A stretch of 64,000 bases of DNA from Aquirufa ecclesiirivi. Its GTDB lineage: Bacteria > Bacteroidota > Bacteroidia > Cytophagales > Spirosomataceae. The stretch covers positions 1 to 64,000 of the forward strand of contig NZ_JAANOP010000011.1 of the NCBI RefSeq assembly GCF_011250515.1. The letters are read 5' to 3'. The notes below the pieces were generated by a model. The model was not told the DNA's origin and made no database searches. It saw nothing but the letters and a program-made list of their open reading frames with translations. Both the position numbers and the translations under genes were made by a program. This document shows positions 1-64,000 of this stretch, piece after piece (within the stretch, counting starts at the first letter, position 1; each line of letters starts with the position of its first letter).

Positions 1-64
1 TGTCACTAAAATGACGAAGGCGTCTTTGCGACACACTTTGAAGATACGATTTTTTGTTTGCCAT
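1..64 (-). pseudogene. IS3-like transposase OrfA, N-terminal end (cut by window edge)
   Basis: A minus-strand reading frame starts at ATG 64-62 and runs off the left edge after 21 codons. The visible peptide contains SQRRLRHFSD, which resembles the start of the helix-turn-helix OrfA of IS3-family elements (usually followed by a basic EFK(R/K)KKV stretch). A 24-bp terminal inverted repeat lies 40 bp upstream at 104-127. The same type of end is found beside a transposase C-terminus at 49235, which supports the call. Whether the gene is intact outside the window cannot be seen. Confidence 0.55.
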
Positions 65-103
65 GGATAATAGATTTTATGTTTAAAATTTTACTTTTAA
101 ACG

Positions 104-127
104 GTCAACCTATTTCAGGCATTGACA
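104..127. repeat. Terminal inverted repeat of the left-edge IS element
   Basis: Read on the minus strand it begins TGTCAATGCCTGAAATAGG and ends GTTGAC. It matches the end at 49176-49200 (TGTCTTGTCCTGATATAGG...) in 19 or more positions. It starts with TG, as IS3-family ends do, and sits just upstream of the OrfA start. Confidence 0.6.
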
Positions 128-130
128 GAT

Positions 131-430
131 TGTGAATGCCTGAATGACGTTGACTGTTGTATCTATTTTTGGATTCTACATTTTCCATTCTAGGCAGTTG
201 TATACGGAGTGAACATCTGTTCCGCGAAGCGGAATTCGTCTTAGGATTAACCGTACTTCATTTTTTCTTTAAAAAAATGAAATACCTAAGTAATAACATT
301 AAAGTAGAGTGAGATATAAAATATCATGTATTGCTACAATAAATACATATCGGGAAATCCAAAATAGTAATGTTCGATAACTACCAGCTTTGTCGTCCTT
401 AAAACTGTCAGGCTATTACAGGACTAGACA
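131..430. mobile_element. Decayed non-autonomous element with IS3-like ends
   Basis: This is a 300-bp gene-free stretch. Its left end (131-156, TGTGAATGCC...GTTGAC) and right end (405-430, reading TGTCTAGTCCTGTAATAG on the minus strand) are degraded copies of the terminal repeats seen at 49303-50669. Inside are the last 64 bp of a type B element (190-253) and the same roughly 150-bp tail that follows B in the 49-50 kb units (AAAGTAGAGTGAGATATAAA and onward). The A module and the 5' half of B are missing. It directly abuts the IS end at 127. Confidence 0.6.
190..253 (+). repeat. Type B element, 3' fragment
   Basis: It keeps the internal hairpin TTCCGC-GAA-GCGGAA (220-234) and the 3' arm GGATTAACCG of the terminal stem, but the 5' arm is absent. 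It is otherwise close to the complete B copies at 49644-49799 and 50326-50481. The bases just before it (173-192) are the short ATTCTACATTTTCC simple repeat common in this genome. Confidence 0.65.
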
Positions 431-439
431 TTCTTCATT

Positions 440-913
440 CTACATTTTCACGGGTATCCAAATCTCTTCTTCCGAGTTTGGATTATTGTTTTGGTATTTT
501 TCGCCTAAGACCTCAAAATGCGGTCGATGATCTAATTCATAGCCCGAAGAAGGCAACCAAGAGTTGAAAATGTATTGAAATATTTGAGGTTCAGAAGGTA
601 GACCTCGGTATTCAAATACCGCATATAACCCGCTAGGTAAAATAATATTGTCCATGCCTGGGGGTATTGGTGCAGAAGATTTAACTTCCATACAGGCCCA
701 TTTTTCAAACGAATTCCAAGGAGAAAATTGGGCAAAATAGGTGGGTGGGTAAATTTGAAGGGAAATTAAATCCGATGTATGTATATGCGTTATTTCATGA
801 CGTCTTGGCATGAAGTTAGACCAAAGTTGCCCCGTTTTATTGGTTGCCAAGCTCATTTCTTGGTGCATGCCAACCAGTCTTTTTTCTTGGAGTATTTCAA
901 TTCTAGGTGTCAT
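440..913 (-). CDS. GyrI-like / AraC effector-binding domain protein
   Basis: This is a 157-residue single-domain protein of the GyrI-like small-molecule-binding superfamily, which includes SbmC and the ligand domains of BmrR and Rob regulators. The opening PRIEILQEKRLVG, the central IHTSDLISLQIYP block and the closing HFEVLGEKY...EEEIWIPV are typical of stand-alone family members. A start at 961 is also open (173 aa) and would overlap DUF1801 by 26 bp. I prefer ATG 913 because family proteins begin near the PRIE motif. The gene lies downstream of the DUF1801 gene, probably co-transcribed. No DNA-binding domain is present, so it may be a free ligand-binding or drug-sequestering protein. Confidence 0.8.
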   Translation of the reverse strand: MTPRIEILQEKRLVGMHQEMSLATNKTGQLWSNFMPRRHEITHIHTSDLISLQIYPPTYFAQFSPWNSFEKWACMEVKSSAPIPPGMDNIILPSGLYAVFEYRGLPSEPQIFQYIFNSWLPSSGYELDHRPHFEVLGEKYQNNNPNSEEEIWIPVKM

Positions 914-935
914 GCTTGTGGTAAGAGTATTGGAA

Positions 936-1394
936 CTATGATTTTTTAAATATGCTTTCATAGCGACTTATCCAATCCGCCATGGTGATTTTTTGAGCTA
1001 ATTCAGCAATCAGCTTGAAAGGGATATCATCCATTTTTTTGAATCTGACACAGCTTTTTCCCATGTCTAATTTCGATTTGGCATGTTTCGGATATTCACC
1101 TTGAAACCATTGAAGCAGCTTTTCGTCGGCATACATGCCCATATGGTATAGTGCGATGAAGTTCTTTTGTGAGGCAATACTCAAAAAGGGGAGAGGTTCA
1201 TCTGGTTTACAGTGATAGCCAGCTGGGTAAATGGATAAAGGTACAACATAGCCAATCATCCCATAGCTGATGGTTTCTTCAAATCCTGGGGGAAGATGTT
1301 GGAGAATGGTTTCACGTAATTTGGCGATGACCGCTTTACGATCATCGGCTAATTGGTTTTCATATTCATCTGGGGTAAGGGATGGGTTGGACAT
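936..1394 (-). CDS. DUF1801 (YdhG-like) domain protein
   Basis: The 152-residue protein matches the DUF1801 fold. It has the characteristic PPGFEETISYGMIGY segment (residues 35-49), a central LYHMGMY motif and a C-terminal KLDMGKSCVRFKKMDDIP block. The family is widespread in Bacteroidota and has a frataxin-like alpha/beta fold, but its biochemical role is not firmly established. It is the first gene of a likely two-gene unit with the GyrI-like gene, a pairing that fits a small stress or ligand-binding module. There is no signal peptide, so it is likely cytoplasmic. Confidence 0.85.
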   Translation of the reverse strand: MSNPSLTPDEYENQLADDRKAVIAKLRETILQHLPPGFEETISYGMIGYVVPLSIYPAGYHCKPDEPLPFLSIASQKNFIALYHMGMYADEKLLQWFQGEYPKHAKSKLDMGKSCVRFKKMDDIPFKLIAELAQKITMADWISRYESIFKKS

Positions 1395-1451
1395 GGGGGG
1401 AGATTTATGTGATCTGTTGAAAGATGTTACATATTTAGCGTATCAAGAAAA

Positions 1452-2174
1452 TTAGTTTTCATTTATTCCTTGGGTAGCAACCTTTTCCAAGGATGATTTT
1501 CTGAATACATCAAAGGAAAAACCTAAAACTAAAAAATCTCTTCCAGTTTCATCATTAATTCGGTAATCAAATTGATGTAAATATCCAATTTGTATAGAGC
1601 TTGATTGGGTTGTTTTAATTTGGAAGTTCACTAAAAATCTGTTCCGTTCAAAATAAGGTTCTTTGTCTGTGAAGAATAGTTCATTGCTAATTTGTACTTG
1701 AAAAGGTTTATTGATTTTTTTCATTTTCCCAAATGAGTAAGAAGCTCCAAGTCGGTAACGAATTCGATTTCTATACCCATTGCTTGTAAACCGTAATTCT
1801 TCCCTAAAACGTTGTTCTAGTTTGAACTTGTCAATATTTTGTGAAAGAATGATTTGTGGCCAAAGTCTAAATTCATCATTGTTTTTTGGCAAGAGGAAAT
1901 TGCCGCCTTCATTGTATGTTTGGTAACTACCTGCTCCTAAAGTTAACTTGATGTTTTTGTGTACTTGAGAACTAAATCCACCCTTATATTCGTAATAATG
2001 GAAGTTTGAGTAAAATCCAAGAGATCGAATTTGGCCTTCTGCCCAGATGCTCCATGTATCATTTAAGTGATAATTGCTATTCAGAATATTCCAACTACCC
2101 AGCTGATTATTTTGGGCCATCAGTTGAAAAGTTGTCAGTTGAATGATGAATATGTAAATAAATATTTTTTTCAT
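1452..2174 (-). CDS. DUF2490 outer-membrane beta-barrel protein
   Basis: The 240-residue protein starts with a signal peptide (MKKIFIYIFIIQLTTFQLMAQ, cleavage near residue 20). Alternating aromatic strands follow, including WSIWAEGQIRS, YYEYKGGFS, IRYRLGASYSF and IQIGYLHQFDYRI, as expected for a small outer-membrane barrel. The NDEFRLWPQI...EQRFREELRF segment is the DUF2490 signature. It stands alone between the DUF1801 and DUF1398 genes. Its transported substrate, if any, is unknown. Confidence 0.8.
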   Translation of the reverse strand: MKKIFIYIFIIQLTTFQLMAQNNQLGSWNILNSNYHLNDTWSIWAEGQIRSLGFYSNFHYYEYKGGFSSQVHKNIKLTLGAGSYQTYNEGGNFLLPKNNDEFRLWPQIILSQNIDKFKLEQRFREELRFTSNGYRNRIRYRLGASYSFGKMKKINKPFQVQISNELFFTDKEPYFERNRFLVNFQIKTTQSSSIQIGYLHQFDYRINDETGRDFLVLGFSFDVFRKSSLEKVATQGINEN

Positions 2175-2277
2175 TAAACGGATATTGGTGTCAAAAGGAA
2201 TGTAGAACCCTATTTATTCCTTACTTAAGGTGTAATTTCTTTGAATTTATTAGGAGTACGTCTAAATATAGTGAAGC

Positions 2278-2310
2278 AGCTTTGTCAAATTTTCAAAATT
2301 TGACAAAGCT
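2278..2310. repeat. 33-bp perfect palindrome, copy 1
   Basis: Two 16-bp arms (AGCTTTGTCAAATTTT and its exact complement) flank a central C. It lies between the DUF1398 stop and the DUF2490 start and is followed by a partial half-copy, TGACAAAGCT, at 2316-2325. Confidence 0.9.
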
Positions 2311-2404
2311 ACATGACAAAGCTATTAGACAATGCCAACCGACAAGCTAGTTCACGTTAAAATACCTAATCTTTTTAAAAGCAGGCTTATATGTACGAGC
2401 TAGA

Positions 2405-2794
2405 CTATTCAGGAATCTTCTCCACCAAGACTTCATTTCCAGCTTTGTCAAAATAGGTACAGGTCATTTGATCCATGTCAATAGCCCATTTTTCTATACC
2501 TGTACTGGCACACATTTGGATGAAGGTTAAGAAATCTGTTTTGCCTTCTTGGTGAACAATGAGTTCAGATTTGAAAACCTCCATTTTAGGAATCTCCGCA
2601 ATACTCATTAGATGATATTTGGCTGGAACTGTCACGCTGTAATCATTGGCACCGTGGTAGTCGATGTGCCCATCGGCCACGAAGGTTTCATAATGGCTAA
2701 CGCCTAATTGCTTGATGGTTCGGATGTAGGCCGGGAAATCTGCTCCTGATTTGACAAGGCTATGCGCCGATTTGATTTGTTCTACAGTAAACAT
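2405..2794 (-). CDS. DUF1398 (YbcV-like) family protein
   Basis: The 129-residue protein has the DUF1398 layout: an N-terminal FTVEQIKSAHSLVKSGADFP helix, a GVSHYETFVADGHIDYHG core and a C-terminal EKWAIDMDQMTCTYFD segment. An in-frame ATG at 2827 exists (140 aa), but the family starts at the MFTVEQIK methionine, so I use 2794. The function of the family is not known. It is followed by palindrome copy 1 and preceded by the AraC-type regulator, which may be unrelated. Confidence 0.85.
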   Translation of the reverse strand: MFTVEQIKSAHSLVKSGADFPAYIRTIKQLGVSHYETFVADGHIDYHGANDYSVTVPAKYHLMSIAEIPKMEVFKSELIVHQEGKTDFLTFIQMCASTGIEKWAIDMDQMTCTYFDKAGNEVLVEKIPE

Positions 2795-2869
2795 AAGATG
2801 TTTTGTTTTATGTGAATGATGGAACAAATTTGCCCGATTTTAAGCCGTGGTCATTGTAAAAAAACGTTT

Positions 2870-3634
2870 TTATGAAAAGCGTTTGAAATGTTCGGGCGTA
2901 TCACCTGTAAATTGTTTGAAGTCCTTAATAAAATGAGCTTGGTCAAAGAAATGGTTCTCGTAACAAATTTCAGTTAAGGATTTGGATTCTTCGAGACTGT
3001 CCAGAACGGAATTAAAGCGAATGATGGACGCAAATTTTTTGGCGGAGGTTCCGACCAATTGGCGAAAGCGTTTTTCAAATGGACTGGCGCTAATACCCAG
3101 TTTTTTGTTCAATTCCTGGATGCGGATGTTTCCTTTGCTTTGGTATATCAGCCTGACCGCTTCCATAATTAATTTGTCTTGTTCTATGTCTTTGAGTTGT
3201 GAAAGTAGAAACAGTTCCACGGTCTGAATTCGATTTAGGTCACTACTCGCCAAGGATAATTGTTCTTCCACTTCACGCACATCTTGGGAATCGAAAATGT
3301 CCTCTAAAGAAATGCTCAAATTAAATAGTTCATGAGCAGGTTGAGCGGCAAATTGCCTAAAACCTATTTCGCTAAAGTACACCAAGATCGTCCCAATGTT
3401 AGCGGAGTTTTTAAAGATTTTGTAGCCATTTGAAATACCAGAAATTCCTGCCGAAGATAGTTTGTTTTCTTGCGGTCCTTCTATGCAAGTCAATTGTCCT
3501 TGATACTGAAAACCCATGACCAAGCCCGAAGTTGGGAAAACCTTGTATTCGCTAGCTAACTCATTCTCCGACACTACATAGTATTGAATGTAGGGTTTCA
3601 ATTGATTCGTTGGAAAATGCTTCTCGAATTTCAT
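2870..3634 (-). CDS. AraC-family transcriptional regulator
   Basis: The 254-residue protein has an N-terminal cupin-like sensing region (about residues 1-140, starting FEKHFPTNQLKPYIQYYVVSE, DUF6597-like). A C-terminal AraC double helix-turn-helix follows (about 150-254), with ELNKKLGISASPFEKRFRQLVGTSAKKF and FFDQAHFIKDFKQFTGDTPEHF. The open frame extends to 3673, but that extension would read through palindrome copy 2, so ATG 3634 is preferred. The ligand and targets are unknown. The nearby 33-bp palindromes are possible but unproven operators. Confidence 0.85.
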   Translation of the reverse strand: MKFEKHFPTNQLKPYIQYYVVSENELASEYKVFPTSGLVMGFQYQGQLTCIEGPQENKLSSAGISGISNGYKIFKNSANIGTILVYFSEIGFRQFAAQPAHELFNLSISLEDIFDSQDVREVEEQLSLASSDLNRIQTVELFLLSQLKDIEQDKLIMEAVRLIYQSKGNIRIQELNKKLGISASPFEKRFRQLVGTSAKKFASIIRFNSVLDSLEESKSLTEICYENHFFDQAHFIKDFKQFTGDTPEHFKRFS

Positions 3635-3644
3635 TGTAAAATGA

Positions 3645-3677
3645 AGCTTTGTCAAATTTTCAAAATTTGACAAAGCT
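3645..3677. repeat. 33-bp perfect palindrome, copy 2
   Basis: Identical in sequence to copy 1. It sits 10 bp upstream of the AraC-type regulator start and 13 bp after the stop of the unknown gene at 3691, so it is well placed for a terminator-like or operator role. Confidence 0.9.
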
Positions 3678-3690
3678 ATTTGACTTTTAT

Positions 3691-4209
3691 TTATTGTGGT
3701 GGGAAAACAGAGCTTATTAGGTTTGCAGTATCACTTAATTTCCCCAATGTAATTTGAACGCTAGTACCACTTACAGCAGAAATAGGTGTGCTCTTGCCGT
3801 CAAACGGTGTAACGATTAAATTTTCAATACCTTGACATAATGGTCCTCCTTGTGGTGAGGAGCTTGCACTTTGCCATAATCCATTGTAAATCATACCAGA
3901 AGTTCCTCCTGGAGGAACTGAATAAGATGTTGAAACCCCTTCAATTACAGTAACTAAAGTACCGCTTAAAATTGGCCAACCAATAGCATTGGGATTGTCA
4001 ATGGTCCGAATTGGATTCGTTAGTGGTCCAGTTTGAACATGTAGAACATAGGTATTTCCTGTTGTAGGAGAAACAAATGTGTATTTTGCTTTTAAATTTG
4101 GCATTTTAAATAGATTAGATTCCCTACTCATTAGGCTTTTCAGTTTCCGCCTCTCATTGAATTGACTGAATGAGATCAGTCCGTTTTTATTGTGGTTTCT
4201 GTTCCACAT
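3691..4209 (-). CDS. Hypothetical protein, family not recognised
   Basis: An open frame of 172 codons. I do not recognise the family. The part from residue 36 (MPNLKAKYTFVSPTTGNTYVLHVQTG) is rich in Thr, Ser, Gly and Pro, with short beta-type stretches and no membrane segment or signal peptide. The first 35 residues are basic and of different character, so the true start may be ATG 4104 or the methionine at residue 27. The gene lies between palindrome copies 2 and 3. It may be a small accessory or horizontally acquired gene. Confidence 0.5.
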   Translation of the reverse strand: MWNRNHNKNGLISFSQFNERRKLKSLMSRESNLFKMPNLKAKYTFVSPTTGNTYVLHVQTGPLTNPIRTIDNPNAIGWPILSGTLVTVIEGVSTSYSVPPGGTSGMIYNGLWQSASSSPQGGPLCQGIENLIVTPFDGKSTPISAVSGTSVQITLGKLSDTANLISSVFPPQ

Positions 4210-4583
4210 GTTGAATTTCTGTCACCTTGGGTGGTCAACCCTTTTTTTGACCTATTCAGTTAAACTTTGTCATTTTGATAAGCAGATTTTCTTTGGACAG
4301 GTTTTAAGCAAACATGTTTTTTGTAATACATTGACATTTATTGCCACCAATTGCTTTGTCCCAGACCTAAATCCTTCGCCAATCTACTTTTTCTCCACCA
4401 TTCCACCCATCTAGTAATCAGCTTGTTACGTTTTGTTTTGGTAAGAAAAATTTAAATTCAGGAATTTCTAGGTAAAATCGCCCTATTAGATAGGATATAG
4501 GGGCTTTGTTCTGAATTTCAAAGGATTCTCAGTACTTGTAAACAAAAGTTTAAATTCTTAGGATTAGGAGGGATTTGCCTTAG
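4210..4583. other. Gene-poor spacer before glmM
   Basis: About 370 bp without a convincing gene. A 74-codon plus-strand frame (4190-4414) has a biased Phe/Cys/Leu composition and no recognisable motif. Nothing else is evident before palindrome copy 3. Confidence 0.5.
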
Positions 4584-4616
4584 AGCTTTGTCAAATTTTC
4601 AAAATTTGACAAAGCT
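4584..4616. repeat. 33-bp perfect palindrome, copy 3
   Basis: Identical to copies 1 and 2. It is located 69 bp upstream of the glmM start and just upstream of the proposed glmM promoter. Confidence 0.9.
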
Positions 4617-4630
4617 GATTGAAGCTTTTC

Positions 4631-4658
4631 TTGTCGCAAATTTGTAAATTTACCTTTC
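4631..4658 (+). promoter_or_regulatory. Possible glmM promoter
   Basis: TTG (4631) and TACCTTTC (4651-4658) resemble the Bacteroidota -33/-7 elements (TTG and TAnnTTTG), with a shorter 17-bp spacer. The glmM start is 27 bp downstream. Confidence 0.35.
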
Positions 4659-4684
4659 GTTCCACCTTTTAAATCATTCGCATT

Positions 4685-6073
4685 TTGGCCTTAATTAAAT
4701 CAATCTCAGGAATTCGAGGTACTATTGGAGGAAAGCCCGGTGAAGGCTTAAGTCCAATCGATGTAGTAACTTTTGCTGCGGCTTATGGTACTTGGCTTCG
4801 TCGAAATAACCATCCGTCCAATTCCATAGTATTAGGTCGAGATGCGCGTATATCAGGTGAAATGGTTTCTTCTTTAGTAGCTAATACGCTGATTGGTTTG
4901 GGATGGAATGTGCTCGACATAGGTTTGTCGACGACACCTACCGTAGAATTAGCCGTCCCTTGGACAAAAGCTGCCGGTGGGATCATCATCACAGCCAGTC
5001 ATAATCCTGCTCAGTGGAATGCGCTTAAACTACTGAATTCAGATGGGGAATTCATCTCGGATGCCGATGGTAAGGCTTTATTGCAAATTGCAGAACAACA
5101 AGATTTTCAGTTTTCGGAAGTGTTTCAATTGGGGAAAATCACCCAAGATGATACTTTCTTAGACCAACATATTCAACATGTCCTTGACCTTCCTTGGGTG
5201 GATGTCAATGCCATTGTTTCCTCTAAATTCCGCATCCTAGTTGACGCTGTCAATTCCACAGGTGGAATCGTCGTGCCGCATTTATTGAAAGCTCTTGGCG
5301 CCGCTCATGTAGATGTGATCTTCGGCGAACCTACTGGCCATTTTGCGCATAATCCAGAACCGCTTCCTGAAAACCTGACGGACATGATTGCCAAAATGAA
5401 ATCAGGTAATTATGACCTGGGTATCGTCGTGGATCCTGATGTAGATCGCCTCTGTTTCATCAATGAAGATGGTACACCTTTTGGTGAAGAATATACCTTA
5501 GTGGCTGTAGCCGATTATGTCCTGTCCAAACAAATTGGAAATACCGTTTCTAACCTGTCGTCTACTCGAGCTTTACGTGATGTGACCGAGTCTAAAGGTG
5601 GACATTATTTTGCTGCGGCTGTTGGTGAAGTGAATGTAGTCAACCAAATGAAGGCTCAAAAGGCCATTATTGGGGGAGAGGGGAATGGGGGAGTTATCTT
5701 CCCAGAATCTCATTATGGACGTGATGCCCTCGTGGGTATCGGTTTATTTTTAACGCATTTGGCTAATTCAGGTAAGAAGATTTCCGAACTAAGAGCCTCG
5801 TATCCTGCCTATGTAATTTCTAAGAATAAAATTGAACTTTCGGCTAATCTGAACGTGGATTTAATCCTCGATTCCATTGCCAAAGCCTATCAAGAATACA
5901 ATGTCAACACGATTGATGGGGTCAAAATTGACTTCCCAGATGGATGGGTGCATTTGCGCAAATCCAATACGGAACCGATCATTCGCATCTATGCGGAAGC
6001 TTCTACGGAAGAACAAGCCAACACTTTTGCTCAACAAATTATGAATGCGATTGAAAAAATCGCACAGTCTTAA
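4685..6073 (+). CDS. glmM: Phosphoglucosamine mutase
   Basis: Interconverts glucosamine-6-phosphate and glucosamine-1-phosphate for UDP-GlcNAc, peptidoglycan and LPS synthesis. The 462-residue protein is a complete alpha-D-phosphohexomutase. It has the phosphoserine loop TASHNP (103-108, Ser105), the Mg-binding loop DPDVDR (250-255), the sugar-binding GEGNGG (331-336) and the phosphate-binding RKSNTEP (425-431). The start is TTG: an in-frame TAA at 4670 and the lack of any ATG before MALIKSISGIRG leave it as the only sensible start. The cysteine desulfurase gene follows 5 bp later, so the two are likely co-transcribed. Phosphomannomutase activity cannot be excluded from sequence, but length and motifs fit GlmM. 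Confidence 0.9.
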   Translation: MALIKSISGIRGTIGGKPGEGLSPIDVVTFAAAYGTWLRRNNHPSNSIVLGRDARISGEMVSSLVANTLIGLGWNVLDIGLSTTPTVELAVPWTKAAGGIIITASHNPAQWNALKLLNSDGEFISDADGKALLQIAEQQDFQFSEVFQLGKITQDDTFLDQHIQHVLDLPWVDVNAIVSSKFRILVDAVNSTGGIVVPHLLKALGAAHVDVIFGEPTGHFAHNPEPLPENLTDMIAKMKSGNYDLGIVVDPDVDRLCFINEDGTPFGEEYTLVAVADYVLSKQIGNTVSNLSSTRALRDVTESKGGHYFAAAVGEVNVVNQMKAQKAIIGGEGNGGVIFPESHYGRDALVGIGLFLTHLANSGKKISELRASYPAYVISKNKIELSANLNVDLILDSIAKAYQEYNVNTIDGVKIDFPDGWVHLRKSNTEPIIRIYAEASTEEQANTFAQQIMNAIEKIAQS

Positions 6074-6078
6074 AATTT

Positions 6079-7230
6079 ATGTCAAATTCTGTCACGCCCA
6101 TCTATTTGGACAATGCCGCTACTACGCCCATTGATCCCTTAGTTTGGCAAGAAATGCAGCCGTATTTTGAAAATTTCACGGCTAATCCCTCATCGATTCA
6201 CTCCCATGGCCGACAAGCCAAAGTAGCGGTGGAGCGAGCACGCAAGTCCATTGCCACCTTATTGAATGCATCTCCCTCGGAGATATTCTTTACTTCAGGA
6301 GGCACAGAGGCGGATAATACGGTGATTCAATCCGCTGTTTTATATGGCGGTGTCAAGACCATCATCACCTCGCCTTTGGAGCATCATGCGGTTTTGCATA
6401 CCGCTGAGGCTTGGTTGAAACTAGGTTTGGTGTATCTCAAATTAGTTCAATTACTCCCTGATGGCAGCATTGATTTAGCCGATTTGGAGCGTCTTTTGCA
6501 AGAGAATCTACATGCCTTGGTGAGTTTGATGCATGGTAATAACGAGATTGGTAATTTATTGGATTTGAATGCCGTAGGTGCTCTTTGTGAGCAATACGGA
6601 GCTATTTTTCATTCAGATACGGTTCAAACCATGGGGCATTATCGTCATGATATGTCGCAACTACCCGTACATTTTATCGTAGGAGCGGCACATAAATTTC
6701 ATGGTCCTAAAGGTATCGGATTTTTGTATGCCAAAGCAGGGGCAAAATTTCATCCCTTATTACATGGTGGCGCGCAAGAACGTAACCAACGTGGGGGAAC
6801 AGAGAATGTCTATGGCGCAATCGGCCTAGCTAAAGCATTGTCCATGGCTTATGAAGAAATGGATGCGCATGAGGCTTACATCAAAGGCTTGAAGGCCTAT
6901 TTTATCGAGGGATTGAAAAATGCTTTCCCCAATGTGGAGTTCAATGGAAAATCGGGTGATGTAGAGAATAGTTTGTACACAGTCCTCAACGTACGTTTCC
7001 CACAGGTGGTTGACGGAGATATGCTTTTATTCCAATTGGATATTGAGAAAATTTCAGCTTCGGGAGGTAGTGCTTGTTCAAGTGGTACTTCGGTAGGTTC
7101 TCACGTCCTTTCAGCCCTGAACCCGAACGCTACCGGTGCAGCTGTTCGTTTTTCTTTCTCAAAAAACAATACCCAATCGGAGATCGATCGGGTATTGGAA
7201 GTATTAAAGAAATTGATTCCCGCCTCTTAA
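6079..7230 (+). CDS. Cysteine desulfurase (NifS/IscS type)
   Basis: A PLP enzyme that removes sulfur from cysteine as a persulfide for Fe-S clusters and thio-modified tRNA. The 383-residue sequence opens with YLDNAATTP (9-17). It has TSGGTEADN (72-80), the PLP lysine in [10 protein letters not shown] (Lys206) and the catalytic cysteine in [10 protein letters not shown] (Cys333), the class I arrangement with a long mobile loop. No IscU or SufBCD genes are adjacent, so the sulfur acceptor is unknown. It ends in a 4-bp convergent overlap with proS. Confidence 0.9.
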
Positions 7231-8699
7231 TAGGCACGGGCAAAAATAACACGTTGTTTCGATGGATTTCCAGTCAGGATGCATTTGCCTGCTTCCTCTT
7301 GGGAATCCAAAGGAATGCAACGAATGGTGGCTTTCGTCAATTCTTTGATCTTTTCTTCGGTTTCAGGACTTCCGTCCCAATGGGCCGACAAGAATCCACC
7401 TTCTTCTATTTTCACTAGGAATTCATCCCAAGTATTCACTTCAAAGGTATTAGCAGCTCTGAAATCCAAGGCTTTTTGGTAGATGCTGGTTTGGATATCT
7501 TCCAAAGTATCTACAATCACTTGCTCAATACCATCAAAAGGCAAACTGATTTTCACACGGGTATCACGACGAGCCAATTCGATGGTTCCATTTTCGATAT
7601 CGCGGTTACCAATGGCTAAGCGAATAGGTACTCCTTTTAATTCATATTCAGCAAACTTAAAACCTGGGCTTTGATTTTCTGATATATCAAATTTCACCGA
7701 TATACCTCTTTTTTTCAAAGCGGATACTAATGGATCAATTTTAGATTTGATGTTATTCAATTGTTCTTCTCCTTTGTAAATCGGCACAATCACCACTTGG
7801 ATAGGAGCTAATTTCGGTGGCAATACCAAACCTTGGTCATCTGAATGCGCCATGATCAAAGCACCCATCAAGCGGGTAGATACGCCCCATGAGGTTCCCC
7901 ACACAAATTCTTGTTGGTTGGCTTTATTCAAAAATTTCACATCAAAAGCTTTGGCAAAGTTTTGTCCCAAAAAGTGGGAAGTACCCGCCTGTAAAGCCTT
8001 TCCATCCTGCATCATTGCCTCGATACAATAAGTGTCTTCTGCACCTGCAAAACGTTCATTGGCAGTTTTACGTCCTTTGATCACGGGCATAGCCATGAAT
8101 GTTTCCGCAAATTCGGAATAGATGTTCAACATCTGTTCGGTTTCTTCTACCGCTTCTTCTTTGGTGGCGTGGGCCGTATGTCCTTCTTGCCAAAGGAATT
8201 CCGCTGTTCTCAAAAACAAACGGGTACGCATTTCCCAGCGCATCACGTTTGCCCATTGATTCATCAAAATAGGCAAGTCGCGGTAAGATTGTACCCAGTT
8301 TTTATAGGTAGACCAAATCACGGTTTCAGAAGTTGGACGAATGATTAATTCTTCTTCTAATTTCGCATCAGGATCCACGATAACACCGTGTCCATTTGGG
8401 TCATTTTTTAGTCGATAATGGGTCACTACAGCACATTCTTTGGCGAAGCCTTCCACGTGAGAAGCTTCTTTGGAAAGGAATGATTTGGGGATTAATAGGG
8501 GGAAATAAGCGTTTACGTGCCCGGTTTCTTTGAACATATCATCCAAGGCTCTTTGCATTTTTTCCCAAATAGAATAGCCATACGGTTTGATGATCATGCA
8601 GCCACGAACCGCTGAATTTTCAGCTAGGTCGGCACGCTTCACCAATTCGTTATACCATTCAGAATAATTTTCAGCTCTGCTGGGTAAGGATTTACTCAT
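7227..8699 (-). CDS. proS: Prolyl-tRNA synthetase, short (ProRS type 3) form
   Basis: Charges tRNA-Pro. The 490-residue protein matches the archaeal/eukaryote-like class II ProRS found in Bacteroidota. It lacks the bacterial editing insertion. Motif 2 lies in [24 protein letters not shown], followed by the zinc-/C-terminal domain with [17 protein letters not shown] near the end. PTSET (residues about 123-127) is part of the active site. It starts at ATG 8699 and ends convergently with the cysteine desulfurase. It is a single-gene unit facing the lipoprotein gene across a 132-bp spacer. Confidence 0.95.
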
Positions 8700-8831
8700 A
8701 AAAATAGCTTGTCGCGTAATTAATTAGATATTTATTCGTTTTATTTGTGTTAATATTTACACTCAACGAACGATTAACGACAAAGATACGTTATTGTCCT
8801 TAGTTAAGCTTATACTTTTATCTCTAAGACC

Positions 8832-9854
8832 ATGAAAAATCAACTTATTATCTTGTCTTTTCTGGGTATCGCAGCTTTGTTTCAGGCTTGTGTGACCATT
8901 CAGGTCAGTCCATCAGGAGAAGTTGCCAAGAAGCAATTTGCTTCAGATGATTTGTATGATGCACCTCAGCGTGCGGTGGCGTCAACTAAAAAAGTAAAAT
9001 CCGATTATTTGAATTTTGATGATAATTCCATCGTGATTGAAGAAGAGGAGGGGATAGCTGAGCAATCGACTTATTTGAATTCTAGAAGTGTCTACAATTA
9101 CAATAACAGTGTGAATCCTAAAACGTATAACCAAGCGTTTGATAGTGGTGATAATGCAGGTTACAACACCGCTTCTTCTTGGAATAATTGGTATGTTAAT
9201 CCGATGATTAGATATGGATATGGATTCGGTTCTCGTTGGTATTCGCCATTGAGTTCATACAACATGATGATAAATCCTTATTATTCCCCTTATGGCATGA
9301 TGAACGATCCATTCTATTTTGGAACCTCATATTTTGGCTTGGGTACGGCATATGGATTTAATAACTACCGTTTCTACAATCCTTTTTACAACCCATGGTC
9401 TTCCTATAATCCATACAGTAATTTTGGTGGGGTAGTGTACAATAATTACAACTATTATAATTCTTTGGGTTCTAATGGCTATAACTACAATAATACCACG
9501 GTAGACCCTCCACGTAAGGTAAATTACGGTCCAAGAGATGCGGCTTCATCTAACCGAGGTCGAAATGGAGATTCTTTCTCTAATACCCCTCGAAGTGGCA
9601 ATAACTATTACAATAACCAAGGTTCTAATCAGCCAAGTACCTATTCTAACCGTACGGCAGGTACGCAAAGTAGTGAGCGTTCGGCTGCGCCAAGAAGAAA
9701 TAGTAATGTAGAATACCGCTATGCGGAACCTTCTCAATCTCGTCAGACCGAAACGTTTTCTAGACCTTCGTATAACTCCGGAGGAGGATCTTATGGAGGA
9801 GGCGGAAGCACAAGTGGCGGAGGCGGTGGTGGAAGTTCACGTGGACCTAGGTAA
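8832..9854 (+). CDS. Tyr/Asn-rich envelope lipoprotein
   Basis: The 340-residue protein begins with a lipoprotein signal peptide ending in the lipobox LFQAC (Cys20). The mature part has a short charged N-terminal region and a long low-complexity middle rich in Tyr, Asn, Ser and Gly (about residues 90-220, with YNNYNYYNS-type runs). A Ser/Arg-rich stretch and a glycine-rich tail follow. I do not recognise a domain. It is probably a surface or outer-membrane-anchored protein. The barrel gene follows 11 bp downstream, suggesting co-expression. Confidence 0.75.
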   Translation: MKNQLIILSFLGIAALFQACVTIQVSPSGEVAKKQFASDDLYDAPQRAVASTKKVKSDYLNFDDNSIVIEEEEGIAEQSTYLNSRSVYNYNNSVNPKTYNQAFDSGDNAGYNTASSWNNWYVNPMIRYGYGFGSRWYSPLSSYNMMINPYYSPYGMMNDPFYFGTSYFGLGTAYGFNNYRFYNPFYNPWSSYNPYSNFGGVVYNNYNYYNSLGSNGYNYNNTTVDPPRKVNYGPRDAASSNRGRNGDSFSNTPRSGNNYYNNQGSNQPSTYSNRTAGTQSSERSAAPRRNSNVEYRYAEPSQSRQTETFSRPSYNSGGGSYGGGGSTSGGGGGGSSRGPR

Positions 9855-9865
9855 TTTTAAAACTT

Positions 9866-11422
9866 ATGAAAAAGTATATTTTAACAATCGCTTTAGGGTT
9901 GTGTTTGCCTAGCTTTGTGTTCGGACAAATCTATACTTATGCGAATCTGGCCAAATATTTCTCTACTAGCTATGGCACAGGGACAGCTCGAATGCAGGCT
10001 TTGGGAGGCACCTATAGTGTTCTAGGAGCAGATATTAGTTCCATTGCGGCTAATCCAGCTGGTTTGGGATTTTACAATCGTTCGGAGTTACATATCAGTA
10101 TGGCTCAACAAAATTCCTCTACTAGTTCTGAATACCTAGGTAGTACTGCTAAACAAACAGATGCATTATTTCATTTACCTAGTTTAGGATTGGTTTTAGC
10201 TGGAGATGCAAGTACTTACAGCAATTGGCACGGGGCTTTTGGGGTCAGTTTTACCCGGCATATGATCTTTACACAACCCGTGTATGTGTCTGGAACAAAT
10301 AATCGTAGTTCCTTATTGGATTCTTTTATAGAAAAAGCAAACGATAAAAATGCGACTGGGGCAAGTTTAGACGAAGAATACAGTCCTGCCAGTAATTATG
10401 CGGATAGTCCAGAAGCAGCGGCTTACCAAGCTTATTTGATTGATCCTAACGCTAGCTCAGGTGGTGTTCCATTCACGCGCTATGAGCCTAATTTGCCAAC
10501 ATCCCAGGTAGGAGAGGTCGTCAATTCTGGGGCTTTGAGTAGCTGGAATTTCAGCTATGGAGCTTCCTATATGGACAAATTATACATTGGTGCAGGCTTA
10601 CAGTTTTCTAAGATTACTTCTACGACCACCAGTAATTGGACAGAAGAATATGTTGGAGGACGCTATGTGGCGGGTATGAATTACCGGGAAAACTTATTGA
10701 CCAATGGTTCAGGAATATCTTTATCTCTTGGGATGATTTATAAATGGAGTCAGAATTTGAGAGTAGCTTTTAATTTCCAAAGTCCGGCATATTTTGATCA
10801 AATGAGTGAGCGCTATGATGCGCGCATTAGTCCTACCGTCAATGGCATTCCCTCGTATGATGCAAACGGAGTTCCGATTATCATAACGAACGTACGCCCC
10901 GTATACGTTACCCCGAATGAGTTTACTTATCAAATGACTAGTCCGATGACCTTATCAGGAGGATTAGCTTATTTCTTTGGAAAAAGAGGCTTTTTGAGCA
11001 TGGATTTGGCCTATGTAAATTACCCTGGCATGCGTGTATCTTCGGGAGAATTATCATCTTCGGCCAATCAACAATTTCAAGATAAGCACAATGGTCAAAT
11101 TAAGCGGAACTTTGAGTCGGCTTTGAACATTAAGATTGGAACAGAGATTCGTGTAACAACGAATTGGAATGTGCGAGCAGGTGTAGCTCAAATTGGTAGT
11201 GGATATGCAAGTACGTATGATAGCATTGATCGAAATAGCCTTCAAATATCTGGAGGTATTGGTTACCGAGCCTCTTCCTTTTATATTGATTTAACGGCTG
11301 TACAGCGCACCGCAAAAGATGGTTTTACTCCTTACAGTTTAAAAAATGCTGCAGATTATTCTTCAGCCATGTTGACAAAAAATAACCTGCAGTTTGTATT
11401 AGGAGCGGGAATATTATTCTAA
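9866..11422 (+). CDS. FadL/OMPP1-like outer-membrane protein
   Basis: The 518-residue protein has a signal peptide ending near FVFGQ. It contains the ARMQALGGTYSVLGADISSIAANPAGLGFYNRSE-type start found in FadL/TodX-like barrels of Bacteroidota (residues about 42-75). The rest is regular amphipathic strands, ending in the aromatic/hydrophobic LQFVLGAGILF expected for BAM-dependent insertion. Family members move hydrophobic molecules across the outer membrane, but the substrate here is unknown. It sits 11 bp after the lipoprotein gene and converges on aroK with a 4-bp gap. Confidence 0.85.
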   Translation: MKKYILTIALGLCLPSFVFGQIYTYANLAKYFSTSYGTGTARMQALGGTYSVLGADISSIAANPAGLGFYNRSELHISMAQQNSSTSSEYLGSTAKQTDALFHLPSLGLVLAGDASTYSNWHGAFGVSFTRHMIFTQPVYVSGTNNRSSLLDSFIEKANDKNATGASLDEEYSPASNYADSPEAAAYQAYLIDPNASSGGVPFTRYEPNLPTSQVGEVVNSGALSSWNFSYGASYMDKLYIGAGLQFSKITSTTTSNWTEEYVGGRYVAGMNYRENLLTNGSGISLSLGMIYKWSQNLRVAFNFQSPAYFDQMSERYDARISPTVNGIPSYDANGVPIIITNVRPVYVTPNEFTYQMTSPMTLSGGLAYFFGKRGFLSMDLAYVNYPGMRVSSGELSSSANQQFQDKHNGQIKRNFESALNIKIGTEIRVTTNWNVRAGVAQIGSGYASTYDSIDRNSLQISGGIGYRASSFYIDLTAVQRTAKDGFTPYSLKNAADYSSAMLTKNNLQFVLGAGILF

Positions 11423-11426
11423 TTAA

Positions 11427-11948
11427 TTATTGTACGGGTACATAAGATTCAATCAACCATAATAATTGGTTAACACTGATTTCTCCGTCCACTTGTATGT
11501 CAGCCTGTTTATAAAAAGGAAGTCTTTCTTCAAAAGTCTTTTTAATGGTTGCAATCACCGCCTCTTCGCTTTGGCTTTTATCTAATAATGGACGATTATT
11601 TCCTTGTGCCTTGTACAATCTTTTGGCTAAGTCGTCCAATTCCACATTCAAGAATATACTGATTCCATTCTTTTTCATGTAGTCCATGTTATCAAAGAAG
11701 CAAGGTACACCACCACCTGTGGCGATCACCATGGATTGGTCGGGTTGGAAACCATGTAAAGTTTTACGTTCTAATTCACGAAAATGCGCTTCCCCTTGGT
11801 TCGAAAAAATTTCAGAAATAGTTTTTTGTTCCCTTGTTTCAATCAGCTTATCCATGTCCGTAAAACTAAATCCTAAGTTTTTCGCTAATTCTTTGCCAAG
11901 AGTACTTTTACCCGAGGAGGGCATACCTATTAAATAAATATTTTTCAT
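11427..11948 (-). CDS. aroK: Shikimate kinase
   Basis: Phosphorylates shikimate with ATP in the chorismate pathway. The 173-residue enzyme has the Walker A loop GMPSSGKST (8-16), the shikimate-binding DMDK segment (about 31-34), FRELE (about 57-61) and ATGGGVP (about 76-82). The lid arginine region is NNRPLL. It is the last gene of a minus-strand unit after DUF1599 and the BT_3928 protein (2-bp gap). aroQ, an earlier pathway step, lies 9 kb away at 20677. Confidence 0.93.
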   Translation of the reverse strand: MKNIYLIGMPSSGKSTLGKELAKNLGFSFTDMDKLIETREQKTISEIFSNQGEAHFRELERKTLHGFQPDQSMVIATGGGVPCFFDNMDYMKKNGISIFLNVELDDLAKRLYKAQGNNRPLLDKSQSEEAVIATIKKTFEERLPFYKQADIQVDGEISVNQLLWLIESYVPVQ

Positions 11949-11950
11949 TC

Positions 11951-13060
11951 TTAATCTGTTGTTATTAAACGTTGGTCTATGTCTTCGATGCTAGGCAGGT
12001 GGTAGGCAGACCATTTACCACGTACAGTTCCTTGGTTGAGTAACCAAAGTCCTGGGCTAGAACGAATGATGGTTTTTAATACTTTGGTATCCACGGACAT
12101 GGCCGGGAAGTTCAGTTGATACTCATGTCGGATGGCATTAACCTCCTCATCTGAGGAAGCACTTAATAACCACACAGCAATTCCTTTTTTACTAGCTTCA
12201 TTGGCCAATACCGCAATTTGTTTTAAGGCATCCAAATGAGAATGCTGCACATTTGGAATGATGACCATGAGTTTTTTTCCTTTGAAACTCTCAGCGGTAT
12301 AATCGACGGTATCGTTATCTACCCAGATTCGATAATCGGTAATCAAGGGTCTAGCTTCTTTTTCATTCAAGGCTTGCATCGAAACAAAAACAGCCTGGGT
12401 ATCGGTAGGCATTTCAGTTAATGTCTCTTCTTTGCCATTGATTTTGTATACATAAGAAAAGCGCATGGCTTCTCTCGACTTCATGTTTTGCGGAATATGA
12501 TCTCCAATGGCATAAGGCAGGCCATCGTGAATGGGCAAGTAGAAATAGCAGTAAACGCCTAAAGAAATGCTCAATATAGCACTGATGATGACTGGACCAA
12601 GGTTTTTATTGAATGACTTTATTTTGTCCGTAAATAATAAACTAAGCGCCAAAATGAACAGGAAAACATCTTTGAAGAAAGAGGTCCATGGCGTCAATTT
12701 GATCGTCTCTCCGAAACAACCGCAATCCGTTACTTTGTTAAAATAAGCCGAATAAAATGTCAGGAAACCAAAGAATCCCAACAGGCCTAAAAAGGTCCAA
12801 AGCACTTGTTTCGTTCGGTAGTTTGCCCACAGAGCAATGCCCAATACAATTTCCATGCTACTTAAGAGAATGGAAAGGGGTAATGCAAAAGGAATCCAGA
12901 ATTTCCAGAAACCTTCCATGGTCGGGAAATCTTGGGAGAAAACGTCAAAATACTCTTCTAATTTCAATTGGGTGCCTATCGGATCATTGAGTTTGATGAG
13001 ACCTGAAAAGAGGAAGATAAAGACCAATAAAAAAGTAGCGATTCGACTGTATTGCCGCAT
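11951..13060 (-). CDS. BT_3928-family (MauE/DoxX-like) membrane protein with thioredoxin-like C-terminus
   Basis: The 369-residue protein has about four transmembrane helices (roughly residues 8-25, 60-78, 86-105, 130-150) of the MauE/DoxX type. The DCGCFG motif lies between helices, a redox-associated signature. A further hydrophobic helix (about 158-178) leads to a periplasmic domain with a thioredoxin-like layout but no obvious CxxC. The family is conserved in Bacteroidota near DUF1599 genes. A role in handling electrons for envelope disulfides is an inference from the MauE similarity. It is 12 bp after DUF1599 and 2 bp before aroK. Confidence 0.75.
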   Translation of the reverse strand: MRQYSRIATFLLVFIFLFSGLIKLNDPIGTQLKLEEYFDVFSQDFPTMEGFWKFWIPFALPLSILLSSMEIVLGIALWANYRTKQVLWTFLGLLGFFGFLTFYSAYFNKVTDCGCFGETIKLTPWTSFFKDVFLFILALSLLFTDKIKSFNKNLGPVIISAILSISLGVYCYFYLPIHDGLPYAIGDHIPQNMKSREAMRFSYVYKINGKEETLTEMPTDTQAVFVSMQALNEKEARPLITDYRIWVDNDTVDYTAESFKGKKLMVIIPNVQHSHLDALKQIAVLANEASKKGIAVWLLSASSDEEVNAIRHEYQLNFPAMSVDTKVLKTIIRSSPGLWLLNQGTVRGKWSAYHLPSIEDIDQRLITTD

Positions 13061-13072
13061 GTTATTGGTGGA

Positions 13073-13651
13073 TTATTGTTGTTGGATTTGCATTTGCTCC
13101 TCCTTAATTTTGATCAAACAAAAGACTGCATAATTTAGCATGTCTTGGTAATTAGCTTCTACACCTTCTGAAACCAAGGTTATACCCAGGTTGTTTTCGA
13201 TTTGTTTGGTACGGAAAATCTTCATTAAAATCAGGTCTGTCATGCTACTAACTCGCATGTCGCGCCAGGCCTCACCATAATCGTGATTTTTATTGCGTAA
13301 AAGCTCTAAGGTACTTTCTACTTGAAGATCGTAAAATCGACTTAATTCTTCGGCTGAAAACTCCATTTGTTCGGAGGTTTCGAGCGACTTTTGAATCATG
13401 GCTATGATGCAATAGTTGATGATTCCAATGAATTCACCTTCAATGCCATCTTGGATTTTTTGCTCTCCTTTTTCTTGAATGCTGCGTATGCGCTGCGCTT
13501 TAATAAAAATTTGATCTGTTAAACTGGGCAATCGTAAAATTCGCCAAGAAGTACCGTAATCTTTGTTTTTTTTATCAAACAAGGCTTTGCAGTGTGAAAT
13601 TACTTGTCGATATTCGATTTCAGTTTGGGAAGGCGCATTGTCCCTGTTCAT
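13073..13651 (-). CDS. DUF1599 (nucleotide-modification-associated-like) protein
   Basis: The 192-residue protein has two tandem versions of one motif: NKDYGTSWRILRLPSLTDQ (residues about 29-47) and NHDYGEAWRDMRVSSMTDL (about 119-137). Each is followed by a helical segment (FIKAQRIRSIQEK and LMKIFRTKQIENN), so the protein is an internal duplication. DUF1599 belongs with all-alpha proteins related to nucleotide-modification domains, but its biochemical role is not established. It is first in the unit DUF1599 - BT_3928 - aroK and is divergent from folP. Confidence 0.8.
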   Translation of the reverse strand: MNRDNAPSQTEIEYRQVISHCKALFDKKNKDYGTSWRILRLPSLTDQIFIKAQRIRSIQEKGEQKIQDGIEGEFIGIINYCIIAMIQKSLETSEQMEFSAEELSRFYDLQVESTLELLRNKNHDYGEAWRDMRVSSMTDLILMKIFRTKQIENNLGITLVSEGVEANYQDMLNYAVFCLIKIKEEQMQIQQQ

Positions 13652-13691
13652 AGGAGAGGATTAGTTTACAAATCTCTTTTTTTTCAGACTA

Positions 13692-13699
13692 CAAAAATA
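13692..13699 (-). promoter_or_regulatory. Promoter -7 box for the DUF1599 unit
   Basis: Reads TATTTTTG on the minus strand, a full match to TAnnTTTG, 41 bp upstream of the DUF1599 start in the divergent spacer shared with folP. Confidence 0.5.
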
Positions 13700-13726
13700 T
13701 TTAAATTATCCTAAATTTCAGCTCAT

Positions 13727-14596
13727 TTGGAAGCTCTTTTTCCATCTTTTCAAACAATTCGATATAAGTCGGGTTTGATTGATCTTCAGATACCCCAAAT
13801 CATGGGTATATTGAATGCTACGCCTGATTCTTTTTTTTCAGCAAGTAGGGTAAGTGTCATCGACGATTGCTTGGCATTAGCTTCCCAAATGGTGGAGGAA
13901 GGTGCTAGTATCTTGGATATCGGAGGGCATTCCACTCGACCAGATGCACAAGCGGTTTCCGCTCAGGAGGAGCAAGATCGAGTACTTCCAGTAGTTGAGG
14001 CCTTACGTAAAGCATTTCCTAAGATGTGTCTTTCCGTGGATACATACCGCCTGTCGGTCGCTCAAGCCGCCATTCAAGCAGGAGCAGATTGGTTTAATGA
14101 TGTAGGAGGTGGGCAAATGGATGAGGGAATATTCGAATGGGTCGCCGAAAATCAGGTTCCTTATATTTTAACGCATAGTGTAGGGGCATTTTCTCAAGTT
14201 CATCAAGTACCTAACTACCAATATGTGGTGGAAGATGTCTGGCTAGACATGGCAAAAAAAATAAAGGCCTTACGTTCCTTGGGTGCCAAGGATGTCATAT
14301 TGGACCCTGGTTTTGGCTTTTCAAAATCCTTGGATCAAAACTATCAATTGATGGCTCAGTTGCATCAATTTACTCGATTGGGGCTGCCACTTTTAGTGGG
14401 TATATCCCGAAAATCCATGATACAAAAAGTACTTGGAACCAAGGCAGAGCAGTCATTAAATGGAACTACGGTTTTGCATACGGTGGCATTGCAACAAGGC
14501 GCACACATCTTACGAGTGCATGATGTCAATGAAGCTAGACAAGTCATTCAATTAGTGAAGAAATTACAAGAAAATGGTTTACCCAATTTATCATAA
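13727..14596 (+). CDS. folP: Dihydropteroate synthase
   Basis: Condenses p-aminobenzoate with dihydropterin pyrophosphate in folate synthesis; the sulfonamide target. The 289-residue TIM barrel has the pterin-binding MGILNATPDSF (26-36), GGHSTRP (66-72) and SVDTYR (about 105-110). The DVGGG, DPGFGF and GISRKS motifs are also present. The usual MHM(R/K)G loop reads THSVG, keeping the histidine. The start is TTG 13727, since no earlier ATG is available and the next one (MGIL) would remove part of the fold. It overlaps the downstream pabC-like gene by 23 bp. Confidence 0.92.
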   Translation: MEALFPSFQTIRYKSGLIDLQIPQIMGILNATPDSFFSASRVSVIDDCLALASQMVEEGASILDIGGHSTRPDAQAVSAQEEQDRVLPVVEALRKAFPKMCLSVDTYRLSVAQAAIQAGADWFNDVGGGQMDEGIFEWVAENQVPYILTHSVGAFSQVHQVPNYQYVVEDVWLDMAKKIKALRSLGAKDVILDPGFGFSKSLDQNYQLMAQLHQFTRLGLPLLVGISRKSMIQKVLGTKAEQSLNGTTVLHTVALQQGAHILRVHDVNEARQVIQLVKKLQENGLPNLS

Positions 14597-15389
14597 TCAC
14601 CACTGGATAGATCCAGATCAGGTATTTGTTAGCATTCAGGATGTCGGTTTTTTACGAGGCTTTGGCATATTTGACTTTTTTAGAGTCATGCATGGCAGAC
14701 CTATTTTTCTTTCGGATCACTTGGACCGCTTTTTGGCATCGGCAGATAAAATGGGCATTTCCCATATCTACAGCAAAGAACAATTAGCAGGTTTAATTCA
14801 TGAGATTGCAGCGAAGTCGGCAGTAGCATGCTTAGGTATCAAAATGGTACTAACCGGTGGAGATTCCTCCAATGGTTTTGAGCCTCAAGGAAAAAGTCAA
14901 TTATTTATTATTCCCAACGAGTTTCAATTCATGGACCCCATCCATGGTATGAAATTGGCCAGTCGGCAATATGTCCGTGAAATGGCGGATATTAAATCAT
15001 TGAATTATGCTTATGCCATCCGAAATTGGAACGACATTAAATCCCAAGGTTTCGATGATTTGATTTACTATACCCAAGATCATGGTGTTTCAGAATCCTC
15101 TAGAAGCAATTTGTTTTGTGTGAAGGACGGGGTTCTGTATACTCCGACACATCATATTTTGGAAGGTATTACAAGAAAACACGTGATTGATTTGGCATCC
15201 TCTATCATGGAAGTTAGGGTGCAAGATGTGAGTTTAGAAGCATTTAAACAGGCCGACGAAGTTTTTACCACGGGAAGTACCAAGCGAGTGGTTCCTATCC
15301 TTCAAATTGATGATAGTATCATTGCCGATGGGAAAAGAGGAGAGATCACTGCACAATTGTACGAGCGATTAATCCAACACGAAAATTAG
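14574..15389 (+). CDS. Class IV aminotransferase, probably 4-amino-4-deoxychorismate lyase
   Basis: The 271-residue PLP fold type IV protein has its Schiff-base lysine at Lys141 in IKSLNYAYAIRNW. The GVSESSRSNLFCVKDG and FTTGSTKRVVPI segments hold the PLP phosphate. The family includes D-amino-acid and branched-chain transaminases as well as PabC. The 23-bp overlap with folP suggests PabC, which makes the p-aminobenzoate that FolP uses. That assignment is an inference from context; motifs alone do not separate the activities. It ends in a 4-bp convergent overlap with mogA. Confidence 0.75.
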   Translation: MVYPIYHNHHWIDPDQVFVSIQDVGFLRGFGIFDFFRVMHGRPIFLSDHLDRFLASADKMGISHIYSKEQLAGLIHEIAAKSAVACLGIKMVLTGGDSSNGFEPQGKSQLFIIPNEFQFMDPIHGMKLASRQYVREMADIKSLNYAYAIRNWNDIKSQGFDDLIYYTQDHGVSESSRSNLFCVKDGVLYTPTHHILEGITRKHVIDLASSIMEVRVQDVSLEAFKQADEVFTTGSTKRVVPILQIDDSIIADGKRGEITAQLYERLIQHEN

Positions 15390-15913
15390 GAAGAGGGTGG
15401 TCGGAAGGCCTTCATATTGGCTTCATTGCACACCAAAAATGGGCCACCAATCAAATCAATGCAATATGGGATGGCAGGAAATACAGCCTCTAGGCATTGA
15501 CGAATCGCTTTTGGTTTTCCTGGCAAATTGACAATCAAGGATTTTCCTCGAATACCCGCAGTTTGGCGACTCAATATGGCCGTAGGGACGTATTGTAGGC
15601 TCACCTGACGCATCAATTCTCCAAAACCGGGCATCATCTTTTGACATACTGCTTCCGTGGCTTCAGGCGTAACATCACGCAATGCTGGCCCAGTTCCTCC
15701 AGTCGTCACAATCAGACAAGCCCCTGCTTCATCCGCCATTTGGCACATGCTTTGTTCCAAAAGAGCCTGCTCATCGGGAATCACCGCATAAACTACCTCA
15801 AAATCGGAAATCAAGTACTCCTTGAGTAATTCTACGACGGCTTTACCCGGGATATCTTCATAGATACCTGCACTGGCGCGGTCAGAAACATTGATAACCC
15901 CTATTTTAATCAT
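15386..15913 (-). CDS. mog: Molybdopterin adenylyltransferase (MogA-type)
   Basis: Activates molybdopterin by adenylylation before molybdenum insertion. The 175-residue protein has the MoaB/Mog signature TTGGTGPALRDVTPEAT (about 69-85), the opening IGVINVSDRAS and the C-terminal LPGKPKAI...IPYCIDLIGG stretch typical of MogA rather than MoaB. It overlaps tcdA by 4 bp. No other Mo-cofactor genes are in the window, so the pathway is encoded elsewhere or its role here differs. Confidence 0.85.
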   Translation of the reverse strand: MIKIGVINVSDRASAGIYEDIPGKAVVELLKEYLISDFEVVYAVIPDEQALLEQSMCQMADEAGACLIVTTGGTGPALRDVTPEATEAVCQKMMPGFGELMRQVSLQYVPTAILSRQTAGIRGKSLIVNLPGKPKAIRQCLEAVFPAIPYCIDLIGGPFLVCNEANMKAFRPPSS

Positions 15914-16707
15914 TTCTTTTGTTTATTTTTTTGCTCCATTTTAATGAAGGCTTTGGGCTTCTTTTCCATTGGAATGGGCTCATTCAATAAATCTCGAATC
16001 ACAACAGAGGCACAAACACCCCCAAAGGCAGCTGGCAAATAGGAAATGGTTCCGTATGCCGACTTCTTATAGTTGGACCCATCCGTCAGTATCAGCGATT
16101 CATCTTTCACTTTTTCCTGAGAATACACGGCTTTGATCCCGCGTGAAACACCCATTTTGCGGATACGTTTTCTTACTAAGGAAGCCAAATAGCATTCGCG
16201 GGTATCTAACAAATCCGCTGTTTTGAGTTTAGTAGGATCTAATTTTCCTCCTGCCCCCATGGAGCTTACTATTTTTAAACCTAAGTCATAGGCTGTTTTC
16301 AACAAAGTCAATTTGGGTGTGACCGAATCGATGCAATCCATGACGTAATCGTATTTTGTTTTTTCCAAGATGTCTTTGGCCGCTTCAGGACTCAAAAAAG
16401 TCTCATGTTCGTGTAAGATTAAATCTGGATTGATGGCCTTTAAGCGCTCAGCCATGATTTTTACTTTAGCGACACCGTGGTTGGTTGCTAAGGCAGGCAA
16501 TTGTCGATTGCGGTTGGTGGGATCTACCACATCGCCATCTACAATGGTCATGGTTCCCACTCCAGATCGAACAATAAACTCGGCAGCAAAAGAGCCAACT
16601 CCTCCTAGTCCTACAATCAATACATGGGCATTTTGTAATTGCTGAATACCTTGTTCTCCAATGAGAAGTTCGGAGCGACTCAGCCAAGAAAGGTCTTTTT
16701 TACACAT
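15910..16707 (-). CDS. tcdA: tRNA threonylcarbamoyladenosine dehydratase (TcdA/CsdL)
   Basis: An E1/ThiF-like ATP-dependent enzyme that cyclises t6A37 in tRNA to ct6A. The 265-residue protein has the Rossmann loop GLGGVGS (33-39), VDPTNRNRQ (about 61-69), the CIDSVTPK nucleotide-binding segment and the SSMGAGGKLDPT motif characteristic of TcdA. Its usual partner system CsdA/CsdE is not adjacent, although a cysteine desulfurase is at 6079. tsaE, needed for the preceding t6A step, is at 24702. It overlaps mogA by 4 bp and follows the glycosyltransferase by 2 bp. Confidence 0.9.
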   Translation of the reverse strand: MCKKDLSWLSRSELLIGEQGIQQLQNAHVLIVGLGGVGSFAAEFIVRSGVGTMTIVDGDVVDPTNRNRQLPALATNHGVAKVKIMAERLKAINPDLILHEHETFLSPEAAKDILEKTKYDYVMDCIDSVTPKLTLLKTAYDLGLKIVSSMGAGGKLDPTKLKTADLLDTRECYLASLVRKRIRKMGVSRGIKAVYSQEKVKDESLILTDGSNYKKSAYGTISYLPAAFGGVCASVVIRDLLNEPIPMEKKPKAFIKMEQKNKQKK

Positions 16708-16709
16708 AT

Positions 16710-17675
16710 TTAGGATATTTCTTCCTTGATTTGATAATCGGTTGTTTTGTCAGAATTGGTCACCATCAGCTCACCAATGAAGCCAGCTAAAAATAACTGA
16801 ACACCTAATATAATCGCCACCAATGCCAAAAAGAACAAAGGATTATCTGTTACATTTCGGTATTTTAAGTGCTGTGTTATATTGTACAGTTTTTCACCAA
16901 TGAGCCACATGGTAATGATGCTGCCTGAAAAGAAAGAAAGTATACCTAAGCTACCGAAAAGGTGCATGGGTCTTTTGCCAAAGGTCTGCACAAAGGTGAT
17001 GGATAGTAAATCCAAAAATCCATACAAGAAACGCTCCAAGCCGAATTTGGTAACTCCATACTTTCTAGCTTGGTGCTGCACGACCTTTTCTCCGATCTTA
17101 GAAAAACCATTCCATTTAGCCTGAACGGGAATGTAGCGATGCATTTCGCCATATAAGCGGATGGTCTTAATGACTTCTAATTTATATGCTTTTAGACCAC
17201 AGTTGAAGTCATGTAAATACACACCCGAGAGTGACCTCGTAGCGGCATTGTATAATTTGGTTGGGATGGTTTTGGACAAAGGATCAAAACGTTTTTGTTT
17301 CCAACCTGATACCAAATCATAGCCATCCTTAGTAATCATTTCATATAAAGCAGGAATTTCATCAGGAGAATCTTGTAAGTCGGCATCCATCGTAATGACC
17401 ACAGACCCTTGTGCCTTGGAGAAACCTTCATGTAAAGCGGCTGATTTGCCGTAATTACGGGCAAAGGAACTAGCTTTAATACTTGGGTATTGAACGGATA
17501 AGGATTTTAATACTTCCCAAGATTCATCTCGACTGCCATCGTTGACAAAAATCATTTCATAAGTGAAATGGTTGGCTCTCATGACCCGATCAATCCAAGC
17601 ACATAGCTCAGGAAGTGATTCAGCCTCATTGTAGAGAGGGACGACGATGGAAATTTGTAGCGTAGAATCTTGCAT
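16710..17675 (-). CDS. Family 2 glycosyltransferase, DPM/GtrB-like
   Basis: The 321-residue membrane glycosyltransferase has an N-terminal GT-A domain: VVPLYNEAESLPEL, VNDGSRDESW and the DAD motif in VITMDADLQDSP (about residues 92-104). Two C-terminal transmembrane helices follow (about 233-255 and 272-297). Such enzymes usually move a sugar from a nucleotide donor onto a polyprenyl phosphate at the inner membrane. The sugar is not predictable. A TATTTTTG box at 17691-17698 may give it its own promoter. Confidence 0.88.
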   Translation of the reverse strand: MQDSTLQISIVVPLYNEAESLPELCAWIDRVMRANHFTYEMIFVNDGSRDESWEVLKSLSVQYPSIKASSFARNYGKSAALHEGFSKAQGSVVITMDADLQDSPDEIPALYEMITKDGYDLVSGWKQKRFDPLSKTIPTKLYNAATRSLSGVYLHDFNCGLKAYKLEVIKTIRLYGEMHRYIPVQAKWNGFSKIGEKVVQHQARKYGVTKFGLERFLYGFLDLLSITFVQTFGKRPMHLFGSLGILSFFSGSIITMWLIGEKLYNITQHLKYRNVTDNPLFFLALVAIILGVQLFLAGFIGELMVTNSDKTTDYQIKEEIS

Positions 17676-17707
17676 GTTGACAAAAATACAAAAAGCTTTT
17701 TATTATT

Positions 17708-18442
17708 TTAGGGGAAGATTAAATAGTAGGGTTTTAATAACTCTTGAAAGTCAGGGTGGTAGTTGCCCTGTTCATCGCGAATATGAATTTGCTCGACCGA
17801 AATTTCCATTTTTTGTCTAGATCCCAAGAGCATTTGTCGGAGTACCTTAGCCCCTGGTTTGGGAATAATATCAGTAACCTGATTGGCAAATAATCCTCTC
17901 TTTTCAGCTGAATGTAAGAAAAGGCCCATTTCATAGGGAGGATATAAGACGGCAAATTGCCCTGAATCGCTTAATTGAGTTTGGATCACTTGTGCTAACT
18001 CTTCTGGAGATAAGTGATCCGCATGGATGGCCGTTTGTTTGGAGCTATCCGATGCCGCTAAATGATTGCTAAAAAAAGGTGGATTACACACAATAAGGTC
18101 ATATGGATGGCTCGAAGTCCATGTTTTGATATCACCTTGAAACACCATGATTTGAGTTTTAAATGGACTTTGTTCGGCATTTTGTTGAGCTATTTCGGCT
18201 ACTTCAGGATGGATTTCTATGGCATCTACTAGTAAGGCAGAGGATTTCTGACAAATCATGTGCGCCAATAATCCGCAACCTGTACCAATATCCAAGACAT
18301 GTTGGTCGTTACCAGTGGGTATCCAAGCGCCGAAAAGACAGGCTTCCGTACTGATTTTAAGACCTGGATTTCCGTGGGCTAATTGAAATTGTTTGAACTG
18401 AAAAATGGATCTACTTTCTGCCATAATCCGCTGGATTTTCAC
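17708..18442 (-). CDS. tRNA1(Val) (adenine37-N6)-methyltransferase-like
   Basis: A class I SAM-dependent methyltransferase of the TrmN6/YfiC family. The SAM loop is DIGTGCG (51-57), the acidic residue follows in AIEIHPE, and the amino-methyltransferase motif NPPF is at 120-123. FKQFQLAHGN...KISTEACLFGAW near the start is the family hallmark. The listed start overlaps the RNase H stop by 32 bp; ATG 18424 (MAESRSIF) is equally plausible. It acts on A37 of tRNA in the cytoplasm. Confidence 0.85.
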   Translation of the reverse strand: MKIQRIMAESRSIFQFKQFQLAHGNPGLKISTEACLFGAWIPTGNDQHVLDIGTGCGLLAHMICQKSSALLVDAIEIHPEVAEIAQQNAEQSPFKTQIMVFQGDIKTWTSSHPYDLIVCNPPFFSNHLAASDSSKQTAIHADHLSPEELAQVIQTQLSDSGQFAVLYPPYEMGLFLHSAEKRGLFANQVTDIIPKPGAKVLRQMLLGSRQKMEISVEQIHIRDEQGNYHPDFQELLKPYYLIFP

Positions 18443-19037
18443 CCCAATGCTCTGTTTCCCATTTCAGGATTTGTGTTTGGTAGAAATTACCTTTCAACCA
18501 AGCAATGGCCTTATCCACCCGTTGGAATAATTCTTCCGTTGCCGCATTTCTTTCCAAATTGGTTTTAATGGCCTTATTTCTAACCCAAGCGATGGCCGTT
18601 CTGGAATCTGAATACAAAGGAAAAGGGCAGTCGATTTTTTTCAAATAAGCCAAACCATGCACAATGGCCAGAAATTCCCCTAGGTTGACCGTTCCAATGG
18701 GATAGGGGCCTTGGGCAAAAAGTACCTCTTTGGTTTCGGTATTGACCCCTTGGTATTCCAACACCCCAGGATTACCAGAACAAGCAGCATCTACCGAGAT
18801 GCTAGGGAGGATGATCGCTTGGGAATGGATGGACTTTTTAACACTGGGCTTTTTAGTCGTATCTATGCTGGCCCAATAGCTCTTTTTGAAGGCTTCTTCT
18901 GCAGCAGCACGAAGTTCAAAGGATTTATATTGTGCCCCAGGGAAGTTCTTAATCAACTTTTCGACCTTGCCCCAGGAATCAAAAATTCCTGTTTCATGAC
19001 CCGCCCAAATGACATAGTATTTTTGCTTTTTACTCAT
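18411..19037 (-). CDS. Ribonuclease H with N-terminal viroplasmin domain
   Basis: The 208-residue protein has an N-terminal viroplasmin/hybrid-binding domain (about 4-52, YYVIWAGHETGIFDSW...GAQYKSF). An RNase HI domain follows (about 78-206). Catalytic residues are visible as Asp83 (VDAACSGNPG), Glu121 (LGEFLAIVHGL), Asp144 (YSDSRTAIAWV) and Asp204 (NPADYG). It cleaves RNA in RNA-DNA hybrids. The two-domain layout resembles eukaryotic RNase H1 and is common in Bacteroidota. It is 2 bp after MarC. Confidence 0.9.
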   Translation of the reverse strand: MSKKQKYYVIWAGHETGIFDSWGKVEKLIKNFPGAQYKSFELRAAAEEAFKKSYWASIDTTKKPSVKKSIHSQAIILPSISVDAACSGNPGVLEYQGVNTETKEVLFAQGPYPIGTVNLGEFLAIVHGLAYLKKIDCPFPLYSDSRTAIAWVRNKAIKTNLERNAATEELFQRVDKAIAWLKGNFYQTQILKWETEHWGENPADYGRK

Positions 19038-19039
19038 GC

Positions 19040-19609
19040 TTAGAACAATCGGGTCTTAATGATTTTTATTGCAATGGCAATTAGGATAACTCCGAAGACC
19101 TTGCGTAGAATTTGTGTACCTACGTTTCCTAATTTCTTCTCGATCCAAACGCTGCTGCGTAATACGAGGTAGATGAAAATGAGGTTAATAAGTATACTAA
19201 TGATGATGTTTTCTTCTTCAAATTGTGATTTTAAGGAAATCAGGGTAGTCATGGTACCAGCCCCCGCAATGACAGGAAAAGCCAGCGGAACGATGGAATG
19301 GGTGCCACTTTGAATCTCCTCAGCCTTGAAGATATTTCTTCCCAAGGTCATTTCTAAACCAATCAAAAAGATGATCAAAGCTCCTGCCACGGCAAAGGAA
19401 TTGGTATCTACTCCTAAAAGGTGCAAGATGAACTTTCCTGCAAAAAAGAAACCAATCATGATGGCGCCAGATACTAAGGTGGCTTGTTCGGCATGAATGT
19501 TTCCATTTTTCTTTCTTAGATCGATGATGATGGGAATTGAGCCCAAGATATCAATCACGGAAAAAAGGATGAGGGAGGAAGAAATGATTTCTTTTAGGTT
19601 GAAGTGCAT
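19040..19609 (-). CDS. MarC-family integral membrane protein
   Basis: The 189-residue protein has about six hydrophobic helices and the family motifs DILGSIPIIIDLRKK (residues about 20-34), VAGALIIFLIGLEM and PLAFPVIAGAGTMTTLI. Despite the old name, MarC proteins are not shown to confer multiple antibiotic resistance and their transport role is unresolved. It lies between the aminotransferase (1-bp gap) and RNase H genes in a long minus-strand run. Confidence 0.88.
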   Translation of the reverse strand: MHFNLKEIISSSLILFSVIDILGSIPIIIDLRKKNGNIHAEQATLVSGAIMIGFFFAGKFILHLLGVDTNSFAVAGALIIFLIGLEMTLGRNIFKAEEIQSGTHSIVPLAFPVIAGAGTMTTLISLKSQFEEENIIISILINLIFIYLVLRSSVWIEKKLGNVGTQILRKVFGVILIAIAIKIIKTRLF

Positions 19610-19610
19610 G

Positions 19611-20675
19611 TTAAGCTGGTAAAATTTGTATGAGTGCGTGTATATCTTCTAGCGTATGGCTAGGGAAATTGGCAATTCGAAAGGTATTGTTCTTCCAAGT
19701 GCCATATCCTTTTCCTAAATCGATTTGGTGCTGTTCAGCCAACTGAAAAATACGATTGACCTCGGAAGTATTTCCTTTCAATGCAAGTACTGTGGGTAAA
19801 CGTAGTGCTTGCATGTCCACTAAAAAATCAAATTCAAAAGAGGATTGATTTTTCCAGAAATCTTCCCAAATGGCCATTTTTTCCAAGGTTTGTTGGTGTA
19901 TTTCTTGAATGCTAGGTAGTGTTTGGCTTAAGCGATTTAGTAAATAAATACCTAATACGTTGGGTGTATAATGCGTTTGGAACAATTTTCTATTTTGCTC
20001 CATTAAAATGATACTATTATAATGATTTTTTCTATTCAATTTTTCTGCTCTTTCTAGGGCTTTGGGAGAACAGATCAATACGCCTAAACCTGCAGGAATG
20101 CCCATGCATTTTTGACAAGAAGCCAACCAAACATCGGCTTCTAACCAAGGAAGTTCAATGCCACCCATGGAAGATGTCGCATCCACGGCAATTAGGCAAT
20201 TGGATGAAAAACCTAATTCCTTTCGATGGATGACCTGCCCTGTTCCATTGGAAGTCTCACTTTGAACCAAGCAAAGTGTATCCACATCAGTTTTTAGTTC
20301 ATCTGAAATTTGTGAGGAAAATTCCGACAAAGACTCATTCAATCCAAACTCCAAGCTAGATGCATTAGGAATAATTTGCTCCACATAATGAGCCCATTTT
20401 TTACCAAAAGCACCATTGTACAGATGTAGGCTTTGCTTTTCAATCAGGGATTGAGCCACAATTTCCCAGGCCTCAGTGGCCGAAGAAATGAAATAGATGG
20501 TATAATCTGCTGGAATAGCCCATTTTTGGTGCAGGTTTTCAAGGGTTTCTTTCAGCAAGCTCTCAAAGCGGGCACTTCGGTGGTTGATGCTCACAATTCC
20601 CTGCTCGTACGCTTCTTGGATGAAGCCCAAAGTTTGAGGATAGACTTTGGAAGGACCAGGGTAAAAAGACAGCAT
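19611..20675 (-). CDS. Class V aminotransferase, phosphoserine-aminotransferase-like
   Basis: The 354-residue PLP enzyme has an opening YPGPSKVYPQT, SSATEAWE (about 64-71) for PLP binding, VDATSSMGG (164-172) and the probable Schiff-base lysine Lys189 in WLASCQKCMGIPAGLG. It resembles SerC but lacks enough diagnostic motifs to call serine biosynthesis with confidence, and no serA is nearby. It is packed between aroQ (1-bp gap) and marC. An alternative is a purine- or alanine-glyoxylate-type transaminase. Confidence 0.75.
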   Translation of the reverse strand: MLSFYPGPSKVYPQTLGFIQEAYEQGIVSINHRSARFESLLKETLENLHQKWAIPADYTIYFISSATEAWEIVAQSLIEKQSLHLYNGAFGKKWAHYVEQIIPNASSLEFGLNESLSEFSSQISDELKTDVDTLCLVQSETSNGTGQVIHRKELGFSSNCLIAVDATSSMGGIELPWLEADVWLASCQKCMGIPAGLGVLICSPKALERAEKLNRKNHYNSIILMEQNRKLFQTHYTPNVLGIYLLNRLSQTLPSIQEIHQQTLEKMAIWEDFWKNQSSFEFDFLVDMQALRLPTVLALKGNTSEVNRIFQLAEQHQIDLGKGYGTWKNNTFRIANFPSHTLEDIHALIQILPA

Positions 20676-20676
20676 G

Positions 20677-21102
20677 TTAAATAAAGGAGTATAGGCCTAA
20701 ATCATAACTTCTCAATCCAAAACCAATGATGCTTCCTTTGCATTTTGGACTTAAGTAAGAATGTGCACGGAAAGATTCGCGAGCATGAACATTGGAAATG
20801 TGTACTTCAATCACGGGCGTTGAAATAGCTGAAACAGCATCTGCCAAAGCGATGGAAGTGTGGGTATATCCACCTGCATTCAACAAAATGCCATCGTAGG
20901 AAAAACCTACTTCATGCAATTTGCTGATCATGTCGCCTTCACTATTGGATTGAAAATATTCCAATTCTAATTCTTTTCCGAATTTATCTTTCAGTACTTC
21001 TAAGTATTGTTCAAAGGTCTGATGACCGTAAATTTCGGGTTCTCTTGTTCCTAATAGGTTCAAATTGGGGCCATTTAGGATCAATATTTTTTGTCGTACC
21101 AT
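20677..21102 (-). CDS. aroQ: 3-dehydroquinate dehydratase, type II
   Basis: Third step of the shikimate pathway. The 141-residue enzyme has the standard motifs NGPNLNLLGTREPEIYG (with the catalytic Arg and the lid Tyr), FQSNSEG, NAGGYTHTS and EVHISNVHARESFR. Its length matches the dodecameric type II family. It is the first gene of a run continuing into the aminotransferase, marC and RNase H. It is divergent from xerD over a 101-bp spacer. Confidence 0.95.
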   Translation of the reverse strand: MVRQKILILNGPNLNLLGTREPEIYGHQTFEQYLEVLKDKFGKELELEYFQSNSEGDMISKLHEVGFSYDGILLNAGGYTHTSIALADAVSAISTPVIEVHISNVHARESFRAHSYLSPKCKGSIIGFGLRSYDLGLYSFI

Positions 21103-21203
21103 ATCAATGGGTTTTGCTTACATCTACGGATTTTAAAACGTCCGTCAAGGTTTAAAATTACGTAATTCTTCTAAATTTACATGTTTGTTTCAATAAAAAG
21201 CCC

Positions 21204-22112
21204 ATGTGGGAAAAGGAAATCCGTTCGTTTGGAAACTATTTAAAGATAGAGCGAGGCTTGTCGGGCCATTCGCATGAGGCTTACTTGCGGGATGTAACTA
21301 AATTGTCCACCTATTTGGCAAGTAGTTTAGGTGATGACTTGCCCATCGCAGAAGTTCAAGAAGCACATCTCTTGGTATTTTTGAAAGATTTGCACGGATT
21401 GGGCATCGAGGCAAGTACGCAGGCGAGGTGCTTGTCGGGCATACGCTCCTTCTTTCACTATCTTCAATTTGAAGGAAGCATACAGCAAGATCCCACCTTG
21501 CACATTAAGAGTCCGCAGCAAGGTCGGAAACTCCCAGATACCCTTTCTTTTGATGAAATCAATCAGATTTTGGAACAAAATGATATGTCGACGCCACAAG
21601 GTGTGCGCAATCGGGCCATGTTGGAAATGTTGTATGGGGCAGGCATGCGGGTTTCGGAGTTGACACATTTGAAATTGACGGATGTATATGAGGATATTGG
21701 TTTTTTGAAAGTACGGGGAAAGGGAGATAAAGAACGATTGGTACCAGCGGGGAAAGATGCGTTTCGTTATTTGAAAATCTATTTGGAGTCGGTGCGGTCG
21801 CAGATTCCTGTCAAAAAGGAAGCTATGAATGTCGTCTTTTTAAATCGACGAGGGGGGGCTCTGAGTCGGGTTATGGTCTTTATTATTTGTAAAGACCTAG
21901 CTGCCAAAGCAGGCATTGAAAAGTCCATTAGTCCGCATACTTTCCGACATTCCTTTGCCACTCATTTGATTGAAGGCGGAGCTGATCTTCGTGCTGTGCA
22001 AGAAATGCTAGGCCATGAATCCATCTTAACTACGGAGATTTATACCCATTTAGATCGGGCTTATTTAAGTCAGATGGTCAGGGATTTTCATCCGCTGAAT
22101 AGGGGAATGTAG
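21204..22112 (+). CDS. xerD: Site-specific tyrosine recombinase XerD
   Basis: Resolves chromosome dimers at dif together with XerC and FtsK (ftsK at 30489). The 302-residue protein has an N-terminal SAM-like core-binding domain (about 1-90) and a catalytic domain. The catalytic residues visible are Arg149 (GAGMRVSEL), Lys173 (GKGDKER), His245 and Arg248 (HTFRHSFATHL), His271 (LGHES) and the nucleophile Tyr280 (TTEIYTHLD). The stop is followed immediately by a simple ATGTAGAATGAAGAATG repeat and then the A/B elements. Nothing suggests it belongs to a mobile element: it has the housekeeping length and motifs. Confidence 0.9.
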   Translation: MWEKEIRSFGNYLKIERGLSGHSHEAYLRDVTKLSTYLASSLGDDLPIAEVQEAHLLVFLKDLHGLGIEASTQARCLSGIRSFFHYLQFEGSIQQDPTLHIKSPQQGRKLPDTLSFDEINQILEQNDMSTPQGVRNRAMLEMLYGAGMRVSELTHLKLTDVYEDIGFLKVRGKGDKERLVPAGKDAFRYLKIYLESVRSQIPVKKEAMNVVFLNRRGGALSRVMVFIICKDLAAKAGIEKSISPHTFRHSFATHLIEGGADLRAVQEMLGHESILTTEIYTHLDRAYLSQMVRDFHPLNRGM

Positions 22113-22130
22113 AATGAAGAATGTAGAATT
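22100..22130. repeat. Short simple repeat (TGTAGAATG / TGAAGAATG)
   Basis: Two to three imperfect copies of a 7-9 bp unit directly after the xerD stop. The complementary form recurs at 22984-23080, 429-444 and 173-192. Confidence 0.6.
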
Positions 22131-22145
22131 TTGATTGAAAACACC

Positions 22146-22292
22146 GTCGGTCAGCACGAGCGAAAGTTGATGAACGCAGCGATAGACGAGGTTTTGACCA
22201 CAGCATGGGCTATGCGCATCGGAGTCAAAAATATAGGCGATAGCGGAGTGAATCACGGTTTCGCGAAGCGAAATTCGCCTTTGCTGAACGAC
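22146..22292 (+). repeat. Type A structured element, copy 1
   Basis: 147 bp enclosed by an 11-bp stem (GTCGGTCAGCA 22146-22156 with TGCTGAACGAC 22282-22292, 10 of 11 pairs). Inside are a TTTTGAC/GTCAAAA stem (22192-22198 with 22224-22230) and a hairpin TTTCGC-GAA-GCGAAA (22259-22273). A 71-codon frame covers it (22134-22346). It is followed by a T/A-rich hairpin (22300-22335, TTTCTTTTTTT...AAAAAAAGAAA) resembling a terminator. It is homologous to type B in the 3' half. Confidence 0.75.
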
Positions 22293-22477
22293 AAAAAAAG
22301 AAGTTTTTTTGTTTCTTTTTTTTCAAAAAAAGAAAAGCCTTGGTAATTGATAAAATGGTAATTGGTGAATTGTAAATGTGTTTTATTTTATTTATTTCAT
22401 TAACATCATCGAATTATTACTTTTCTTGGTCTTTCTTTTTTTTCATAAAAAAAGAAACAAAAAAAACAGAAGAAATA

Positions 22478-22632
22478 CGGTTAATCCTAAGACGAATTCT
22501 GCTACGCAGAACCGATTGTCACTCCGCATACGGCTTTAATCTTTGACGCTTAGCTTTAGCCTACGCACGAGGTCAAAGATGCGTCTTCCGCTTCGCTCAT
22601 GCTTCGTTCCCATCTTTCGTTGGGATTAACCG
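22478..22632 (-). repeat. Type B structured element, copy 1
   Basis: 155 bp closed by a perfect 10-bp stem (CGGTTAATCC 22478-22487 with GGATTAACCG 22623-22632). Its hairpin is TTCTGC-GTA-GCAGAA on the element strand (22497-22511), differing from the other B copies by a compensated base pair. The ATCTTTGAC/GTCAAAGAT stem is perfect here (9 bp). An A/T hairpin lies just outside the 3' end (22433-22465). Orientation is opposite to copy A1, with the A/T hairpins facing each other. Confidence 0.75.
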
Positions 22633-22661
22633 TTTAATGTAGAATGCTATCGTTTGTGAAT

Positions 22662-22740
22662 AATGTTGGCTGAGGCTCTCGAATTGCGTAAGATGTTGGC
22701 TGAGGCTCTCGATGTTGGCTGAGGCTCTCGAAGCCAACAT
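22662..22740. repeat. Three copies of a 20-bp repeat ending in a hairpin
   Basis: ATGTTGGCTGAGGCTCTCGA occurs at 22662, 22692 and 22712. The last copy is followed by AGCCAACAT, giving an inverted repeat ATGTTGGCT...AGCCAACAT. There are no unique spacers of constant size. Confidence 0.75.
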
Positions 22741-22867
22741 TTAACATGAGATTGCAAATCCCTATTATCTGTCATTCGACATGACCATGCGGCTAACCTC
22801 TCAATGTAAAATGTAGAATGAGCCACTACCATTTATACTTTATAATTTATCATTTACAATTTCCTTT

Positions 22868-22918
22868 CCGCCTGCCGCTTCGCTCAAGCTTCGTTCCAAT
22901 CTTTCGTTGGGATTAACC
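22868..22918 (-). repeat. Type B element, 5' fragment
   Basis: About 50 bp matching the first third of type B (GGTTAATCCCAACGAAAGAT, then a GAGCGAAGCGG stretch). The rest of the element is missing, so it is a truncated copy. Confidence 0.65.
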
Positions 22919-22983
22919 TGAGAAAATTGGTATTAGTTTAATTGTCTTGTTTTGAAATAGGCTGATTAATAGCGCATTATAAA

Positions 22984-23080
22984 ATATGAATGGAATTTGA
23001 AATTAATTATTCATTTTACATTTTACATTCTACATTCTACATTCTTCATTCTACATTCTACATTCTTCATTCTACATTGT
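22984..23080. repeat. Tandem ATTCTACATTCTTC-type simple repeat
   Basis: About ten imperfect 7-bp units (ATTCTAC, ATTTTAC, ATTCTTC). The stop codon and the last codons of the gene at 23067-23483 lie inside this repeat. Confidence 0.8.
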
Positions 23081-23483
23081 CCATTTCCTCCGGGAAAGGA
23101 ATAAACACAAAATTCGTAAATTGGCCATCGACCACGAAAAGGCAGGCGAATTCTTCGATGTCTTTGTAATTTTGGACAAATAGCTCTTTGTTTTCTTCTG
23201 CCACCAAACCTCTTTGAAGAAATTCTTCTAAGGTAGAAGCGTGGTAATTCCATTTGTTGCCATTCATTTCATTCACACCAATCAATTTTTGACCAATTTC
23301 AATGGGCCTTTGAGATGTTACAAAAACGGGAAAATCGGAAAACCCTCTTTTCTTGATTTGGTAGGAAGCCTCCTTCAAGAGTTCAGATACCAAGATGAAA
23401 TCACTGGAAATTAAACCCAAGTACTTGCCATTCAAGTCGGGGGAGTTGGGTGCATTGGATAGGGCTTGATAATCTTCAATCAT
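23067..23483 (-). CDS. Conserved hypothetical protein
   Basis: The 138-residue protein has no signal peptide or membrane helix. Segments such as LGLISSDFILVSELLKEASYQIKKRGFSDFPVFV and EEFACLFVVDGQFTNFVFIPFP suggest a compact alpha/beta domain. I do not recognise a named family. It follows ald by 4 bp, so it is probably the last gene of the SDR - tsaE - ald unit. Its last residues (MDNVE) are encoded at the edge of the simple repeat, so the C-terminus may vary between strains. Confidence 0.7.
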   Translation of the reverse strand: MIEDYQALSNAPNSPDLNGKYLGLISSDFILVSELLKEASYQIKKRGFSDFPVFVTSQRPIEIGQKLIGVNEMNGNKWNYHASTLEEFLQRGLVAEENKELFVQNYKDIEEFACLFVVDGQFTNFVFIPFPEEMDNVE

Positions 23484-23487
23484 AATG

Positions 23488-24714
23488 TTAACTCTTACTT
23501 AGTAATAATAATTGGATGTCTTTCACCGCTTTATGAAACAACTTACCTATCATAGGATGCGTGATGTAACCTTTATAAGCATAAACGCCCTTCATGAAGG
23601 ATTTTCCCTGCCAGAGCATTTCTTCTACTCCGCCTGTTTTTCCTGCTTTCAACAAAAAGGAGGTAATTAAATTACTGATGGACAAACTGGCTGTTTGACT
23701 TACTTGGGAAGGGATATTAGGAACACAATAGTGAATTACTCCATATTTGGTAAAGGTAGGATTTCCTAAATTGGTAGTAAATGATGTTTCAAAACAGCCA
23801 CCTTGGTCGATGCACACATCCATAATCAAGGTACCTTCTTTCAACTTGCTCACCATTTCTTCTGTCACGATGCAGGGCGTAATGCCATTATCTGAACGTA
23901 AGGCACCAACAATCACCTGGGCTTCTTGCAAGGCTTTGGGTAAGTTCTCCGAATCAATCACTTGGGTGATGAGCGGAAAGCCTAAGCTTTGCTTCAATCG
24001 TTGTAATTTATAAATGTCTTTATCGAAAACCTGTACTTGAATACCCGCATGCCAGGCGGCCCTTGCGGCTTGCTCCACCACTTGACCAGAACCCAAAAGC
24101 ACCATTTTGCAGGGCGGAACTCCGGTAACATTACCTAACAAAACACCCGGTTGATGTTCCTTACGTAATATTTCTGAAGCTATCGGTAAAACGAGTTGCC
24201 CAGCTATTTCTGCCATGATTTTTACAAATGGAAAGCCTCCTCCATTATCTTCCGCATATTCTAAACCAATGGCCAAAATTTTCTTTTGGATTAGTTTATC
24301 AATGATTTCCACCGTTAAATGATGGTAAGAAGCACAGGAAATGAGGCAATTACCTACTTTCATTAAATCAATCTCCTTTTCGCTAGGTGGACTGATTTTG
24401 ATCACCAAGGGTGACTGCCAAACTTGTGATAAATCTTCCGTAACAGAAGCTCCCGCCAATAAATAATCGGCATCTGAAAAGCCAGAACGCTCTCCTGCGG
24501 ATTTTTCTATGAGCACTTCATGGCCATTGGCTACTAGTAATTGGACAGCATGTGGACTTAGTGCGATTCGGTTTTCGTATTTGGCATGTTCTTTCGGTAT
24601 ACCAATCAAGATACTACGTGCATTTTGTTTGGTCCAGGCCATCGCCTCCATGGGCATGATACCTTGTTGCGCTAATAATTCTTGAAAAGGATTAGATTCC
24701 ATCATTCGTGCCAA
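23488..24714 (-). CDS. ald: Alanine dehydrogenase
   Basis: NAD-dependent interconversion of alanine with pyruvate and ammonia. The 408-residue protein has the AlaDH/PNT N-terminal domain (IGIPKEHAKYENRIALSP, about residues 37-54, followed by VLIEKSAGERSGFSDADY). The Rossmann domain has VLLGSGQVVEQAA (about 205-217), and IMDVCIDQGGCFETS lies near the active site. The transhydrogenase alpha subunit is related but has extra membrane segments not seen here. An N-terminal extension of about 30 residues is common in Bacteroidota homologues. The start overlaps tsaE by 13 bp. Confidence 0.88.
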   Translation of the reverse strand: MARMMESNPFQELLAQQGIMPMEAMAWTKQNARSILIGIPKEHAKYENRIALSPHAVQLLVANGHEVLIEKSAGERSGFSDADYLLAGASVTEDLSQVWQSPLVIKISPPSEKEIDLMKVGNCLISCASYHHLTVEIIDKLIQKKILAIGLEYAEDNGGGFPFVKIMAEIAGQLVLPIASEILRKEHQPGVLLGNVTGVPPCKMVLLGSGQVVEQAARAAWHAGIQVQVFDKDIYKLQRLKQSLGFPLITQVIDSENLPKALQEAQVIVGALRSDNGITPCIVTEEMVSKLKEGTLIMDVCIDQGGCFETSFTTNLGNPTFTKYGVIHYCVPNIPSQVSQTASLSISNLITSFLLKAGKTGGVEEMLWQGKSFMKGVYAYKGYITHPMIGKLFHKAVKDIQLLLLSKS

Positions 24715-25136
24715 ATTGCTGTAAGATGACGGTGCTTTTCATCTTGAGTACTAATATTTATTTCTATATGAGGAAAATCCCACAGGTCTTCGGCTTGTTC
24801 TGGCCATTCGATTAAACAAAGATGACCAGAATCTAGGTATTCTTCAATACCAATGTCCAAAGCTTCTCGAACATTTTTCAAACGGTAGAGGTCAAAGTGG
24901 TAAATAATATCTCCAGCCTCATTTTGATATTCATTGACCAAAGAAAAGGTAGGGCTTTGTACTGATTGTAAAACGCCCAACTGTTTGCCCAATTCTTTGA
25001 TTAAGGTGGTCTTACCCGCTCCCATTTGTCCACGAAAAAGATAAACGGAAGGAAATGGAGAGCTTAATGCGATCCAATCTTTTACCACAGCGGGTAAATC
25101 TTCTAAGGTATATGTTGCGCTAAATACTTGTTTCAT
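24702..25136 (-). CDS. tsaE: tRNA t6A biosynthesis ATPase TsaE
   Basis: An essential ATPase partner of TsaB/TsaD in making threonylcarbamoyl-adenosine at tRNA position 37. The 144-residue protein has the P-loop GQMGAGKT (36-43), the switch-like SPTFSLVNEY (about 60-69) and the HFDLYRL and LIEWPE motifs. It overlaps the SDR gene by 1 bp and ald by 13 bp, which suggests translational coupling. Confidence 0.93.
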   Translation of the reverse strand: MKQVFSATYTLEDLPAVVKDWIALSSPFPSVYLFRGQMGAGKTTLIKELGKQLGVLQSVQSPTFSLVNEYQNEAGDIIYHFDLYRLKNVREALDIGIEEYLDSGHLCLIEWPEQAEDLWDFPHIEINISTQDEKHRHLTAIWHE

Positions 25137-25840
25137 TAGTCTAAATCAATATCTCCTAGTTGTGGACGAATCAATATTTCCTCTAATACGGTTGAAGGGG
25201 CCATTTGGTATGCTGCCCAAATGGTGGAGGCAATGTCTTCGGCAGGAATAAATCGACTAGCTGGTAAATTGACTCCATCCCAAGAAGGTGTTAAGGTAGC
25301 ACCTGGTAAAATGGCGGTTACTTTGATCCCTTGGGTTTTTAATTCTTCTCTTAATACTTTGGTGAAACCTAAGAGCGCAAATTTACTGATGCAGTAAGAA
25401 CCCCCTTGGGTATATGCTGTGATAGATGCGGTAGAACAAATAGTAAAAATATGTCCTGATTGCTGAGCTTGAAAAATAGGTAGCAATGCTCGCGTCAAAT
25501 GGTAAGCCGAATATAAATTAGTCTCAATTTGTCGCTCCAGCGCGTTTTCCTCCTCATTTTGAATTTGACCTGGAAGAAAAAATCCTGCATTATTAATCAA
25601 TACATCTAGCTGAGAACTATGCTGTAGCACAAATTGAGCAAAAGCTTGAGTTTGATCTTTTTGACTGAGATCCGCCACAAATGTATGGAGCAAAGGACTG
25701 TTCAATTCCTCCTGTAAAGCGGCTAAACTATCTGCCTTACGGGAGCAAGTAAAGGTCTTATATCCTTCGGAGATAAATTTTTTCACTAAAGCTTTGCCAA
25801 TTCCCTGACTACCCCCGCTGATTACTACCGTTTTGTTCAT
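25136..25840 (-). CDS. SDR-family oxidoreductase
   Basis: The 234-residue classical short-chain dehydrogenase has the cofactor loop GGSQGIGK (9-16), NNAG (83-86), the catalytic serine region CSTAS (135-139) and YCISK (Tyr149, Lys153). The TCSRK sequence after beta2 suggests NADP preference. The substrate is unknown. It overlaps tsaE by 1 bp and is divergent from the MlaE-type permease. Confidence 0.87.
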   Translation of the reverse strand: MNKTVVISGGSQGIGKALVKKFISEGYKTFTCSRKADSLAALQEELNSPLLHTFVADLSQKDQTQAFAQFVLQHSSQLDVLINNAGFFLPGQIQNEEENALERQIETNLYSAYHLTRALLPIFQAQQSGHIFTICSTASITAYTQGGSYCISKFALLGFTKVLREELKTQGIKVTAILPGATLTPSWDGVNLPASRFIPAEDIASTIWAAYQMAPSTVLEEILIRPQLGDIDLD

Positions 25841-25877
25841 TATATTTGAGTCTTATTGCGCTCAATTAATCCAACGC

Positions 25878-26609
25878 ATGTCAAAATTAGGCAAATATTT
25901 AATCTTCCTTGGTAAGCTTTTTACAAATCCTGAGAAATTTAGGGTCTATGTATCTTTGGTGATTCAGGAATGCATGGATATAGGAATCAATTCCTTGTTG
26001 ATTGTCACTATTGTAGCGTCTTTTTTAGGGGCCGTTACTTGTGTGCAAACAGCTGCCAATATGGACAATCCGTTTGTTCCCCAGTATATCATCAGTTTGA
26101 TTGTGCGCGATTCTACCTTATTGGAATTAGGCCCAACCATCACCTGCGTGGTATTGAGCGGAAAAGTGGGCTCTAGCATTGCTGGACAATTAGGTACCAT
26201 GCGCATTACCGAGCAAATTGATGCCTTGGAGGTGATGGGAATCAATTCTCAGTCCTATTTGGTATTACCTAAAATTTTGGCTTCCATCATTACCTTTCCT
26301 ATGTTAGTTACTTTGGCATGTTTCCTAGGTATTTATGGAGGTTATATCGCAGGTTGGTTAACCGGTGCCATTTCTCAGCAAGAGTATATTCACGGTATTC
26401 AATTCAATTTCAAAGGAAATTACATGTTTTTTGCCTTAGTGAAATCCGTGGTATTCGCCTTTTTGATTGCCTCTATCGCTTCATTTCAAGGTTTTTATAC
26501 CAAAGGCGGGGCATATGAAGTAGGAAAAGCAAGTACGGCAGCTGTGACTAATTCTTGTATTGCAGTATTAATTGCTGATTATTTATTGGCCCAATTATTA
26601 GTAGGCTAA
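25878..26609 (+). CDS. MlaE/YrbE-family ABC transporter permease
   Basis: The 243-residue protein has about five transmembrane helices and the family motifs LGAVTCVQTA, RDSTLLELGPTITCVVLSGKVGSSIAGQLGTMRITEQIDALEVMGIN and the C-terminal GGAYEVGKASTAAVTNSCI. Family members are the membrane part of phospholipid transporters (Mla). An open frame reaches 25833, but ATG 25878 gives the usual length and avoids overlap with the divergent SDR. No ATPase (MlaF) or MCE-domain (MlaD) gene follows; the next gene converges with a 4-bp overlap. Confidence 0.88.
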   Translation: MSKLGKYLIFLGKLFTNPEKFRVYVSLVIQECMDIGINSLLIVTIVASFLGAVTCVQTAANMDNPFVPQYIISLIVRDSTLLELGPTITCVVLSGKVGSSIAGQLGTMRITEQIDALEVMGINSQSYLVLPKILASIITFPMLVTLACFLGIYGGYIAGWLTGAISQQEYIHGIQFNFKGNYMFFALVKSVVFAFLIASIASFQGFYTKGGAYEVGKASTAAVTNSCIAVLIADYLLAQLLVG

Positions 26610-27460
26610 ATTCTTTCCATCTTCACTTCTGTTGTCAAACTAGATATGGCGATTCCTCGATAGGTGCCCAAAACGGGTGTGATTTCTTCTGGTAGGCAAG
26701 AGGCCGCCAAAGGAATATGATTTCCTGAGACCACTTCATGTTGGGTTGGATCATAGCCTCTCCAGCCACCACCTGGTAAATAAACTTCCACCCAAGCGTG
26801 TAAATGGTGGGTTTGATTGGGTACATCCACTGGGGCAACCCCAATGTAATAGCCAGAAACAAAGCGAGTGGCTAGGCCCATGGCTCGGCAGAGGGCTGCA
26901 AATAAGACAGCATAATCTCGACAAGAACCTTTTCTGTTTTGTAATGTTATTTCAGGACTATGCGGGGCACCTTCTTCTCGGATTTCGTAGGCAAAGTTTT
27001 GGAATATAAACTCATTGACAGCCGATAAAAATGCAGAAGTATCCCAAAGGACAGCCTTGGCTAATTGCTGAGCACAGGCATCGATATCCGGGCTGATGGC
27101 ATCTTGCGTTAAATATGGACTTAGGGTTCTTTGGTAACTAGGACTGTATTGAAGTGGAAGTTTTTGACTTTCAAAAGGGAAATACACAAAATCAAAAGGA
27201 TTGAATTCAGTGGTTTCTACTACCGCTTCCATGTAAATGCTCAAATGCCTCGTAGGCTGCTTGAAATACAAGATATTTTGAATATTCCCTTCTGGGTCCA
27301 GGTTTTTTGAAATCTGTACGGGCAGCGGTTGTATGTCTAAACTGATGGAGTTGACCGACAGCATAGAGCTTTTTCTGGGATGTAAATACAAGACATGCGG
27401 ATCCAGTGTCACGAGTTCACTATATTGGTAATTCAAACGGTGTTGAATATGTGCGATCAT
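26606..27460 (-). CDS. Transglutaminase-like cysteine protease/amidase
   Basis: The 284-residue protein has an N-terminal bacterial transglutaminase-associated beta domain (about 1-90) and a transglutaminase-like core. Its triad is visible as Cys180 (GSCRDYA), His221 (HLHAWVEV) and Asp237 (YDPT). There is no signal peptide, so it acts in the cytoplasm. It overlaps the Anbu gene by 4 bp and belongs to the Anbu / alpha-E gene group, which comparative genomics has linked to peptide or amide-bond metabolism. The natural substrate is unknown. Confidence 0.88.
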   Translation of the reverse strand: MIAHIQHRLNYQYSELVTLDPHVLYLHPRKSSMLSVNSISLDIQPLPVQISKNLDPEGNIQNILYFKQPTRHLSIYMEAVVETTEFNPFDFVYFPFESQKLPLQYSPSYQRTLSPYLTQDAISPDIDACAQQLAKAVLWDTSAFLSAVNEFIFQNFAYEIREEGAPHSPEITLQNRKGSCRDYAVLFAALCRAMGLATRFVSGYYIGVAPVDVPNQTHHLHAWVEVYLPGGGWRGYDPTQHEVVSGNHIPLAASCLPEEITPVLGTYRGIAISSLTTEVKMERI

Positions 27461-28191
27461 GCCGGCTTGGGGCTAAAAGAAATGAGGTTTTCCATCCATT
27501 TTTCGTCGATTCCTTCCAATGAATTGCGCAAGGCGATATTCCAATCATCGGAAATGCTTTGCATATCTTCTTTGCTTAATCGGATCTCTTTGGCATGAAA
27601 ACTGTTTTTTTCATAGACCACCACATCAATGGGATAATCCACGTCATTGGAACTTACTTGCGTGGCATCAAAAGATAGAAAACCCATTTTTAGGGCATCT
27701 TTTAAGGATGTTTCTGCGGTAAGATTACGGTTTAGCAAAGGCTTGCCATAATTGGAATTGCCAATGATTTGGTATTTCAATCCTTCATTGATTTCAATCC
27801 AATTTCCTTCTGGGAAAATTAAAAAGAGCTTATGTTCTTTATCTTGACTCATTTGACCACCCACCAGAGCATGGAGATTAAAATGGTATCCTTCTTTTTC
27901 CAGTGAATCCCGATCTTCGGAAGCTACTTTTTTAAGCATATTACCAAAAGCCGTAGCAGCCTCAAACATAAAGTCATAACTCGCTTCTTCCTTTTCAATG
28001 GCTTGATTGAAATAGGTGACTGCTTTATCACGCACGGAGCGTAAACCAGCTGTCATGATAAATAAACTATGTTTTTGTACTTCGTGTATGGAGATTTTTT
28101 TATTCGAGTAAACTTCGTTTCCAGCTGTAATTCGGGTATCGGCAATCGCTACTAAACCTTCTTTAACCTTAATTCCTAGGCAAAATGTCAT
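27457..28191 (-). CDS. Anbu-type proteasome-like peptidase
   Basis: A 244-residue Ntn-hydrolase of the Anbu (BPH) family, a bacterial relative of 20S proteasome beta subunits and HslV. The frame is open from ATG 28200, but starting at ATG 28191 gives MTFCLGIKV. Removal of the initiator Met would then expose the catalytic N-terminal Thr, as the family requires, and ADTRITAG (Asp about 18) follows as expected. The start at 28200 would add three residues and block the active site. It lies with transglutaminase (4-bp overlap) and alpha-E genes. Confidence 0.88.
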   Translation of the reverse strand: MTFCLGIKVKEGLVAIADTRITAGNEVYSNKKISIHEVQKHSLFIMTAGLRSVRDKAVTYFNQAIEKEEASYDFMFEAATAFGNMLKKVASEDRDSLEKEGYHFNLHALVGGQMSQDKEHKLFLIFPEGNWIEINEGLKYQIIGNSNYGKPLLNRNLTAETSLKDALKMGFLSFDATQVSSNDVDYPIDVVVYEKNSFHAKEIRLSKEDMQSISDDWNIALRNSLEGIDEKWMENLISFSPKPA

Positions 28192-28214
28192 GTGATTCAA
28201 ATCAAAAATGTGCT

Positions 28215-28222
28215 CAAAAATA
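28215..28222 (-). promoter_or_regulatory. Promoter -7 box for the Anbu gene
   Basis: TATTTTTG on the minus strand, a full TAnnTTTG match, lies between the alpha-E stop and the Anbu start. It suggests that Anbu and transglutaminase can be transcribed separately from alpha-E. Confidence 0.45.
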
Positions 28223-28245
28223 CAAATTTTAAACGAAGGCTAGTC

Positions 28246-29208
28246 TTAGTTGACCGGTTTAAGGTCAAAATAGGTATTGAAAATAGTTTCTCCTACCTCG
28301 TTATTTTTGATTTGAAAATTATCTAAATATTGATGTAGCCCCGTATTTAAGATGTCATCAATCTCCGTGAATTCAACTTCAGAAAGAAGTTTGGATAGTT
28401 TCTTCTCGGCAGGATTAGAAAATCCATTGTCGGAAGAGGTCCCTGAAATGTCATAGAGCGAAGACTGGGCTTCTTTCAAGCAATGAACCACCGAGCGAGG
28501 AAAGTTTTTGTCCAAAATTAAAAACTCCACAATGTGCGTTGGGTTAACCACCTTGTACTGCTGACGAAACATGTTATAAGCCGATACCGACTTTAATACA
28601 GCTGACCAAAGCAATAAGTCCAATGGAGAACCAATTTCATTGACATCCGGTAAAAGTGTAAAATATTTTACGTCCAAAAAACGTGTGGTTTTGTCGGCCC
28701 GCTCCAGCAATTTGCCCAATTGTCCAAAATGCCAAGCTTCACCTCGAGTAATAGTGGAATCAACAATGCCGTAAAATAGCTGACTGCCTGATTTGATTTC
28801 TTCTAGAAAGCCTTGGTAGCGAGAAATTTCCCAGTTTTTACTTCCTTCTACCTTGTCTTTTACTTTCCAATAGATTTGGTTGACATATTCCCACATCTCC
28901 TTGGAAATACTTTCTCGAATGGTACGTGCATTTTCACGGGCGCAATAAAGACAGGAAATAATGGAGTTAGGGTTTTTAATATCAAATGTCATGTAGTGCA
29001 ATACGTTCTCGCGACTGGCCTCCGAATAATGCTCAAAGAAATTAAAATGATCGGCTGTAGCCACAATGAGCGGTTCCCATTGTTCGGGAACATTGGGAGG
29101 AAGGTCTAAAGCAAGGTTGAAATTCACCGAGATAAAGCGGGCATAATTATCCGCTCTTTCAATGTATCGATTCATCCAGTATATGGAATTAGCTACACGA
29201 CTTAACAT
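28246..29208 (-). CDS. Alpha-E domain protein
   Basis: The 320-residue all-alpha protein begins with the family signature MLSRVANSIYWMNRYIERADNYARF. It has further conserved helices such as ENARTIRESISKEMWEYVNQIYW and GEAWHFGQLGKLLERADKTTRFLDVKY. Alpha-E proteins occur with transglutaminases, Anbu and circularly permuted ATP-grasp ligases. Their molecular role is unknown. The ATP-grasp partner normally found next to it is not in this window. The start at 29208 faces pyrD across a 182-bp spacer. Confidence 0.9.
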   Translation of the reverse strand: MLSRVANSIYWMNRYIERADNYARFISVNFNLALDLPPNVPEQWEPLIVATADHFNFFEHYSEASRENVLHYMTFDIKNPNSIISCLYCARENARTIRESISKEMWEYVNQIYWKVKDKVEGSKNWEISRYQGFLEEIKSGSQLFYGIVDSTITRGEAWHFGQLGKLLERADKTTRFLDVKYFTLLPDVNEIGSPLDLLLWSAVLKSVSAYNMFRQQYKVVNPTHIVEFLILDKNFPRSVVHCLKEAQSSLYDISGTSSDNGFSNPAEKKLSKLLSEVEFTEIDDILNTGLHQYLDNFQIKNNEVGETIFNTYFDLKPVN

Positions 29209-29362
29209 AGGCTTTTATATTTATTAAATGCTTGATATTACGAATGATATTTAAAATTAGCCTTTTTTTTAAGAGTAGCAATTGAGCTAGGAAGAAAATT
29301 GAATTTGGCGACAAAATTTGGATTTTATGGAGAAGATTTTCCTCAATCTAGCCCATTTTTTG

Positions 29363-29370
29363 TATTTTTG
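29363..29370 (+). promoter_or_regulatory. Possible pyrD promoter -7 box
   Basis: TATTTTTG, a full TAnnTTTG match, lies 20 bp upstream of the pyrD start. I see no convincing -33 TTG at the ideal distance. Confidence 0.45.
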
Positions 29371-29390
29371 AGGTAAATTAAATTCCTTCT

Positions 29391-30425
29391 ATGATTTATC
29401 AATTCATCATTAAGCCCCTCTTATTTTTGTTGAGTCCTGAAAAAGCTCATTATGTGGTGGCTGACAGTTTACGTTGGATGATGAAAATTCCTGGAGTGAA
29501 ATCCATCTTTCGTTCCTTGTTTCAGTTGGAAGATCCCCGATTAGAAAGGACGGTTTTTGGTATAAAATTTCCTAACCCTGTGGGTCTAGCGGCAGGATTT
29601 GATAAAAATGCTTCTTTGGTGGATGAGTTTTCTAATTTGGGTTTTGGCTTCATCGAAGTGGGAACAGTTACTCCTAAAGCACAGGATGGCAACCTTCAGC
29701 CGCGTTTATTCCGTTTACCAGCCGATCATGCGCTAATCAATCGCATGGGATTTAATAATGAAGGATTGGATGCCATGAAAGCACGCTTGGCGAAGCGAAC
29801 ATCCAAGGTAATCGTCGGGGGAAATTTGGGTAAGAATAAAATAACGCCCAATGAATTGGCCGAGGAAGATTATTGCTTAGGATTTGAAGCTTTGTTTGAT
29901 GTTGTGGATTATTTTGTAGTGAATGTAAGTTCTCCCAATACCCCCAATCTGCGTGATTTACAGGAGAAGGAACCGCTCAAGAAATTATTGAGTCGATTAC
30001 AATCCTTGAATGCACTTAAACCTAGCCCCAAGCCAATTTTATTAAAAATTGCCCCTGATTTGTCCAATGCTCAATTGGATGATGTTTTGGAAATAGTTCA
30101 AGAGACGAATTTGGCAGGAATTATTGCGACCAATACTACGCTTTCTCGAGAAGGATTGCAATCGGATCCTAGCCTAAGTAAAGAAATGGGAGGTTTGAGT
30201 GGGAAGCCATTGACCCAGCGTTCTACGGAAGTGATTGCCTATTTGTATCAACATTCTAACGGTAAAATACCCATTATAGGAGTAGGAGGGATACATTCTG
30301 CCAAAGATGCCTTGGATAAGTTGAGGGCAGGAGCTAGCTTGGTTCAGGTTTATACGGGTTTTGTGTATGAAGGCCCAAGTTTAGTCAAAAAAATCAATCA
30401 AGGAATCATTCAATCGGGTCTATAA
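29391..30425 (+). CDS. pyrD: Dihydroorotate dehydrogenase (quinone), class 2
   Basis: Oxidises dihydroorotate to orotate in pyrimidine synthesis and passes electrons to quinone at the inner membrane. The 344-residue protein has the N-terminal amphipathic membrane-anchoring region of class 2 enzymes (about 1-40). The FMN barrel carries [30 protein letters not shown], the catalytic-serine segment [15 protein letters not shown] and the phosphate-binding IGVGGI and QVYTGF motifs. It is a single gene with its own promoter, ending 63 bp before ftsK. Confidence 0.95.
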
Positions 30426-30488
30426 AAATGATTTTGTAAATCGAATCAAAAAAGCGAAATTTACAGATAGCATTCATCCTACACCTTT

Positions 30489-32960
30489 ATGGCCAAAAAG
30501 ATTACTAGTCCTAGCAATACCCTCCAACTGAATTTTGAGAAGGATAGCAACAAGGAATCTGTAAAGAGGAGTGAATTGTCGGGCCGTATCCGACTTATTG
30601 TCGCTAGTTTTTTATTCTTAACCGGTATTTTATTATTTGTAGCGTTTATTTCCAACTTCTTTATGGGAGTGGCGGATCAAAGTGAAGTAGAACGTAGCAC
30701 GCTTGATGTCATAGATGGTTCTGACATACCTGTGAAAAATTTGGCGGGTCTTTTAGGAGCTAAAATTGCGCACTTTTTCTTGTTTAGAACCTTTGGTTGG
30801 TCATCTGTCTTGTTGATTCCCTTGTTCTTATTATCGGCCTTAAAAGTGGGTTATCGCAAAGAAATATATTCCGTAGACCGTCTATCTTGGCAAGTCCTCT
30901 TTTATGTGATTTGGGGTAGTTTGGTAGCTGGTTTTTTATCCTATCAATTGGATTTACCGCATTCCTTAGGTGGAGGCGTTGGGTTTTTCTTGAATGAAAA
31001 GCTGCATCAATTGATTGGCTACATGTCCATTTTTGTGATTTTGTTCGCAGGTTTGGTTTTCATGATCTTATTCTATCAGTTAAACCCTAAACCTAAAGCG
31101 CAACCTTTGGCTGATGCATCTCAGGCAGATGAAGGAGCTCAAGCACCTTTGGTTCCTAATGCGGAGGATGCCTTGTTTGAAGAAGATTTGTTTGACGAGG
31201 ATCCTAGTATACATGTTGATAATGATGATCTCGAGAAATTTAGACCCATTGTTCCTCCTTTAAAGTTGAATGCAGACGCAGAGGAGCTTGAATTAGATGA
31301 AGAATTGTCGACACAAGAAGTTCCAGAAGCACCAGTAGAAGATTTAACCTTTACCTATAAAGTTGCGGAAGTAGACCCTAATGCCCCGGTAGAAGAGGTG
31401 GAAGAACTGACTACGGAAACAAAGGCCAACGATTTAGTGGCTCAGTTTGGATTATATGACCCAACGGCTGATTTACCGAAGTACCAATACCCAACCTTGG
31501 ATTTACTGAAAGAGTATGATGTGAAAAATCAGACGACACAAGTAACCATGGATGAGTTGAAAGAGAATAAGGAGAAGATTGTAGAAACACTTCAGTACTA
31601 TGGCATTGGTATTTCTAAGATTGAAGCGACCATTGGGCCTACGGTGACTTTGTATGAGATTGTTCCTAAAGCAGGAGTTCGAGTAAGTAAGATTACGTCT
31701 TTGGAAGATGATTTATCGCTTTCCTTGGCCGCGATGGGGGTTCGTATTATTGGCCAAATGCCTGGAAAGAATACCATTGGTATAGAAGTAGCGAATAAGA
31801 ATCGTGAAATGGTACCTGTGCGGGCGGTGATTGGTTCAGAGAAATTCCAAAAGTCGAACTTCGACTTACCTGTAACGCTTGGAAAGACCATTTCCAATGA
31901 GATTTTTGTGGCTGATTTAGCCAAGATGCCTCACTTATTGATGGCAGGAGCGACAGGTCAAGGTAAGTCGGTTGGTTTGAATATGTTATTGACCTCACTT
32001 ATTTACAAGAAGCACCCAGCTACCTTGAAGTTTGTGTTGGTAGACCCTAAGAAGGTGGAATTGTCCTTATTTAATAAGTTAGAAAGACACTTTCTAGCTT
32101 GTCTTCCTGATTCCGAAGAAGCGATTATTACCGATACTAAAAAGGTAGTGAGCACCTTGAATTCTTTGTGTAAGGAAATGGACTTAAGGTATGATAAGTT
32201 GAAAGATGCAGGCTGTCGTAATATCAAAGAATACAACCATAAGTTCATTAATCGTCGTTTGAACCCCAATGATCACGACTTCATGCCTTATATTGTGTTG
32301 GTGATAGATGAGTTGGCCGACTTGATGTTAACCGCTGGAAAAGAGGTGGAGCATCCTATCGCTCGTTTGGCACAATTAGCTCGTGCTATTGGTATTCACT
32401 TAGTCGTGGCCACCCAGCGCCCATCGGTGAATGTCATTACGGGAACTATAAAAGCTAATTTTCCGGCACGTTTATCCTTTAAGGTTATGTCGAAGATTGA
32501 CTCCAGAACGATTTTGGATGCGGGGGGAGCGGATCAATTGGTTGGACAAGGGGATATGTTATTATCTATGGGTTCTGAGGTGATTCGTTTGCAATGTGCT
32601 TTTGTGGATACGCCTGAGGTAGAAGAGATTTGTGAGTTTATAGGTAATCAGCAAGGCTATGCTTCGGCTTATTTATTGCCTGAGCCTGATTCGGAAGAGA
32701 CAGGTGGCCAAGAGCGTGGCGATATGGATTTGAGCAATCGTGATTCCTTTTTTGATGAAGCAGCTAGGTTGGTGGTGATGCATCAGCAAGGTTCTACATC
32801 TTTGATACAGCGTAAGTTGAAATTGGGCTATAATCGAGCAGGAAGGTTGATTGATCAGTTAGAAGCCGCAGGTATAGTAGGCTCATTTGGTGGATCTAAG
32901 GCCCGTGACGTTTTAGTTAAGAGTGAAACAGAATTGGAAGAGATATTGAGAAATTTATAA
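30489..32960 (+). CDS. ftsK: DNA translocase FtsK
   Basis: A membrane-anchored ATP-driven DNA pump that couples division to chromosome segregation and activates XerCD. The 823-residue protein has N-terminal transmembrane helices (about 37-60, 95-115, 128-150, 170-195) and an acidic Glu/Asp/Pro/Ala linker (about 205-320). The motor has its Walker A at GATGQGKS (487-494) and Walker B at IVLVIDELADLM. A C-terminal gamma winged helix follows (about 755-820, RKLKLGYNRAGRLIDQLEAAGIVG). The shorter linker than in E. coli is normal for the phylum. The LolA-like gene follows 7 bp later. Confidence 0.95.
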   Translation: MAKKITSPSNTLQLNFEKDSNKESVKRSELSGRIRLIVASFLFLTGILLFVAFISNFFMGVADQSEVERSTLDVIDGSDIPVKNLAGLLGAKIAHFFLFRTFGWSSVLLIPLFLLSALKVGYRKEIYSVDRLSWQVLFYVIWGSLVAGFLSYQLDLPHSLGGGVGFFLNEKLHQLIGYMSIFVILFAGLVFMILFYQLNPKPKAQPLADASQADEGAQAPLVPNAEDALFEEDLFDEDPSIHVDNDDLEKFRPIVPPLKLNADAEELELDEELSTQEVPEAPVEDLTFTYKVAEVDPNAPVEEVEELTTETKANDLVAQFGLYDPTADLPKYQYPTLDLLKEYDVKNQTTQVTMDELKENKEKIVETLQYYGIGISKIEATIGPTVTLYEIVPKAGVRVSKITSLEDDLSLSLAAMGVRIIGQMPGKNTIGIEVANKNREMVPVRAVIGSEKFQKSNFDLPVTLGKTISNEIFVADLAKMPHLLMAGATGQGKSVGLNMLLTSLIYKKHPATLKFVLVDPKKVELSLFNKLERHFLACLPDSEEAIITDTKKVVSTLNSLCKEMDLRYDKLKDAGCRNIKEYNHKFINRRLNPNDHDFMPYIVLVIDELADLMLTAGKEVEHPIARLAQLARAIGIHLVVATQRPSVNVITGTIKANFPARLSFKVMSKIDSRTILDAGGADQLVGQGDMLLSMGSEVIRLQCAFVDTPEVEEICEFIGNQQGYASAYLLPEPDSEETGGQERGDMDLSNRDSFFDEAARLVVMHQQGSTSLIQRKLKLGYNRAGRLIDQLEAAGIVGSFGGSKARDVLVKSETELEEILRNL

Positions 32961-32967
32961 CATAACC

Positions 32968-33576
32968 ATGAAGAAATTTATAGCTATTATTGCTGGAGTA
33001 TGTATGAGTACCTTCAGCTTTGCACAAGCTTCTAAAGCGATTAGTTACATCGACGGGATGCAAAAAAAGTATAAAGCGATGTCGTCTTTTGCGGCGAGCT
33101 TTTCTTATGCCACGGATGGTGGCGCACCCATGAGTGGATCCATTTCTGTGAAAGGAACTAAATTTCGTTTAAAGACCGCTGGACAAGAGATTTTTAATAA
33201 TGGCAAGGAAGTATCTACCTACATCAAAGAAATCAATGAGGTAAACGTTTCGGCCTTTGATCCGGCAGATAATGACTTGAATCCAGCTAAGATTTACTCC
33301 TTTGATAAAAAAGCGTATAAAATTTCATTAGCAGGAGAAGCTGGTTCAATCGCTACCATAGACATGATGCCTACTTCTAAAAGTGCACAAATGCAGAAAA
33401 TCAGCATTAAGATTAATAAAGCTGATAAATCGGTAAAGGAATGGACGATCATCAATAAAGCAGGTAAGAAACAGAATTTCAAGGTGCTAAAAATTGAATC
33501 TAAATCTTTGGATGACAAGTACTTTACTTTCGATAAAAAGCAATACCCTGGGGTGGAGGTGAATGACCTTAGGTAA
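32968..33576 (+). CDS. LolA-like outer-membrane lipoprotein carrier protein
   Basis: The 202-residue periplasmic protein has a signal peptide ending at TFSFAQ (residue about 20). A LolA-like half-barrel follows: MQKKYKAMSSFAASFSY, GSISVKGTKFRLKTAGQEIFNNGKEVSTYIKEINEV and the C-terminal DDKYFTFDKKQYPGVEVNDLR. LolA carries lipoproteins from the inner to the outer membrane. It follows ftsK by 7 bp, a placement common in Bacteroidota, and ends ahead of a strong terminator. Confidence 0.85.
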   Translation: MKKFIAIIAGVCMSTFSFAQASKAISYIDGMQKKYKAMSSFAASFSYATDGGAPMSGSISVKGTKFRLKTAGQEIFNNGKEVSTYIKEINEVNVSAFDPADNDLNPAKIYSFDKKAYKISLAGEAGSIATIDMMPTSKSAQMQKISIKINKADKSVKEWTIINKAGKKQNFKVLKIESKSLDDKYFTFDKKQYPGVEVNDLR

Positions 33577-33641
33577 ATTGTGAATGATGAATTGTAAATG
33601 GTAAATGATTTCGAATTGTAGTATTACCTTATACAGAAATT

Positions 33642-33670
33642 AAAAAAGCCCTGAATTTCAGGGCTTTTTT
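33642..33670. terminator. Bidirectional Rho-independent terminator
   Basis: AAAAAAGCCCTGA-ATT-TCAGGGCTTTTTT: a perfect GC stem with A and T runs on both sides, between the convergent lolA-like and purQ genes. It can serve both strands. Confidence 0.9.
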
Positions 33671-33764
33671 GTTATGTAGTGTATGGGATATTATTGTTTT
33701 ATTTCAAATGAATTATAAGCCTAATGCTTCCATCACTTATAATTTATCATTTACAATTTACCAT

Positions 33765-34442
33765 TTACAACACCAGTTGCTTCAATATTTCCAATCCATC
33801 AATATTCGCTAAATCTGGATCAGCAGCGCGCTCAGGGTGTGGCATCATACCGATCACATTACGACTCGCATTGCAAATTCCTGCGATATTAAATAAACTG
33901 CCATTCGGGTTAGCCGCATCGCTTACTTGGCCATTTTCATCACAGTAGTAAAATAAGACTTGATCATGGGCTTTTAAATCTTCCAAGGTCTTTTCATCTG
34001 CGAAATAACGTCCTTCTGCATGCGCAATCGGTATTTTATAAGCCTTATTTAGGTCCAAAGACTGTGTGATCAAGGATTGGTTGGTCGCAGCCTTTAAGTA
34101 GATGTTCTTTGAAATGAATTTTTGTGAATTATTTCTCAATAACACACCGGGCAATAAGTGCGCTTCCACTAATACTTGGAATCCATTGCAAATACCCATC
34201 AAATATCCACCATCATTGGCATGCTTAATGACATTGTCCATGATCGGAGAAAAGCGGGCAATAGCACCAGAACGTAGGTAGTCGCCATACGAGAATCCAC
34301 CCGGTAAAATGATGAAATCACAGTTTTGAAGACTGGTTTCTTTATGCCAAAGCTTCACAGCTTGATGACCTAAACTTTCAATGACCCCTACGGTATCATC
34401 ATCACAATTGGAACCAGGAAAGACTACTACGCCAAATTTCAT
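33765..34442 (-). CDS. purQ: Phosphoribosylformylglycinamidine synthase, glutaminase subunit
   Basis: Supplies ammonia for the fourth step of purine synthesis. The 225-residue class I glutamine amidotransferase has FPGSNCDDDT near the start, the oxyanion PGGFSYGDYLR and the nucleophile Cys85 in GICNGFQ. The His-Glu pair is in MMPHPERA. It is a separate subunit, so PurL and PurS (small type) are expected elsewhere. Its 3' end lies next to simple AATTTACCATTTACAA repeats at 33740-33775. Confidence 0.95.
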   Translation of the reverse strand: MKFGVVVFPGSNCDDDTVGVIESLGHQAVKLWHKETSLQNCDFIILPGGFSYGDYLRSGAIARFSPIMDNVIKHANDGGYLMGICNGFQVLVEAHLLPGVLLRNNSQKFISKNIYLKAATNQSLITQSLDLNKAYKIPIAHAEGRYFADEKTLEDLKAHDQVLFYYCDENGQVSDAANPNGSLFNIAGICNASRNVIGMMPHPERAADPDLANIDGLEILKQLVL

Positions 34443-34465
34443 AAGATGCTATTAAATATTGACCG

Positions 34466-34473
34466 CAAAAATA
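34466..34473 (-). promoter_or_regulatory. purQ promoter -7 box inside a hairpin
   Basis: TATTTTTG on the minus strand, 24 bp upstream of purQ. The box is flanked by a 5-bp inverted repeat (ACCGC...GCGGT), which could fold or bind a regulator. Confidence 0.45.
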
Positions 34474-34498
34474 GCGGTTTTTGTTCAGAATTCCCCGA

Positions 34499-36118
34499 TT
34501 AAATTTGCTTTTCTACTTGGAATAAAAAATGCTCAAAGTCCCATTGGGGTGCTTCGGTCAACTTTATTTGCTGCCAAGTGTCAGTAGGATGAATTCTCTC
34601 CCCTAATCCTTGGCTATGCTTGATTTCAATAGGTAAGTCAATTTCTCCAGGTACATTTTTCCATTTATAGCGCAATGTAAATGCTCCATTCGCTTCTTTC
34701 AGTTGGTAAACCAAGGTTGGAATGTCCGCCCGATGTAGGTATAAGGACATGATGGCTTTGACGTTACGTTTCAACTTCTTTTCAAAGAAATTAAGCACTT
34801 CTTCGGCATGCGTGTTTTTATGGTAAAAGGTTAAACAAAAGTCCTTGATGGTGCTGAACCAAAGCTTGTCATCTGCCACAATGGACCGCAGTGTTTGAAA
34901 CATCCAGGTGCCTTTGAAATACATGTCGGAATCAGGACTTTGATAATTTACACCATAAGGGCCAATGATAGGAAAGCGATTTTTGATGTTGTTTTTTTGT
35001 CCATTCAAATAGGACTGAGCTTGCTCTTTTCCTGATTTTTCTTCCAAATAAATGGCTTCCGCATAGGTTCCTAAGGCTTCATGAATCCACAAATCAGCGT
35101 GATCAGTACATGAGATGGAATTTCCAAACCATTCATGGGCAGATTCATGTACGATGATGAAATCAAATCCGTAGTTATTGTTTTTGTAGTGGTTGCCATA
35201 GGCCACGGCACTTTGATGTTCCATTCCCCAATAATCCGTTTCTACCAGCGCATAGCCATCTTTTGGAAAAGGGTAGGGGCCAAAGTATTTCTCAAAGATG
35301 CGTAGCATTTCCTGACTTTGCTGAAAATGTTTTTTGGCTATTTCGGCATTGCTTTGAAGGACATAATAATCCAAATCCAAGGGCTTGCCATTCAGTTGAA
35401 TCATTTTTTCTGACCAATGGGCATAGTCGGCAATATTAATGGATACGTTATAGGTATTGATGGGATATTGTACCTTCCAATGGTATTCCGTGCCAAATGC
35501 CGTGGATGTACTTGCCACTAGATTGCCATTGGAAACCGCCATCAGGCCTTTGGGCGCCTCGATACGGATATCCATGGATTCCGGTTCATCCCCTGGATGG
35601 TCCTTGCATGGCCACCAAACTGAAGCACCTAGGCCTTCACAGGAAACGGTTACCCAAGGTTTACCTGCTGGATCTTTGGTCCAAGAAAAACCACCATCCC
35701 AAGGTGGACGAACCGCTTTGCGGGGTTGACCTTGGTAGGAAATGAGTATTTGGTGTTTTTGTTTGACGAGGAGTGTTCTTGGGAAATCAATAAAAATGGC
35801 ATTGCCATCTCGACGGTATGTTAAGGCTTTGTTTTCAAATACAATTTGGTCAATGCTCAAGTTGGAGAATAAATCTACTTGGATTTGTTTTGTCTTTTCT
35901 TTCACCACAAATTGGATGCTATTGGAGCCTGTGATGTAGGTTTTCTCCGGGTCTACCTTCACTTTCAAATCATAATGAAGTACATCATAGGAAGTACGCG
36001 CAGGCCGCAAACTTCCCCGCAAACTATCCGCATGACTGAACTTTTGGGCAGGGAGACTAAAGGAACATAGTATAGAAAATAGAAAAAATATACTTGTAGG
36101 TTTCATTAATTTTTTCAC
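34499..36118 (-). CDS. M1-family zinc metallopeptidase
   Basis: The 539-residue exported aminopeptidase has a signal peptide (about 1-24) and an N-terminal beta-saddle domain. The catalytic domain has a WGMEHQSA substrate-anchoring motif (297-304) in place of GAMEN. The zinc site is HESAHEWFG (His324, Glu325, His328) with Glu347 in HEALGTYAE. The family removes N-terminal residues from peptides. This one is the short form lacking the C-terminal alpha-helical domain of PepN, and probably works in the periplasm or at the surface. Confidence 0.9.
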   Translation of the reverse strand: MKKLMKPTSIFFLFSILCSFSLPAQKFSHADSLRGSLRPARTSYDVLHYDLKVKVDPEKTYITGSNSIQFVVKEKTKQIQVDLFSNLSIDQIVFENKALTYRRDGNAIFIDFPRTLLVKQKHQILISYQGQPRKAVRPPWDGGFSWTKDPAGKPWVTVSCEGLGASVWWPCKDHPGDEPESMDIRIEAPKGLMAVSNGNLVASTSTAFGTEYHWKVQYPINTYNVSINIADYAHWSEKMIQLNGKPLDLDYYVLQSNAEIAKKHFQQSQEMLRIFEKYFGPYPFPKDGYALVETDYWGMEHQSAVAYGNHYKNNNYGFDFIIVHESAHEWFGNSISCTDHADLWIHEALGTYAEAIYLEEKSGKEQAQSYLNGQKNNIKNRFPIIGPYGVNYQSPDSDMYFKGTWMFQTLRSIVADDKLWFSTIKDFCLTFYHKNTHAEEVLNFFEKKLKRNVKAIMSLYLHRADIPTLVYQLKEANGAFTLRYKWKNVPGEIDLPIEIKHSQGLGERIHPTDTWQQIKLTEAPQWDFEHFLFQVEKQI

Positions 36119-36141
36119 TGGTTATGGCAATGAGGTTGAAA

Positions 36142-36528
36142 TTATTTGGTACGAGTAATGACTGTATATTCCATTTCTAAATTTTCTATGGTTAGGAAAT
36201 CCGTGGGATATTTCAACGTATCTAAATCAAGTTTTATGGGATATGCATGTAAACACTGCCAAGCACGAATGACCTCAGCATCGGAATTAAGTAAAGAAAT
36301 GGTCAAATTTTTGACTGGGATCTTGCACAGATTATTAAAGGCATCAATGATCAATTGAAAAGATTTCCAATTTTGACAAAGTCCTCTTTTAAACCTTATG
36401 GGGGAATGATTGTTCCCATTTTTCAAATTAGAATTTGTAATATCTAATCCAGAAACCTCTTGAAATGACATCTCGATTTTTCCGTATTGAACTTTAAAAT
36501 AATATGAGGCTAGGATGTTTTCTGTCAT
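36142..36528 (-). CDS. Solitary T4 gp19-like tail-tube protein
   Basis: The 128-residue protein matches the Phage_T4_gp19 family (tail tubes of myophages and of extracellular contractile injection systems). It shows ASYYFKVQYG...FQEVSGLDI at the N-terminus, SPIRFKRGL in the middle and LTISLLNSDAEVIRAWQCLHAYPIKLDLDTL...IENLEMEYTVITR at the C-terminus. The open frame extends to 36618, but those 30 codons read through the ahcY terminator, so ATG 36528 is the likely start. No sheath, baseplate, ClpV-like ATPase or other tail gene is adjacent. Its role alone is unknown: it may be a remnant or a part acting with a distant cluster. Confidence 0.75.
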   Translation of the reverse strand: MTENILASYYFKVQYGKIEMSFQEVSGLDITNSNLKNGNNHSPIRFKRGLCQNWKSFQLIIDAFNNLCKIPVKNLTISLLNSDAEVIRAWQCLHAYPIKLDLDTLKYPTDFLTIENLEMEYTVITRTK

Positions 36529-36572
36529 TTTATGAATAGCAAGGTAAAAATAGCCAAGATTCCCTTGAAAGC

Positions 36573-36604
36573 AAAAAGCCACCCTCTTGCGAAGGTGGCT
36601 TTGG
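36573..36604 (-). terminator. Rho-independent terminator of ahcY
   Basis: Read on the minus strand: AAAGCCACC, loop of about 10 bases, GGTGGCTTTTT. A 9-bp GC-rich stem is followed by a T run, 21 bp after the ahcY stop. Confidence 0.85.
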
Positions 36605-36624
36605 GAATAGATTCTCAAAAAAGA

Positions 36625-37941
36625 CTAGTAACGGTAATGCTCAGGCTTGAATGGACCATTTTCTGGTACACCAATGTATTCCGCTTGATCTTTCTCTAAT
36701 TTCTCCAATTTAGCACCAATGTGTGCCAAGTGCAAGAAAGCTACTTTTTCATCCAAATGCTTCGGAAGTATGTATACTTTGTTCTCGTAATTCGCTGAAT
36801 TAGCCCAAAGCTCTAATTGAGCTAAAGTTTGATTACAGAATGAGTTCGACATCACGAAAGATGGGTGACCCATGGCACAGCCTAAGTTCACCAAACGTCC
36901 TTCTGCTAATACGATGATGTTTTTGCCATCAATCGTGTACATATCCACCTGTGGTTTGATTTGGTCTTTCGATGCACCGTAGTTATCGTTTAACCAAGAC
37001 ATGTCGATCTCATTGTCAAAGTGACCAATGTTACAAACAATGGCCTTGTCTTTCATCGCTTTGAAATGACGATCACGAATGATTTTTACGTTTCCTGTAG
37101 CGGTTACGAAGATGTTAGCGCGACTAGCGGCTTCGTCCATCGTTACTACCTCAAAACCATCCATAGCAGCTTGCAATGCACAGATTGGGTCAATCTCCGT
37201 TACCAATACACGGCAACCAGCACCACGTAATGACTCAGCACTACCTTTTCCTACATCACCATATCCGGCTACTACGGCTACTTTACCAGCTAACATTAAG
37301 TCAGTAGCACGACGAATCGCATCAACTAATGACTCTTTACAGCCGTATTTATTGTCAAATTTAGATTTAGTTACCGAGTCGTTCACGTTGATGGCTGGTA
37401 AGAACAAAGTACCATTTTTCATACGCTCGTATAGACGGTGAACACCCGTAGTTGTTTCCTCAGAAAGTCCTTTGATGCCAGAGATTAATTCTGGATACTC
37501 ATCAAATACCATGTTGGTTAAATCACCACCATCATCCAAAATCATGTTCAAGGGTTGTTTTTCTTCTCCGAAAAACAAGGTTTGCTCAATACACCAGTTG
37601 AACTCTTCTTCGTTCATGCCTTTCCAAGCATAAACCGGAATTCCAGCTGCGGCAATAGCTGCTGCTGCGTGATCTTGTGTCGAAAAAATATTACAAGATG
37701 ACCAAGTAACTTCTGCTCCTAAAGCAGTCAATGTTTCAATCAAAACTGCTGTTTGAATCGTCATGTGCAAACATCCTGCGATGCGCGCCCCCTTTAAAGG
37801 TTGAGCTTTTCCAAATTCAGCACGTAAAGCCATTAATCCTGGCATTTCTGCTTCTGCTAATTGAATCTCTTTACGACCCCAGTCGGCCAGTGCAATGTCT
37901 TTAACTTTAAATGGTACATATGTACCTGATTGTGATGCCAT
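36625..37941 (-). CDS. ahcY: Adenosylhomocysteinase
   Basis: Hydrolyses S-adenosylhomocysteine to adenosine and homocysteine, relieving inhibition of methyltransferases. The 438-residue protein has [47 protein letters not shown] (catalytic Lys/Asp region) and the NAD loop [12 protein letters not shown] (about 224-235). The C-terminal [21 protein letters not shown]...PFKPEHYRY is also present. It is a single-gene unit with its own promoter and terminator. Confidence 0.96.
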
Positions 37942-37978
37942 TGTGTATGATGTTGAATTGAATTTTCTTAATAAAGTG

Positions 37979-37986
37979 CAAAGTTA
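37979..37986 (-). promoter_or_regulatory. ahcY promoter -7 box
   Basis: TAACTTTG on the minus strand, a full match to TAnnTTTG, 38 bp upstream of the ahcY start. No riboswitch-like structure is evident in the short leader. Confidence 0.55.
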
Positions 37987-38106
37987 AGTCTTTTTTAAAG
38001 AAAGAGAAAATCTAGAATTGAGTTTAATTTTATCCGTTTTGTGCCAATTAGCTACACTTATTCATTTAAAGCCTAATGCAGAGCAAAATGGTAAATTTAT
38101 AACAGT

Positions 38107-38598
38107 CTAGTTCGGGTATTTTTTATCGAGCGGTACTAACAACTGAAGTAAATCAGCTGATTTAAGATATTGCTGGTGCTGAAATATGATTTCATGGTCA
38201 GAATTTAGGATGCAAATGCTGGGGAAGGCAATAGCCCCTTGGATACTGCCTAATTTCAAAGCGAGTTCATGTATTCCAGTTTGATTTCCCGTAGGTTGAA
38301 ACTGGTACTCATTCTTCGCAAAGCTCATCTTTCGTTTTTCTTCGGCATTGAGTGACACAAACCAGAATTGATTAGTTAGCGCTTGAATAACCTGTTTATT
38401 TTTAAACGTCGTGTTTTTCATCAGTTGGCAAAACTTACACCAATCCGTATGCATGAAAACAAAGACCTTTCTTTTTTCCGTTTTCTGTAAACTATCCAGT
38501 TGCTCTATAGTATAGGATTTTAATTGAGAATATACCTCAATAGGCTTCAACATGAAAAGCGAAATCAAAACCAAGAATAAGAGCTGCTTCTTTCTCAT
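38107..38598 (-). CDS. Exported thioredoxin-like protein
   Basis: The 163-residue protein has a signal peptide (about 1-25) and a thioredoxin-fold domain with the redox motif WCKFC (Cys54, Cys57) in FMHTDWCKFCQLM. The cis-Pro region is IAFPSICIL. It most resembles thioredoxin_7/DUF255-type proteins. Its start overlaps the TonB receptor stop by 4 bp, so it is translated with that receptor. A role in envelope disulfide chemistry during metal uptake is an inference from this linkage. Confidence 0.85.
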   Translation of the reverse strand: MRKKQLLFLVLISLFMLKPIEVYSQLKSYTIEQLDSLQKTEKRKVFVFMHTDWCKFCQLMKNTTFKNKQVIQALTNQFWFVSLNAEEKRKMSFAKNEYQFQPTGNQTGIHELALKLGSIQGAIAFPSICILNSDHEIIFQHQQYLKSADLLQLLVPLDKKYPN

Positions 38599-40901
38599 TT
38601 TTTGAATGTATATCGAATACCTAAAAATAACCTGATACCTTGGTTAGGGCCATAGACATAATTGGGATCAAAGGTTAAGGCATAAGGGTTATTTGGACTG
38701 GCTATAACTTTTCCATTATTTCCAAATTGTACTTCTTTATCAAAGGGGTCATTACTTCTAGCAATGATGAATGGATTTCCTTGACTCGGAGTCCAGTTCA
38801 ATAAGTTTTTTACACCCCCGTAAATTTGAAGATCATGGAATCCATCATAGGTCATTTGTATATTTTGAATGCTCCACCAAGGAGAATAGGCTCTTCTTGG
38901 ATCTTTTTCCCCAAGCAATGGCAAGCGCATGGGACTGTACATATTTCCTGTATAATCAATCGCTAAGTGCGCGGAGTTGATTTTGTAGGAGATGGCCCAG
39001 GTGCTTGTGAAATTTTCGGTTAATAGTTGCTGCTTGGTCAAACCATTTTCAGTTAGGGTATTTTCCATTAAGGTGCCTCCAACTATGACTTTTAGGCCAT
39101 TATTAAATACTGCATCAATGTTTAAACTAATTCCCTTGCTTTCAGCAAAACCACTTAAATTATCATAAATAATTTTATTAGGGTCAATTTCATAATCTCC
39201 TACGATTCGATTGGTGAAATAGGTATAAAAAGCCGAAGCGTCTAGCCCAATGTAGGAATCATCCCGAGTATAAATTTTCTTAATGTAATTCGCATTGATG
39301 TTGTAAGATCTTTCTGGGTTTAATTCATTTTTTATTTCTATGATTCTTGCACCCGTTAGAGCGGCGTGATCTTCGGTAAACAAATTCACAACTCGATAGC
39401 CTGTTCCCGCATTGAATCGAAGAATATTGTTTTCATTAAATGTCCATTTATAAGCTAATCTAGGGGTGAAAATATTGCCATGGTAATTGTTATAGTCGTA
39501 TCGATAACCTAGGAGTAGTTTATGTTTATCCGTGATCGAAATTTCATTTTGAACAAATATGCCAGGAAGCCATGTTTTTTGGGCTAAATTTTCTGGCTTT
39601 GTTAAGTCAGCTGTTGCTGTGGCCGGAGTATTATCGTCATAATAGGTATAGCGCAGCGCTGTTCCCATTAAAAAATCATTTTTCCCCATTTTTTTATCCC
39701 ATGTCAACTGCATAAAAGCGATATTTTGCTGGGCATCATACACCGTAGTGCCGTATCTACTATCTTGATTGTGGCTATTGTATGAAAATGACAGGAGCAG
39801 CTTTTCTGTAAAGGGTAATTGATAATTCCCTAGGACTTCCCAGCGATTGGTAAATATACTTTCCCCATAAATGCTATCGCCACCTCTAAATTGTTTTTGC
39901 CACCGCATATCACCCCCCCAGCGGTCTTCATACATGTAGCGAGCAGCCAAGCTAAACAACCGATTTTCTTTGCGGTTAAAATTCCATTTTTGAAATAAGG
40001 AGATCCGATGCTGCAAAGTCATATCGGTAAAATTGTCTTTGTTGTTGTCTACTCTATTTTGAAAATTAAAATAGTTAAGGCCTGTTAATGCCGTCACTTT
40101 TTTGCCTGCATTCAGTTTAAATGCCAAATCAGCATTGTATTCACCCCAACTCGTACTAAATATATCTGCTGATGCCAAAGGGGCATTTTGTGGTTTTTTG
40201 GTAATGATATTGATTAAGCCGCCAACTGCTTCACTGCCATATAAGGATGATGCGGGACCTTTGACAATTTCAATTCGCTCCACGATGGAATTAGGAATAC
40301 CGGATAAGCCATATACGGTACTCAGACTGCTGACGATGGGCATGCCATCCACTAAGACCATGGTGTATGGACCTTCTAATCCATTGATATGTATATCTCC
40401 TGTATTGCACACATTGCAATTCAATTGAGGTCTAACCCCATTGACATTTTGTAATGCCTCGTAAATATTTGGCGTGGGGTTTTTCTTAAAATAGGTAGGA
40501 GTGTAAATTTCTACTGGTACAGGACTTTCTAATCGACTTACCTCTTTCATGGTCCCCGTAATGACAACCTCATTTAAAAGCATGGCATAATTGCTTAAAT
40601 CCACAGGCAGGGTCAGGTGCTCTCCTTCATTGATGGAAATGGCTTTTTCAAATTTTTCAAAACCTACGCAACTGACGCGAAGGATATATTTTCCAGCTTT
40701 GATGTTTTTTAGTGAGTAATTTCCAGACTTGTCGCTGGAAGTTCCGTAAGGACTGCCCAGTAAAGTGACACTGGCCAACTCAATGGCTTGATTCTCGGAA
40801 ATGATTTTACCTGAAATATTAGCAGCTACTTGAGCATAAGAGATGTTATAGCTTAAGATCAAACAAATGCTTACTATGATTTGTAGTCTTATTTTTTTCA
40901 T
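38595..40901 (-). CDS. TonB-dependent receptor, probably metal-related
   Basis: The 768-residue outer-membrane receptor has a signal peptide ending near YAQ and an N-terminal carboxypeptidase-regulatory-like beta domain (about 24-105). The plug (about 110-235) contains NCNVCNTGDIHINGLEG, with a CxxC, and GPASSLYGSEAVGG. A 22-strand barrel follows, ending LFLGIRYTFKK. The listed ATG 40901 (MKKIRLQ) is preferred over 40925, which adds eight residues before the signal peptide. It is divergent from a DtxR-type regulator with a DtxR-like operator between them, which suggests iron- or manganese-responsive uptake. Confidence 0.88.
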   Translation of the reverse strand: MKKIRLQIIVSICLILSYNISYAQVAANISGKIISENQAIELASVTLLGSPYGTSSDKSGNYSLKNIKAGKYILRVSCVGFEKFEKAISINEGEHLTLPVDLSNYAMLLNEVVITGTMKEVSRLESPVPVEIYTPTYFKKNPTPNIYEALQNVNGVRPQLNCNVCNTGDIHINGLEGPYTMVLVDGMPIVSSLSTVYGLSGIPNSIVERIEIVKGPASSLYGSEAVGGLINIITKKPQNAPLASADIFSTSWGEYNADLAFKLNAGKKVTALTGLNYFNFQNRVDNNKDNFTDMTLQHRISLFQKWNFNRKENRLFSLAARYMYEDRWGGDMRWQKQFRGGDSIYGESIFTNRWEVLGNYQLPFTEKLLLSFSYNSHNQDSRYGTTVYDAQQNIAFMQLTWDKKMGKNDFLMGTALRYTYYDDNTPATATADLTKPENLAQKTWLPGIFVQNEISITDKHKLLLGYRYDYNNYHGNIFTPRLAYKWTFNENNILRFNAGTGYRVVNLFTEDHAALTGARIIEIKNELNPERSYNINANYIKKIYTRDDSYIGLDASAFYTYFTNRIVGDYEIDPNKIIYDNLSGFAESKGISLNIDAVFNNGLKVIVGGTLMENTLTENGLTKQQLLTENFTSTWAISYKINSAHLAIDYTGNMYSPMRLPLLGEKDPRRAYSPWWSIQNIQMTYDGFHDLQIYGGVKNLLNWTPSQGNPFIIARSNDPFDKEVQFGNNGKVIASPNNPYALTFDPNYVYGPNQGIRLFLGIRYTFKK

Positions 40902-40935
40902 TTTTTTGCTATTCAAGTCAAGCAAAAGTAAATAA

Positions 40936-40951
40936 GTTAGACTAATCTAAC
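40936..40951. promoter_or_regulatory. DtxR/MntR-like operator
   Basis: GTTAGACTAATCTAAC: a 6-bp inverted repeat (GTTAGA N4 TCTAAC) resembling DtxR-family boxes such as TTAGG(N)TTAGCCTAA. It lies in the -33 region of the regulator gene and upstream of the divergent TonB receptor, so it could control both. Confidence 0.65.
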
Positions 40952-40974
40952 AAATTAAGTTTTATCTTTTTTTG

Positions 40975-40982
40975 TATCTTTG
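40975..40982 (+). promoter_or_regulatory. Promoter -7 box of the DtxR-family gene
   Basis: TATCTTTG, a full TAnnTTTG match, 23 bp upstream of the start codon and 23 bp after the inverted-repeat operator. Confidence 0.6.
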
Positions 40983-41005
40983 GATATTAATCCCTTTTTT
41001 CATTC

Positions 41006-41716
41006 ATGCAATTATCTTATACCGAAGAAAATTATTTAAAAGCATTGCTTAAAGTTTCATTTGACAGTGGGAGTGAAGCCGTAGGGACGAATGAATTAGC
41101 TATTTCTTTGATGGTCAAACCTGCCACCGTGAACGACATGCTCAAAAAGTTGAAGGAAAAAGGATTGGTCGATTATGAAAAATACGGGAAGATCACATTG
41201 AGTGCCGATGGCAAGAAAATAGCCACCTATATTATTCGTAAGCACCGCCTATGGGAAACTTTCTTATATGAGAAGTTGGAGTTTAGCTGGGATGAAGTGC
41301 ATGATGTGGCCGAGCAATTGGAACATATTCATTCACAAAAGTTGGTTGATAAATTGGACAAATTCTTGGATTTCCCTGAATATGATCCCCATGGAGATCC
41401 GATTCCCAATCGTTTGGGTGAATTAAAAGTACAATTCAAGAAAACCTTATCTGAGGTAGCGGTGGGCAATAGTTGCAAAATGGTCGCTGTCAAGGACAAT
41501 TCAAGTTCTTTCTTGCAATACGTGGTTCAAGTTGGATTAGGTCTCAATAATGAGATTAATGTATTGTCCAAACAAGAATACGATGCCATTATGGTGATTG
41601 AGGTGAATGGACAAAGATCAAGTGTGAGTCAGAAGTTTGCCGACAATATTTTTGTTGTCTGCCAGCATTGTGAAGCAGGAAAGCTTTGTCCCAATGAACG
41701 ATGTACATTCAACTAA
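41006..41716 (+). CDS. DtxR/MntR-family metal-dependent regulator with Cys-rich tail
   Basis: The 236-residue protein has an N-terminal winged helix (SYTEENYLKALLK...LMVKPATVNDMLKKLKEKGLV), a dimerisation/metal domain with IRKHRLWETFL and EHIHSQKLVDKLDKFL, and a C-terminal SH3/FeoA-like region. It ends in CQHCEAGKLCPNERCTFN, with Cys219, Cys222, Cys228 and Cys233. Family members repress metal uptake when bound to Fe(II) or Mn(II). The four-Cys tail could add a metal or redox site, but this is inferred only. The operator at 40936 suggests autoregulation and control of the TonB receptor. Confidence 0.88.
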   Translation: MQLSYTEENYLKALLKVSFDSGSEAVGTNELAISLMVKPATVNDMLKKLKEKGLVDYEKYGKITLSADGKKIATYIIRKHRLWETFLYEKLEFSWDEVHDVAEQLEHIHSQKLVDKLDKFLDFPEYDPHGDPIPNRLGELKVQFKKTLSEVAVGNSCKMVAVKDNSSSFLQYVVQVGLGLNNEINVLSKQEYDAIMVIEVNGQRSSVSQKFADNIFVVCQHCEAGKLCPNERCTFN

Positions 41717-41793
41717 GCTTTGGTATATCTAATTTTTAAGAAGTCGATTGTTGGTCTTTCAGTTCTACTTTGAAACAAACTTGAATCTAAATA

Positions 41794-43086
41794 CTATTCC
41801 AAAAACGGCAATACGCTTTCCAAAGAAATACCCCTAGATCCTTTGACCAACAAAAAGCTATTTTTAATCGGATGATCTTGCAACCAGATGTGCAGACCAA
41901 ATTTGTCTGGAAAATAATAGGCCTTCGGTAAATGAATCAAGGCATGTTGCATATGTTGACCCACCAACAAAACTTTGTCGAAATGTTGCTGGGCAATTAA
42001 TTCACCCAATGCCGCATGTTCCTCCGCAGAAGCATCCCCCAATTCAAACATGTCACCTAAAATGACAATTTTAGGATTACTTTCCGTTTCGGCAAAATGC
42101 TGGATGGCGGCCGACATAGACGAGGGATTGGCATTGTAAGCATCCATCAAAACTTGGTTGCTTCCAATATGAATGTACTGAGAACGGTGGTTGGTCGGAA
42201 AATAGCTACGTATCCCTTCATGGCATTGTTCGTCACTGAGTCCAAAATATTTCCCCACGGCCAAAGCCATTTGAATGTTTTCGAAGTTGTAGATACCCGG
42301 CAAATGACTATGAACTTGTATTCCATCTCGCGTTTGGTAAACCACGGTAGGCTTAGCCTCTACTAATTCGGTATACAAGGCCTCATTGGCCATGATAGTA
42401 TTTTTAAAGCGTCTTTCAGCATGCATGTCATGCACCACGTTTTTGTCAGCAGGTAAAAACACCGTTCCATCATGGTGCGCTAAAAAATCAAATAATTCCC
42501 CTTTGCCTTTTCTAATGCCTTCTACTCCTCCAAAACCTTCTAAATGAGCTTTACCGATGTTGGTAATTAAACCATGCGTCGGTTGGGCTATATTCACTAG
42601 TTCATGAATATCCCCTTGTTTATTGGCACCCATTTCAATCACCGCTATTTCATGACTGGATTGGATGGCCAAAATAGATAGAGGGACGCCAATGTGATTA
42701 TTTAAATTTCCAGCAGTAGCAAAGCAATGAAACTTTTGAGACAACACAGAAAATAATAGTTCTTTGGTCGTCGTTTTACCATTTGATCCCGTTAATCCAA
42801 TGATAGGAATCTGCAAGGTCTGTCGGTATAGTCGGGCTACATCTTGCAAAGCTTGTAATCCATCCTCTACCAACAGCGTGTTAGGGATGTGAGCAAAAGC
42901 TTCATCATCAATCACGGCATAAGCGGCACCTTTGGATAATGCTTCTTCTGCCAATTGGTTGGCATTAAAATTGGGACCTTTTAGAGCAAAGAATAGATTA
43001 CCTGGTGCTATCTTACGAGTATCGGTAGATACACCACTAGCTTGTAAAAATTTGTCTAAAAGTGTTACATTAGAGGTCTTCATCAT
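41794..43086 (-). CDS. murF: UDP-MurNAc-tripeptide--D-Ala-D-Ala ligase
   Basis: Adds the D-Ala-D-Ala dipeptide to the cytoplasmic peptidoglycan precursor. The 430-residue Mur ligase has an N-terminal UDP-binding domain with STDTRKIAPGNLFFALKG. The ATP loop is GLTGSNGKTTTKEL (97-110), followed by AVIEMGANKQGDI and the C-terminal YNANPSSMSAAI and LGDMFELG motifs specific to MurF. It stands alone between the DtxR-type gene (convergent) and the VCBS-repeat gene (divergent). Confidence 0.95.
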   Translation of the reverse strand: MMKTSNVTLLDKFLQASGVSTDTRKIAPGNLFFALKGPNFNANQLAEEALSKGAAYAVIDDEAFAHIPNTLLVEDGLQALQDVARLYRQTLQIPIIGLTGSNGKTTTKELLFSVLSQKFHCFATAGNLNNHIGVPLSILAIQSSHEIAVIEMGANKQGDIHELVNIAQPTHGLITNIGKAHLEGFGGVEGIRKGKGELFDFLAHHDGTVFLPADKNVVHDMHAERRFKNTIMANEALYTELVEAKPTVVYQTRDGIQVHSHLPGIYNFENIQMALAVGKYFGLSDEQCHEGIRSYFPTNHRSQYIHIGSNQVLMDAYNANPSSMSAAIQHFAETESNPKIVILGDMFELGDASAEEHAALGELIAQQHFDKVLLVGQHMQHALIHLPKAYYFPDKFGLHIWLQDHPIKNSFLLVKGSRGISLESVLPFLE

Positions 43087-43124
43087 AAATTAGATTACCA
43101 GGGCTTTTGGCTTACAAATATCGA

Positions 43125-45248
43125 ATGAAATTTTTAGTATTCTTATTTTTTGGATTCCTAAGCTCGGAAATACTTGCCCAGGCACCATCTTGGAAGCAAA
43201 GTTCGCAAATCCCGGTGAAAGTCAATCAATCATTTTTAGCCAATCCATGGGCAGGAGGCTTTAATTCTGTCCAAGTGGAAAGTATGGATTTAAATGCGGA
43301 TGGACTAGAAGATTGGGTGATTTTCGATCGGAGCACCCAAAAATTGAGTACTTTTTTGCGCGTTAAAAATGCATCGGGTCAAATTTCACAGGTCTACAGT
43401 CCTTTATATGAATCCCATTTTCCCAAAATAGAAAATTGGTTTCACTTGGTGGATTATAATCAAGATGGCAAAAAAGATTTATTCTGTTCGGCTCCAGCAG
43501 GGATGAAGATATACCAAAATACATCGGGGGCGAATATCTCATTTCAAATCTTGGCCGATCCTGTGTATTCCGAAGGCTTCTCAGGAAAAATCAATTTGTA
43601 TGTAGCCGCTTCCGATATTCCGGCCATTGGTGATGTGGATGGTGATGGGGATGTGGATGTGCTGGCCTTTGAACCGGCAGGACATTATGTGGAGTTTCAT
43701 GAAAATGTCGCTGCTAATGGTTCAGGACTGATTCAGTTCAAGAAAACGGTGGATTGTTGGGGCGACTTTATTCACAATGATTGTGAAGATGTGATATTAG
43801 GGAAATCTTGTAGTACAAGCTATATTCCTTTTCAAGTAAAAAGTCCTAATCAGGTGATGCATTCAGGGAATAGTTTGGCAATCTTGCCCAATAAAAATGG
43901 GTTACCTGACCTCTTATTTGGCCATGTTTCCTGTCAGAATCTCATTCATTTAATCAATACAGGTACAGCTTCTAAGCCTCAATTCAGCCAATTGAATTAC
44001 CATTTTCCTACTGGAAACCCCGTTCAAGTGGGTGCTTTTGCTTCAGCATTTCCTCAAGATGTGAATGGAGATGGGAAATTAGACTTGTTGGTATCAAGTA
44101 ATACCTATGATAATGCTTTGTATAGCCAAAATTTCCAACAATCCTTAGCATATTACCAGTTGGAAGGAGGTAATTGGGTAGAAAAGAACTCTGCCTTCCT
44201 GCAAGATCAGATGTTGGATGTAGGAGAAAATGCGGCGCCTCTTTGGTGGGATGCTGATGGGGATGGAGATCTAGACCTAGTAATCGGAAATAACGGTATT
44301 CGGGGAGCTAGGGGTGTAAGGGCAAGTTTGACTTATTATGAAAATATAGGGACAGCCCAGCAAGCTTCTTTGCTTTTGAAGAGTACCGACTTTGGCAATT
44401 TTAGCGCAGGGATACAAGCTACGGAAATCATTCCCCAAGCGGTAGATTGGGATGGAAATGGAAAGAAAGAGCTATTGATTTCATATCAAACTTTTGTAGG
44501 GGCAAAGCTGGCACTTTATACCATAGATAATAAATGGCAAGAAATCCCAGTATCCGTTCTGCAAGTAGGAGAGACACCCTTGTTTGTTGATTGGAACCAA
44601 GATGGAAAATTGGATTTATTGGTGTTAGAGAAATCGGGAAGAATACGATCCTATCAATTTCAAACAGATAAATCCTTGCAATTGGACAATGCCAATTGGG
44701 CCAATCTGCTTCAAGATTTGAATTTCATCCCGAAAAGCCTCAGCTTCTTGGATGTCAATGGGGATGGTAAAATGGAATGTTTGGTATTTGATCGAATCGG
44801 CAAAGCACAATTAATCAACTTCAGTTTGGATGGGAAAAGTGCTACACGATCACCAGCATTTACATGGACAGCCGATTTTGGTGAGCGCGTATGGCCGAGT
44901 GCAGGCGATTGGAATGGGGATGGTAAAATGGATCTTAGCCTTGGCTTAGGTGCAGGAGGTGTTCAGTTATTGGAGAATATAAGTACAAATCCCGTTGTCG
45001 AACAAGTAAACCAAGATCGCTTACAAGTATGGCCAAATCCGAGCAAAGGGCCCATTTTTGTGATGAGTGAGGCAGCAGGAGTATTGACCTTCCTGGACTT
45101 ACAAGGAAGAGTCATGATGAATTCCATAGCCATTCAAGCCAAAGAAACCAAAACCATTCAATTACCTAAGGGATTTCAAGGGACGGTATTTGTCCGCTGG
45201 CAAAATCTGGCCGGTCAGACCATCGTGAAGCGTTTGCTGATCGACTAA
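43125..45248 (+). CDS. VCBS/FG-GAP repeat protein with type IX secretion sorting domain
   Basis: The 707-residue exported protein has a signal peptide (MKFLVFLFFGFLSSEILAQ; ATG 43125 preferred to TTG 43107) and about nine calcium-loop repeats of the form DxDGDGxxDLL, for example DVDGDGDVDVLAF, DVNGDGKLDLLV and DWNGDGKMDLSLG. It ends in a type A T9SS C-terminal domain (about 640-707, VWPNPSKGPIF...VKRLLID). It is probably displayed on or released from the surface, with a beta-propeller fold and an unknown ligand. It ends in a 4-bp convergent overlap with the TauE-like gene. Confidence 0.85.
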   Translation: MKFLVFLFFGFLSSEILAQAPSWKQSSQIPVKVNQSFLANPWAGGFNSVQVESMDLNADGLEDWVIFDRSTQKLSTFLRVKNASGQISQVYSPLYESHFPKIENWFHLVDYNQDGKKDLFCSAPAGMKIYQNTSGANISFQILADPVYSEGFSGKINLYVAASDIPAIGDVDGDGDVDVLAFEPAGHYVEFHENVAANGSGLIQFKKTVDCWGDFIHNDCEDVILGKSCSTSYIPFQVKSPNQVMHSGNSLAILPNKNGLPDLLFGHVSCQNLIHLINTGTASKPQFSQLNYHFPTGNPVQVGAFASAFPQDVNGDGKLDLLVSSNTYDNALYSQNFQQSLAYYQLEGGNWVEKNSAFLQDQMLDVGENAAPLWWDADGDGDLDLVIGNNGIRGARGVRASLTYYENIGTAQQASLLLKSTDFGNFSAGIQATEIIPQAVDWDGNGKKELLISYQTFVGAKLALYTIDNKWQEIPVSVLQVGETPLFVDWNQDGKLDLLVLEKSGRIRSYQFQTDKSLQLDNANWANLLQDLNFIPKSLSFLDVNGDGKMECLVFDRIGKAQLINFSLDGKSATRSPAFTWTADFGERVWPSAGDWNGDGKMDLSLGLGAGGVQLLENISTNPVVEQVNQDRLQVWPNPSKGPIFVMSEAAGVLTFLDLQGRVMMNSIAIQAKETKTIQLPKGFQGTVFVRWQNLAGQTIVKRLLID

Positions 45249-46201
45249 AAGAATTTATCTGCTCCGAGGATAATTTGACGAAGGCTAACAATGATAATCA
45301 CCATACCCACTAATATCATCATGGATTTGATCGGAAGTTTGTTGGCCAACCTGGCTGCAATAGGAGCTGCGACCACACCACCCAAGATTAAGCCAATGAT
45401 AACTTGCCAATACCCTAAACCAATGACCGTAAAAAAGGTCAAAGAAGAAGCAAGGGAAACAAAAAACTCAGTAAGGTTCACACTGCCAATGGTGTATTTG
45501 GGATGACGCCCCGAGGCAATCAACGTAGAAGAAACGATGGGCCCCCAGCCACCTCCACCAATGGAATCTAAATAGCCACCAAATAGCGCTAAAAGCCCTA
45601 CTTTTTTCAATTGTCGTTTTTCTTGTCTTTTGATCAATGCCTTCCGGATGATGATGGCACCCAGAAATAAGGTATAGATAGAAACGATGGGTTTGATATA
45701 ACCCGCATATTCTTCTAGGCTAGAAATCACATAAGCCCCTAAGATGGCTCCAATGATACCCGGAATCACTAAGGTTTTAAAAAGCTTGGAATTAACATTG
45801 CCGAATTTCAAGTGCATGTAACCTGAAACGCCCGAAGTGAATACTTCGGAAGCATGAACACTGGCAGAAGCTGCGGCAGGAGAAATACCCACGGATAGTA
45901 AAAAGGTGGTAGCTGTAACACCATAGGCCATGCCTAAGGCCCCATCAATCATTTGGGCTAAAAAACCTCCTAAGATGTAATATAGAATTTCAGAATTGAT
46001 GGAAGAGAAGACCACTTCCATTTTGGCAAAGGTCACATAGGTAAATAATAAATGTCCCACGATCATCAAAGCCAGCGCATTACTGATGTGAATAATCACT
46101 TCGGTAATACTTCTTTCCCGTTTCCAAATGGTTTGCACCGCGTTGAAAATGCTCGGAAATTTTCTCTTTGTATCTGAACTAGGAGGAATATTTTGGGACA
46201 T
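45245..46201 (-). CDS. TauE/SafE-family anion permease
   Basis: The 318-residue inner-membrane protein has about eight helices and family motifs GGFLAQMIDGALGMAYGVTATTFLL (residues about 74-98), SASVHASEVFTSGVSGYMHLKFGNV and GGYLDSIGGGGWGPIVSSTLIASG. These proteins export sulfite, sulfoacetate or related anions. The N-terminal 45 residues are a longer cytoplasmic extension than in many relatives. An inverted repeat in its promoter (46239-46258) may be an operator. Confidence 0.87.
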   Translation of the reverse strand: MSQNIPPSSDTKRKFPSIFNAVQTIWKRERSITEVIIHISNALALMIVGHLLFTYVTFAKMEVVFSSINSEILYYILGGFLAQMIDGALGMAYGVTATTFLLSVGISPAAASASVHASEVFTSGVSGYMHLKFGNVNSKLFKTLVIPGIIGAILGAYVISSLEEYAGYIKPIVSIYTLFLGAIIIRKALIKRQEKRQLKKVGLLALFGGYLDSIGGGGWGPIVSSTLIASGRHPKYTIGSVNLTEFFVSLASSLTFFTVIGLGYWQVIIGLILGGVVAAPIAARLANKLPIKSMMILVGMVIIIVSLRQIILGADKFF

Positions 46202-46230
46202 ATTGCTTACTCGTAAGGTAAAATCGCCTA

Positions 46231-46261
46231 CAAAAATAGTAGACTTTATCTAATCTACCAA
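46231..46261 (-). promoter_or_regulatory. TauE/SafE promoter with internal inverted repeat
   Basis: On the minus strand: TTG (46261-46259), a 20-bp spacer, then TATTTTTG (46238-46231), 30 bp before the gene. The spacer itself reads GTAGA...TCTAC (46239-46258), an imperfect inverted repeat well placed for repression. Confidence 0.6.
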
Positions 46262-46331
46262 TAAAGTAGAGTAAATATTTTTTCATAAAAAAGCCGTAAT
46301 TTGCATTCCTTTTTTAAAATGATAAAAATTT

Positions 46332-49154
46332 ATGCGTACAGAGTATCAGTTTCGTGAAATCGAAAAGCAATGGCAGTCTTTTTGGGAGACAAATAATACC
46401 TTTCAAGCACAGGTAAATCCGAATAAACCTAAATATTATGTGTTGGATATGTTTCCTTACCCATCTGGGGCAGGATTGCACGTCGGGCATCCGCTAGGCT
46501 ACATTGCATCTGATATCATCTCACGCTACAAGCGTTTGCAGGGATTTGAGGTTTTACACCCCATGGGATTTGATTCCTTTGGTCTACCTGCGGAACAATA
46601 TGCCATACAAACAGGGCAACATCCTGCCTTAACTACCGAGGAAAATATCGCTAGATACATTGAGCAATTGAAAAACATGGGTTTTTCCTTTGACTGGACG
46701 AGAGAAGTGAGAACCTCCGATCCTTCCTATTATAAATGGACTCAATGGATTTTCATGCAATTGTTCAATTCTTGGTATAATCAGGCTTCCGATAAGGCGG
46801 AGTCGATCGATACCTTGATTCAAATTTTTGAAAAATCGGGCTCTATTGGAGTACAAGCCGTTTGTGATGAAGAGGTAAAACGTATCAGCGCCGAGGAGTG
46901 GAATGCGTATTCTGAAGAAGAAAAATATGCTTATTTATTGTCTTTCCGTTTAGCTTTCTTGGATGATTCGGTGGTGAACTGGTGCCCTGCTTTAGGGACT
47001 GTTTTAGCCAATGATGAAGTCAAAGATGGTGTTTCTGAACGTGGAGGCCATCCCATAGAACAAAAGAAAATGCGCCAGTGGTCCATGCGTATCACGGCTT
47101 ATGCCGACCGACTATTGCGTGGGTTGGAAGAGGTAGATTGGTCAGATTCATTGAAAGAACAGCAGCGCAACTGGATTGGAAAATCCATTGGTGCGGAGGT
47201 AGATTTTGATATCGATAATCCAGCTCTTTCTCATAAAAAAATCAAAGTATTTACGACCCGTGTGGATACCATTTATGGAGTTTCCTTTATGGTTTTAGCA
47301 CCAGAACATGAGTGGGTGGATGAATTGACTACGCCGGAGCAAAAGGAGGCTGTGGAGGCTTATGTGACTTGGGCGAAATCTCGTTCTGAGCTAGATCGTG
47401 TATCAGAAGTAAAGCAAGTGAGTGGTGTATTTACTGGTTCATTTGTCGTCAATCCGTTTAACGGAGAGCGTGTGCCTATTTATTTGGCTGATTATGTCTT
47501 GGCTGGATATGGTACTGGAGCCGTGATGGGTGTACCTTCGGGAGATCAGCGCGACTGGAACTTTGCGACGCATTTTAACCTACCGATCATCCCAATATTG
47601 GATGCTCAGAAGGATATTGAAAAACAAGCTGATGCGACCAAAGAAGGGAAATACATTAATTCTGAATTGATCAATGGAAAGACCTATCAAGAGGCTACTC
47701 CCATTTTAACCGCTTGGTTAGAAGAAAAGGGCATTGGTAAAGCTAAGATTCAGTACCGCATGCGTAATGCAGTATTTTCTCGTCAGCGTTATTGGGGAGA
47801 ACCTGTTCCCGTCTATTTTAAACCGAATTCCCAAGGTGATTTATTGCCTTATTTGATTCAGGAAAGCGAATTGCCCTTAGAATTGCCTAAGATTGATAAA
47901 TATCTACCAACAGAAACGGGCGAACCACCTTTAGGTCGTGCAGCAGATGCTTGGAAATACCAAGGTCAGTACGATTATGAATGGTCGACCATGCCGGGTT
48001 GGGCAGGTTCTTCTTGGTACTGGTACCGTTACATGGATGCTCAAAATGACCAAGAATTTGCTTCCCAAGAGGCCGTGAATTATTGGAAAGCGGTGGATTT
48101 ATACATTGGAGGTTCTGAGCATGCAACGGGGCACTTATTGTATTCTCGTTTTTGGAACAAATTCTTGAAAGATTTGGGTTATGTGCAGGAAGAAGAGTTT
48201 GCTAAAAAATTGATCAATCAAGGAATGATTCAAGGTAGATCTAATTTCGTCTATCGAGTGAAAAACGTGAGTCCAGCTACTTTTGTTTCTCATGGGCTAA
48301 AGGATCAATATGATGTGGCAGCTTTGCATGTGGATGTGAATATTGTGGAGAATGATATATTGAACGTGGAGGCCTTCAAATCTTCTCGAAACGATGTTCC
48401 TGCGGATGCCGTTTTCGTGTTGGAATATGGTAAATATCTATGTGGCTGGGAAGTGGAAAAAATGTCCAAATCCAAGTACAATGTAGTAAATCCCGATGAT
48501 TTGATAACTAAATATGGTGCTGATACCTTGCGTGTTTATGAGATGTTTTTGGGACCATTGGAGCAATTTAAACCTTGGAATACCAACAGTATTTCAGGCT
48601 CTCATAATTTCTTAAGAAAGGTGTGGCGTTTGTTCTTTGATGAAACGACGCAAAAAGTGAAATTGGAAGATTCTCCAGCCAAGCCTGAAGAATTGAAAGT
48701 TTTGCATGCGGCTATCCGAAAAGTCCACGAAGATTTGGAGCGTTATTCGTTCAACACGGTGGTTTCTACCTTGATGATTTGTGTCAATGATTTGACCCAA
48801 TTGAAATGCCATAAGAAAGCTATTTTGAAGGATTTAGTGCTTTTATTATCTCCTTATGCCCCTCATATGGCAGAAGAGTTATGGGTGGCCTTGGGTGAGG
48901 AGGCAGGAAGTATTTCCAAAGCAAAATTCCCTGAGTTCAATGCAGCCTATTTAGTAGAAGATGAATTTAATTACCCGATTTCATTCAATGGAAAAGTGAA
49001 ATTAACTTTGTCTTTTTCTGCGACGGCTAGTCCAGCCGAAGTTGAAGCAGGCGTTTTAGCTCATGCTCAAGTTCAAAAAGTCTTGGATGGTCAAATACCT
49101 AGTAAGATCATTGTGGTTCCGAAGCGGATTGTGAATATCGTTTTGGCAAAGTAG
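46332..49154 (+). CDS. leuS: Leucyl-tRNA synthetase
   Basis: A class I synthetase charging tRNA-Leu. The 940-residue enzyme has the HIGH-type motif HVGH (50-53, in PSGAGLHVGHPLGY), a CP1 editing domain with TTRVDTIYG and GVPSGDQRDW, and KMSKS at 710-714. The anticodon-binding and C-terminal domains follow. Length is typical for Bacteroidota, with insertions in the editing and leucine-specific regions (for example around residues 155-200). The mobile-element region starts 22 bp after the stop. Confidence 0.96.
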   Translation: MRTEYQFREIEKQWQSFWETNNTFQAQVNPNKPKYYVLDMFPYPSGAGLHVGHPLGYIASDIISRYKRLQGFEVLHPMGFDSFGLPAEQYAIQTGQHPALTTEENIARYIEQLKNMGFSFDWTREVRTSDPSYYKWTQWIFMQLFNSWYNQASDKAESIDTLIQIFEKSGSIGVQAVCDEEVKRISAEEWNAYSEEEKYAYLLSFRLAFLDDSVVNWCPALGTVLANDEVKDGVSERGGHPIEQKKMRQWSMRITAYADRLLRGLEEVDWSDSLKEQQRNWIGKSIGAEVDFDIDNPALSHKKIKVFTTRVDTIYGVSFMVLAPEHEWVDELTTPEQKEAVEAYVTWAKSRSELDRVSEVKQVSGVFTGSFVVNPFNGERVPIYLADYVLAGYGTGAVMGVPSGDQRDWNFATHFNLPIIPILDAQKDIEKQADATKEGKYINSELINGKTYQEATPILTAWLEEKGIGKAKIQYRMRNAVFSRQRYWGEPVPVYFKPNSQGDLLPYLIQESELPLELPKIDKYLPTETGEPPLGRAADAWKYQGQYDYEWSTMPGWAGSSWYWYRYMDAQNDQEFASQEAVNYWKAVDLYIGGSEHATGHLLYSRFWNKFLKDLGYVQEEEFAKKLINQGMIQGRSNFVYRVKNVSPATFVSHGLKDQYDVAALHVDVNIVENDILNVEAFKSSRNDVPADAVFVLEYGKYLCGWEVEKMSKSKYNVVNPDDLITKYGADTLRVYEMFLGPLEQFKPWNTNSISGSHNFLRKVWRLFFDETTQKVKLEDSPAKPEELKVLHAAIRKVHEDLERYSFNTVVSTLMICVNDLTQLKCHKKAILKDLVLLLSPYAPHMAEELWVALGEEAGSISKAKFPEFNAAYLVEDEFNYPISFNGKVKLTLSFSATASPAEVEAGVLAHAQVQKVLDGQIPSKIIVVPKRIVNIVLAK

Positions 49155-49157
49155 GAA

Positions 49158-49177
49158 TTAGTTATTAGGGATTAGTG
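49158..49177. repeat. Short repeat flanking the mobile region (left)
   Basis: TTAGTTATTAGGGATTAGTG. A near-complementary copy (CACTAATCCCTAAAAACTAA) is at 50679-50698, so the whole 1.5-kb mobile block is bracketed by inverted copies of this simple sequence. Confidence 0.7.
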
Positions 49178-49300
49178 TCTTGTCCTGATATAGGTTGACA
49201 GTTGGGTTCATTAATTATTCATTGTAAATATAGTTTAAGCTGCATATAAATCAACTGGCTTTTTCATTTTTAAAGCTAAATGTGGTCTTGATTCATTGTA
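49176..49300 (-). mobile_element. Remnant of an IS3-like element: one end plus transposase C-terminus
   Basis: A terminal repeat (49176-49200, TGTCTTGTCCTGATATAGG...) is followed by a minus-strand coding remnant, 49300 to stop 49235. It reads 21 residues including RPHLALKMKKP, the typical C-terminal block of IS3-family OrfB integrases (RPHxxLxxxxP). It is cut at 49300, exactly where the next non-autonomous unit begins, so it was truncated by that insertion or by a deletion. Confidence 0.75.
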
Positions 49301-49430
49301 AGTGTCTTGTCCTGAAATAGGTTTACTTTGAGCTTATTAAAAACTCATTTTAAATATTTAAAAACTGCACTAAAACCTACTTGGTATTTCTTTTTTTTGA
49401 TAAAAAAAGAAACAAAAAAACTTCTTTTTT

Positions 49431-49577
49431 GTCGGTCATCAAAGGCGAATTTCGCTTCGCGAAACCGTGATTCACTACGCTATCGCCTATATTTTTGACG
49501 CCGACACGCATCGCCTTTGCTAAGGTCAAAACCTCGTCTACCGCTGCGTTCATCATCTTTCGCTCGTGCTGACCGAC
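49431..49577 (-). repeat. Type A structured element, copy 2
   Basis: 147 bp, the same length as copy 1. The terminal stem pairs GTCGGTCAGCA with TGATGACCGAC: the mismatch of copy 1 is repaired here and a different one appears. The hairpin TTTCGC-GAA-GCGAAA is intact. A roughly 71-codon frame (49377-49592) covers it, about 70% identical to that of copy 1. Confidence 0.75.
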
Positions 49578-49643
49578 GGTATTTTCTATCAAAAAATCAC
49601 AAATTTCATTCTGAAACTAAACTCTAATAAAGACAACTGAAGA

Positions 49644-49799
49644 GGTTAATCTCAACGAAAGATGGGAACGTAGCATGAGCGAAGCGGAAGGCGGATATTT
49701 GACCCGGCGCATAGGCCATGTGCGTTAGAGTCAAAGATTAAAGCCGTGTGCGGAGTGAACATCGGTTCCGCGAAGCGGAATTCGTCTTAGGATTAACCG
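49644..49799 (+). repeat. Type B structured element, copy 2
   Basis: 156 bp. The terminal stem is GGTTAATC with GATTAACC and the hairpin is TTCCGC-GAA-GCGGAA (49766-49780). An inner TTTGAC/GTCAAA stem encloses CGCATA...TGTGCG. It is followed by a T/A-rich hairpin (49808-49840). Confidence 0.75.
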
Positions 49800-50112
49800 T
49801 TACTTCATTTTTTTTGTTTCTTTTTTTTAAAAAAAGAAATCCCTAAGCAATGGCATTAAAGTAGAGTGAGATATAAAATATCAAGTATTGCTACAATAAA
49901 TACATATTGGAAAATCCAAAATATTTATGTTTGATAACTACAAGCTGAGTCTTCCTAAAAAATGTCAACCTAAATCAGGGACGTACATCTTGTCCTGAAA
50001 TAGGTTTACTTTGAGCTTATTAAAAACTCATTTTAAATATTTAAAAACTGCACTAAAACCTAATGGTATTTCTTTTTTTTGATAAAAAAAGAAACAAAAA
50101 AACTTCTTTTTT

Positions 50113-50259
50113 GTCGGTCATCAAAGGCGAATTTCGCTTCGCGAAACCGTGATTCACTACGCTATCGCCTATATTTTTGACGCCGACACGCATCGCCTTT
50201 ACTAAGGTCAAAACCTCGTCTACCGCTGCGTTCATCATCTTTCGCTCGTGCTGACCGAC
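50113..50259 (-). repeat. Type A structured element, copy 3
   Basis: 147 bp, almost identical to copy 2, inside unit 2. It has the same stem and hairpin pairs. Confidence 0.75.
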
Positions 50260-50325
50260 GGTATTTTCTATCAAAAAATCACAAATTTCATTCTGAAACT
50301 AAACTCTAATAAAGACAACTGAAGA

Positions 50326-50481
50326 GGTTAATCCCAACGAAAGATGGGAACGTAGCATGAGCGAAGCGGAAGGCGGATATTTGACCCGGCGCATAGGCCA
50401 TGTGCGTTAGAGTCAAAGATTAAAGCCGTATGCGGAGTGAACATCGGTTCCGCGAAGCGGAATTCGTCTTATGATTAACCG
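50326..50481 (+). repeat. Type B structured element, copy 3
   Basis: 156 bp, almost identical to copy 2. The 5' arm is restored to GGTTAATCC, while the 3' arm has TGATTAACC, losing one pair. Confidence 0.75.
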
Positions 50482-50713
50482 TTACTTCATTTTTTTTGTT
50501 TCTTTTTTTTAAAAAAAGAAATCCCTAAGTAATGGCATTAAAGTAGAGTGAGATATAAAATATCAAGTATTGCTACAATAAATACATATCGGAAAATCCA
50601 AAATATTTATGTTTGATAACTACAAGCTGAGTCTTCCTAAAAAATGTCAACCTAAATCAGGGACGTGCAAAATTCTAAACACTAATCCCTAAAAACTAAT
50701 AACTATCAATTCT

Positions 50714-52210
50714 TCACTCTACATGCTTAATCCTTTGAAGTAGGTCCCGCATCTCCCTGACTTTTTCCGGATATTTTTCAAACAAGTTTTCAGATTCTTT
50801 GGGGTCAAGCTTTAGGTTAAATAATTGACCTGTGATGTGATTGGTGGCTTTAACATTTCTAGGGTCGGTAAATCCACCGGATCCCAAGCCTTCTACCCAT
50901 TTCCATTCCCCTTGTCGGACAACCAAATAGCCAATGGAGGTGGTGAATACCAATGCCTCTTGTTCTGGAATTTGCTTGCTTTTCTGAGTCAGTAAAGGGT
51001 AAATTCCATAACTATCATTTTTGCTGGTTGGCTGTCCAAGAATCTGTTGGCAAGTAGCTAATAAACTGGTTTGAGAAACTAAGGCTTGAGATACGCTTTT
51101 GGCTTTGACCTTCTTGGGCCAACGAACAATGAATGGCACTCGGTGCCCAGCTTCAAAAGCATCTCCTTTCATTCCTCGCCATTCTCCGGCGGCCTGATGT
51201 TGGAATTCTTTCACGAAATTCTCTCTCCAATAAGGGCCATTGTCACTGGTAAAAATAACTATGGTATTTTCTTTTAAGCCTAAACTATCTAAGGTTTTCA
51301 TGAGCTGCCCCACCGAAGCATCTACCTGTTGAACAAAATCGCCATACTCGCCAGCTTTAGAGCTTCCTTTGAATTTATTTTGGGGTACCCAAGGAGTATG
51401 AGGACCCGAAAAGGGGATGTATAAGAAAAAGGGTTGATTGGTTTTTTGACGTGTCAAAAACGCTTTGGATTTATCGATGAATCGGGGCATGACGCCATAA
51501 AAATCAAAATTGGGAGCCATTTTGCCTTCTCGCCAAAAAGGTCCGGTATAACCTGAGGTTAATTTATTTCCATCCGTATAGGCAGTAGGCTTTTCCACCA
51601 AATGTTGATTTTCCAAATAGCAATAAGGCGGCATGTCCAAGGATGCAGGCAAAATATAAGAATAGTCGAAACCCACCGCTGCAGGACCACCCGTAGGGTC
51701 TTGGTCATAATCAATGTGATCGGGCTTCATTTCTTCTTGAATGCCATAATTCACTTGGGTTAAATTTCCCTCAAAACCCGGTTTGACGGCCCAATCTAAA
51801 CCCAAATGCCATTTTCCAACCACGCCAGTTTGGTAACCTTGACTCTTTAGAAAAGAGGCCACCGTTACACGTTCTTTTTCAATCAAGCTGCGACTGTAGC
51901 CTCTTAGAACACCCGTGGGTAATTTACTTCGGAAAGGATATTGACCCGTCATGATGGCATAGCGGGAGGGTGTACAAACTCCAGAAGCAGAATGGGCATC
52001 TAAAAAGCGCATGCCCTCTTTGGCCAATTGATCAATGTGGGGCGTGGCAATTTTATCCCCTTTGGGATTGTAGATGGAAATATCACCATAGCCCAAATCA
52101 TCCGCTAAGATGTATATGATATTCGGTTTTTGCGTATTTTTCTTTTGAGCCAAACTTGGATATACCAAGGACAAAGCCAGCAAAAGTGGGAAAAGAATGC
52201 TTGTTTTCAT
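50714..52210 (-). CDS. Exported sulfatase
   Basis: The 498-residue type I sulfatase has a signal peptide (about 1-21). It has the metal-binding NIIYILADDLGYGD (30-43), and the formylglycine signature CTPSR at 79-83, where Cys79 is the residue converted to formylglycine. GVVGKWHLG and FTSDNGPYW (second metal site) follow. It removes sulfate from a carbohydrate or similar ester in the periplasm. A maturation enzyme (anSME) must be encoded elsewhere. It is 1 bp after the diheme cytochrome gene in a block of exported proteins. Confidence 0.92.
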   Translation of the reverse strand: MKTSILFPLLLALSLVYPSLAQKKNTQKPNIIYILADDLGYGDISIYNPKGDKIATPHIDQLAKEGMRFLDAHSASGVCTPSRYAIMTGQYPFRSKLPTGVLRGYSRSLIEKERVTVASFLKSQGYQTGVVGKWHLGLDWAVKPGFEGNLTQVNYGIQEEMKPDHIDYDQDPTGGPAAVGFDYSYILPASLDMPPYCYLENQHLVEKPTAYTDGNKLTSGYTGPFWREGKMAPNFDFYGVMPRFIDKSKAFLTRQKTNQPFFLYIPFSGPHTPWVPQNKFKGSSKAGEYGDFVQQVDASVGQLMKTLDSLGLKENTIVIFTSDNGPYWRENFVKEFQHQAAGEWRGMKGDAFEAGHRVPFIVRWPKKVKAKSVSQALVSQTSLLATCQQILGQPTSKNDSYGIYPLLTQKSKQIPEQEALVFTTSIGYLVVRQGEWKWVEGLGSGGFTDPRNVKATNHITGQLFNLKLDPKESENLFEKYPEKVREMRDLLQRIKHVE

Positions 52211-52211
52211 G

Positions 52212-53258
52212 TTAATGTGCTAAGGAGTTTATCCAATCTTGAATTAATTTAATTCCTTCTTGATGCTTCATTTTACGACCTAATTCAGGCATCATGACCC
52301 CTGGATCTACCGAATCCATGCGGTAGGCCAAAATACTTTCCTTGGCTTTTCCCGAAACAATGTCGTATTTCAAATTGCCTGAGCCTCTTCCCGCTGCAAC
52401 TGGTGTCTTCATGAAGCCATAGGCTGTTTTATCTTTTGTATCCCAAGCTAAATATAATCCAGAAGAACGCGCTGGTCCTGTAGAGTTATGGCAATGCGCG
52501 CAGTTGATGTCTAAATAGGCTTTCGCTCGTTCATCGAGTGATTTACTTTCATCCATATAATTGACTAATGCTGGAATTTCATTGAAATGAGGTAAATCAC
52601 TCAAAATGCCTGCTTTTGTCCAGTAATCCAATTGATTTTGCTTCCCTGAAGTATAATGAAAGTCACCGTTTAATTGTCGGGCCGAAGGACCAATCGGGCT
52701 CATCTGACCACTGCGTTCATGGCAACCTTTACATTGGTTCATGTTGGGAACCTGATAATTTACTTGTTTTAGTATGCCTTGTTTGTCCTTCCAACGAACC
52801 AAAGAAGAACCTCCTGCTACTTCTAAAGTAGCTTCAGTTTGGGCTTCATCCCAAATATAAGGCAAGGCCACCCACGACTTCTCTTGACGAATCAACACCC
52901 GAGTTTCCATAATCCTTCTGCCTGCCGAAGGATTGGCTTCCTCTTTGGGATAATAAAAGGTTTTAATGATGGCGGTACCTACGGGAAACTGGAATACCGA
53001 ATCAGCATTATAGGCTACCTTAGTTCCTTCCGGTAATTTGATAAAGCGAAGCTTGGAAGCATAATCCGAAAATAAGGGGGAATTCAACTGGTAAGGAATC
53101 ACGCCGTCTTGTGGATGTTGATCTTTTAAATCACCATTGAAAAATCCATAGTCGGATAATTTCATGACATAGCCAGCCGTGTTTTTTTGGATGGAACTAG
53201 CCTGGATAAAGCTCATCCATACCAAAATCATCAAGCCTAAACGAAAAGACCTGTTCAT
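52212..53258 (-). CDS. SO2930-family diheme cytochrome c
   Basis: The 348-residue exported protein has a signal peptide (about 1-22) and two heme-binding motifs, CKGCH (176-180) and CAHCH (253-257). The family N-terminal region, with LSDYGFF...PYQLNSPLFSDYASK (about 34-69), precedes them. Homologues are usually encoded next to a parallel beta-helix protein, as here (2-bp gap). It could accept electrons from a periplasmic dehydrogenase, which is inference from context. The heme sites are in the C-terminal half. Confidence 0.88.
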   Translation of the reverse strand: MNRSFRLGLMILVWMSFIQASSIQKNTAGYVMKLSDYGFFNGDLKDQHPQDGVIPYQLNSPLFSDYASKLRFIKLPEGTKVAYNADSVFQFPVGTAIIKTFYYPKEEANPSAGRRIMETRVLIRQEKSWVALPYIWDEAQTEATLEVAGGSSLVRWKDKQGILKQVNYQVPNMNQCKGCHERSGQMSPIGPSARQLNGDFHYTSGKQNQLDYWTKAGILSDLPHFNEIPALVNYMDESKSLDERAKAYLDINCAHCHNSTGPARSSGLYLAWDTKDKTAYGFMKTPVAAGRGSGNLKYDIVSGKAKESILAYRMDSVDPGVMMPELGRKMKHQEGIKLIQDWINSLAH

Positions 53259-53260
53259 GA

Positions 53261-54466
53261 TTAACGAAGTGTCTTAAATGCTTGAAGATGGCAATCGTAC
53301 AAACTAACGTCGCGTTGGATGTTTTTAAAATCGTGTTCCGCATCGATATTGGCGAAGCTTTGATTCGTATTATTTCGAATACAAATCCGATATGAAGGGA
53401 AATATTCACCGCTGGAATCCAATCGTTTTGGGTCCAAAATACCATCATAAATAATGTTGGGCGCCTGTCTGCCAAATTTCAGTTTGAAGCGATACATCTG
53501 ACCAAATCGACCTTTGGCAGGAACTCTACCTGCTTTTCTTTCAAAATCATTGTCGCGGATTTCAATGGCCGTCGGATAGGGGTCATATTCCAAATCCGTG
53601 ATTTTATTTTCTGTCATGTGGTAAGAAATAATTCCTACGCCCATGGTTTTATTTTGATGAATCTTATTGTTAAAAATTTCCACCTGACTCGTCGCTAATA
53701 CCAGCATGCCCGTTCCTTTAGGAACCCGAGCCACAATGTTTCCTTTAGGGGCAAAATTGGCTAAATTATTTTCTATCACCTCATTTTGGTAGACTTTCAC
53801 ATGACCACCTTTTTTCTGGACCAAATCAGGTAAATCAAATACCAAAATACCTCCTGTATTGCCATAGGCCTTATTATGATGCACCTCCGCAAATTGAGAA
53901 TTTTCTATTTCAATGCCAGCCACATTTTGGAATGCGGTGCTGTTTTTCACTTCAATGTACTTCGACTGGCCTACATAAATACCCGCATCGGAGGCACCAA
54001 TGGCAATGCAACTATCAATCAAAACATTTTCACAAAGTACGGGGTAAAGCGCATAGCTCCCGTTGCTAGGAGAGGGCTTGCCTGTCCATTCAGCTTTGAT
54101 GCGGCGAAAGGTGATGCCCTTCACATGCATGGTTTTGATTAAATCCCCTTTGGAATCCTGCACGGTCATATCTTCCAAAATGATGTTCTCACAATTGGTG
54201 ATTTTTATGCCTTCGGCACCCCCTGCTTGATTTTTAAAGGAAAGTATCGTTTTATCGATTCCTTTACCTCGAATGACCATATTTTTTTTACCATCCATGG
54301 ACAAACTTTGCGAAATCTGAAAAGTACCTTCCTCTAATTGTATGGTACTTCCATCGTCTGCTAAAATCAAATCCGTTTGGATTTTCTTTTCAATAGCTTG
54401 TTGCCCCATAAGCGGGCTAAGGATGGCTATTTGTAAAATCAATAGGTAAAGAAAACGCTTTGTCAT
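53261..54466 (-). CDS. Exported parallel beta-helix protein
   Basis: The 401-residue protein has a signal peptide (about 1-21). Right-handed parallel beta-helix repeats follow (about 35-330), such as ITNCENIILEDMTVQDSKGDLIKTMHVKGITFRRIKAEW-type rungs and VEVKNSTAFQNVAGIEIENS-type coils. It belongs to the family that accompanies SO2930-type diheme cytochromes. Beta-helix proteins often bind or cleave polysaccharides, but I see no assigned catalytic residues. It lies between the cytochrome (2 bp) and isomerase (1 bp) genes. Confidence 0.85.
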   Translation of the reverse strand: MTKRFLYLLILQIAILSPLMGQQAIEKKIQTDLILADDGSTIQLEEGTFQISQSLSMDGKKNMVIRGKGIDKTILSFKNQAGGAEGIKITNCENIILEDMTVQDSKGDLIKTMHVKGITFRRIKAEWTGKPSPSNGSYALYPVLCENVLIDSCIAIGASDAGIYVGQSKYIEVKNSTAFQNVAGIEIENSQFAEVHHNKAYGNTGGILVFDLPDLVQKKGGHVKVYQNEVIENNLANFAPKGNIVARVPKGTGMLVLATSQVEIFNNKIHQNKTMGVGIISYHMTENKITDLEYDPYPTAIEIRDNDFERKAGRVPAKGRFGQMYRFKLKFGRQAPNIIYDGILDPKRLDSSGEYFPSYRICIRNNTNQSFANIDAEHDFKNIQRDVSLYDCHLQAFKTLR

Positions 54467-54467
54467 A

Positions 54468-55307
54468 TTATTTTAAATTCGATAAATAGGTTCTGCTTTG
54501 TCGGGTTTGAACAGGATATCGAGAGCTTTCATCTTCTAAATAATAATGCTGAATTTTGGCTTTTTTAGCCGCTTTCATGATTTCAGGTATGTTCAGTTGG
54601 CCCGTTCCTAAAGCTACATCATTTTCAACAGAAGTACCACCCGACATATTTCCTTGCACGCCTTTTTTCAAATCCTTCAAGTGCATCAATTTAAATCGAT
54701 TGCCGTATTTTTCCAACAGTGTAGCTGGATTTTGACCTGGGAAAAAAGTCCAAAGGATATCCATTTCATAGCTGACAAATTTAGGATCCGTGTTTTGAAC
54801 CAAGTAATCAAACAAAGTTCCCTCGCCATAAGGCTCAAATTCAAAGCCGTGGTTGTGGTAGCAAAAGGTCAAATCAAATTTCTCTTTTAAGGCTTTACCA
54901 ATCTGATTGAATTCCTGAGCTGTCTTTTGGGCCATTTCTAAGGTAAACGGACCTGTATGAGGAATCCATGCCACGCGGACAAAGGAAGCACCTAAAGTCT
55001 TAGCATTTTCCCCCACCTGATCTGTCTTGTTTAATGCATCTGCCATACTGACTCCAAAAGAAGAACATTTCATGCCTCTTTCATCCAATAGGCTGCGTAC
55101 TTCTTGGGCCGTTTTGCCAAATAAACTAGAAAATTCCATGTCGGTAATTCCCTGACTTTGTAGGGTGTCCAAGGTTTTGGCCATGTCTTTGGAGAAACTA
55201 TTGCGGTAGGTAAAGGAAACCATACCAATGTCTTTGCCGTTGATTTTCATAGGTTTCTGGGCCAAGGCCAACATCGGTAATAAAAGTAGGAGTAAAGTAG
55301 CTTTCAT
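54468..55307 (-). CDS. Exported sugar-phosphate-isomerase/epimerase-like TIM barrel
   Basis: The 279-residue protein has a short signal peptide (about 1-16, ending LALAQ) and an AP-endonuclease-2/xylose-isomerase-like TIM barrel. Likely metal ligands are in FCYHNHGFEF (about 149-158), YEMDILW and LMHLKDLK, with the terminal YYLEDES glutamate. Exported members in Bacteroidota occur with Gfo/Idh/MocA dehydrogenases in periplasmic keto-sugar metabolism. The substrate is unknown. It is 1 bp from each neighbour. Confidence 0.87.
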   Translation of the reverse strand: MKATLLLLLLPMLALAQKPMKINGKDIGMVSFTYRNSFSKDMAKTLDTLQSQGITDMEFSSLFGKTAQEVRSLLDERGMKCSSFGVSMADALNKTDQVGENAKTLGASFVRVAWIPHTGPFTLEMAQKTAQEFNQIGKALKEKFDLTFCYHNHGFEFEPYGEGTLFDYLVQNTDPKFVSYEMDILWTFFPGQNPATLLEKYGNRFKLMHLKDLKKGVQGNMSGGTSVENDVALGTGQLNIPEIMKAAKKAKIQHYYLEDESSRYPVQTRQSRTYLSNLK

Positions 55308-55308
55308 G

Positions 55309-56403
55309 TTATTTTAAAAATATGGTTTTGTGAGTTTTTGCAGATTCTGTTGCAGCAGATAATATTTCTACCACAATTTCATTGATGGCTAAAGAGGATA
55401 AATCCTTTTGTGGATCTATTTTGCCTTGCACGACGGCCGCTAAATAGGCAAATACATTAGCTCTTTCAGGAGCTAATGGGGAAAGTTGAAGGAGGCTTTC
55501 TTTGCCAAATCGCCCTTCAGAAATATACTTCATTTGTTTGGTCTTATCGGCCACTAAAATACCTTTGCTGGCATATAGTTCGGTATCCTTGCGGTCAAAT
55601 GGCCAATTCCAAGACGCTTGGATGATGGCTTGACAGCTAGGATAGTTTAAAATAATGGTGGTTTCATCATCCACTTTGGGATAGATATGGGGCTTTAAAT
55701 GCTGGCTGACAGCAGTGACCGATATGGGCTTTTGACCTTCCATAAGCCAAGTCATGATGTTGGCGCCATAGCATCCAAAATCAATCAATGCTCCTCCGCC
55801 GTTCATTTTTGGGTCGGTTAACCAAGCTAGGAATTCTTTCGAACAACCAATTTCTACGGGACCATTATGACCATCCATGATGACCACTTTGCGCAGATCT
55901 CCCAAGGATTTTTCCACTTTCAGCATGTCCCACATTTTGGCATGGGAGGGATACCAAGTTGTTTCAAAATTGGTTAATAAGGCTATTGGATATTTTTTGA
56001 CCAAGGCTTTCATCTGAGCTAGATGATCCATGTTGACGGCCAAAGGTTTTTCCACCATCACATGTATGCCTTTGGGCGCACAGGTTTGAACCACTTCCAA
56101 ATGCTCGTAAATGCTATTAAACGCACATACAGCCTCTGGTTTCGTTTGGGAAATCAATGTTTCTAGATCAGGAAACCAAAGGGATTCAGGTAAATGATAT
56201 TCTTTGAGCAGGCGCATGGCCAAGTCCTTATTTTTCTCGGCAAATCCTACAATCTGCACATCTGCATTTTTTTGTGCGGCATGCAATGCCTGACCTACGT
56301 GGTCATGTGTCATTCCGGCTATCCCCACCCGAATGGGATTAGCTATCAAAAGTATAGGGCTGATGAAGACCAGCCCTATAAGTAAAAGAATTTTTGTTTT
56401 CAT
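55309..56403 (-). CDS. Exported Gfo/Idh/MocA-family oxidoreductase
   Basis: The 364-residue protein has a signal peptide (about 1-22), then a Rossmann domain with IRVGIAGMTHDHVG (the usual GxGxxG is altered). The family motif EKPLAVN (about 138-144) and a C-terminal alpha/beta dimerisation domain with GGGALIDFGCYGANIMTW follow. Export implies a tightly bound NAD(P) carried through Tat/Sec or a non-redox-cycling reaction. It is the first gene of the tight block isomerase - beta-helix - cytochrome - sulfatase. Confidence 0.88.
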   Translation of the reverse strand: MKTKILLLIGLVFISPILLIANPIRVGIAGMTHDHVGQALHAAQKNADVQIVGFAEKNKDLAMRLLKEYHLPESLWFPDLETLISQTKPEAVCAFNSIYEHLEVVQTCAPKGIHVMVEKPLAVNMDHLAQMKALVKKYPIALLTNFETTWYPSHAKMWDMLKVEKSLGDLRKVVIMDGHNGPVEIGCSKEFLAWLTDPKMNGGGALIDFGCYGANIMTWLMEGQKPISVTAVSQHLKPHIYPKVDDETTIILNYPSCQAIIQASWNWPFDRKDTELYASKGILVADKTKQMKYISEGRFGKESLLQLSPLAPERANVFAYLAAVVQGKIDPQKDLSSLAINEIVVEILSAATESAKTHKTIFLK

Positions 56404-56423
56404 GGCGTAATTAAGGCCTTGAA

Positions 56424-56780
56424 TTAGTTTCTAGGTCCACCCTGACGCATTTGACTCTGCAATGCAAGGTATTTTTCCAATTGTTCTGGAGTGAATATGC
56501 CTTTCAACGATTCCATTTGGCCATCATTGATTTTCTTCATTTCAGCCATCATTTGCTCACGCTCCATACCAGCCTGACGGAATTCCATCATTTTTTGCAT
56601 ACGAGAGGAAATAATGGGCTCCAGTTTTTTAACCTGATCAGCAGTCAGTTTTAATTCCGTAGAATAACGGTCAAGCTGACGTTGAACCATCGCTTTTGGA
56701 TCAAAGTCTTGCGCAGTAGCTTTTGTACTCAGGCCAAGGAACATCGCCATCATCGCGCATAAGGCAATTAGTTTTTTCAT
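56424..56780 (-). CDS. Small exported Spy/CpxP-like protein
   Basis: The 118-residue protein has a signal peptide ending near TKATAQ (residue about 24). The mature part is helical and rich in Met, Gln and Lys, with LTADQVKKLEPII (about 46-58) and FTPEQLEKYLALQ (about 96-108), variants of the LTxxQ motif. Relatives in Proteobacteria are periplasmic chaperones induced by envelope stress. It sits between the ebo cluster (59 bp) and the oxidoreductase (20 bp), and its assignment to either unit is unclear. Confidence 0.75.
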   Translation of the reverse strand: MKKLIALCAMMAMFLGLSTKATAQDFDPKAMVQRQLDRYSTELKLTADQVKKLEPIISSRMQKMMEFRQAGMEREQMMAEMKKINDGQMESLKGIFTPEQLEKYLALQSQMRQGGPRN

Positions 56781-56839
56781 GGTAAAGTATTTTATTGATT
56801 TAATGGCTAAATATAGTGCTAATTTTTCTAATTAAATTT

Positions 56840-58210
56840 TTATTGAAAAATAGTTTTCCAAATTAAATCATATACTTCTGGTGCTTCTACTTGGCTAGGA
56901 AGGCTCTTTTGATCCGACACATAAATAGGATAATAGGCTGGCTCACAAAAAATACTTCCATGAGAACCCTTGATGAGCGTGGCATCCAATGGAATCACAT
57001 CCATCAAATAGCGAAAACCACTCAGTTTTCTGGCCAATTTATAAGCCGCTCTGAGTTTAATGAAGGGGTTTTTAGGGTCCATAAACATCTCAACAGGGTC
57101 ATAACCTGGCTTCCGATGAATATCCACTAATCGGGCATAGTCGGGTGCTTTGGCATCATCCATCCAGAAATAATAAACAAACCAAGCCTGTGGTTCAGCG
57201 ATTAATACCAATTCCCCACTGCGGGCATGGTCTATGTGGTAGGCTTTTTGTTCCTCCTTATTTAATACTTTAGCTATGCCGGATACTTTTTCTAAATCAG
57301 CTTTGATGGCCGCTATTTTGTTGGCATCTTGAATGTATACATGCGCTATCTGGTGATCTGCCGTAGCAAATGCCGCACTGGCACCTGCATCCAAAAGTTC
57401 TAAGCCTTGCTCAACGCGTATGCTAATCAATCCCTTTTCACGCAAAATACGGTTGATGTAAATCGGCTGATTCACTTCGTTGATGCCATATTCCGAAAGC
57501 AGAATCACTTCTGCTCCTGTGCTTTCAAAATGCGTCACTAGCTCTTTGACCACCTGATCGATCTCTTGTAATTCCTTCGCAATCTTGGGAATATCTGGAC
57601 CAAATTTTTGCAGACAATAGTCCAAATGCGGCAAATAAATCAGATTCAGCGTGGGATTGTATTTCTTATCTACCCAGATGGAGGCATCTGCAATCCATTG
57701 GGTCGATTTAATATTGGCATTTGGCCCCCAAAAACTAAACAAAGGAAATGTTCCTAGTTCGGCTTGTAATTCGTCACGTAAGGAGGCAGGGTAGGAGTAG
57801 CAATCGGGTGCTTTCACGCCGTCGGCATGGTACTGCGGACGAGGTGTCACCGAATAATCGGCCGAGGAGTACATGTTGTACCACCAAAACATTTTGGCAC
57901 AAGTAAAATTAGGATTGGCCTTTTTGGCGGCATCCCAAATTTTCTCTCCTTGCACCAAATGGTTGGATTGTTTCCAAAACTTCACTTCGGCATCTTCGCG
58001 ATCATACCAGCCATTTCCTACAATTCCGTTTTCATTGGGGTATTTTCCGGTGACATAACAACTCTGAGAAGTAGTTGTCACAGCCGGTAAAACGGGTTTG
58101 ATGTGGCAAATTTGCTTGGAAGCAATGAACTGGTTTAAAAACGGTGTATGCTCGCAAAGCACGCTTTGACTTAATCCAACGACATCAATCACGACCGTCT
58201 TTTGCATCAT
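56840..58210 (-). CDS. eboF: EboF: alkaline-phosphatase-superfamily (nucleotide pyrophosphatase-like) protein
   Basis: The 456-residue protein of the type I phosphodiesterase/nucleotide pyrophosphatase branch has metal-binding VVIDVVGL (5-12, Asp9), the nucleophile region AVTTTSQSCYVTGKYPNENG (about 42-61), LIYLPHLDYCLQ, LLSEYGI and ADHQIAH. There is no signal peptide. It is the last gene of the ebo cluster, 1 bp after eboE. Its substrate is unknown; in other organisms the cluster is needed to move or process small molecules such as scytonemin precursors. Confidence 0.87.
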   Translation of the reverse strand: MMQKTVVIDVVGLSQSVLCEHTPFLNQFIASKQICHIKPVLPAVTTTSQSCYVTGKYPNENGIVGNGWYDREDAEVKFWKQSNHLVQGEKIWDAAKKANPNFTCAKMFWWYNMYSSADYSVTPRPQYHADGVKAPDCYSYPASLRDELQAELGTFPLFSFWGPNANIKSTQWIADASIWVDKKYNPTLNLIYLPHLDYCLQKFGPDIPKIAKELQEIDQVVKELVTHFESTGAEVILLSEYGINEVNQPIYINRILREKGLISIRVEQGLELLDAGASAAFATADHQIAHVYIQDANKIAAIKADLEKVSGIAKVLNKEEQKAYHIDHARSGELVLIAEPQAWFVYYFWMDDAKAPDYARLVDIHRKPGYDPVEMFMDPKNPFIKLRAAYKLARKLSGFRYLMDVIPLDATLIKGSHGSIFCEPAYYPIYVSDQKSLPSQVEAPEVYDLIWKTIFQ

Positions 58211-58211
58211 A

Positions 58212-59414
58212 TTAGGCTTTTAATTGTTCTTGTACCCATTGAATCTCCCGAATGATGGATTCATGTATGGGAATTTGATGTTCTTCTGGCAAGACTCCCC
58301 AGGTATAGGTTTCTATTTCCATTTGGCCTGTGAATGCTTCCTGCTTTTGTATCGCTAATGTTTCTCGAATTTCTTTCTGCGTTGAACCCAATAAACCATA
58401 ACTCTCTAAAAATAGAGGGACATGGTAGTGAATTCTCCATTCCAAAAATGCCCCTGGTTCATAAGCCGCAAAGGCTTGATCCAAATCTGGATATTGAATG
58501 AAACTACCATCCGCTTTTTTGGCTTTCACCTGATGCAAATACACAGGTTCTTGGTATTTTTTTAATAAGGCTAATTTTTCCTCGGCTTGTTGACTAAAGT
58601 CCAAACGCAAGGCAGAACTTACCTGTATCTTACCTACTTGTATGCCTTTTTCTTTCAACTCTGTAATGCAAGTAGCAGGATGATCATAGCTAACTCCGAA
58701 ATGACAGATGTCGAAACAGATTTGAATATGTCGACGAATCAATTCCTCGGCTTTCGCAGCACTATATCCTTTTTCAATTAAATGAGGAATTCCCAAGGGC
58801 AATAAGCAAGCACCATACCAATCCACAAACTCACGGTGGTTTTCTAAAATACCATCGGGTTCTGGTTCTATGTCAATGTGTATACTTTTACCAGTCGCTT
58901 GTTCAATCTGAGCCAATTGGTCCACAACATCCACCAAGGCTAATGTTCCTTTTTCGGTGGCTTCTTGCAAGGCTTCTGGACTTTTCCACCAAAAACGGTA
59001 GGAGAGTGGCGAGGTGGAAATACCCCCTGAAGCTTGACTTTCTGGTAATAGTTTGGCTAATAGATGAGCCAAACGTAATGTATAGTCGTAACGTTCTTTC
59101 GTTGTCCAATCAGGAGTGTGCACATCGTCTTTGACCACTACTCCATGAAAACCACCAAAAGGAAATCCATTGAGCGTAAACACGTACAAATCCTCGGCTT
59201 TCAACCAATCTGTCAAGGCTTTCCAAGCTTGTTCATCTTGCAAATCTTTACTCGCTAAATCAGCAATGCGTAAACCTAGGCCCATTGGAGCGTCAGGACT
59301 TACCGCTGCTTTGATTGCAGGTATGTTCTTTTGAAGATTGGCAAAATGCTCCGACCAAATTTCACCTGGGTGAATGTTGGAACAATAACTTAAAAGCCCT
59401 AGTGCTGTTTTCAT
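58212..59414 (-). CDS. eboE: EboE: TIM-barrel metabolite-traffic protein
   Basis: A 400-residue xylose-isomerase/AP-endonuclease-2-like TIM barrel. The start GLLSYCSNIHPGEIWSEHF and the segments LNGFPFGGFHGVVVKDDVHTPDW, IDIEPEPDG (about 206-214), FDICHFGVSYDHP and FLEWRIHYHVPLF are characteristic of EboE rather than of ordinary sugar isomerases. Candidate metal ligands are the Glu, Asp and His residues in these motifs. It sits 6 bp after eboD and 1 bp before eboF. Confidence 0.9.
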   Translation of the reverse strand: MKTALGLLSYCSNIHPGEIWSEHFANLQKNIPAIKAAVSPDAPMGLGLRIADLASKDLQDEQAWKALTDWLKAEDLYVFTLNGFPFGGFHGVVVKDDVHTPDWTTKERYDYTLRLAHLLAKLLPESQASGGISTSPLSYRFWWKSPEALQEATEKGTLALVDVVDQLAQIEQATGKSIHIDIEPEPDGILENHREFVDWYGACLLPLGIPHLIEKGYSAAKAEELIRRHIQICFDICHFGVSYDHPATCITELKEKGIQVGKIQVSSALRLDFSQQAEEKLALLKKYQEPVYLHQVKAKKADGSFIQYPDLDQAFAAYEPGAFLEWRIHYHVPLFLESYGLLGSTQKEIRETLAIQKQEAFTGQMEIETYTWGVLPEEHQIPIHESIIREIQWVQEQLKA

Positions 59415-59420
59415 GGTTTG

Positions 59421-60566
59421 CTATCCTAATTGAGCTAAGAAATCAACCGATTTTTTAATTAAATCAAAATTCATTTCATGCACTTCTTTTCCTTTGCCTA
59501 GTTTTTCCAACAAAGTAATGCATAATTGTCCACCCAAATGCTCCTGAAATTCCTGCAAACCTTTGAATAAATTGGCTTTGTCATTTTCTGCCAAGGCTGG
59601 GTGATAGGTATCAAATCCTAAGCTACGAATGACCGCAATCACTCGGTCTCTTTCCTCGGCTGTTAAATATCCAATTTCATGGGAATAGGCTGTATCTAAA
59701 GCAATACCGATGGCCACAGCTTCCCCATGACGGATCTCGAAATTGCTTAAATATTCCAATTTATGAGCAGCCCAATGGCCAAAATCCAATGGTCGAGCCG
59801 AACCTAATTCAAAAGGATCACCACTGGAAATGTGCTGCATGTGTAATTCCGCACAACGGTAGATTTGCTCAATCATGACCGCTTCATGGCGCTCATTCAT
59901 GGCTGAGGTATTTTCTTCCAACCATTCAAAAAAAGCCAAATCCTTGATTAATGCGACTTTGATGGCTTCCGCAATACCCGATCTCCAGTCGCGGTCGTTT
60001 AAAGTAGCCAATAAATTCACATCATTGAATACGGCAACGGGTGGAGCAAAAGTGCCTAGGAAATTTTTCTTTCCCATGTAATTCACCCCATTTTTCACGC
60101 CAACTCCCGAATCATTTTGGGATAAAACCGTACTTGGTATACGAATGAATTTTACCCCACGGTGCGAAATAGCTGCGGCATATCCGCTCATATCTAAAAA
60201 GGCTCCTCCACCAATACAAGCCACAAAAGAATGTCGATCGATGCGATGCTCATCAATAGCCCGAACCACTTCTTCATAAAACCTGGGGTCATTTTTACAA
60301 ACTTCTCCACCGGGTAAAATCAAGATTTCAGGGGCTAAATCAGCCACAGGATAGGTGTCAAAGTATTGGACGATTTCAGAGGTCAAGTTTGGATGGGCAT
60401 CTGCCACTCCTTTGTCGATGACAAATACGATCCTTTTTCTAAAATCAACTAAACCAAAGTTCAAGATAAAGTCCTTGAAAACGGGATTATCTTGTTGGAA
60501 TAAGCCTTTGGAAAAAATGACCTGATAGCGAAAGGGTACCTGAAAATATTGTTCTAATGACTGCAT
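59421..60566 (-). CDS. eboD: EboD: 3-dehydroquinate-synthase-like sugar phosphate cyclase
   Basis: The 381-residue protein of the DHQ synthase superfamily has an NAD-binding LPGGEVCKNDPRFYEEVVRAID (about 99-120) and GGGAFLDMSGYAAAISHRGVKFIRIPST. It also has zinc-site Glu/His residues (GIAEAIKVALIKD, about 193-205, and DFGHWAAHKLEYL, ISHGEAV-type IRHGEAVAIGIALD). True AroB is usually shorter and no aroB neighbours are present, so a role on another sugar phosphate is likely. It is within the ebo cluster, 9 bp after eboC. Confidence 0.88.
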   Translation of the reverse strand: MQSLEQYFQVPFRYQVIFSKGLFQQDNPVFKDFILNFGLVDFRKRIVFVIDKGVADAHPNLTSEIVQYFDTYPVADLAPEILILPGGEVCKNDPRFYEEVVRAIDEHRIDRHSFVACIGGGAFLDMSGYAAAISHRGVKFIRIPSTVLSQNDSGVGVKNGVNYMGKKNFLGTFAPPVAVFNDVNLLATLNDRDWRSGIAEAIKVALIKDLAFFEWLEENTSAMNERHEAVMIEQIYRCAELHMQHISSGDPFELGSARPLDFGHWAAHKLEYLSNFEIRHGEAVAIGIALDTAYSHEIGYLTAEERDRVIAVIRSLGFDTYHPALAENDKANLFKGLQEFQEHLGGQLCITLLEKLGKGKEVHEMNFDLIKKSVDFLAQLG

Positions 60567-60575
60567 GCTATAAAA

Positions 60576-61457
60576 TTACGTAACGGCAAAGAATTTCCCT
60601 ACTCGCATGGAAATGGGTAATAGGGCTAATACGGCCAAAGTAATCATCCATTGGCCACTTAAACTCACCCAGGCTGCGTTCATCACAATGAGTGACAAGA
60701 CTCCTGCTTTCACCGTTTTACCTATGTTCGGTCCAATGGGATTTTGATATGCTTTTATTAAAGGTTTAAATATAAGCGTGATATGCAAGATAATAAAAGG
60801 AATGGCCATCCATTGTTCCGATTTAATCGCCAAGGATAATTGTGCCGCATGAATGATCAAAAAGAATAAGGCTGCTGCCGCAATAGGCCATGGAGTACTA
60901 CCATGCACTTCACCCCGACTCACCATGGTAATGGCTGCGATGTAAATCAAGGGTAATATCATCCATTGCCCCTGTTCTATGACCCCTAGTTCGTAGACCG
61001 ACATGCCTAAAAGTAGGTTAAAGGCACGACAAAGGCCCATGTTGATGGGGCCAAAATAAGTCATGTGTTTTCCTTTCCAGTCGTAAAATAAGGCTAATAA
61101 GGTGATAATTACGGCCAAGTAGCCACTGAGTAAACTTTGTTTGAAGGCTAAGAGAATACCTAAAACAAGCAGGAATAAACCTCCTGCCACTGCGGCTTGT
61201 AATGAAATTCTGCCACTCGGCAAAGCTCTTTCTGGTCGTTCTATGCTGTCTAATTCTCGGTCAAACACATCATTGAACACCACTCCACCCGCATATAAAC
61301 ACATGGTGGAAAATCCTAACAAGAGTAAGGGCTGTATGGAATAATCTTTCCAAACGAAAAGGAAACCTACAATGGCCATACCCGCCATGATGTCGGTCAA
61401 AGCCGTAATGACATTGGCTGGTCGAGTTAATTCCAAAAAGGCTCTAATCTGACTCAT
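60576..61457 (-). CDS. eboC: EboC: UbiA-family prenyltransferase
   Basis: The 293-residue inner-membrane protein has about eight or nine helices. It carries the UbiA Asp-rich motif NDVFDRELD (62-70), followed by ERPERALPSGRIS and a second motif near FYDWKGKHMTYFGPINMG (about 123-140). UbiA enzymes join prenyl or related groups to acceptors, and EboC-like proteins define the ebo cluster. It overlaps eboB by 1 bp (61457). Confidence 0.92.
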   Translation of the reverse strand: MSQIRAFLELTRPANVITALTDIMAGMAIVGFLFVWKDYSIQPLLLLGFSTMCLYAGGVVFNDVFDRELDSIERPERALPSGRISLQAAVAGGLFLLVLGILLAFKQSLLSGYLAVIITLLALFYDWKGKHMTYFGPINMGLCRAFNLLLGMSVYELGVIEQGQWMILPLIYIAAITMVSRGEVHGSTPWPIAAAALFFLIIHAAQLSLAIKSEQWMAIPFIILHITLIFKPLIKAYQNPIGPNIGKTVKAGVLSLIVMNAAWVSLSGQWMITLAVLALLPISMRVGKFFAVT

Positions 61458-62470
61458 TAGCGAATGATCAAGGAGTTTTTGTTGACTCTTGGAGCTTGTC
61501 CGCCTCGTAAAACCGTGTTTCCATTGAATTTCAAAGACTGATCTATTTCCATGCCATGGATAAAATCAGATTCTTTAATTTGTCCACTTTGTGCAAAAGC
61601 ATCCAAGGCGTTTTGGTAGGTCACTAAACGAATATCTTCATCGGTAATGCCTTTCATCTTCATCAATGCTGCTGTTTTTGGAATCGCTAAGGGATCGGAA
61701 ATTCCCCAATCTGCCGCTGAATTGATCATGATCATGGATGGACCGTATTGTTTCACTATCTCCACCATACGCTCATTTCCCATTTTGGTGAATGGGTAAA
61801 TGGTAAAGGCGGCATAAAATCCTTGGTCCAAAACCGATTTAACCGTTTCTTCGTTGTTATGGTCAATAATGACCATTTTCGGATCTAAACCATGCTCCAA
61901 AGCAATGGCCATACTTCTTTCTGTACCTTTTTTCTTATCGCGGTGAGGCGTATGCACCTGCACAGGTAAACCCATTTCTTTGGCCAATTCCAGTTGTGCT
62001 CGGTAGTATTTTTCTTCCAAGGCTGTTTGATCATCAAAACCAATTTCACCAACACCTACTACGCCTTCTTTTTGCAAAAACAAAGGTAAAATCTCCATCA
62101 CTTCCTCAGCCAAAGCCTCATTATTAGCCTCTCGTGAGTTTAATCCAATGGTGCAATAATGCTTGATACCAAACTGAGAAGAACGAAAACGCTCCCAACC
62201 CACCAAAGTAGCAAAATAGTCTTTGAACGACGATAAACCTGTTCTTGGTTGACCTAACCAGAAGGCAGGCTCAATGATGGCCACGACTCCAGCATCCGCC
62301 AAGGCTTGGTAATCATCCGTTGTTCTTGCCGTCATGTGCACATGCGGATCAAAAAACTTCATGCCTTTGATGTATTGCTCAAATGTTTCTTCCACGGTGC
62401 TCGCAGTCATTTCTTCCTCTGCAGATCCTTGAAAATGGGATGGGTTCGATAGGTGTGGATTTTTACACAT
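61457..62470 (-). CDS. eboB: EboB: TatD-family metal-dependent hydrolase
   Basis: The 337-residue TIM-barrel hydrolase has metal-ligand motifs FDPHVHMTARTTDDY (about 40-54), GVGEIGFDD (Glu about 142-144), VQVHTPHRDKKKG (about 172-184), MVIIDHNNEETV and INSAADWG. This matches the TatD-related EboB members rather than the nuclease TatD. The first 20 residues are poorly conserved in type, so ATG 62410 (MTASTVEE) is an alternative start. It is 4 bp after eboA and overlaps eboC by 1 bp. Confidence 0.88.
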   Translation of the reverse strand: MCKNPHLSNPSHFQGSAEEEMTASTVEETFEQYIKGMKFFDPHVHMTARTTDDYQALADAGVVAIIEPAFWLGQPRTGLSSFKDYFATLVGWERFRSSQFGIKHYCTIGLNSREANNEALAEEVMEILPLFLQKEGVVGVGEIGFDDQTALEEKYYRAQLELAKEMGLPVQVHTPHRDKKKGTERSMAIALEHGLDPKMVIIDHNNEETVKSVLDQGFYAAFTIYPFTKMGNERMVEIVKQYGPSMIMINSAADWGISDPLAIPKTAALMKMKGITDEDIRLVTYQNALDAFAQSGQIKESDFIHGMEIDQSLKFNGNTVLRGGQAPRVNKNSLIIR

Positions 62471-62474
62471 AATC

Positions 62475-63335
62475 CTAGGCTGGTTGGTAAATGGGTTCTG
62501 GTTTCTCTAAAGCTCCCCAAGCATCATTTGGGACGGCAGGAAGCTCGTTTTTATATTTTTCTGCCAATGTTTTCGCTTCAGCTAAGCTACTTTGCGCTAA
62601 AACAAGCGCAGCTGCCAAACGGTCTGAGGCGGAATCTGAATGAATTAATTTTTCAATATTGGGTAATATTGCTGGGTTCAAATAGGGGACAAGCAGGCGC
62701 CAAACTTGAGAAGGTACTCGTCGGTTCGCTGCCCATCTCTCATGCGCAAAATCCACCAAGGTTTGAACCAAAGCTTCGTTATTTCTTTCTTCTAAACCCT
62801 CAATTTGATGGATTGGCTTATCGTTGAAGATGCATTTTAAGACCAATTGGTTCCAAGCTAATTCCGAGAAATACTGCTTGGGATATGGATTTCCAAAGGC
62901 AATGGCATCAAAGATTAAACCCACATTAGAACGTACCGCATCTGTAGCACGGTTCATCCATGCTTCTGGATAGGCCAAAACCGGAATAGCGGAATACAGG
63001 GCAACGGACTCGTTTAATTCAGCGGTATCAAATAGCAGGTTAATTTTCTTGATGTATTCGTCTTGGCTTAATTCTCTTTCTTGGCAAAGGCTCAATAAAT
63101 ATACTCGTGCCAAACGGTCCAAAGTCCAGTCATTCCAATTCCAATCGGGTAGGATGGAGGCGGCCTGACTCAAGACTTCGTTTTCTAGTTCTTGTTTTTC
63201 TATAAAACGAGGAACCATGACAAAGCTCAACGATAATGAATTGGTGTCTTTCGCTGATTTTTCCTTCAACCAATCCAATTCTTTAGGTTGGCATTGTCCA
63301 GATAAGGCTTGAAATAATGGTTCTGAGATATTCAA
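62475..63335 (-). CDS. eboA: EboA: ebo-cluster protein of unknown biochemical role
   Basis: The 286-residue, mostly helical cytoplasmic protein has the EboA-type segment FDAIAFGNPYPKQYFSELAWNQLVLKCIFNDKPI (about 142-175) and VWRLLVPYLNPA. There is no recognised catalytic motif. The first gene of the cluster, transcribed towards eboF, it lies 100 bp after the glycosyltransferase stop. The spacer is A/T-rich and probably holds the cluster promoter, with only a weak TAAATTCG match. Confidence 0.85.
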   Translation of the reverse strand: MNISEPLFQALSGQCQPKELDWLKEKSAKDTNSLSLSFVMVPRFIEKQELENEVLSQAASILPDWNWNDWTLDRLARVYLLSLCQERELSQDEYIKKINLLFDTAELNESVALYSAIPVLAYPEAWMNRATDAVRSNVGLIFDAIAFGNPYPKQYFSELAWNQLVLKCIFNDKPIHQIEGLEERNNEALVQTLVDFAHERWAANRRVPSQVWRLLVPYLNPAILPNIEKLIHSDSASDRLAAALVLAQSSLAEAKTLAEKYKNELPAVPNDAWGALEKPEPIYQPA

Positions 63336-63435
63336 AATTTACAATTTTATGATGATTTTAGGCTAAAAACGAATTTACTACATAATCCTTAGATTGATGA
63401 CATGATTTATGTATGATATTTATCAGAAATGCCAA

Positions 63436-64000
63436 TTAGTGTACATTTTCTTCGGGTTTGATCTGATAGGACTTTTTCGACAAAAAAACCGTTTGCCAAA
63501 AATAATGAAATAGCATGCCCGTTTTTCGACTGAACAAGACCTGATTCTCTGTATTGTGCATCAATGGCCTCATTTTGACCAGATTCAATAGGATTTTCCA
63601 AGTCCAAAACAAGGGAACTAAAGCTGCATAGTTCAATAAAATAAGCAAATAGGCTCCCAGGCCATAACTTTTCCTAATCCACAATAAATTGGATACTTGG
63701 ATTTGAACGGAAAAACGATTGACCCAGGAAGTTTTCGCTCTTCGGAAGGGATTATCTCCCAATAAATGCGTCACTCGGATATCCTCAAAATAGGCTAATT
63801 TCCCTGCTTTGATCAATCGAGTACTCCATTCGGCATCTTCGGCATACATGAAAAAATCCTCGTCCCAAGCTCCCACTTGATCGATCACTTTTTGACTCGT
63901 CATCAAGAAAAACCCAACTAAATTATTGGTTTCGAATCTTTCTTGAGCCACATAGCTAGGAAAACATTGGTACACCCATTTCTTCCATGCGGGAATATTG
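63436..64000 (-). CDS. Family 2 glycosyltransferase, C-terminal part (cut by window edge)
   Basis: The frame is open to the right edge (63975 is only an internal GTG; NIPAWKKWV precedes it in frame). The visible 188 residues include LVGFFLMTSQKVIDQVGAWDEDFFMYAEDAEWSTRLIKAG, the acceptor/metal-side motif of rhamnosyltransferase-like GT2 enzymes. A C-terminal hydrophobic helix follows (LGAYLLILLNYAALVPLFWTW). It is probably involved in lipopolysaccharide, exopolysaccharide or glycolipid synthesis. The nucleotide-binding half lies outside the window. Confidence 0.85.
   Translation of the reverse strand, partial: NIPAWKKWVYQCFPSYVAQERFETNNLVGFFLMTSQKVIDQVGAWDEDFFMYAEDAEWSTRLIKAGKLAYFEDIRVTHLLGDNPFRRAKTSWVNRFSVQIQVSNLLWIRKSYGLGAYLLILLNYAALVPLFWTWKILLNLVKMRPLMHNTENQVLFSRKTGMLFHYFWQTVFLSKKSYQIKPEENVH

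Follow-up and report, generated by a model that had tools for sequence, protein, structure and literature searches.

Alternating inverted A/B repeats with a shared three-way junction fold in part of the genus Aquirufa

The closest described systems are the REP/BIME elements of E. coli and the REPINs. In the accounts on which we draw (PMC2817692, PMC3733652), these are intergenic and multi-copy, comprise two related palindromic types in alternating inverted order, favour convergent sites and keep their stems complementary as the sequence drifts. We analysed a 64,000-nucleotide stretch of Aquirufa ecclesiirivi (the window) that contains two repeat types, A and B. As far as those accounts go, A/B resemble REP/BIME in lying between genes as arrays whose two unit types alternate in opposite orientation, in favouring convergent sites and in retaining stem complementarity despite drift, but their units measure ~150 nt plus a tail and fold into a three-way junction, whereas REPs are simple hairpins of 20–65 nt. 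They also differ in that a GTAG guide was not seen at both types and no RAYT was found bounded by A/B.

RAYT subclass 2.6, as outlined in PMC6006769, is associated in Bacteroidetes with atypical structures, unusual repeats that also have copies elsewhere in the genome, and its proteins are 179 aa long. Likened by length and description, the present genome is similar in its Bacteroidota host, its unusual repeats and its two 175-aa Y1 (RAYT) proteins, but the structures beside these genes are GTTGGCT and GTTCGACATG repeats and not A/B. Enterobacterial RU/ERIC-type repeats are given as 127–168 bp (PMC2759123). On such descriptions A/B are like them, and like MITEs, in size, intergenic position and multiple copies; a probable difference is that we saw no terminal inverted repeats at the ends of A/B, and only some pairs are enclosed in an IS-ended unit. 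CGTC-tagged REPs are presented in PMC3733652 as a family without a dedicated transposase. Many A units start with CCGTCG and, going by that account, a transposase of its own is likewise missing in that family; however, CGTC lies within the A stem, B starts GGTTAATCC, and size and fold differ. Our searches of open PMC papers brought up no description of A/B repeats.

Paired units in the window

An earlier note on this DNA had placed A and B units, three of each, plus two fragments in the window, and direct sequence reading, BLAST and a covariance model recover all eight occurrences at those positions. They share the layout it described, with a TTTGAC/GTCAAA stem, a 6-bp hairpin with a 3-base loop and an A/T hairpin past the 3′ end, and the hairpin pairs it gave (TTTCGC/GCGAAA, TTCCGC/GCGGAA and TTCTGC/GCAGAA) are exact. 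The terminal stem it quoted for A contains a G·A mismatch; in other copies this position pairs in four ways (GTCGGTCAGC/GCTGACCGAC, GTCGTTCAGC/GCTGAACGAC, GTCGTACAGC/GCTGTACGAC and GTCGTGCAGC/GCTGCACGAC). Core length in the window is 147 for A and 153–155 for B. The note had called the element dispersed, but the copies are not scattered singles: each full A in the window adjoins an inverted B.

At 22 kb, a forward-strand A core (22146..22292, from sequence and BLAST; 59.4 bits at 22149–22289 with the model built from B, which also gives the scores below) is followed by its tail, a T-rich tract and A/T hairpin read from the sequence (22293..22335, forward). A tail-to-tail joint with approximate limits (22336..22431, from sequence) separates this hairpin from that of a reverse-strand B, with its tail at 22432..22478 (from sequence) and its core at 22479..22631 (153.4 bits). 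Beyond B lie three forward-strand GTTGGCTGAGGCTCTCGA repeats (22665..22731), REPs of the type that accompanies the 175-aa RAYT genes of contig C36, a reverse-strand partial B copy comprising the 5′ arm (22791..22919; BLAST, 36.8 bits) and a heptamer microsatellite TACATTC/TTCATTC (23013..23075; shorter runs at 22109–22130 and 22806–22819). Another partial B copy, the 3′ half plus tail, lies on the forward strand at about 131..293 (sequence and BLAST, 31.8 bits).

The remaining copies sit in a forward unit with IS-like ends (49303..49987) that holds one pair, a reverse-strand A core (49431..49577, 58.9 bits) and a forward B core (49644..49798, 176.9 bits) with its A/T-hairpin tail read from the sequence (49799..49843, forward). 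A second forward copy of this unit follows in tandem (49988..50669), with a reverse A core at 50113..50259 (56.5 bits) and a forward B core at 50326..50480 (177 bits). Since the 49.4-kb and 50.1-kb pairs are tandem copies of one ~683-bp unit and ~99% identical, they are not independent.

The pairing extends beyond the window. Among neighbouring full units within 300 bp in six genomes, 63/66 pairs are inverted A-B, and the three exceptions are B-B on one strand, all in A. rosea. Joints are of regular size, with head joints of 27–103 bp in 30/33 and tail joints of 64–94 bp in 24/30. The clusters sit between predicted genes.

Two homologous types with one fold

In both types a core of 143–155 nt folds into a three-way junction, and an A/T-rich hairpin comes after it. 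The covariance model built from B detects A copies at 53–81 bits (44 for one deleted copy), and thus A and B are homologous. The same model has 61 matches at E≤1 in this A. ecclesiirivi genome, so the family exceeds chance. Full matches numbered 55 A and 80 B; one A and seven B were set aside because their length was abnormal or their ends unclear, as were five exact duplicates, which gave 52 A and 70 B copies. The A alignment omits one insertion-bearing copy and so holds 51, and the combined alignment of A, B and the outgroup copy from Sandaracinomonas limnophila takes in fragments and is fitted to the covariance model. Unpaired positions are identical across A, B and S. limnophila in 25/38 cases, with an A consensus from 54 rows chosen by rank and length, a few of which may not be A. 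Pair 5-147 of A is unpaired in 14/51 copies.

Covariation in these alignments is real and goes beyond phylogeny. The score for A, B and the outgroup copy together is 0.228, against 0.105 for shuffled and at most 0.056 for slid controls, and both sides have changed in 39/54 pairs. A alone scores 0.104 against 0.067 shuffled and B alone 0.086 against 0.065, although B alone has no excess of pairs changed on both sides (8 versus 8.2 shuffled) or of pair types (34 versus 36.3). In a tree-based test of our own implementation, which used 60 null alignments and is not R-scape itself, 2/54 B pairs and 2/45 A pairs are significant, compared with no non-structure pair in B and one in A. The absence of significant covariation that the earlier note named as refuting its reading was not what this test returned, though just 4/99 pairs reach significance. 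Three pairs of the hairpin show double changes on the same branch, 7, 3 and 2 times; pair 33-107, with one change per side and no such double change, is weak evidence.

Changes from Watson–Crick to GU pairs outnumber those to AC pairs by 34 to 17 (p 0.024), a strand asymmetry that weakly favours RNA over single-stranded DNA; it is weak in B alone (17 versus 12), and the structure had been defined on the sense strand. Five of the six window copies were folded and are modestly more stable than shuffles (z −1.1 to −2.8; −1.95 for one of these as DNA).

We rejected a protein-coding repeat, the other outcome the earlier note had raised, for a frame of the 71-codon type. The A frame of 57–76 codons is open in 31/52 copies and meets a stop within 24 codons in 21/52, its second codon position is the most variable (0.094 versus 0.046 and 0.050), and the best frame of B is open in at most 6/70. 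In Rfam searches with gathering and with relaxed thresholds, no family reached its gathering score over A/B or over the copy of S. limnophila, plasmid and phage collections had no match to the A/B pair, and the exact B pattern did not occur in viral contigs. An integron attC reading was dropped on inspection alone: neighbouring units are inverted, and no fit to the R-box consensus was seen.

Distribution and genomic setting

Among the 38 genomes of the freshwater genus Aquirufa copies turned up in six, and outside the genus just in S. limnophila, in model searches that scored few candidates per genome and may miss diverged copies; copies and sharing in relatives were counted among selected loci. 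The carrier Aquirufa appear to form one branch. S. limnophila has a single copy, in which the terminal stem is replaced yet complementary (CATTTAATC/GATTAAATG), and it is the best fold of all (z −4.92; 0/200 shuffles equally stable). Homologues of the XRE-type gene beside it were found at seven loci (two pairs being the same locus), where adjacency is inconsistent. The restricted distribution, the S. limnophila copy and the alternating order had been overlooked in the first reading.

The setting is convergent at 30/62 classifiable sites, a count that takes orthologous sites more than once, versus 9/59 adjacent gene pairs in the window (3/11 for window gaps of at least 100 bp). Relative to the gene reading in, the nearest unit is sense in 31 and antisense in 40 cases, without bias (42/71 clusters), and the lack of a fixed orientation argues against a simple terminator role for A/B. 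The xerD gene (21204–22112) adjoins the 22-kb copies, but this position looks incidental, since the region is matched in 37/38 genus genomes and is a conserved locus. The gap on its side carries A/B arrays in differing order in three genomes (G000, G021 and G025), a microsatellite without A/B in two (G018 and G016) and ~48 bp between flank matches in G005. For 26 non-carriers the matches listed include both flanks, which lie 19–34 bp apart in 16 of them and 108–1734 bp apart in 10.

REPs of the RAYT type lie within 500 bp of A/B at 10/25 sites of this genome, at 1/10 and 3/5 sites in two other carriers and at 0/11, 0/10 and 0/6 in the remaining three; the 175-aa RAYT itself is present in 3/6 carriers. 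Searches at E≤10 gave no A/B model match beside Y1 genes at five loci and none at seven more, partly overlapping, and on these 12 loci the RAYT could not be tied to A/B as a cognate enzyme.

Origin and maintenance of the repeats

Our best explanation, held with moderate confidence, is that A and B are non-autonomous, structured, intergenic BIME-like repeats spread as passengers, in which the fold of one strand is kept, most likely as RNA. In the simplest history, an old structured sequence present once per genome, as it still is in S. limnophila, would have split into A and B; one branch of Aquirufa would then have multiplied these into arrays of alternating, inverted units with the organisation of E. 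coli BIMEs. Mobilisation would occur in trans, and the passengers may have travelled in IS-ended units, in arrays mixed with the RAYT's REPs and by tandem amplification, often next to heptamer microsatellites. The kept feature would be the fold of the strand that ends 3′ in the A/T hairpin. Its likely RNA form would sit in the 3′ regions of transcripts entering intergenic gaps and might pause, end or protect them, and the alternating order would supply a sense copy to either flanking gene. Between RNA and single-stranded DNA as the kept form, RNA is somewhat likelier.

A possible, if doubtful, alternative is that A/B are giant REPs which a RAYT/IS200-type Y1 (HUH) transposase mobilises in single-stranded DNA form, the fold being kept for enzyme binding. 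This would suit the BIME-like alternation, the REPs of the 175-aa RAYT interspersed among A/B in this genome and the strong Y1-domain match (frames of 128–150 aa) in 5/6 carriers, with none that strong in 32 non-carriers. However, weak Y1 matches in several non-carriers, and carriers that are seemingly one branch, confound this co-occurrence; Y1 genes have no A/B match beside them, both Y1 loci that we read bear other palindromes, PF01797 is unmatched in A. rosea despite 11 full B copies in its examined loci, and the excess of GU over AC changes points weakly to RNA.

It is rather unlikely that the paired changes arose without selection, with template-switch correction and gene conversion keeping the stems of a neutral debris repeat complementary. 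A short-loop palindromic hairpin is the best substrate for template-switch correction, and the same-branch double changes cluster in the hairpin with the 3-base loop; variants such as TTTTTGAC are common to A. rosea and MAG copies, and truncated copies are abundant. Against this, the terminal stem, whose strands are >120 nt apart, differs among A, B and S. limnophila by complementary replacement, the 70 B copies have GC (35) or UA (25) in most cases at pair 22-118, and internal-loop positions are conserved across types. The selection on a fold proposed in the earlier note gains from independent recurrent hairpin changes and a fold kept across genera with replaced stems, but template switching could also yield the hairpin changes.

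In a further, unlikely reading, A/B would be a new structured RNA class, single-copy and well folded in Sandaracinomonas, that turned selfish in one Aquirufa branch; A and B would keep opposite orientation and matched joints by acting as a pair, and the amplifying mechanism would read the folded strand. We consider it improbable that the units are genes for a small RNA that acts in trans and terminates close to the A/T hairpin, with dose raised by multi-copy arrays. The stability of the fold and the conservation of its loops where the genome has one copy, and the T-tract and A/T hairpin 3′ of the A, B and S. limnophila units are consistent with it, but we noticed no promoter by eye, truncation or replacement of the middle part affects many copies, and the would-be terminator hairpin is A/T-only, a poor kind of intrinsic terminator.

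Finally, that A/B are internal sequence of an insertion element is very improbable and was already disfavoured, as the earlier note had argued: the 49–50-kb pairs do lie inside units with IS-like ends, and related units hold pairs at further loci (L034, L060, L061, L069 and, IS-ended, the three A. beregesia loci L049–L051; ends read in L049–L051 and L069, degenerate in L034; no clear target duplication by eye), but we saw no such ends bounding A/B at 22 kb or in the arrays read in L031, L042, L053 and L064, an IS3-like insertion within the L053 array aside.

If the passenger-repeat reading is true, Aquirufa holds a BIME-like system made of complex folded units, not simple hairpins, that has multiplied in some members of a single genus and has a lone outgroup copy. 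Such a system would allow tests of how structured sequences turn into genomic repeats, and of whether selection acts on the RNA or on the single-stranded DNA form.

One repeat family in two subtypes

The covariance model, which was trained on 70 B cores, detects A units at 53-81 bits (44 bits for one deleted A copy), indicating that A and B, the two subtypes of an intergenic structured repeat unit, belong to one family. Once oriented with the A/T-rich hairpin 3', both show a common layout. The earlier note had placed six unit copies and two fragments in the window, and our positions agree with it; the fragments score 37 and 32 bits. At E<=1 the model gives 61 matches in the 3.1 Mb source genome; the window covers 64 kb of its contig C2. 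Elsewhere in the window, Rfam matches a DUF805b cis-regulatory RNA at 4121-4153 (minus strand).

By BLAST, A/B occur in 6 of 37 Aquirufa genomes: the source genome, A. beregesia, A. nivalisilvae, A. aurantiipilula, A. rosea and a pond MAG (G025, G021, G018, G005 and G016, respectively). The covariance model found no match in a 38th, G059. PMC9163014 and PMC11861422 describe an A. nivalisilvae branch with genomes of about 3.0 Mb, and the named carriers fit this branch, with A. rosea placed by subtraction. Across the order 7 of 390 genomes are positive with the model, and across the family 7 of 222. The seventh, G226, has a locus identical in sequence with that of Sandaracinomonas limnophila; its single copy has a replaced yet complementary terminal stem and a fold z of -4.92. 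This lone copy lies directly upstream of an XRE-type regulator gene (locus L152, 1697-1984), which starts shortly past the A/T hairpin, and the unit may be a leader of that gene. An exact-pattern scan of an 84,980-species collection, which misses diverged forms and may omit the source genome's own record, returned 42 stretches, all within the named carriers and S. limnophila.

Fold and covariation

The predicted consensus fold is a three-way junction with a terminal stem, CGAA/TTCG, a long arm that runs via TTTGAC/GTCAAA and ends in a variable apex, and a hairpin of 6-7 bp. Single-sequence folding gives z-scores of -1.1 to -2.8 for five of the six window copies. Covariation scores exceeded both shuffled and slid controls in B (0.086 vs 0.065), in A (0.104 vs 0.067) and in A, B and the out-group copy combined (0.228 vs 0.105). 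Within B alone, two-sided pair changes (8 vs 8.2 shuffled) and pair types (34 vs 36.3) did not exceed shuffles. The earlier note had proposed, from paired stem changes, that the fold is under selection; our own tree-based covariation test, patterned on R-scape, found significant pairs in both subtypes (2 of 54 in B, 2 of 45 in A), and 0 and 1 non-structure pairs passed, respectively. Three hairpin pairs show 7, 3 and 2 same-branch double changes. With apex pairs and G.U-consensus pairs omitted, substitutions to G.U outnumber those to A.C by 34 to 17 in A and B together (p 0.024; A 17 vs 5, B 17 vs 12).

Template-switch correction as the source of the paired stem changes can explain the short hairpin, but less readily the terminal stems replaced in complementary fashion and the unpaired positions that are the same in A, B and S. 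limnophila (25 of 38, compared with 55 of 108 among paired columns, where the total also counts columns with a gap in A, B or S. limnophila). Neither subtype seems to encode a protein: the 57-76-codon frame of A (31 of 52 copies) is shortened to <=24 codons in 21 of 52 and varies most at the second codon position, and B lacks a shared frame, its best being open in at most 6 of 70 copies.

Array order and genomic sites

Across the fetched loci of the six carriers, A and B units alternate in opposed orientations: 63 of 66 adjacent full-unit pairs <=300 bp apart are inverted A-B, and the other three come from A. rosea and each join two B units that share a strand. Head joints fall within 27-103 bp in 30 of 33 cases; tail joints, the stretch separating two A/T hairpins in the loci read, fall within 64-94 bp in 24 of 30. 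A heptamer microsatellite (TACATTC/TTCATTC) occurs in several intergenic gaps of carriers (window 22109-22130, 22806-22819 and 23013-23075; L144 680-938). Head joints often carry it: among the loci read, it is present in those of L031 and L042, reduced to a single unit in L064 and absent from L053; none of 11 non-carrier xerD-region loci scanned contained it. At L053 3880-5270, a two-frame inserted element, which we take to be IS3-like, lies within a tail joint of the array that adjoins xerD in A. beregesia. A run of N interrupts the array at L031 3224-3318, and two contigs (L036, L040) stop a few hundred bases or less from A/B copies; copy numbers may thus be undercounted in assemblies.

The 49.4-kb and 50.1-kb pairs sit in tandem units with IS-like ends, and related units carry A/B pairs in L034, L049-L051, L060, L061 and L069. 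The 22-kb pair, in the gap between xerD and a convergent gene, lacks such ends. This gap holds A/B arrays in A. nivalisilvae and A. beregesia, in an order differing from the source genome, and the microsatellite without A/B in A. aurantiipilula and the pond MAG. Among 26 non-carriers, 16 have the flank matches 19-34 bp apart, and the other 10 have them 108-1734 bp apart.

The 67 fetched sites include 11 groups common to at least two genomes and one common to all six, which implies that some sites are old; array size and order differ between genomes. Sites fall between predicted genes, and 30 of 62 classifiable ones (9 more undetermined) are convergent, compared with 9 of the window's 59 gene pairs; the site count enters orthologous sites repeatedly.

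Candidate transposases and their repeats

Strong matches to the Y1 transposase domain occur in five of the six carriers, and a 175-aa RAYT in three. Two of these loci were read, both from the source genome. In the first, two near-identical 175-aa RAYT genes lie 2,166 bp apart (L109 2893-3420 and 5059-5586; contig C36, ~75.9 and 78.1 kb), surrounded by GTTCGACATG-type palindromes, with GTTGGCT palindromes in a 39-bp tandem array past the first gene. On contig C32 (L089 1480-2560), a 132-aa Y1 transposase is followed by a tandem array of ~90-bp units with CCATGGATTTAAATCCATGG; this CCATGGATTTAAATCCATGG array is a REP-like family of its own. No A/B covariance-model match was found in 12 Y1 loci, some of them overlapping. 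All six carriers have the GTTGGCT repeat, A. rosea a single time, and it is absent from 32 other genomes. In three genomes it lies <=500 bp from A/B, at 10 of 25, 1 of 10 and 3 of 5 sites; in the remaining three no site has it that close. Some genomes thus have A/B next to RAYT REPs; as RAYT substrates, A/B would be at most putative. In summary, the evidence supports A/B as a non-autonomous, BIME-like repeat with a conserved folded strand, be it RNA or single-stranded DNA.
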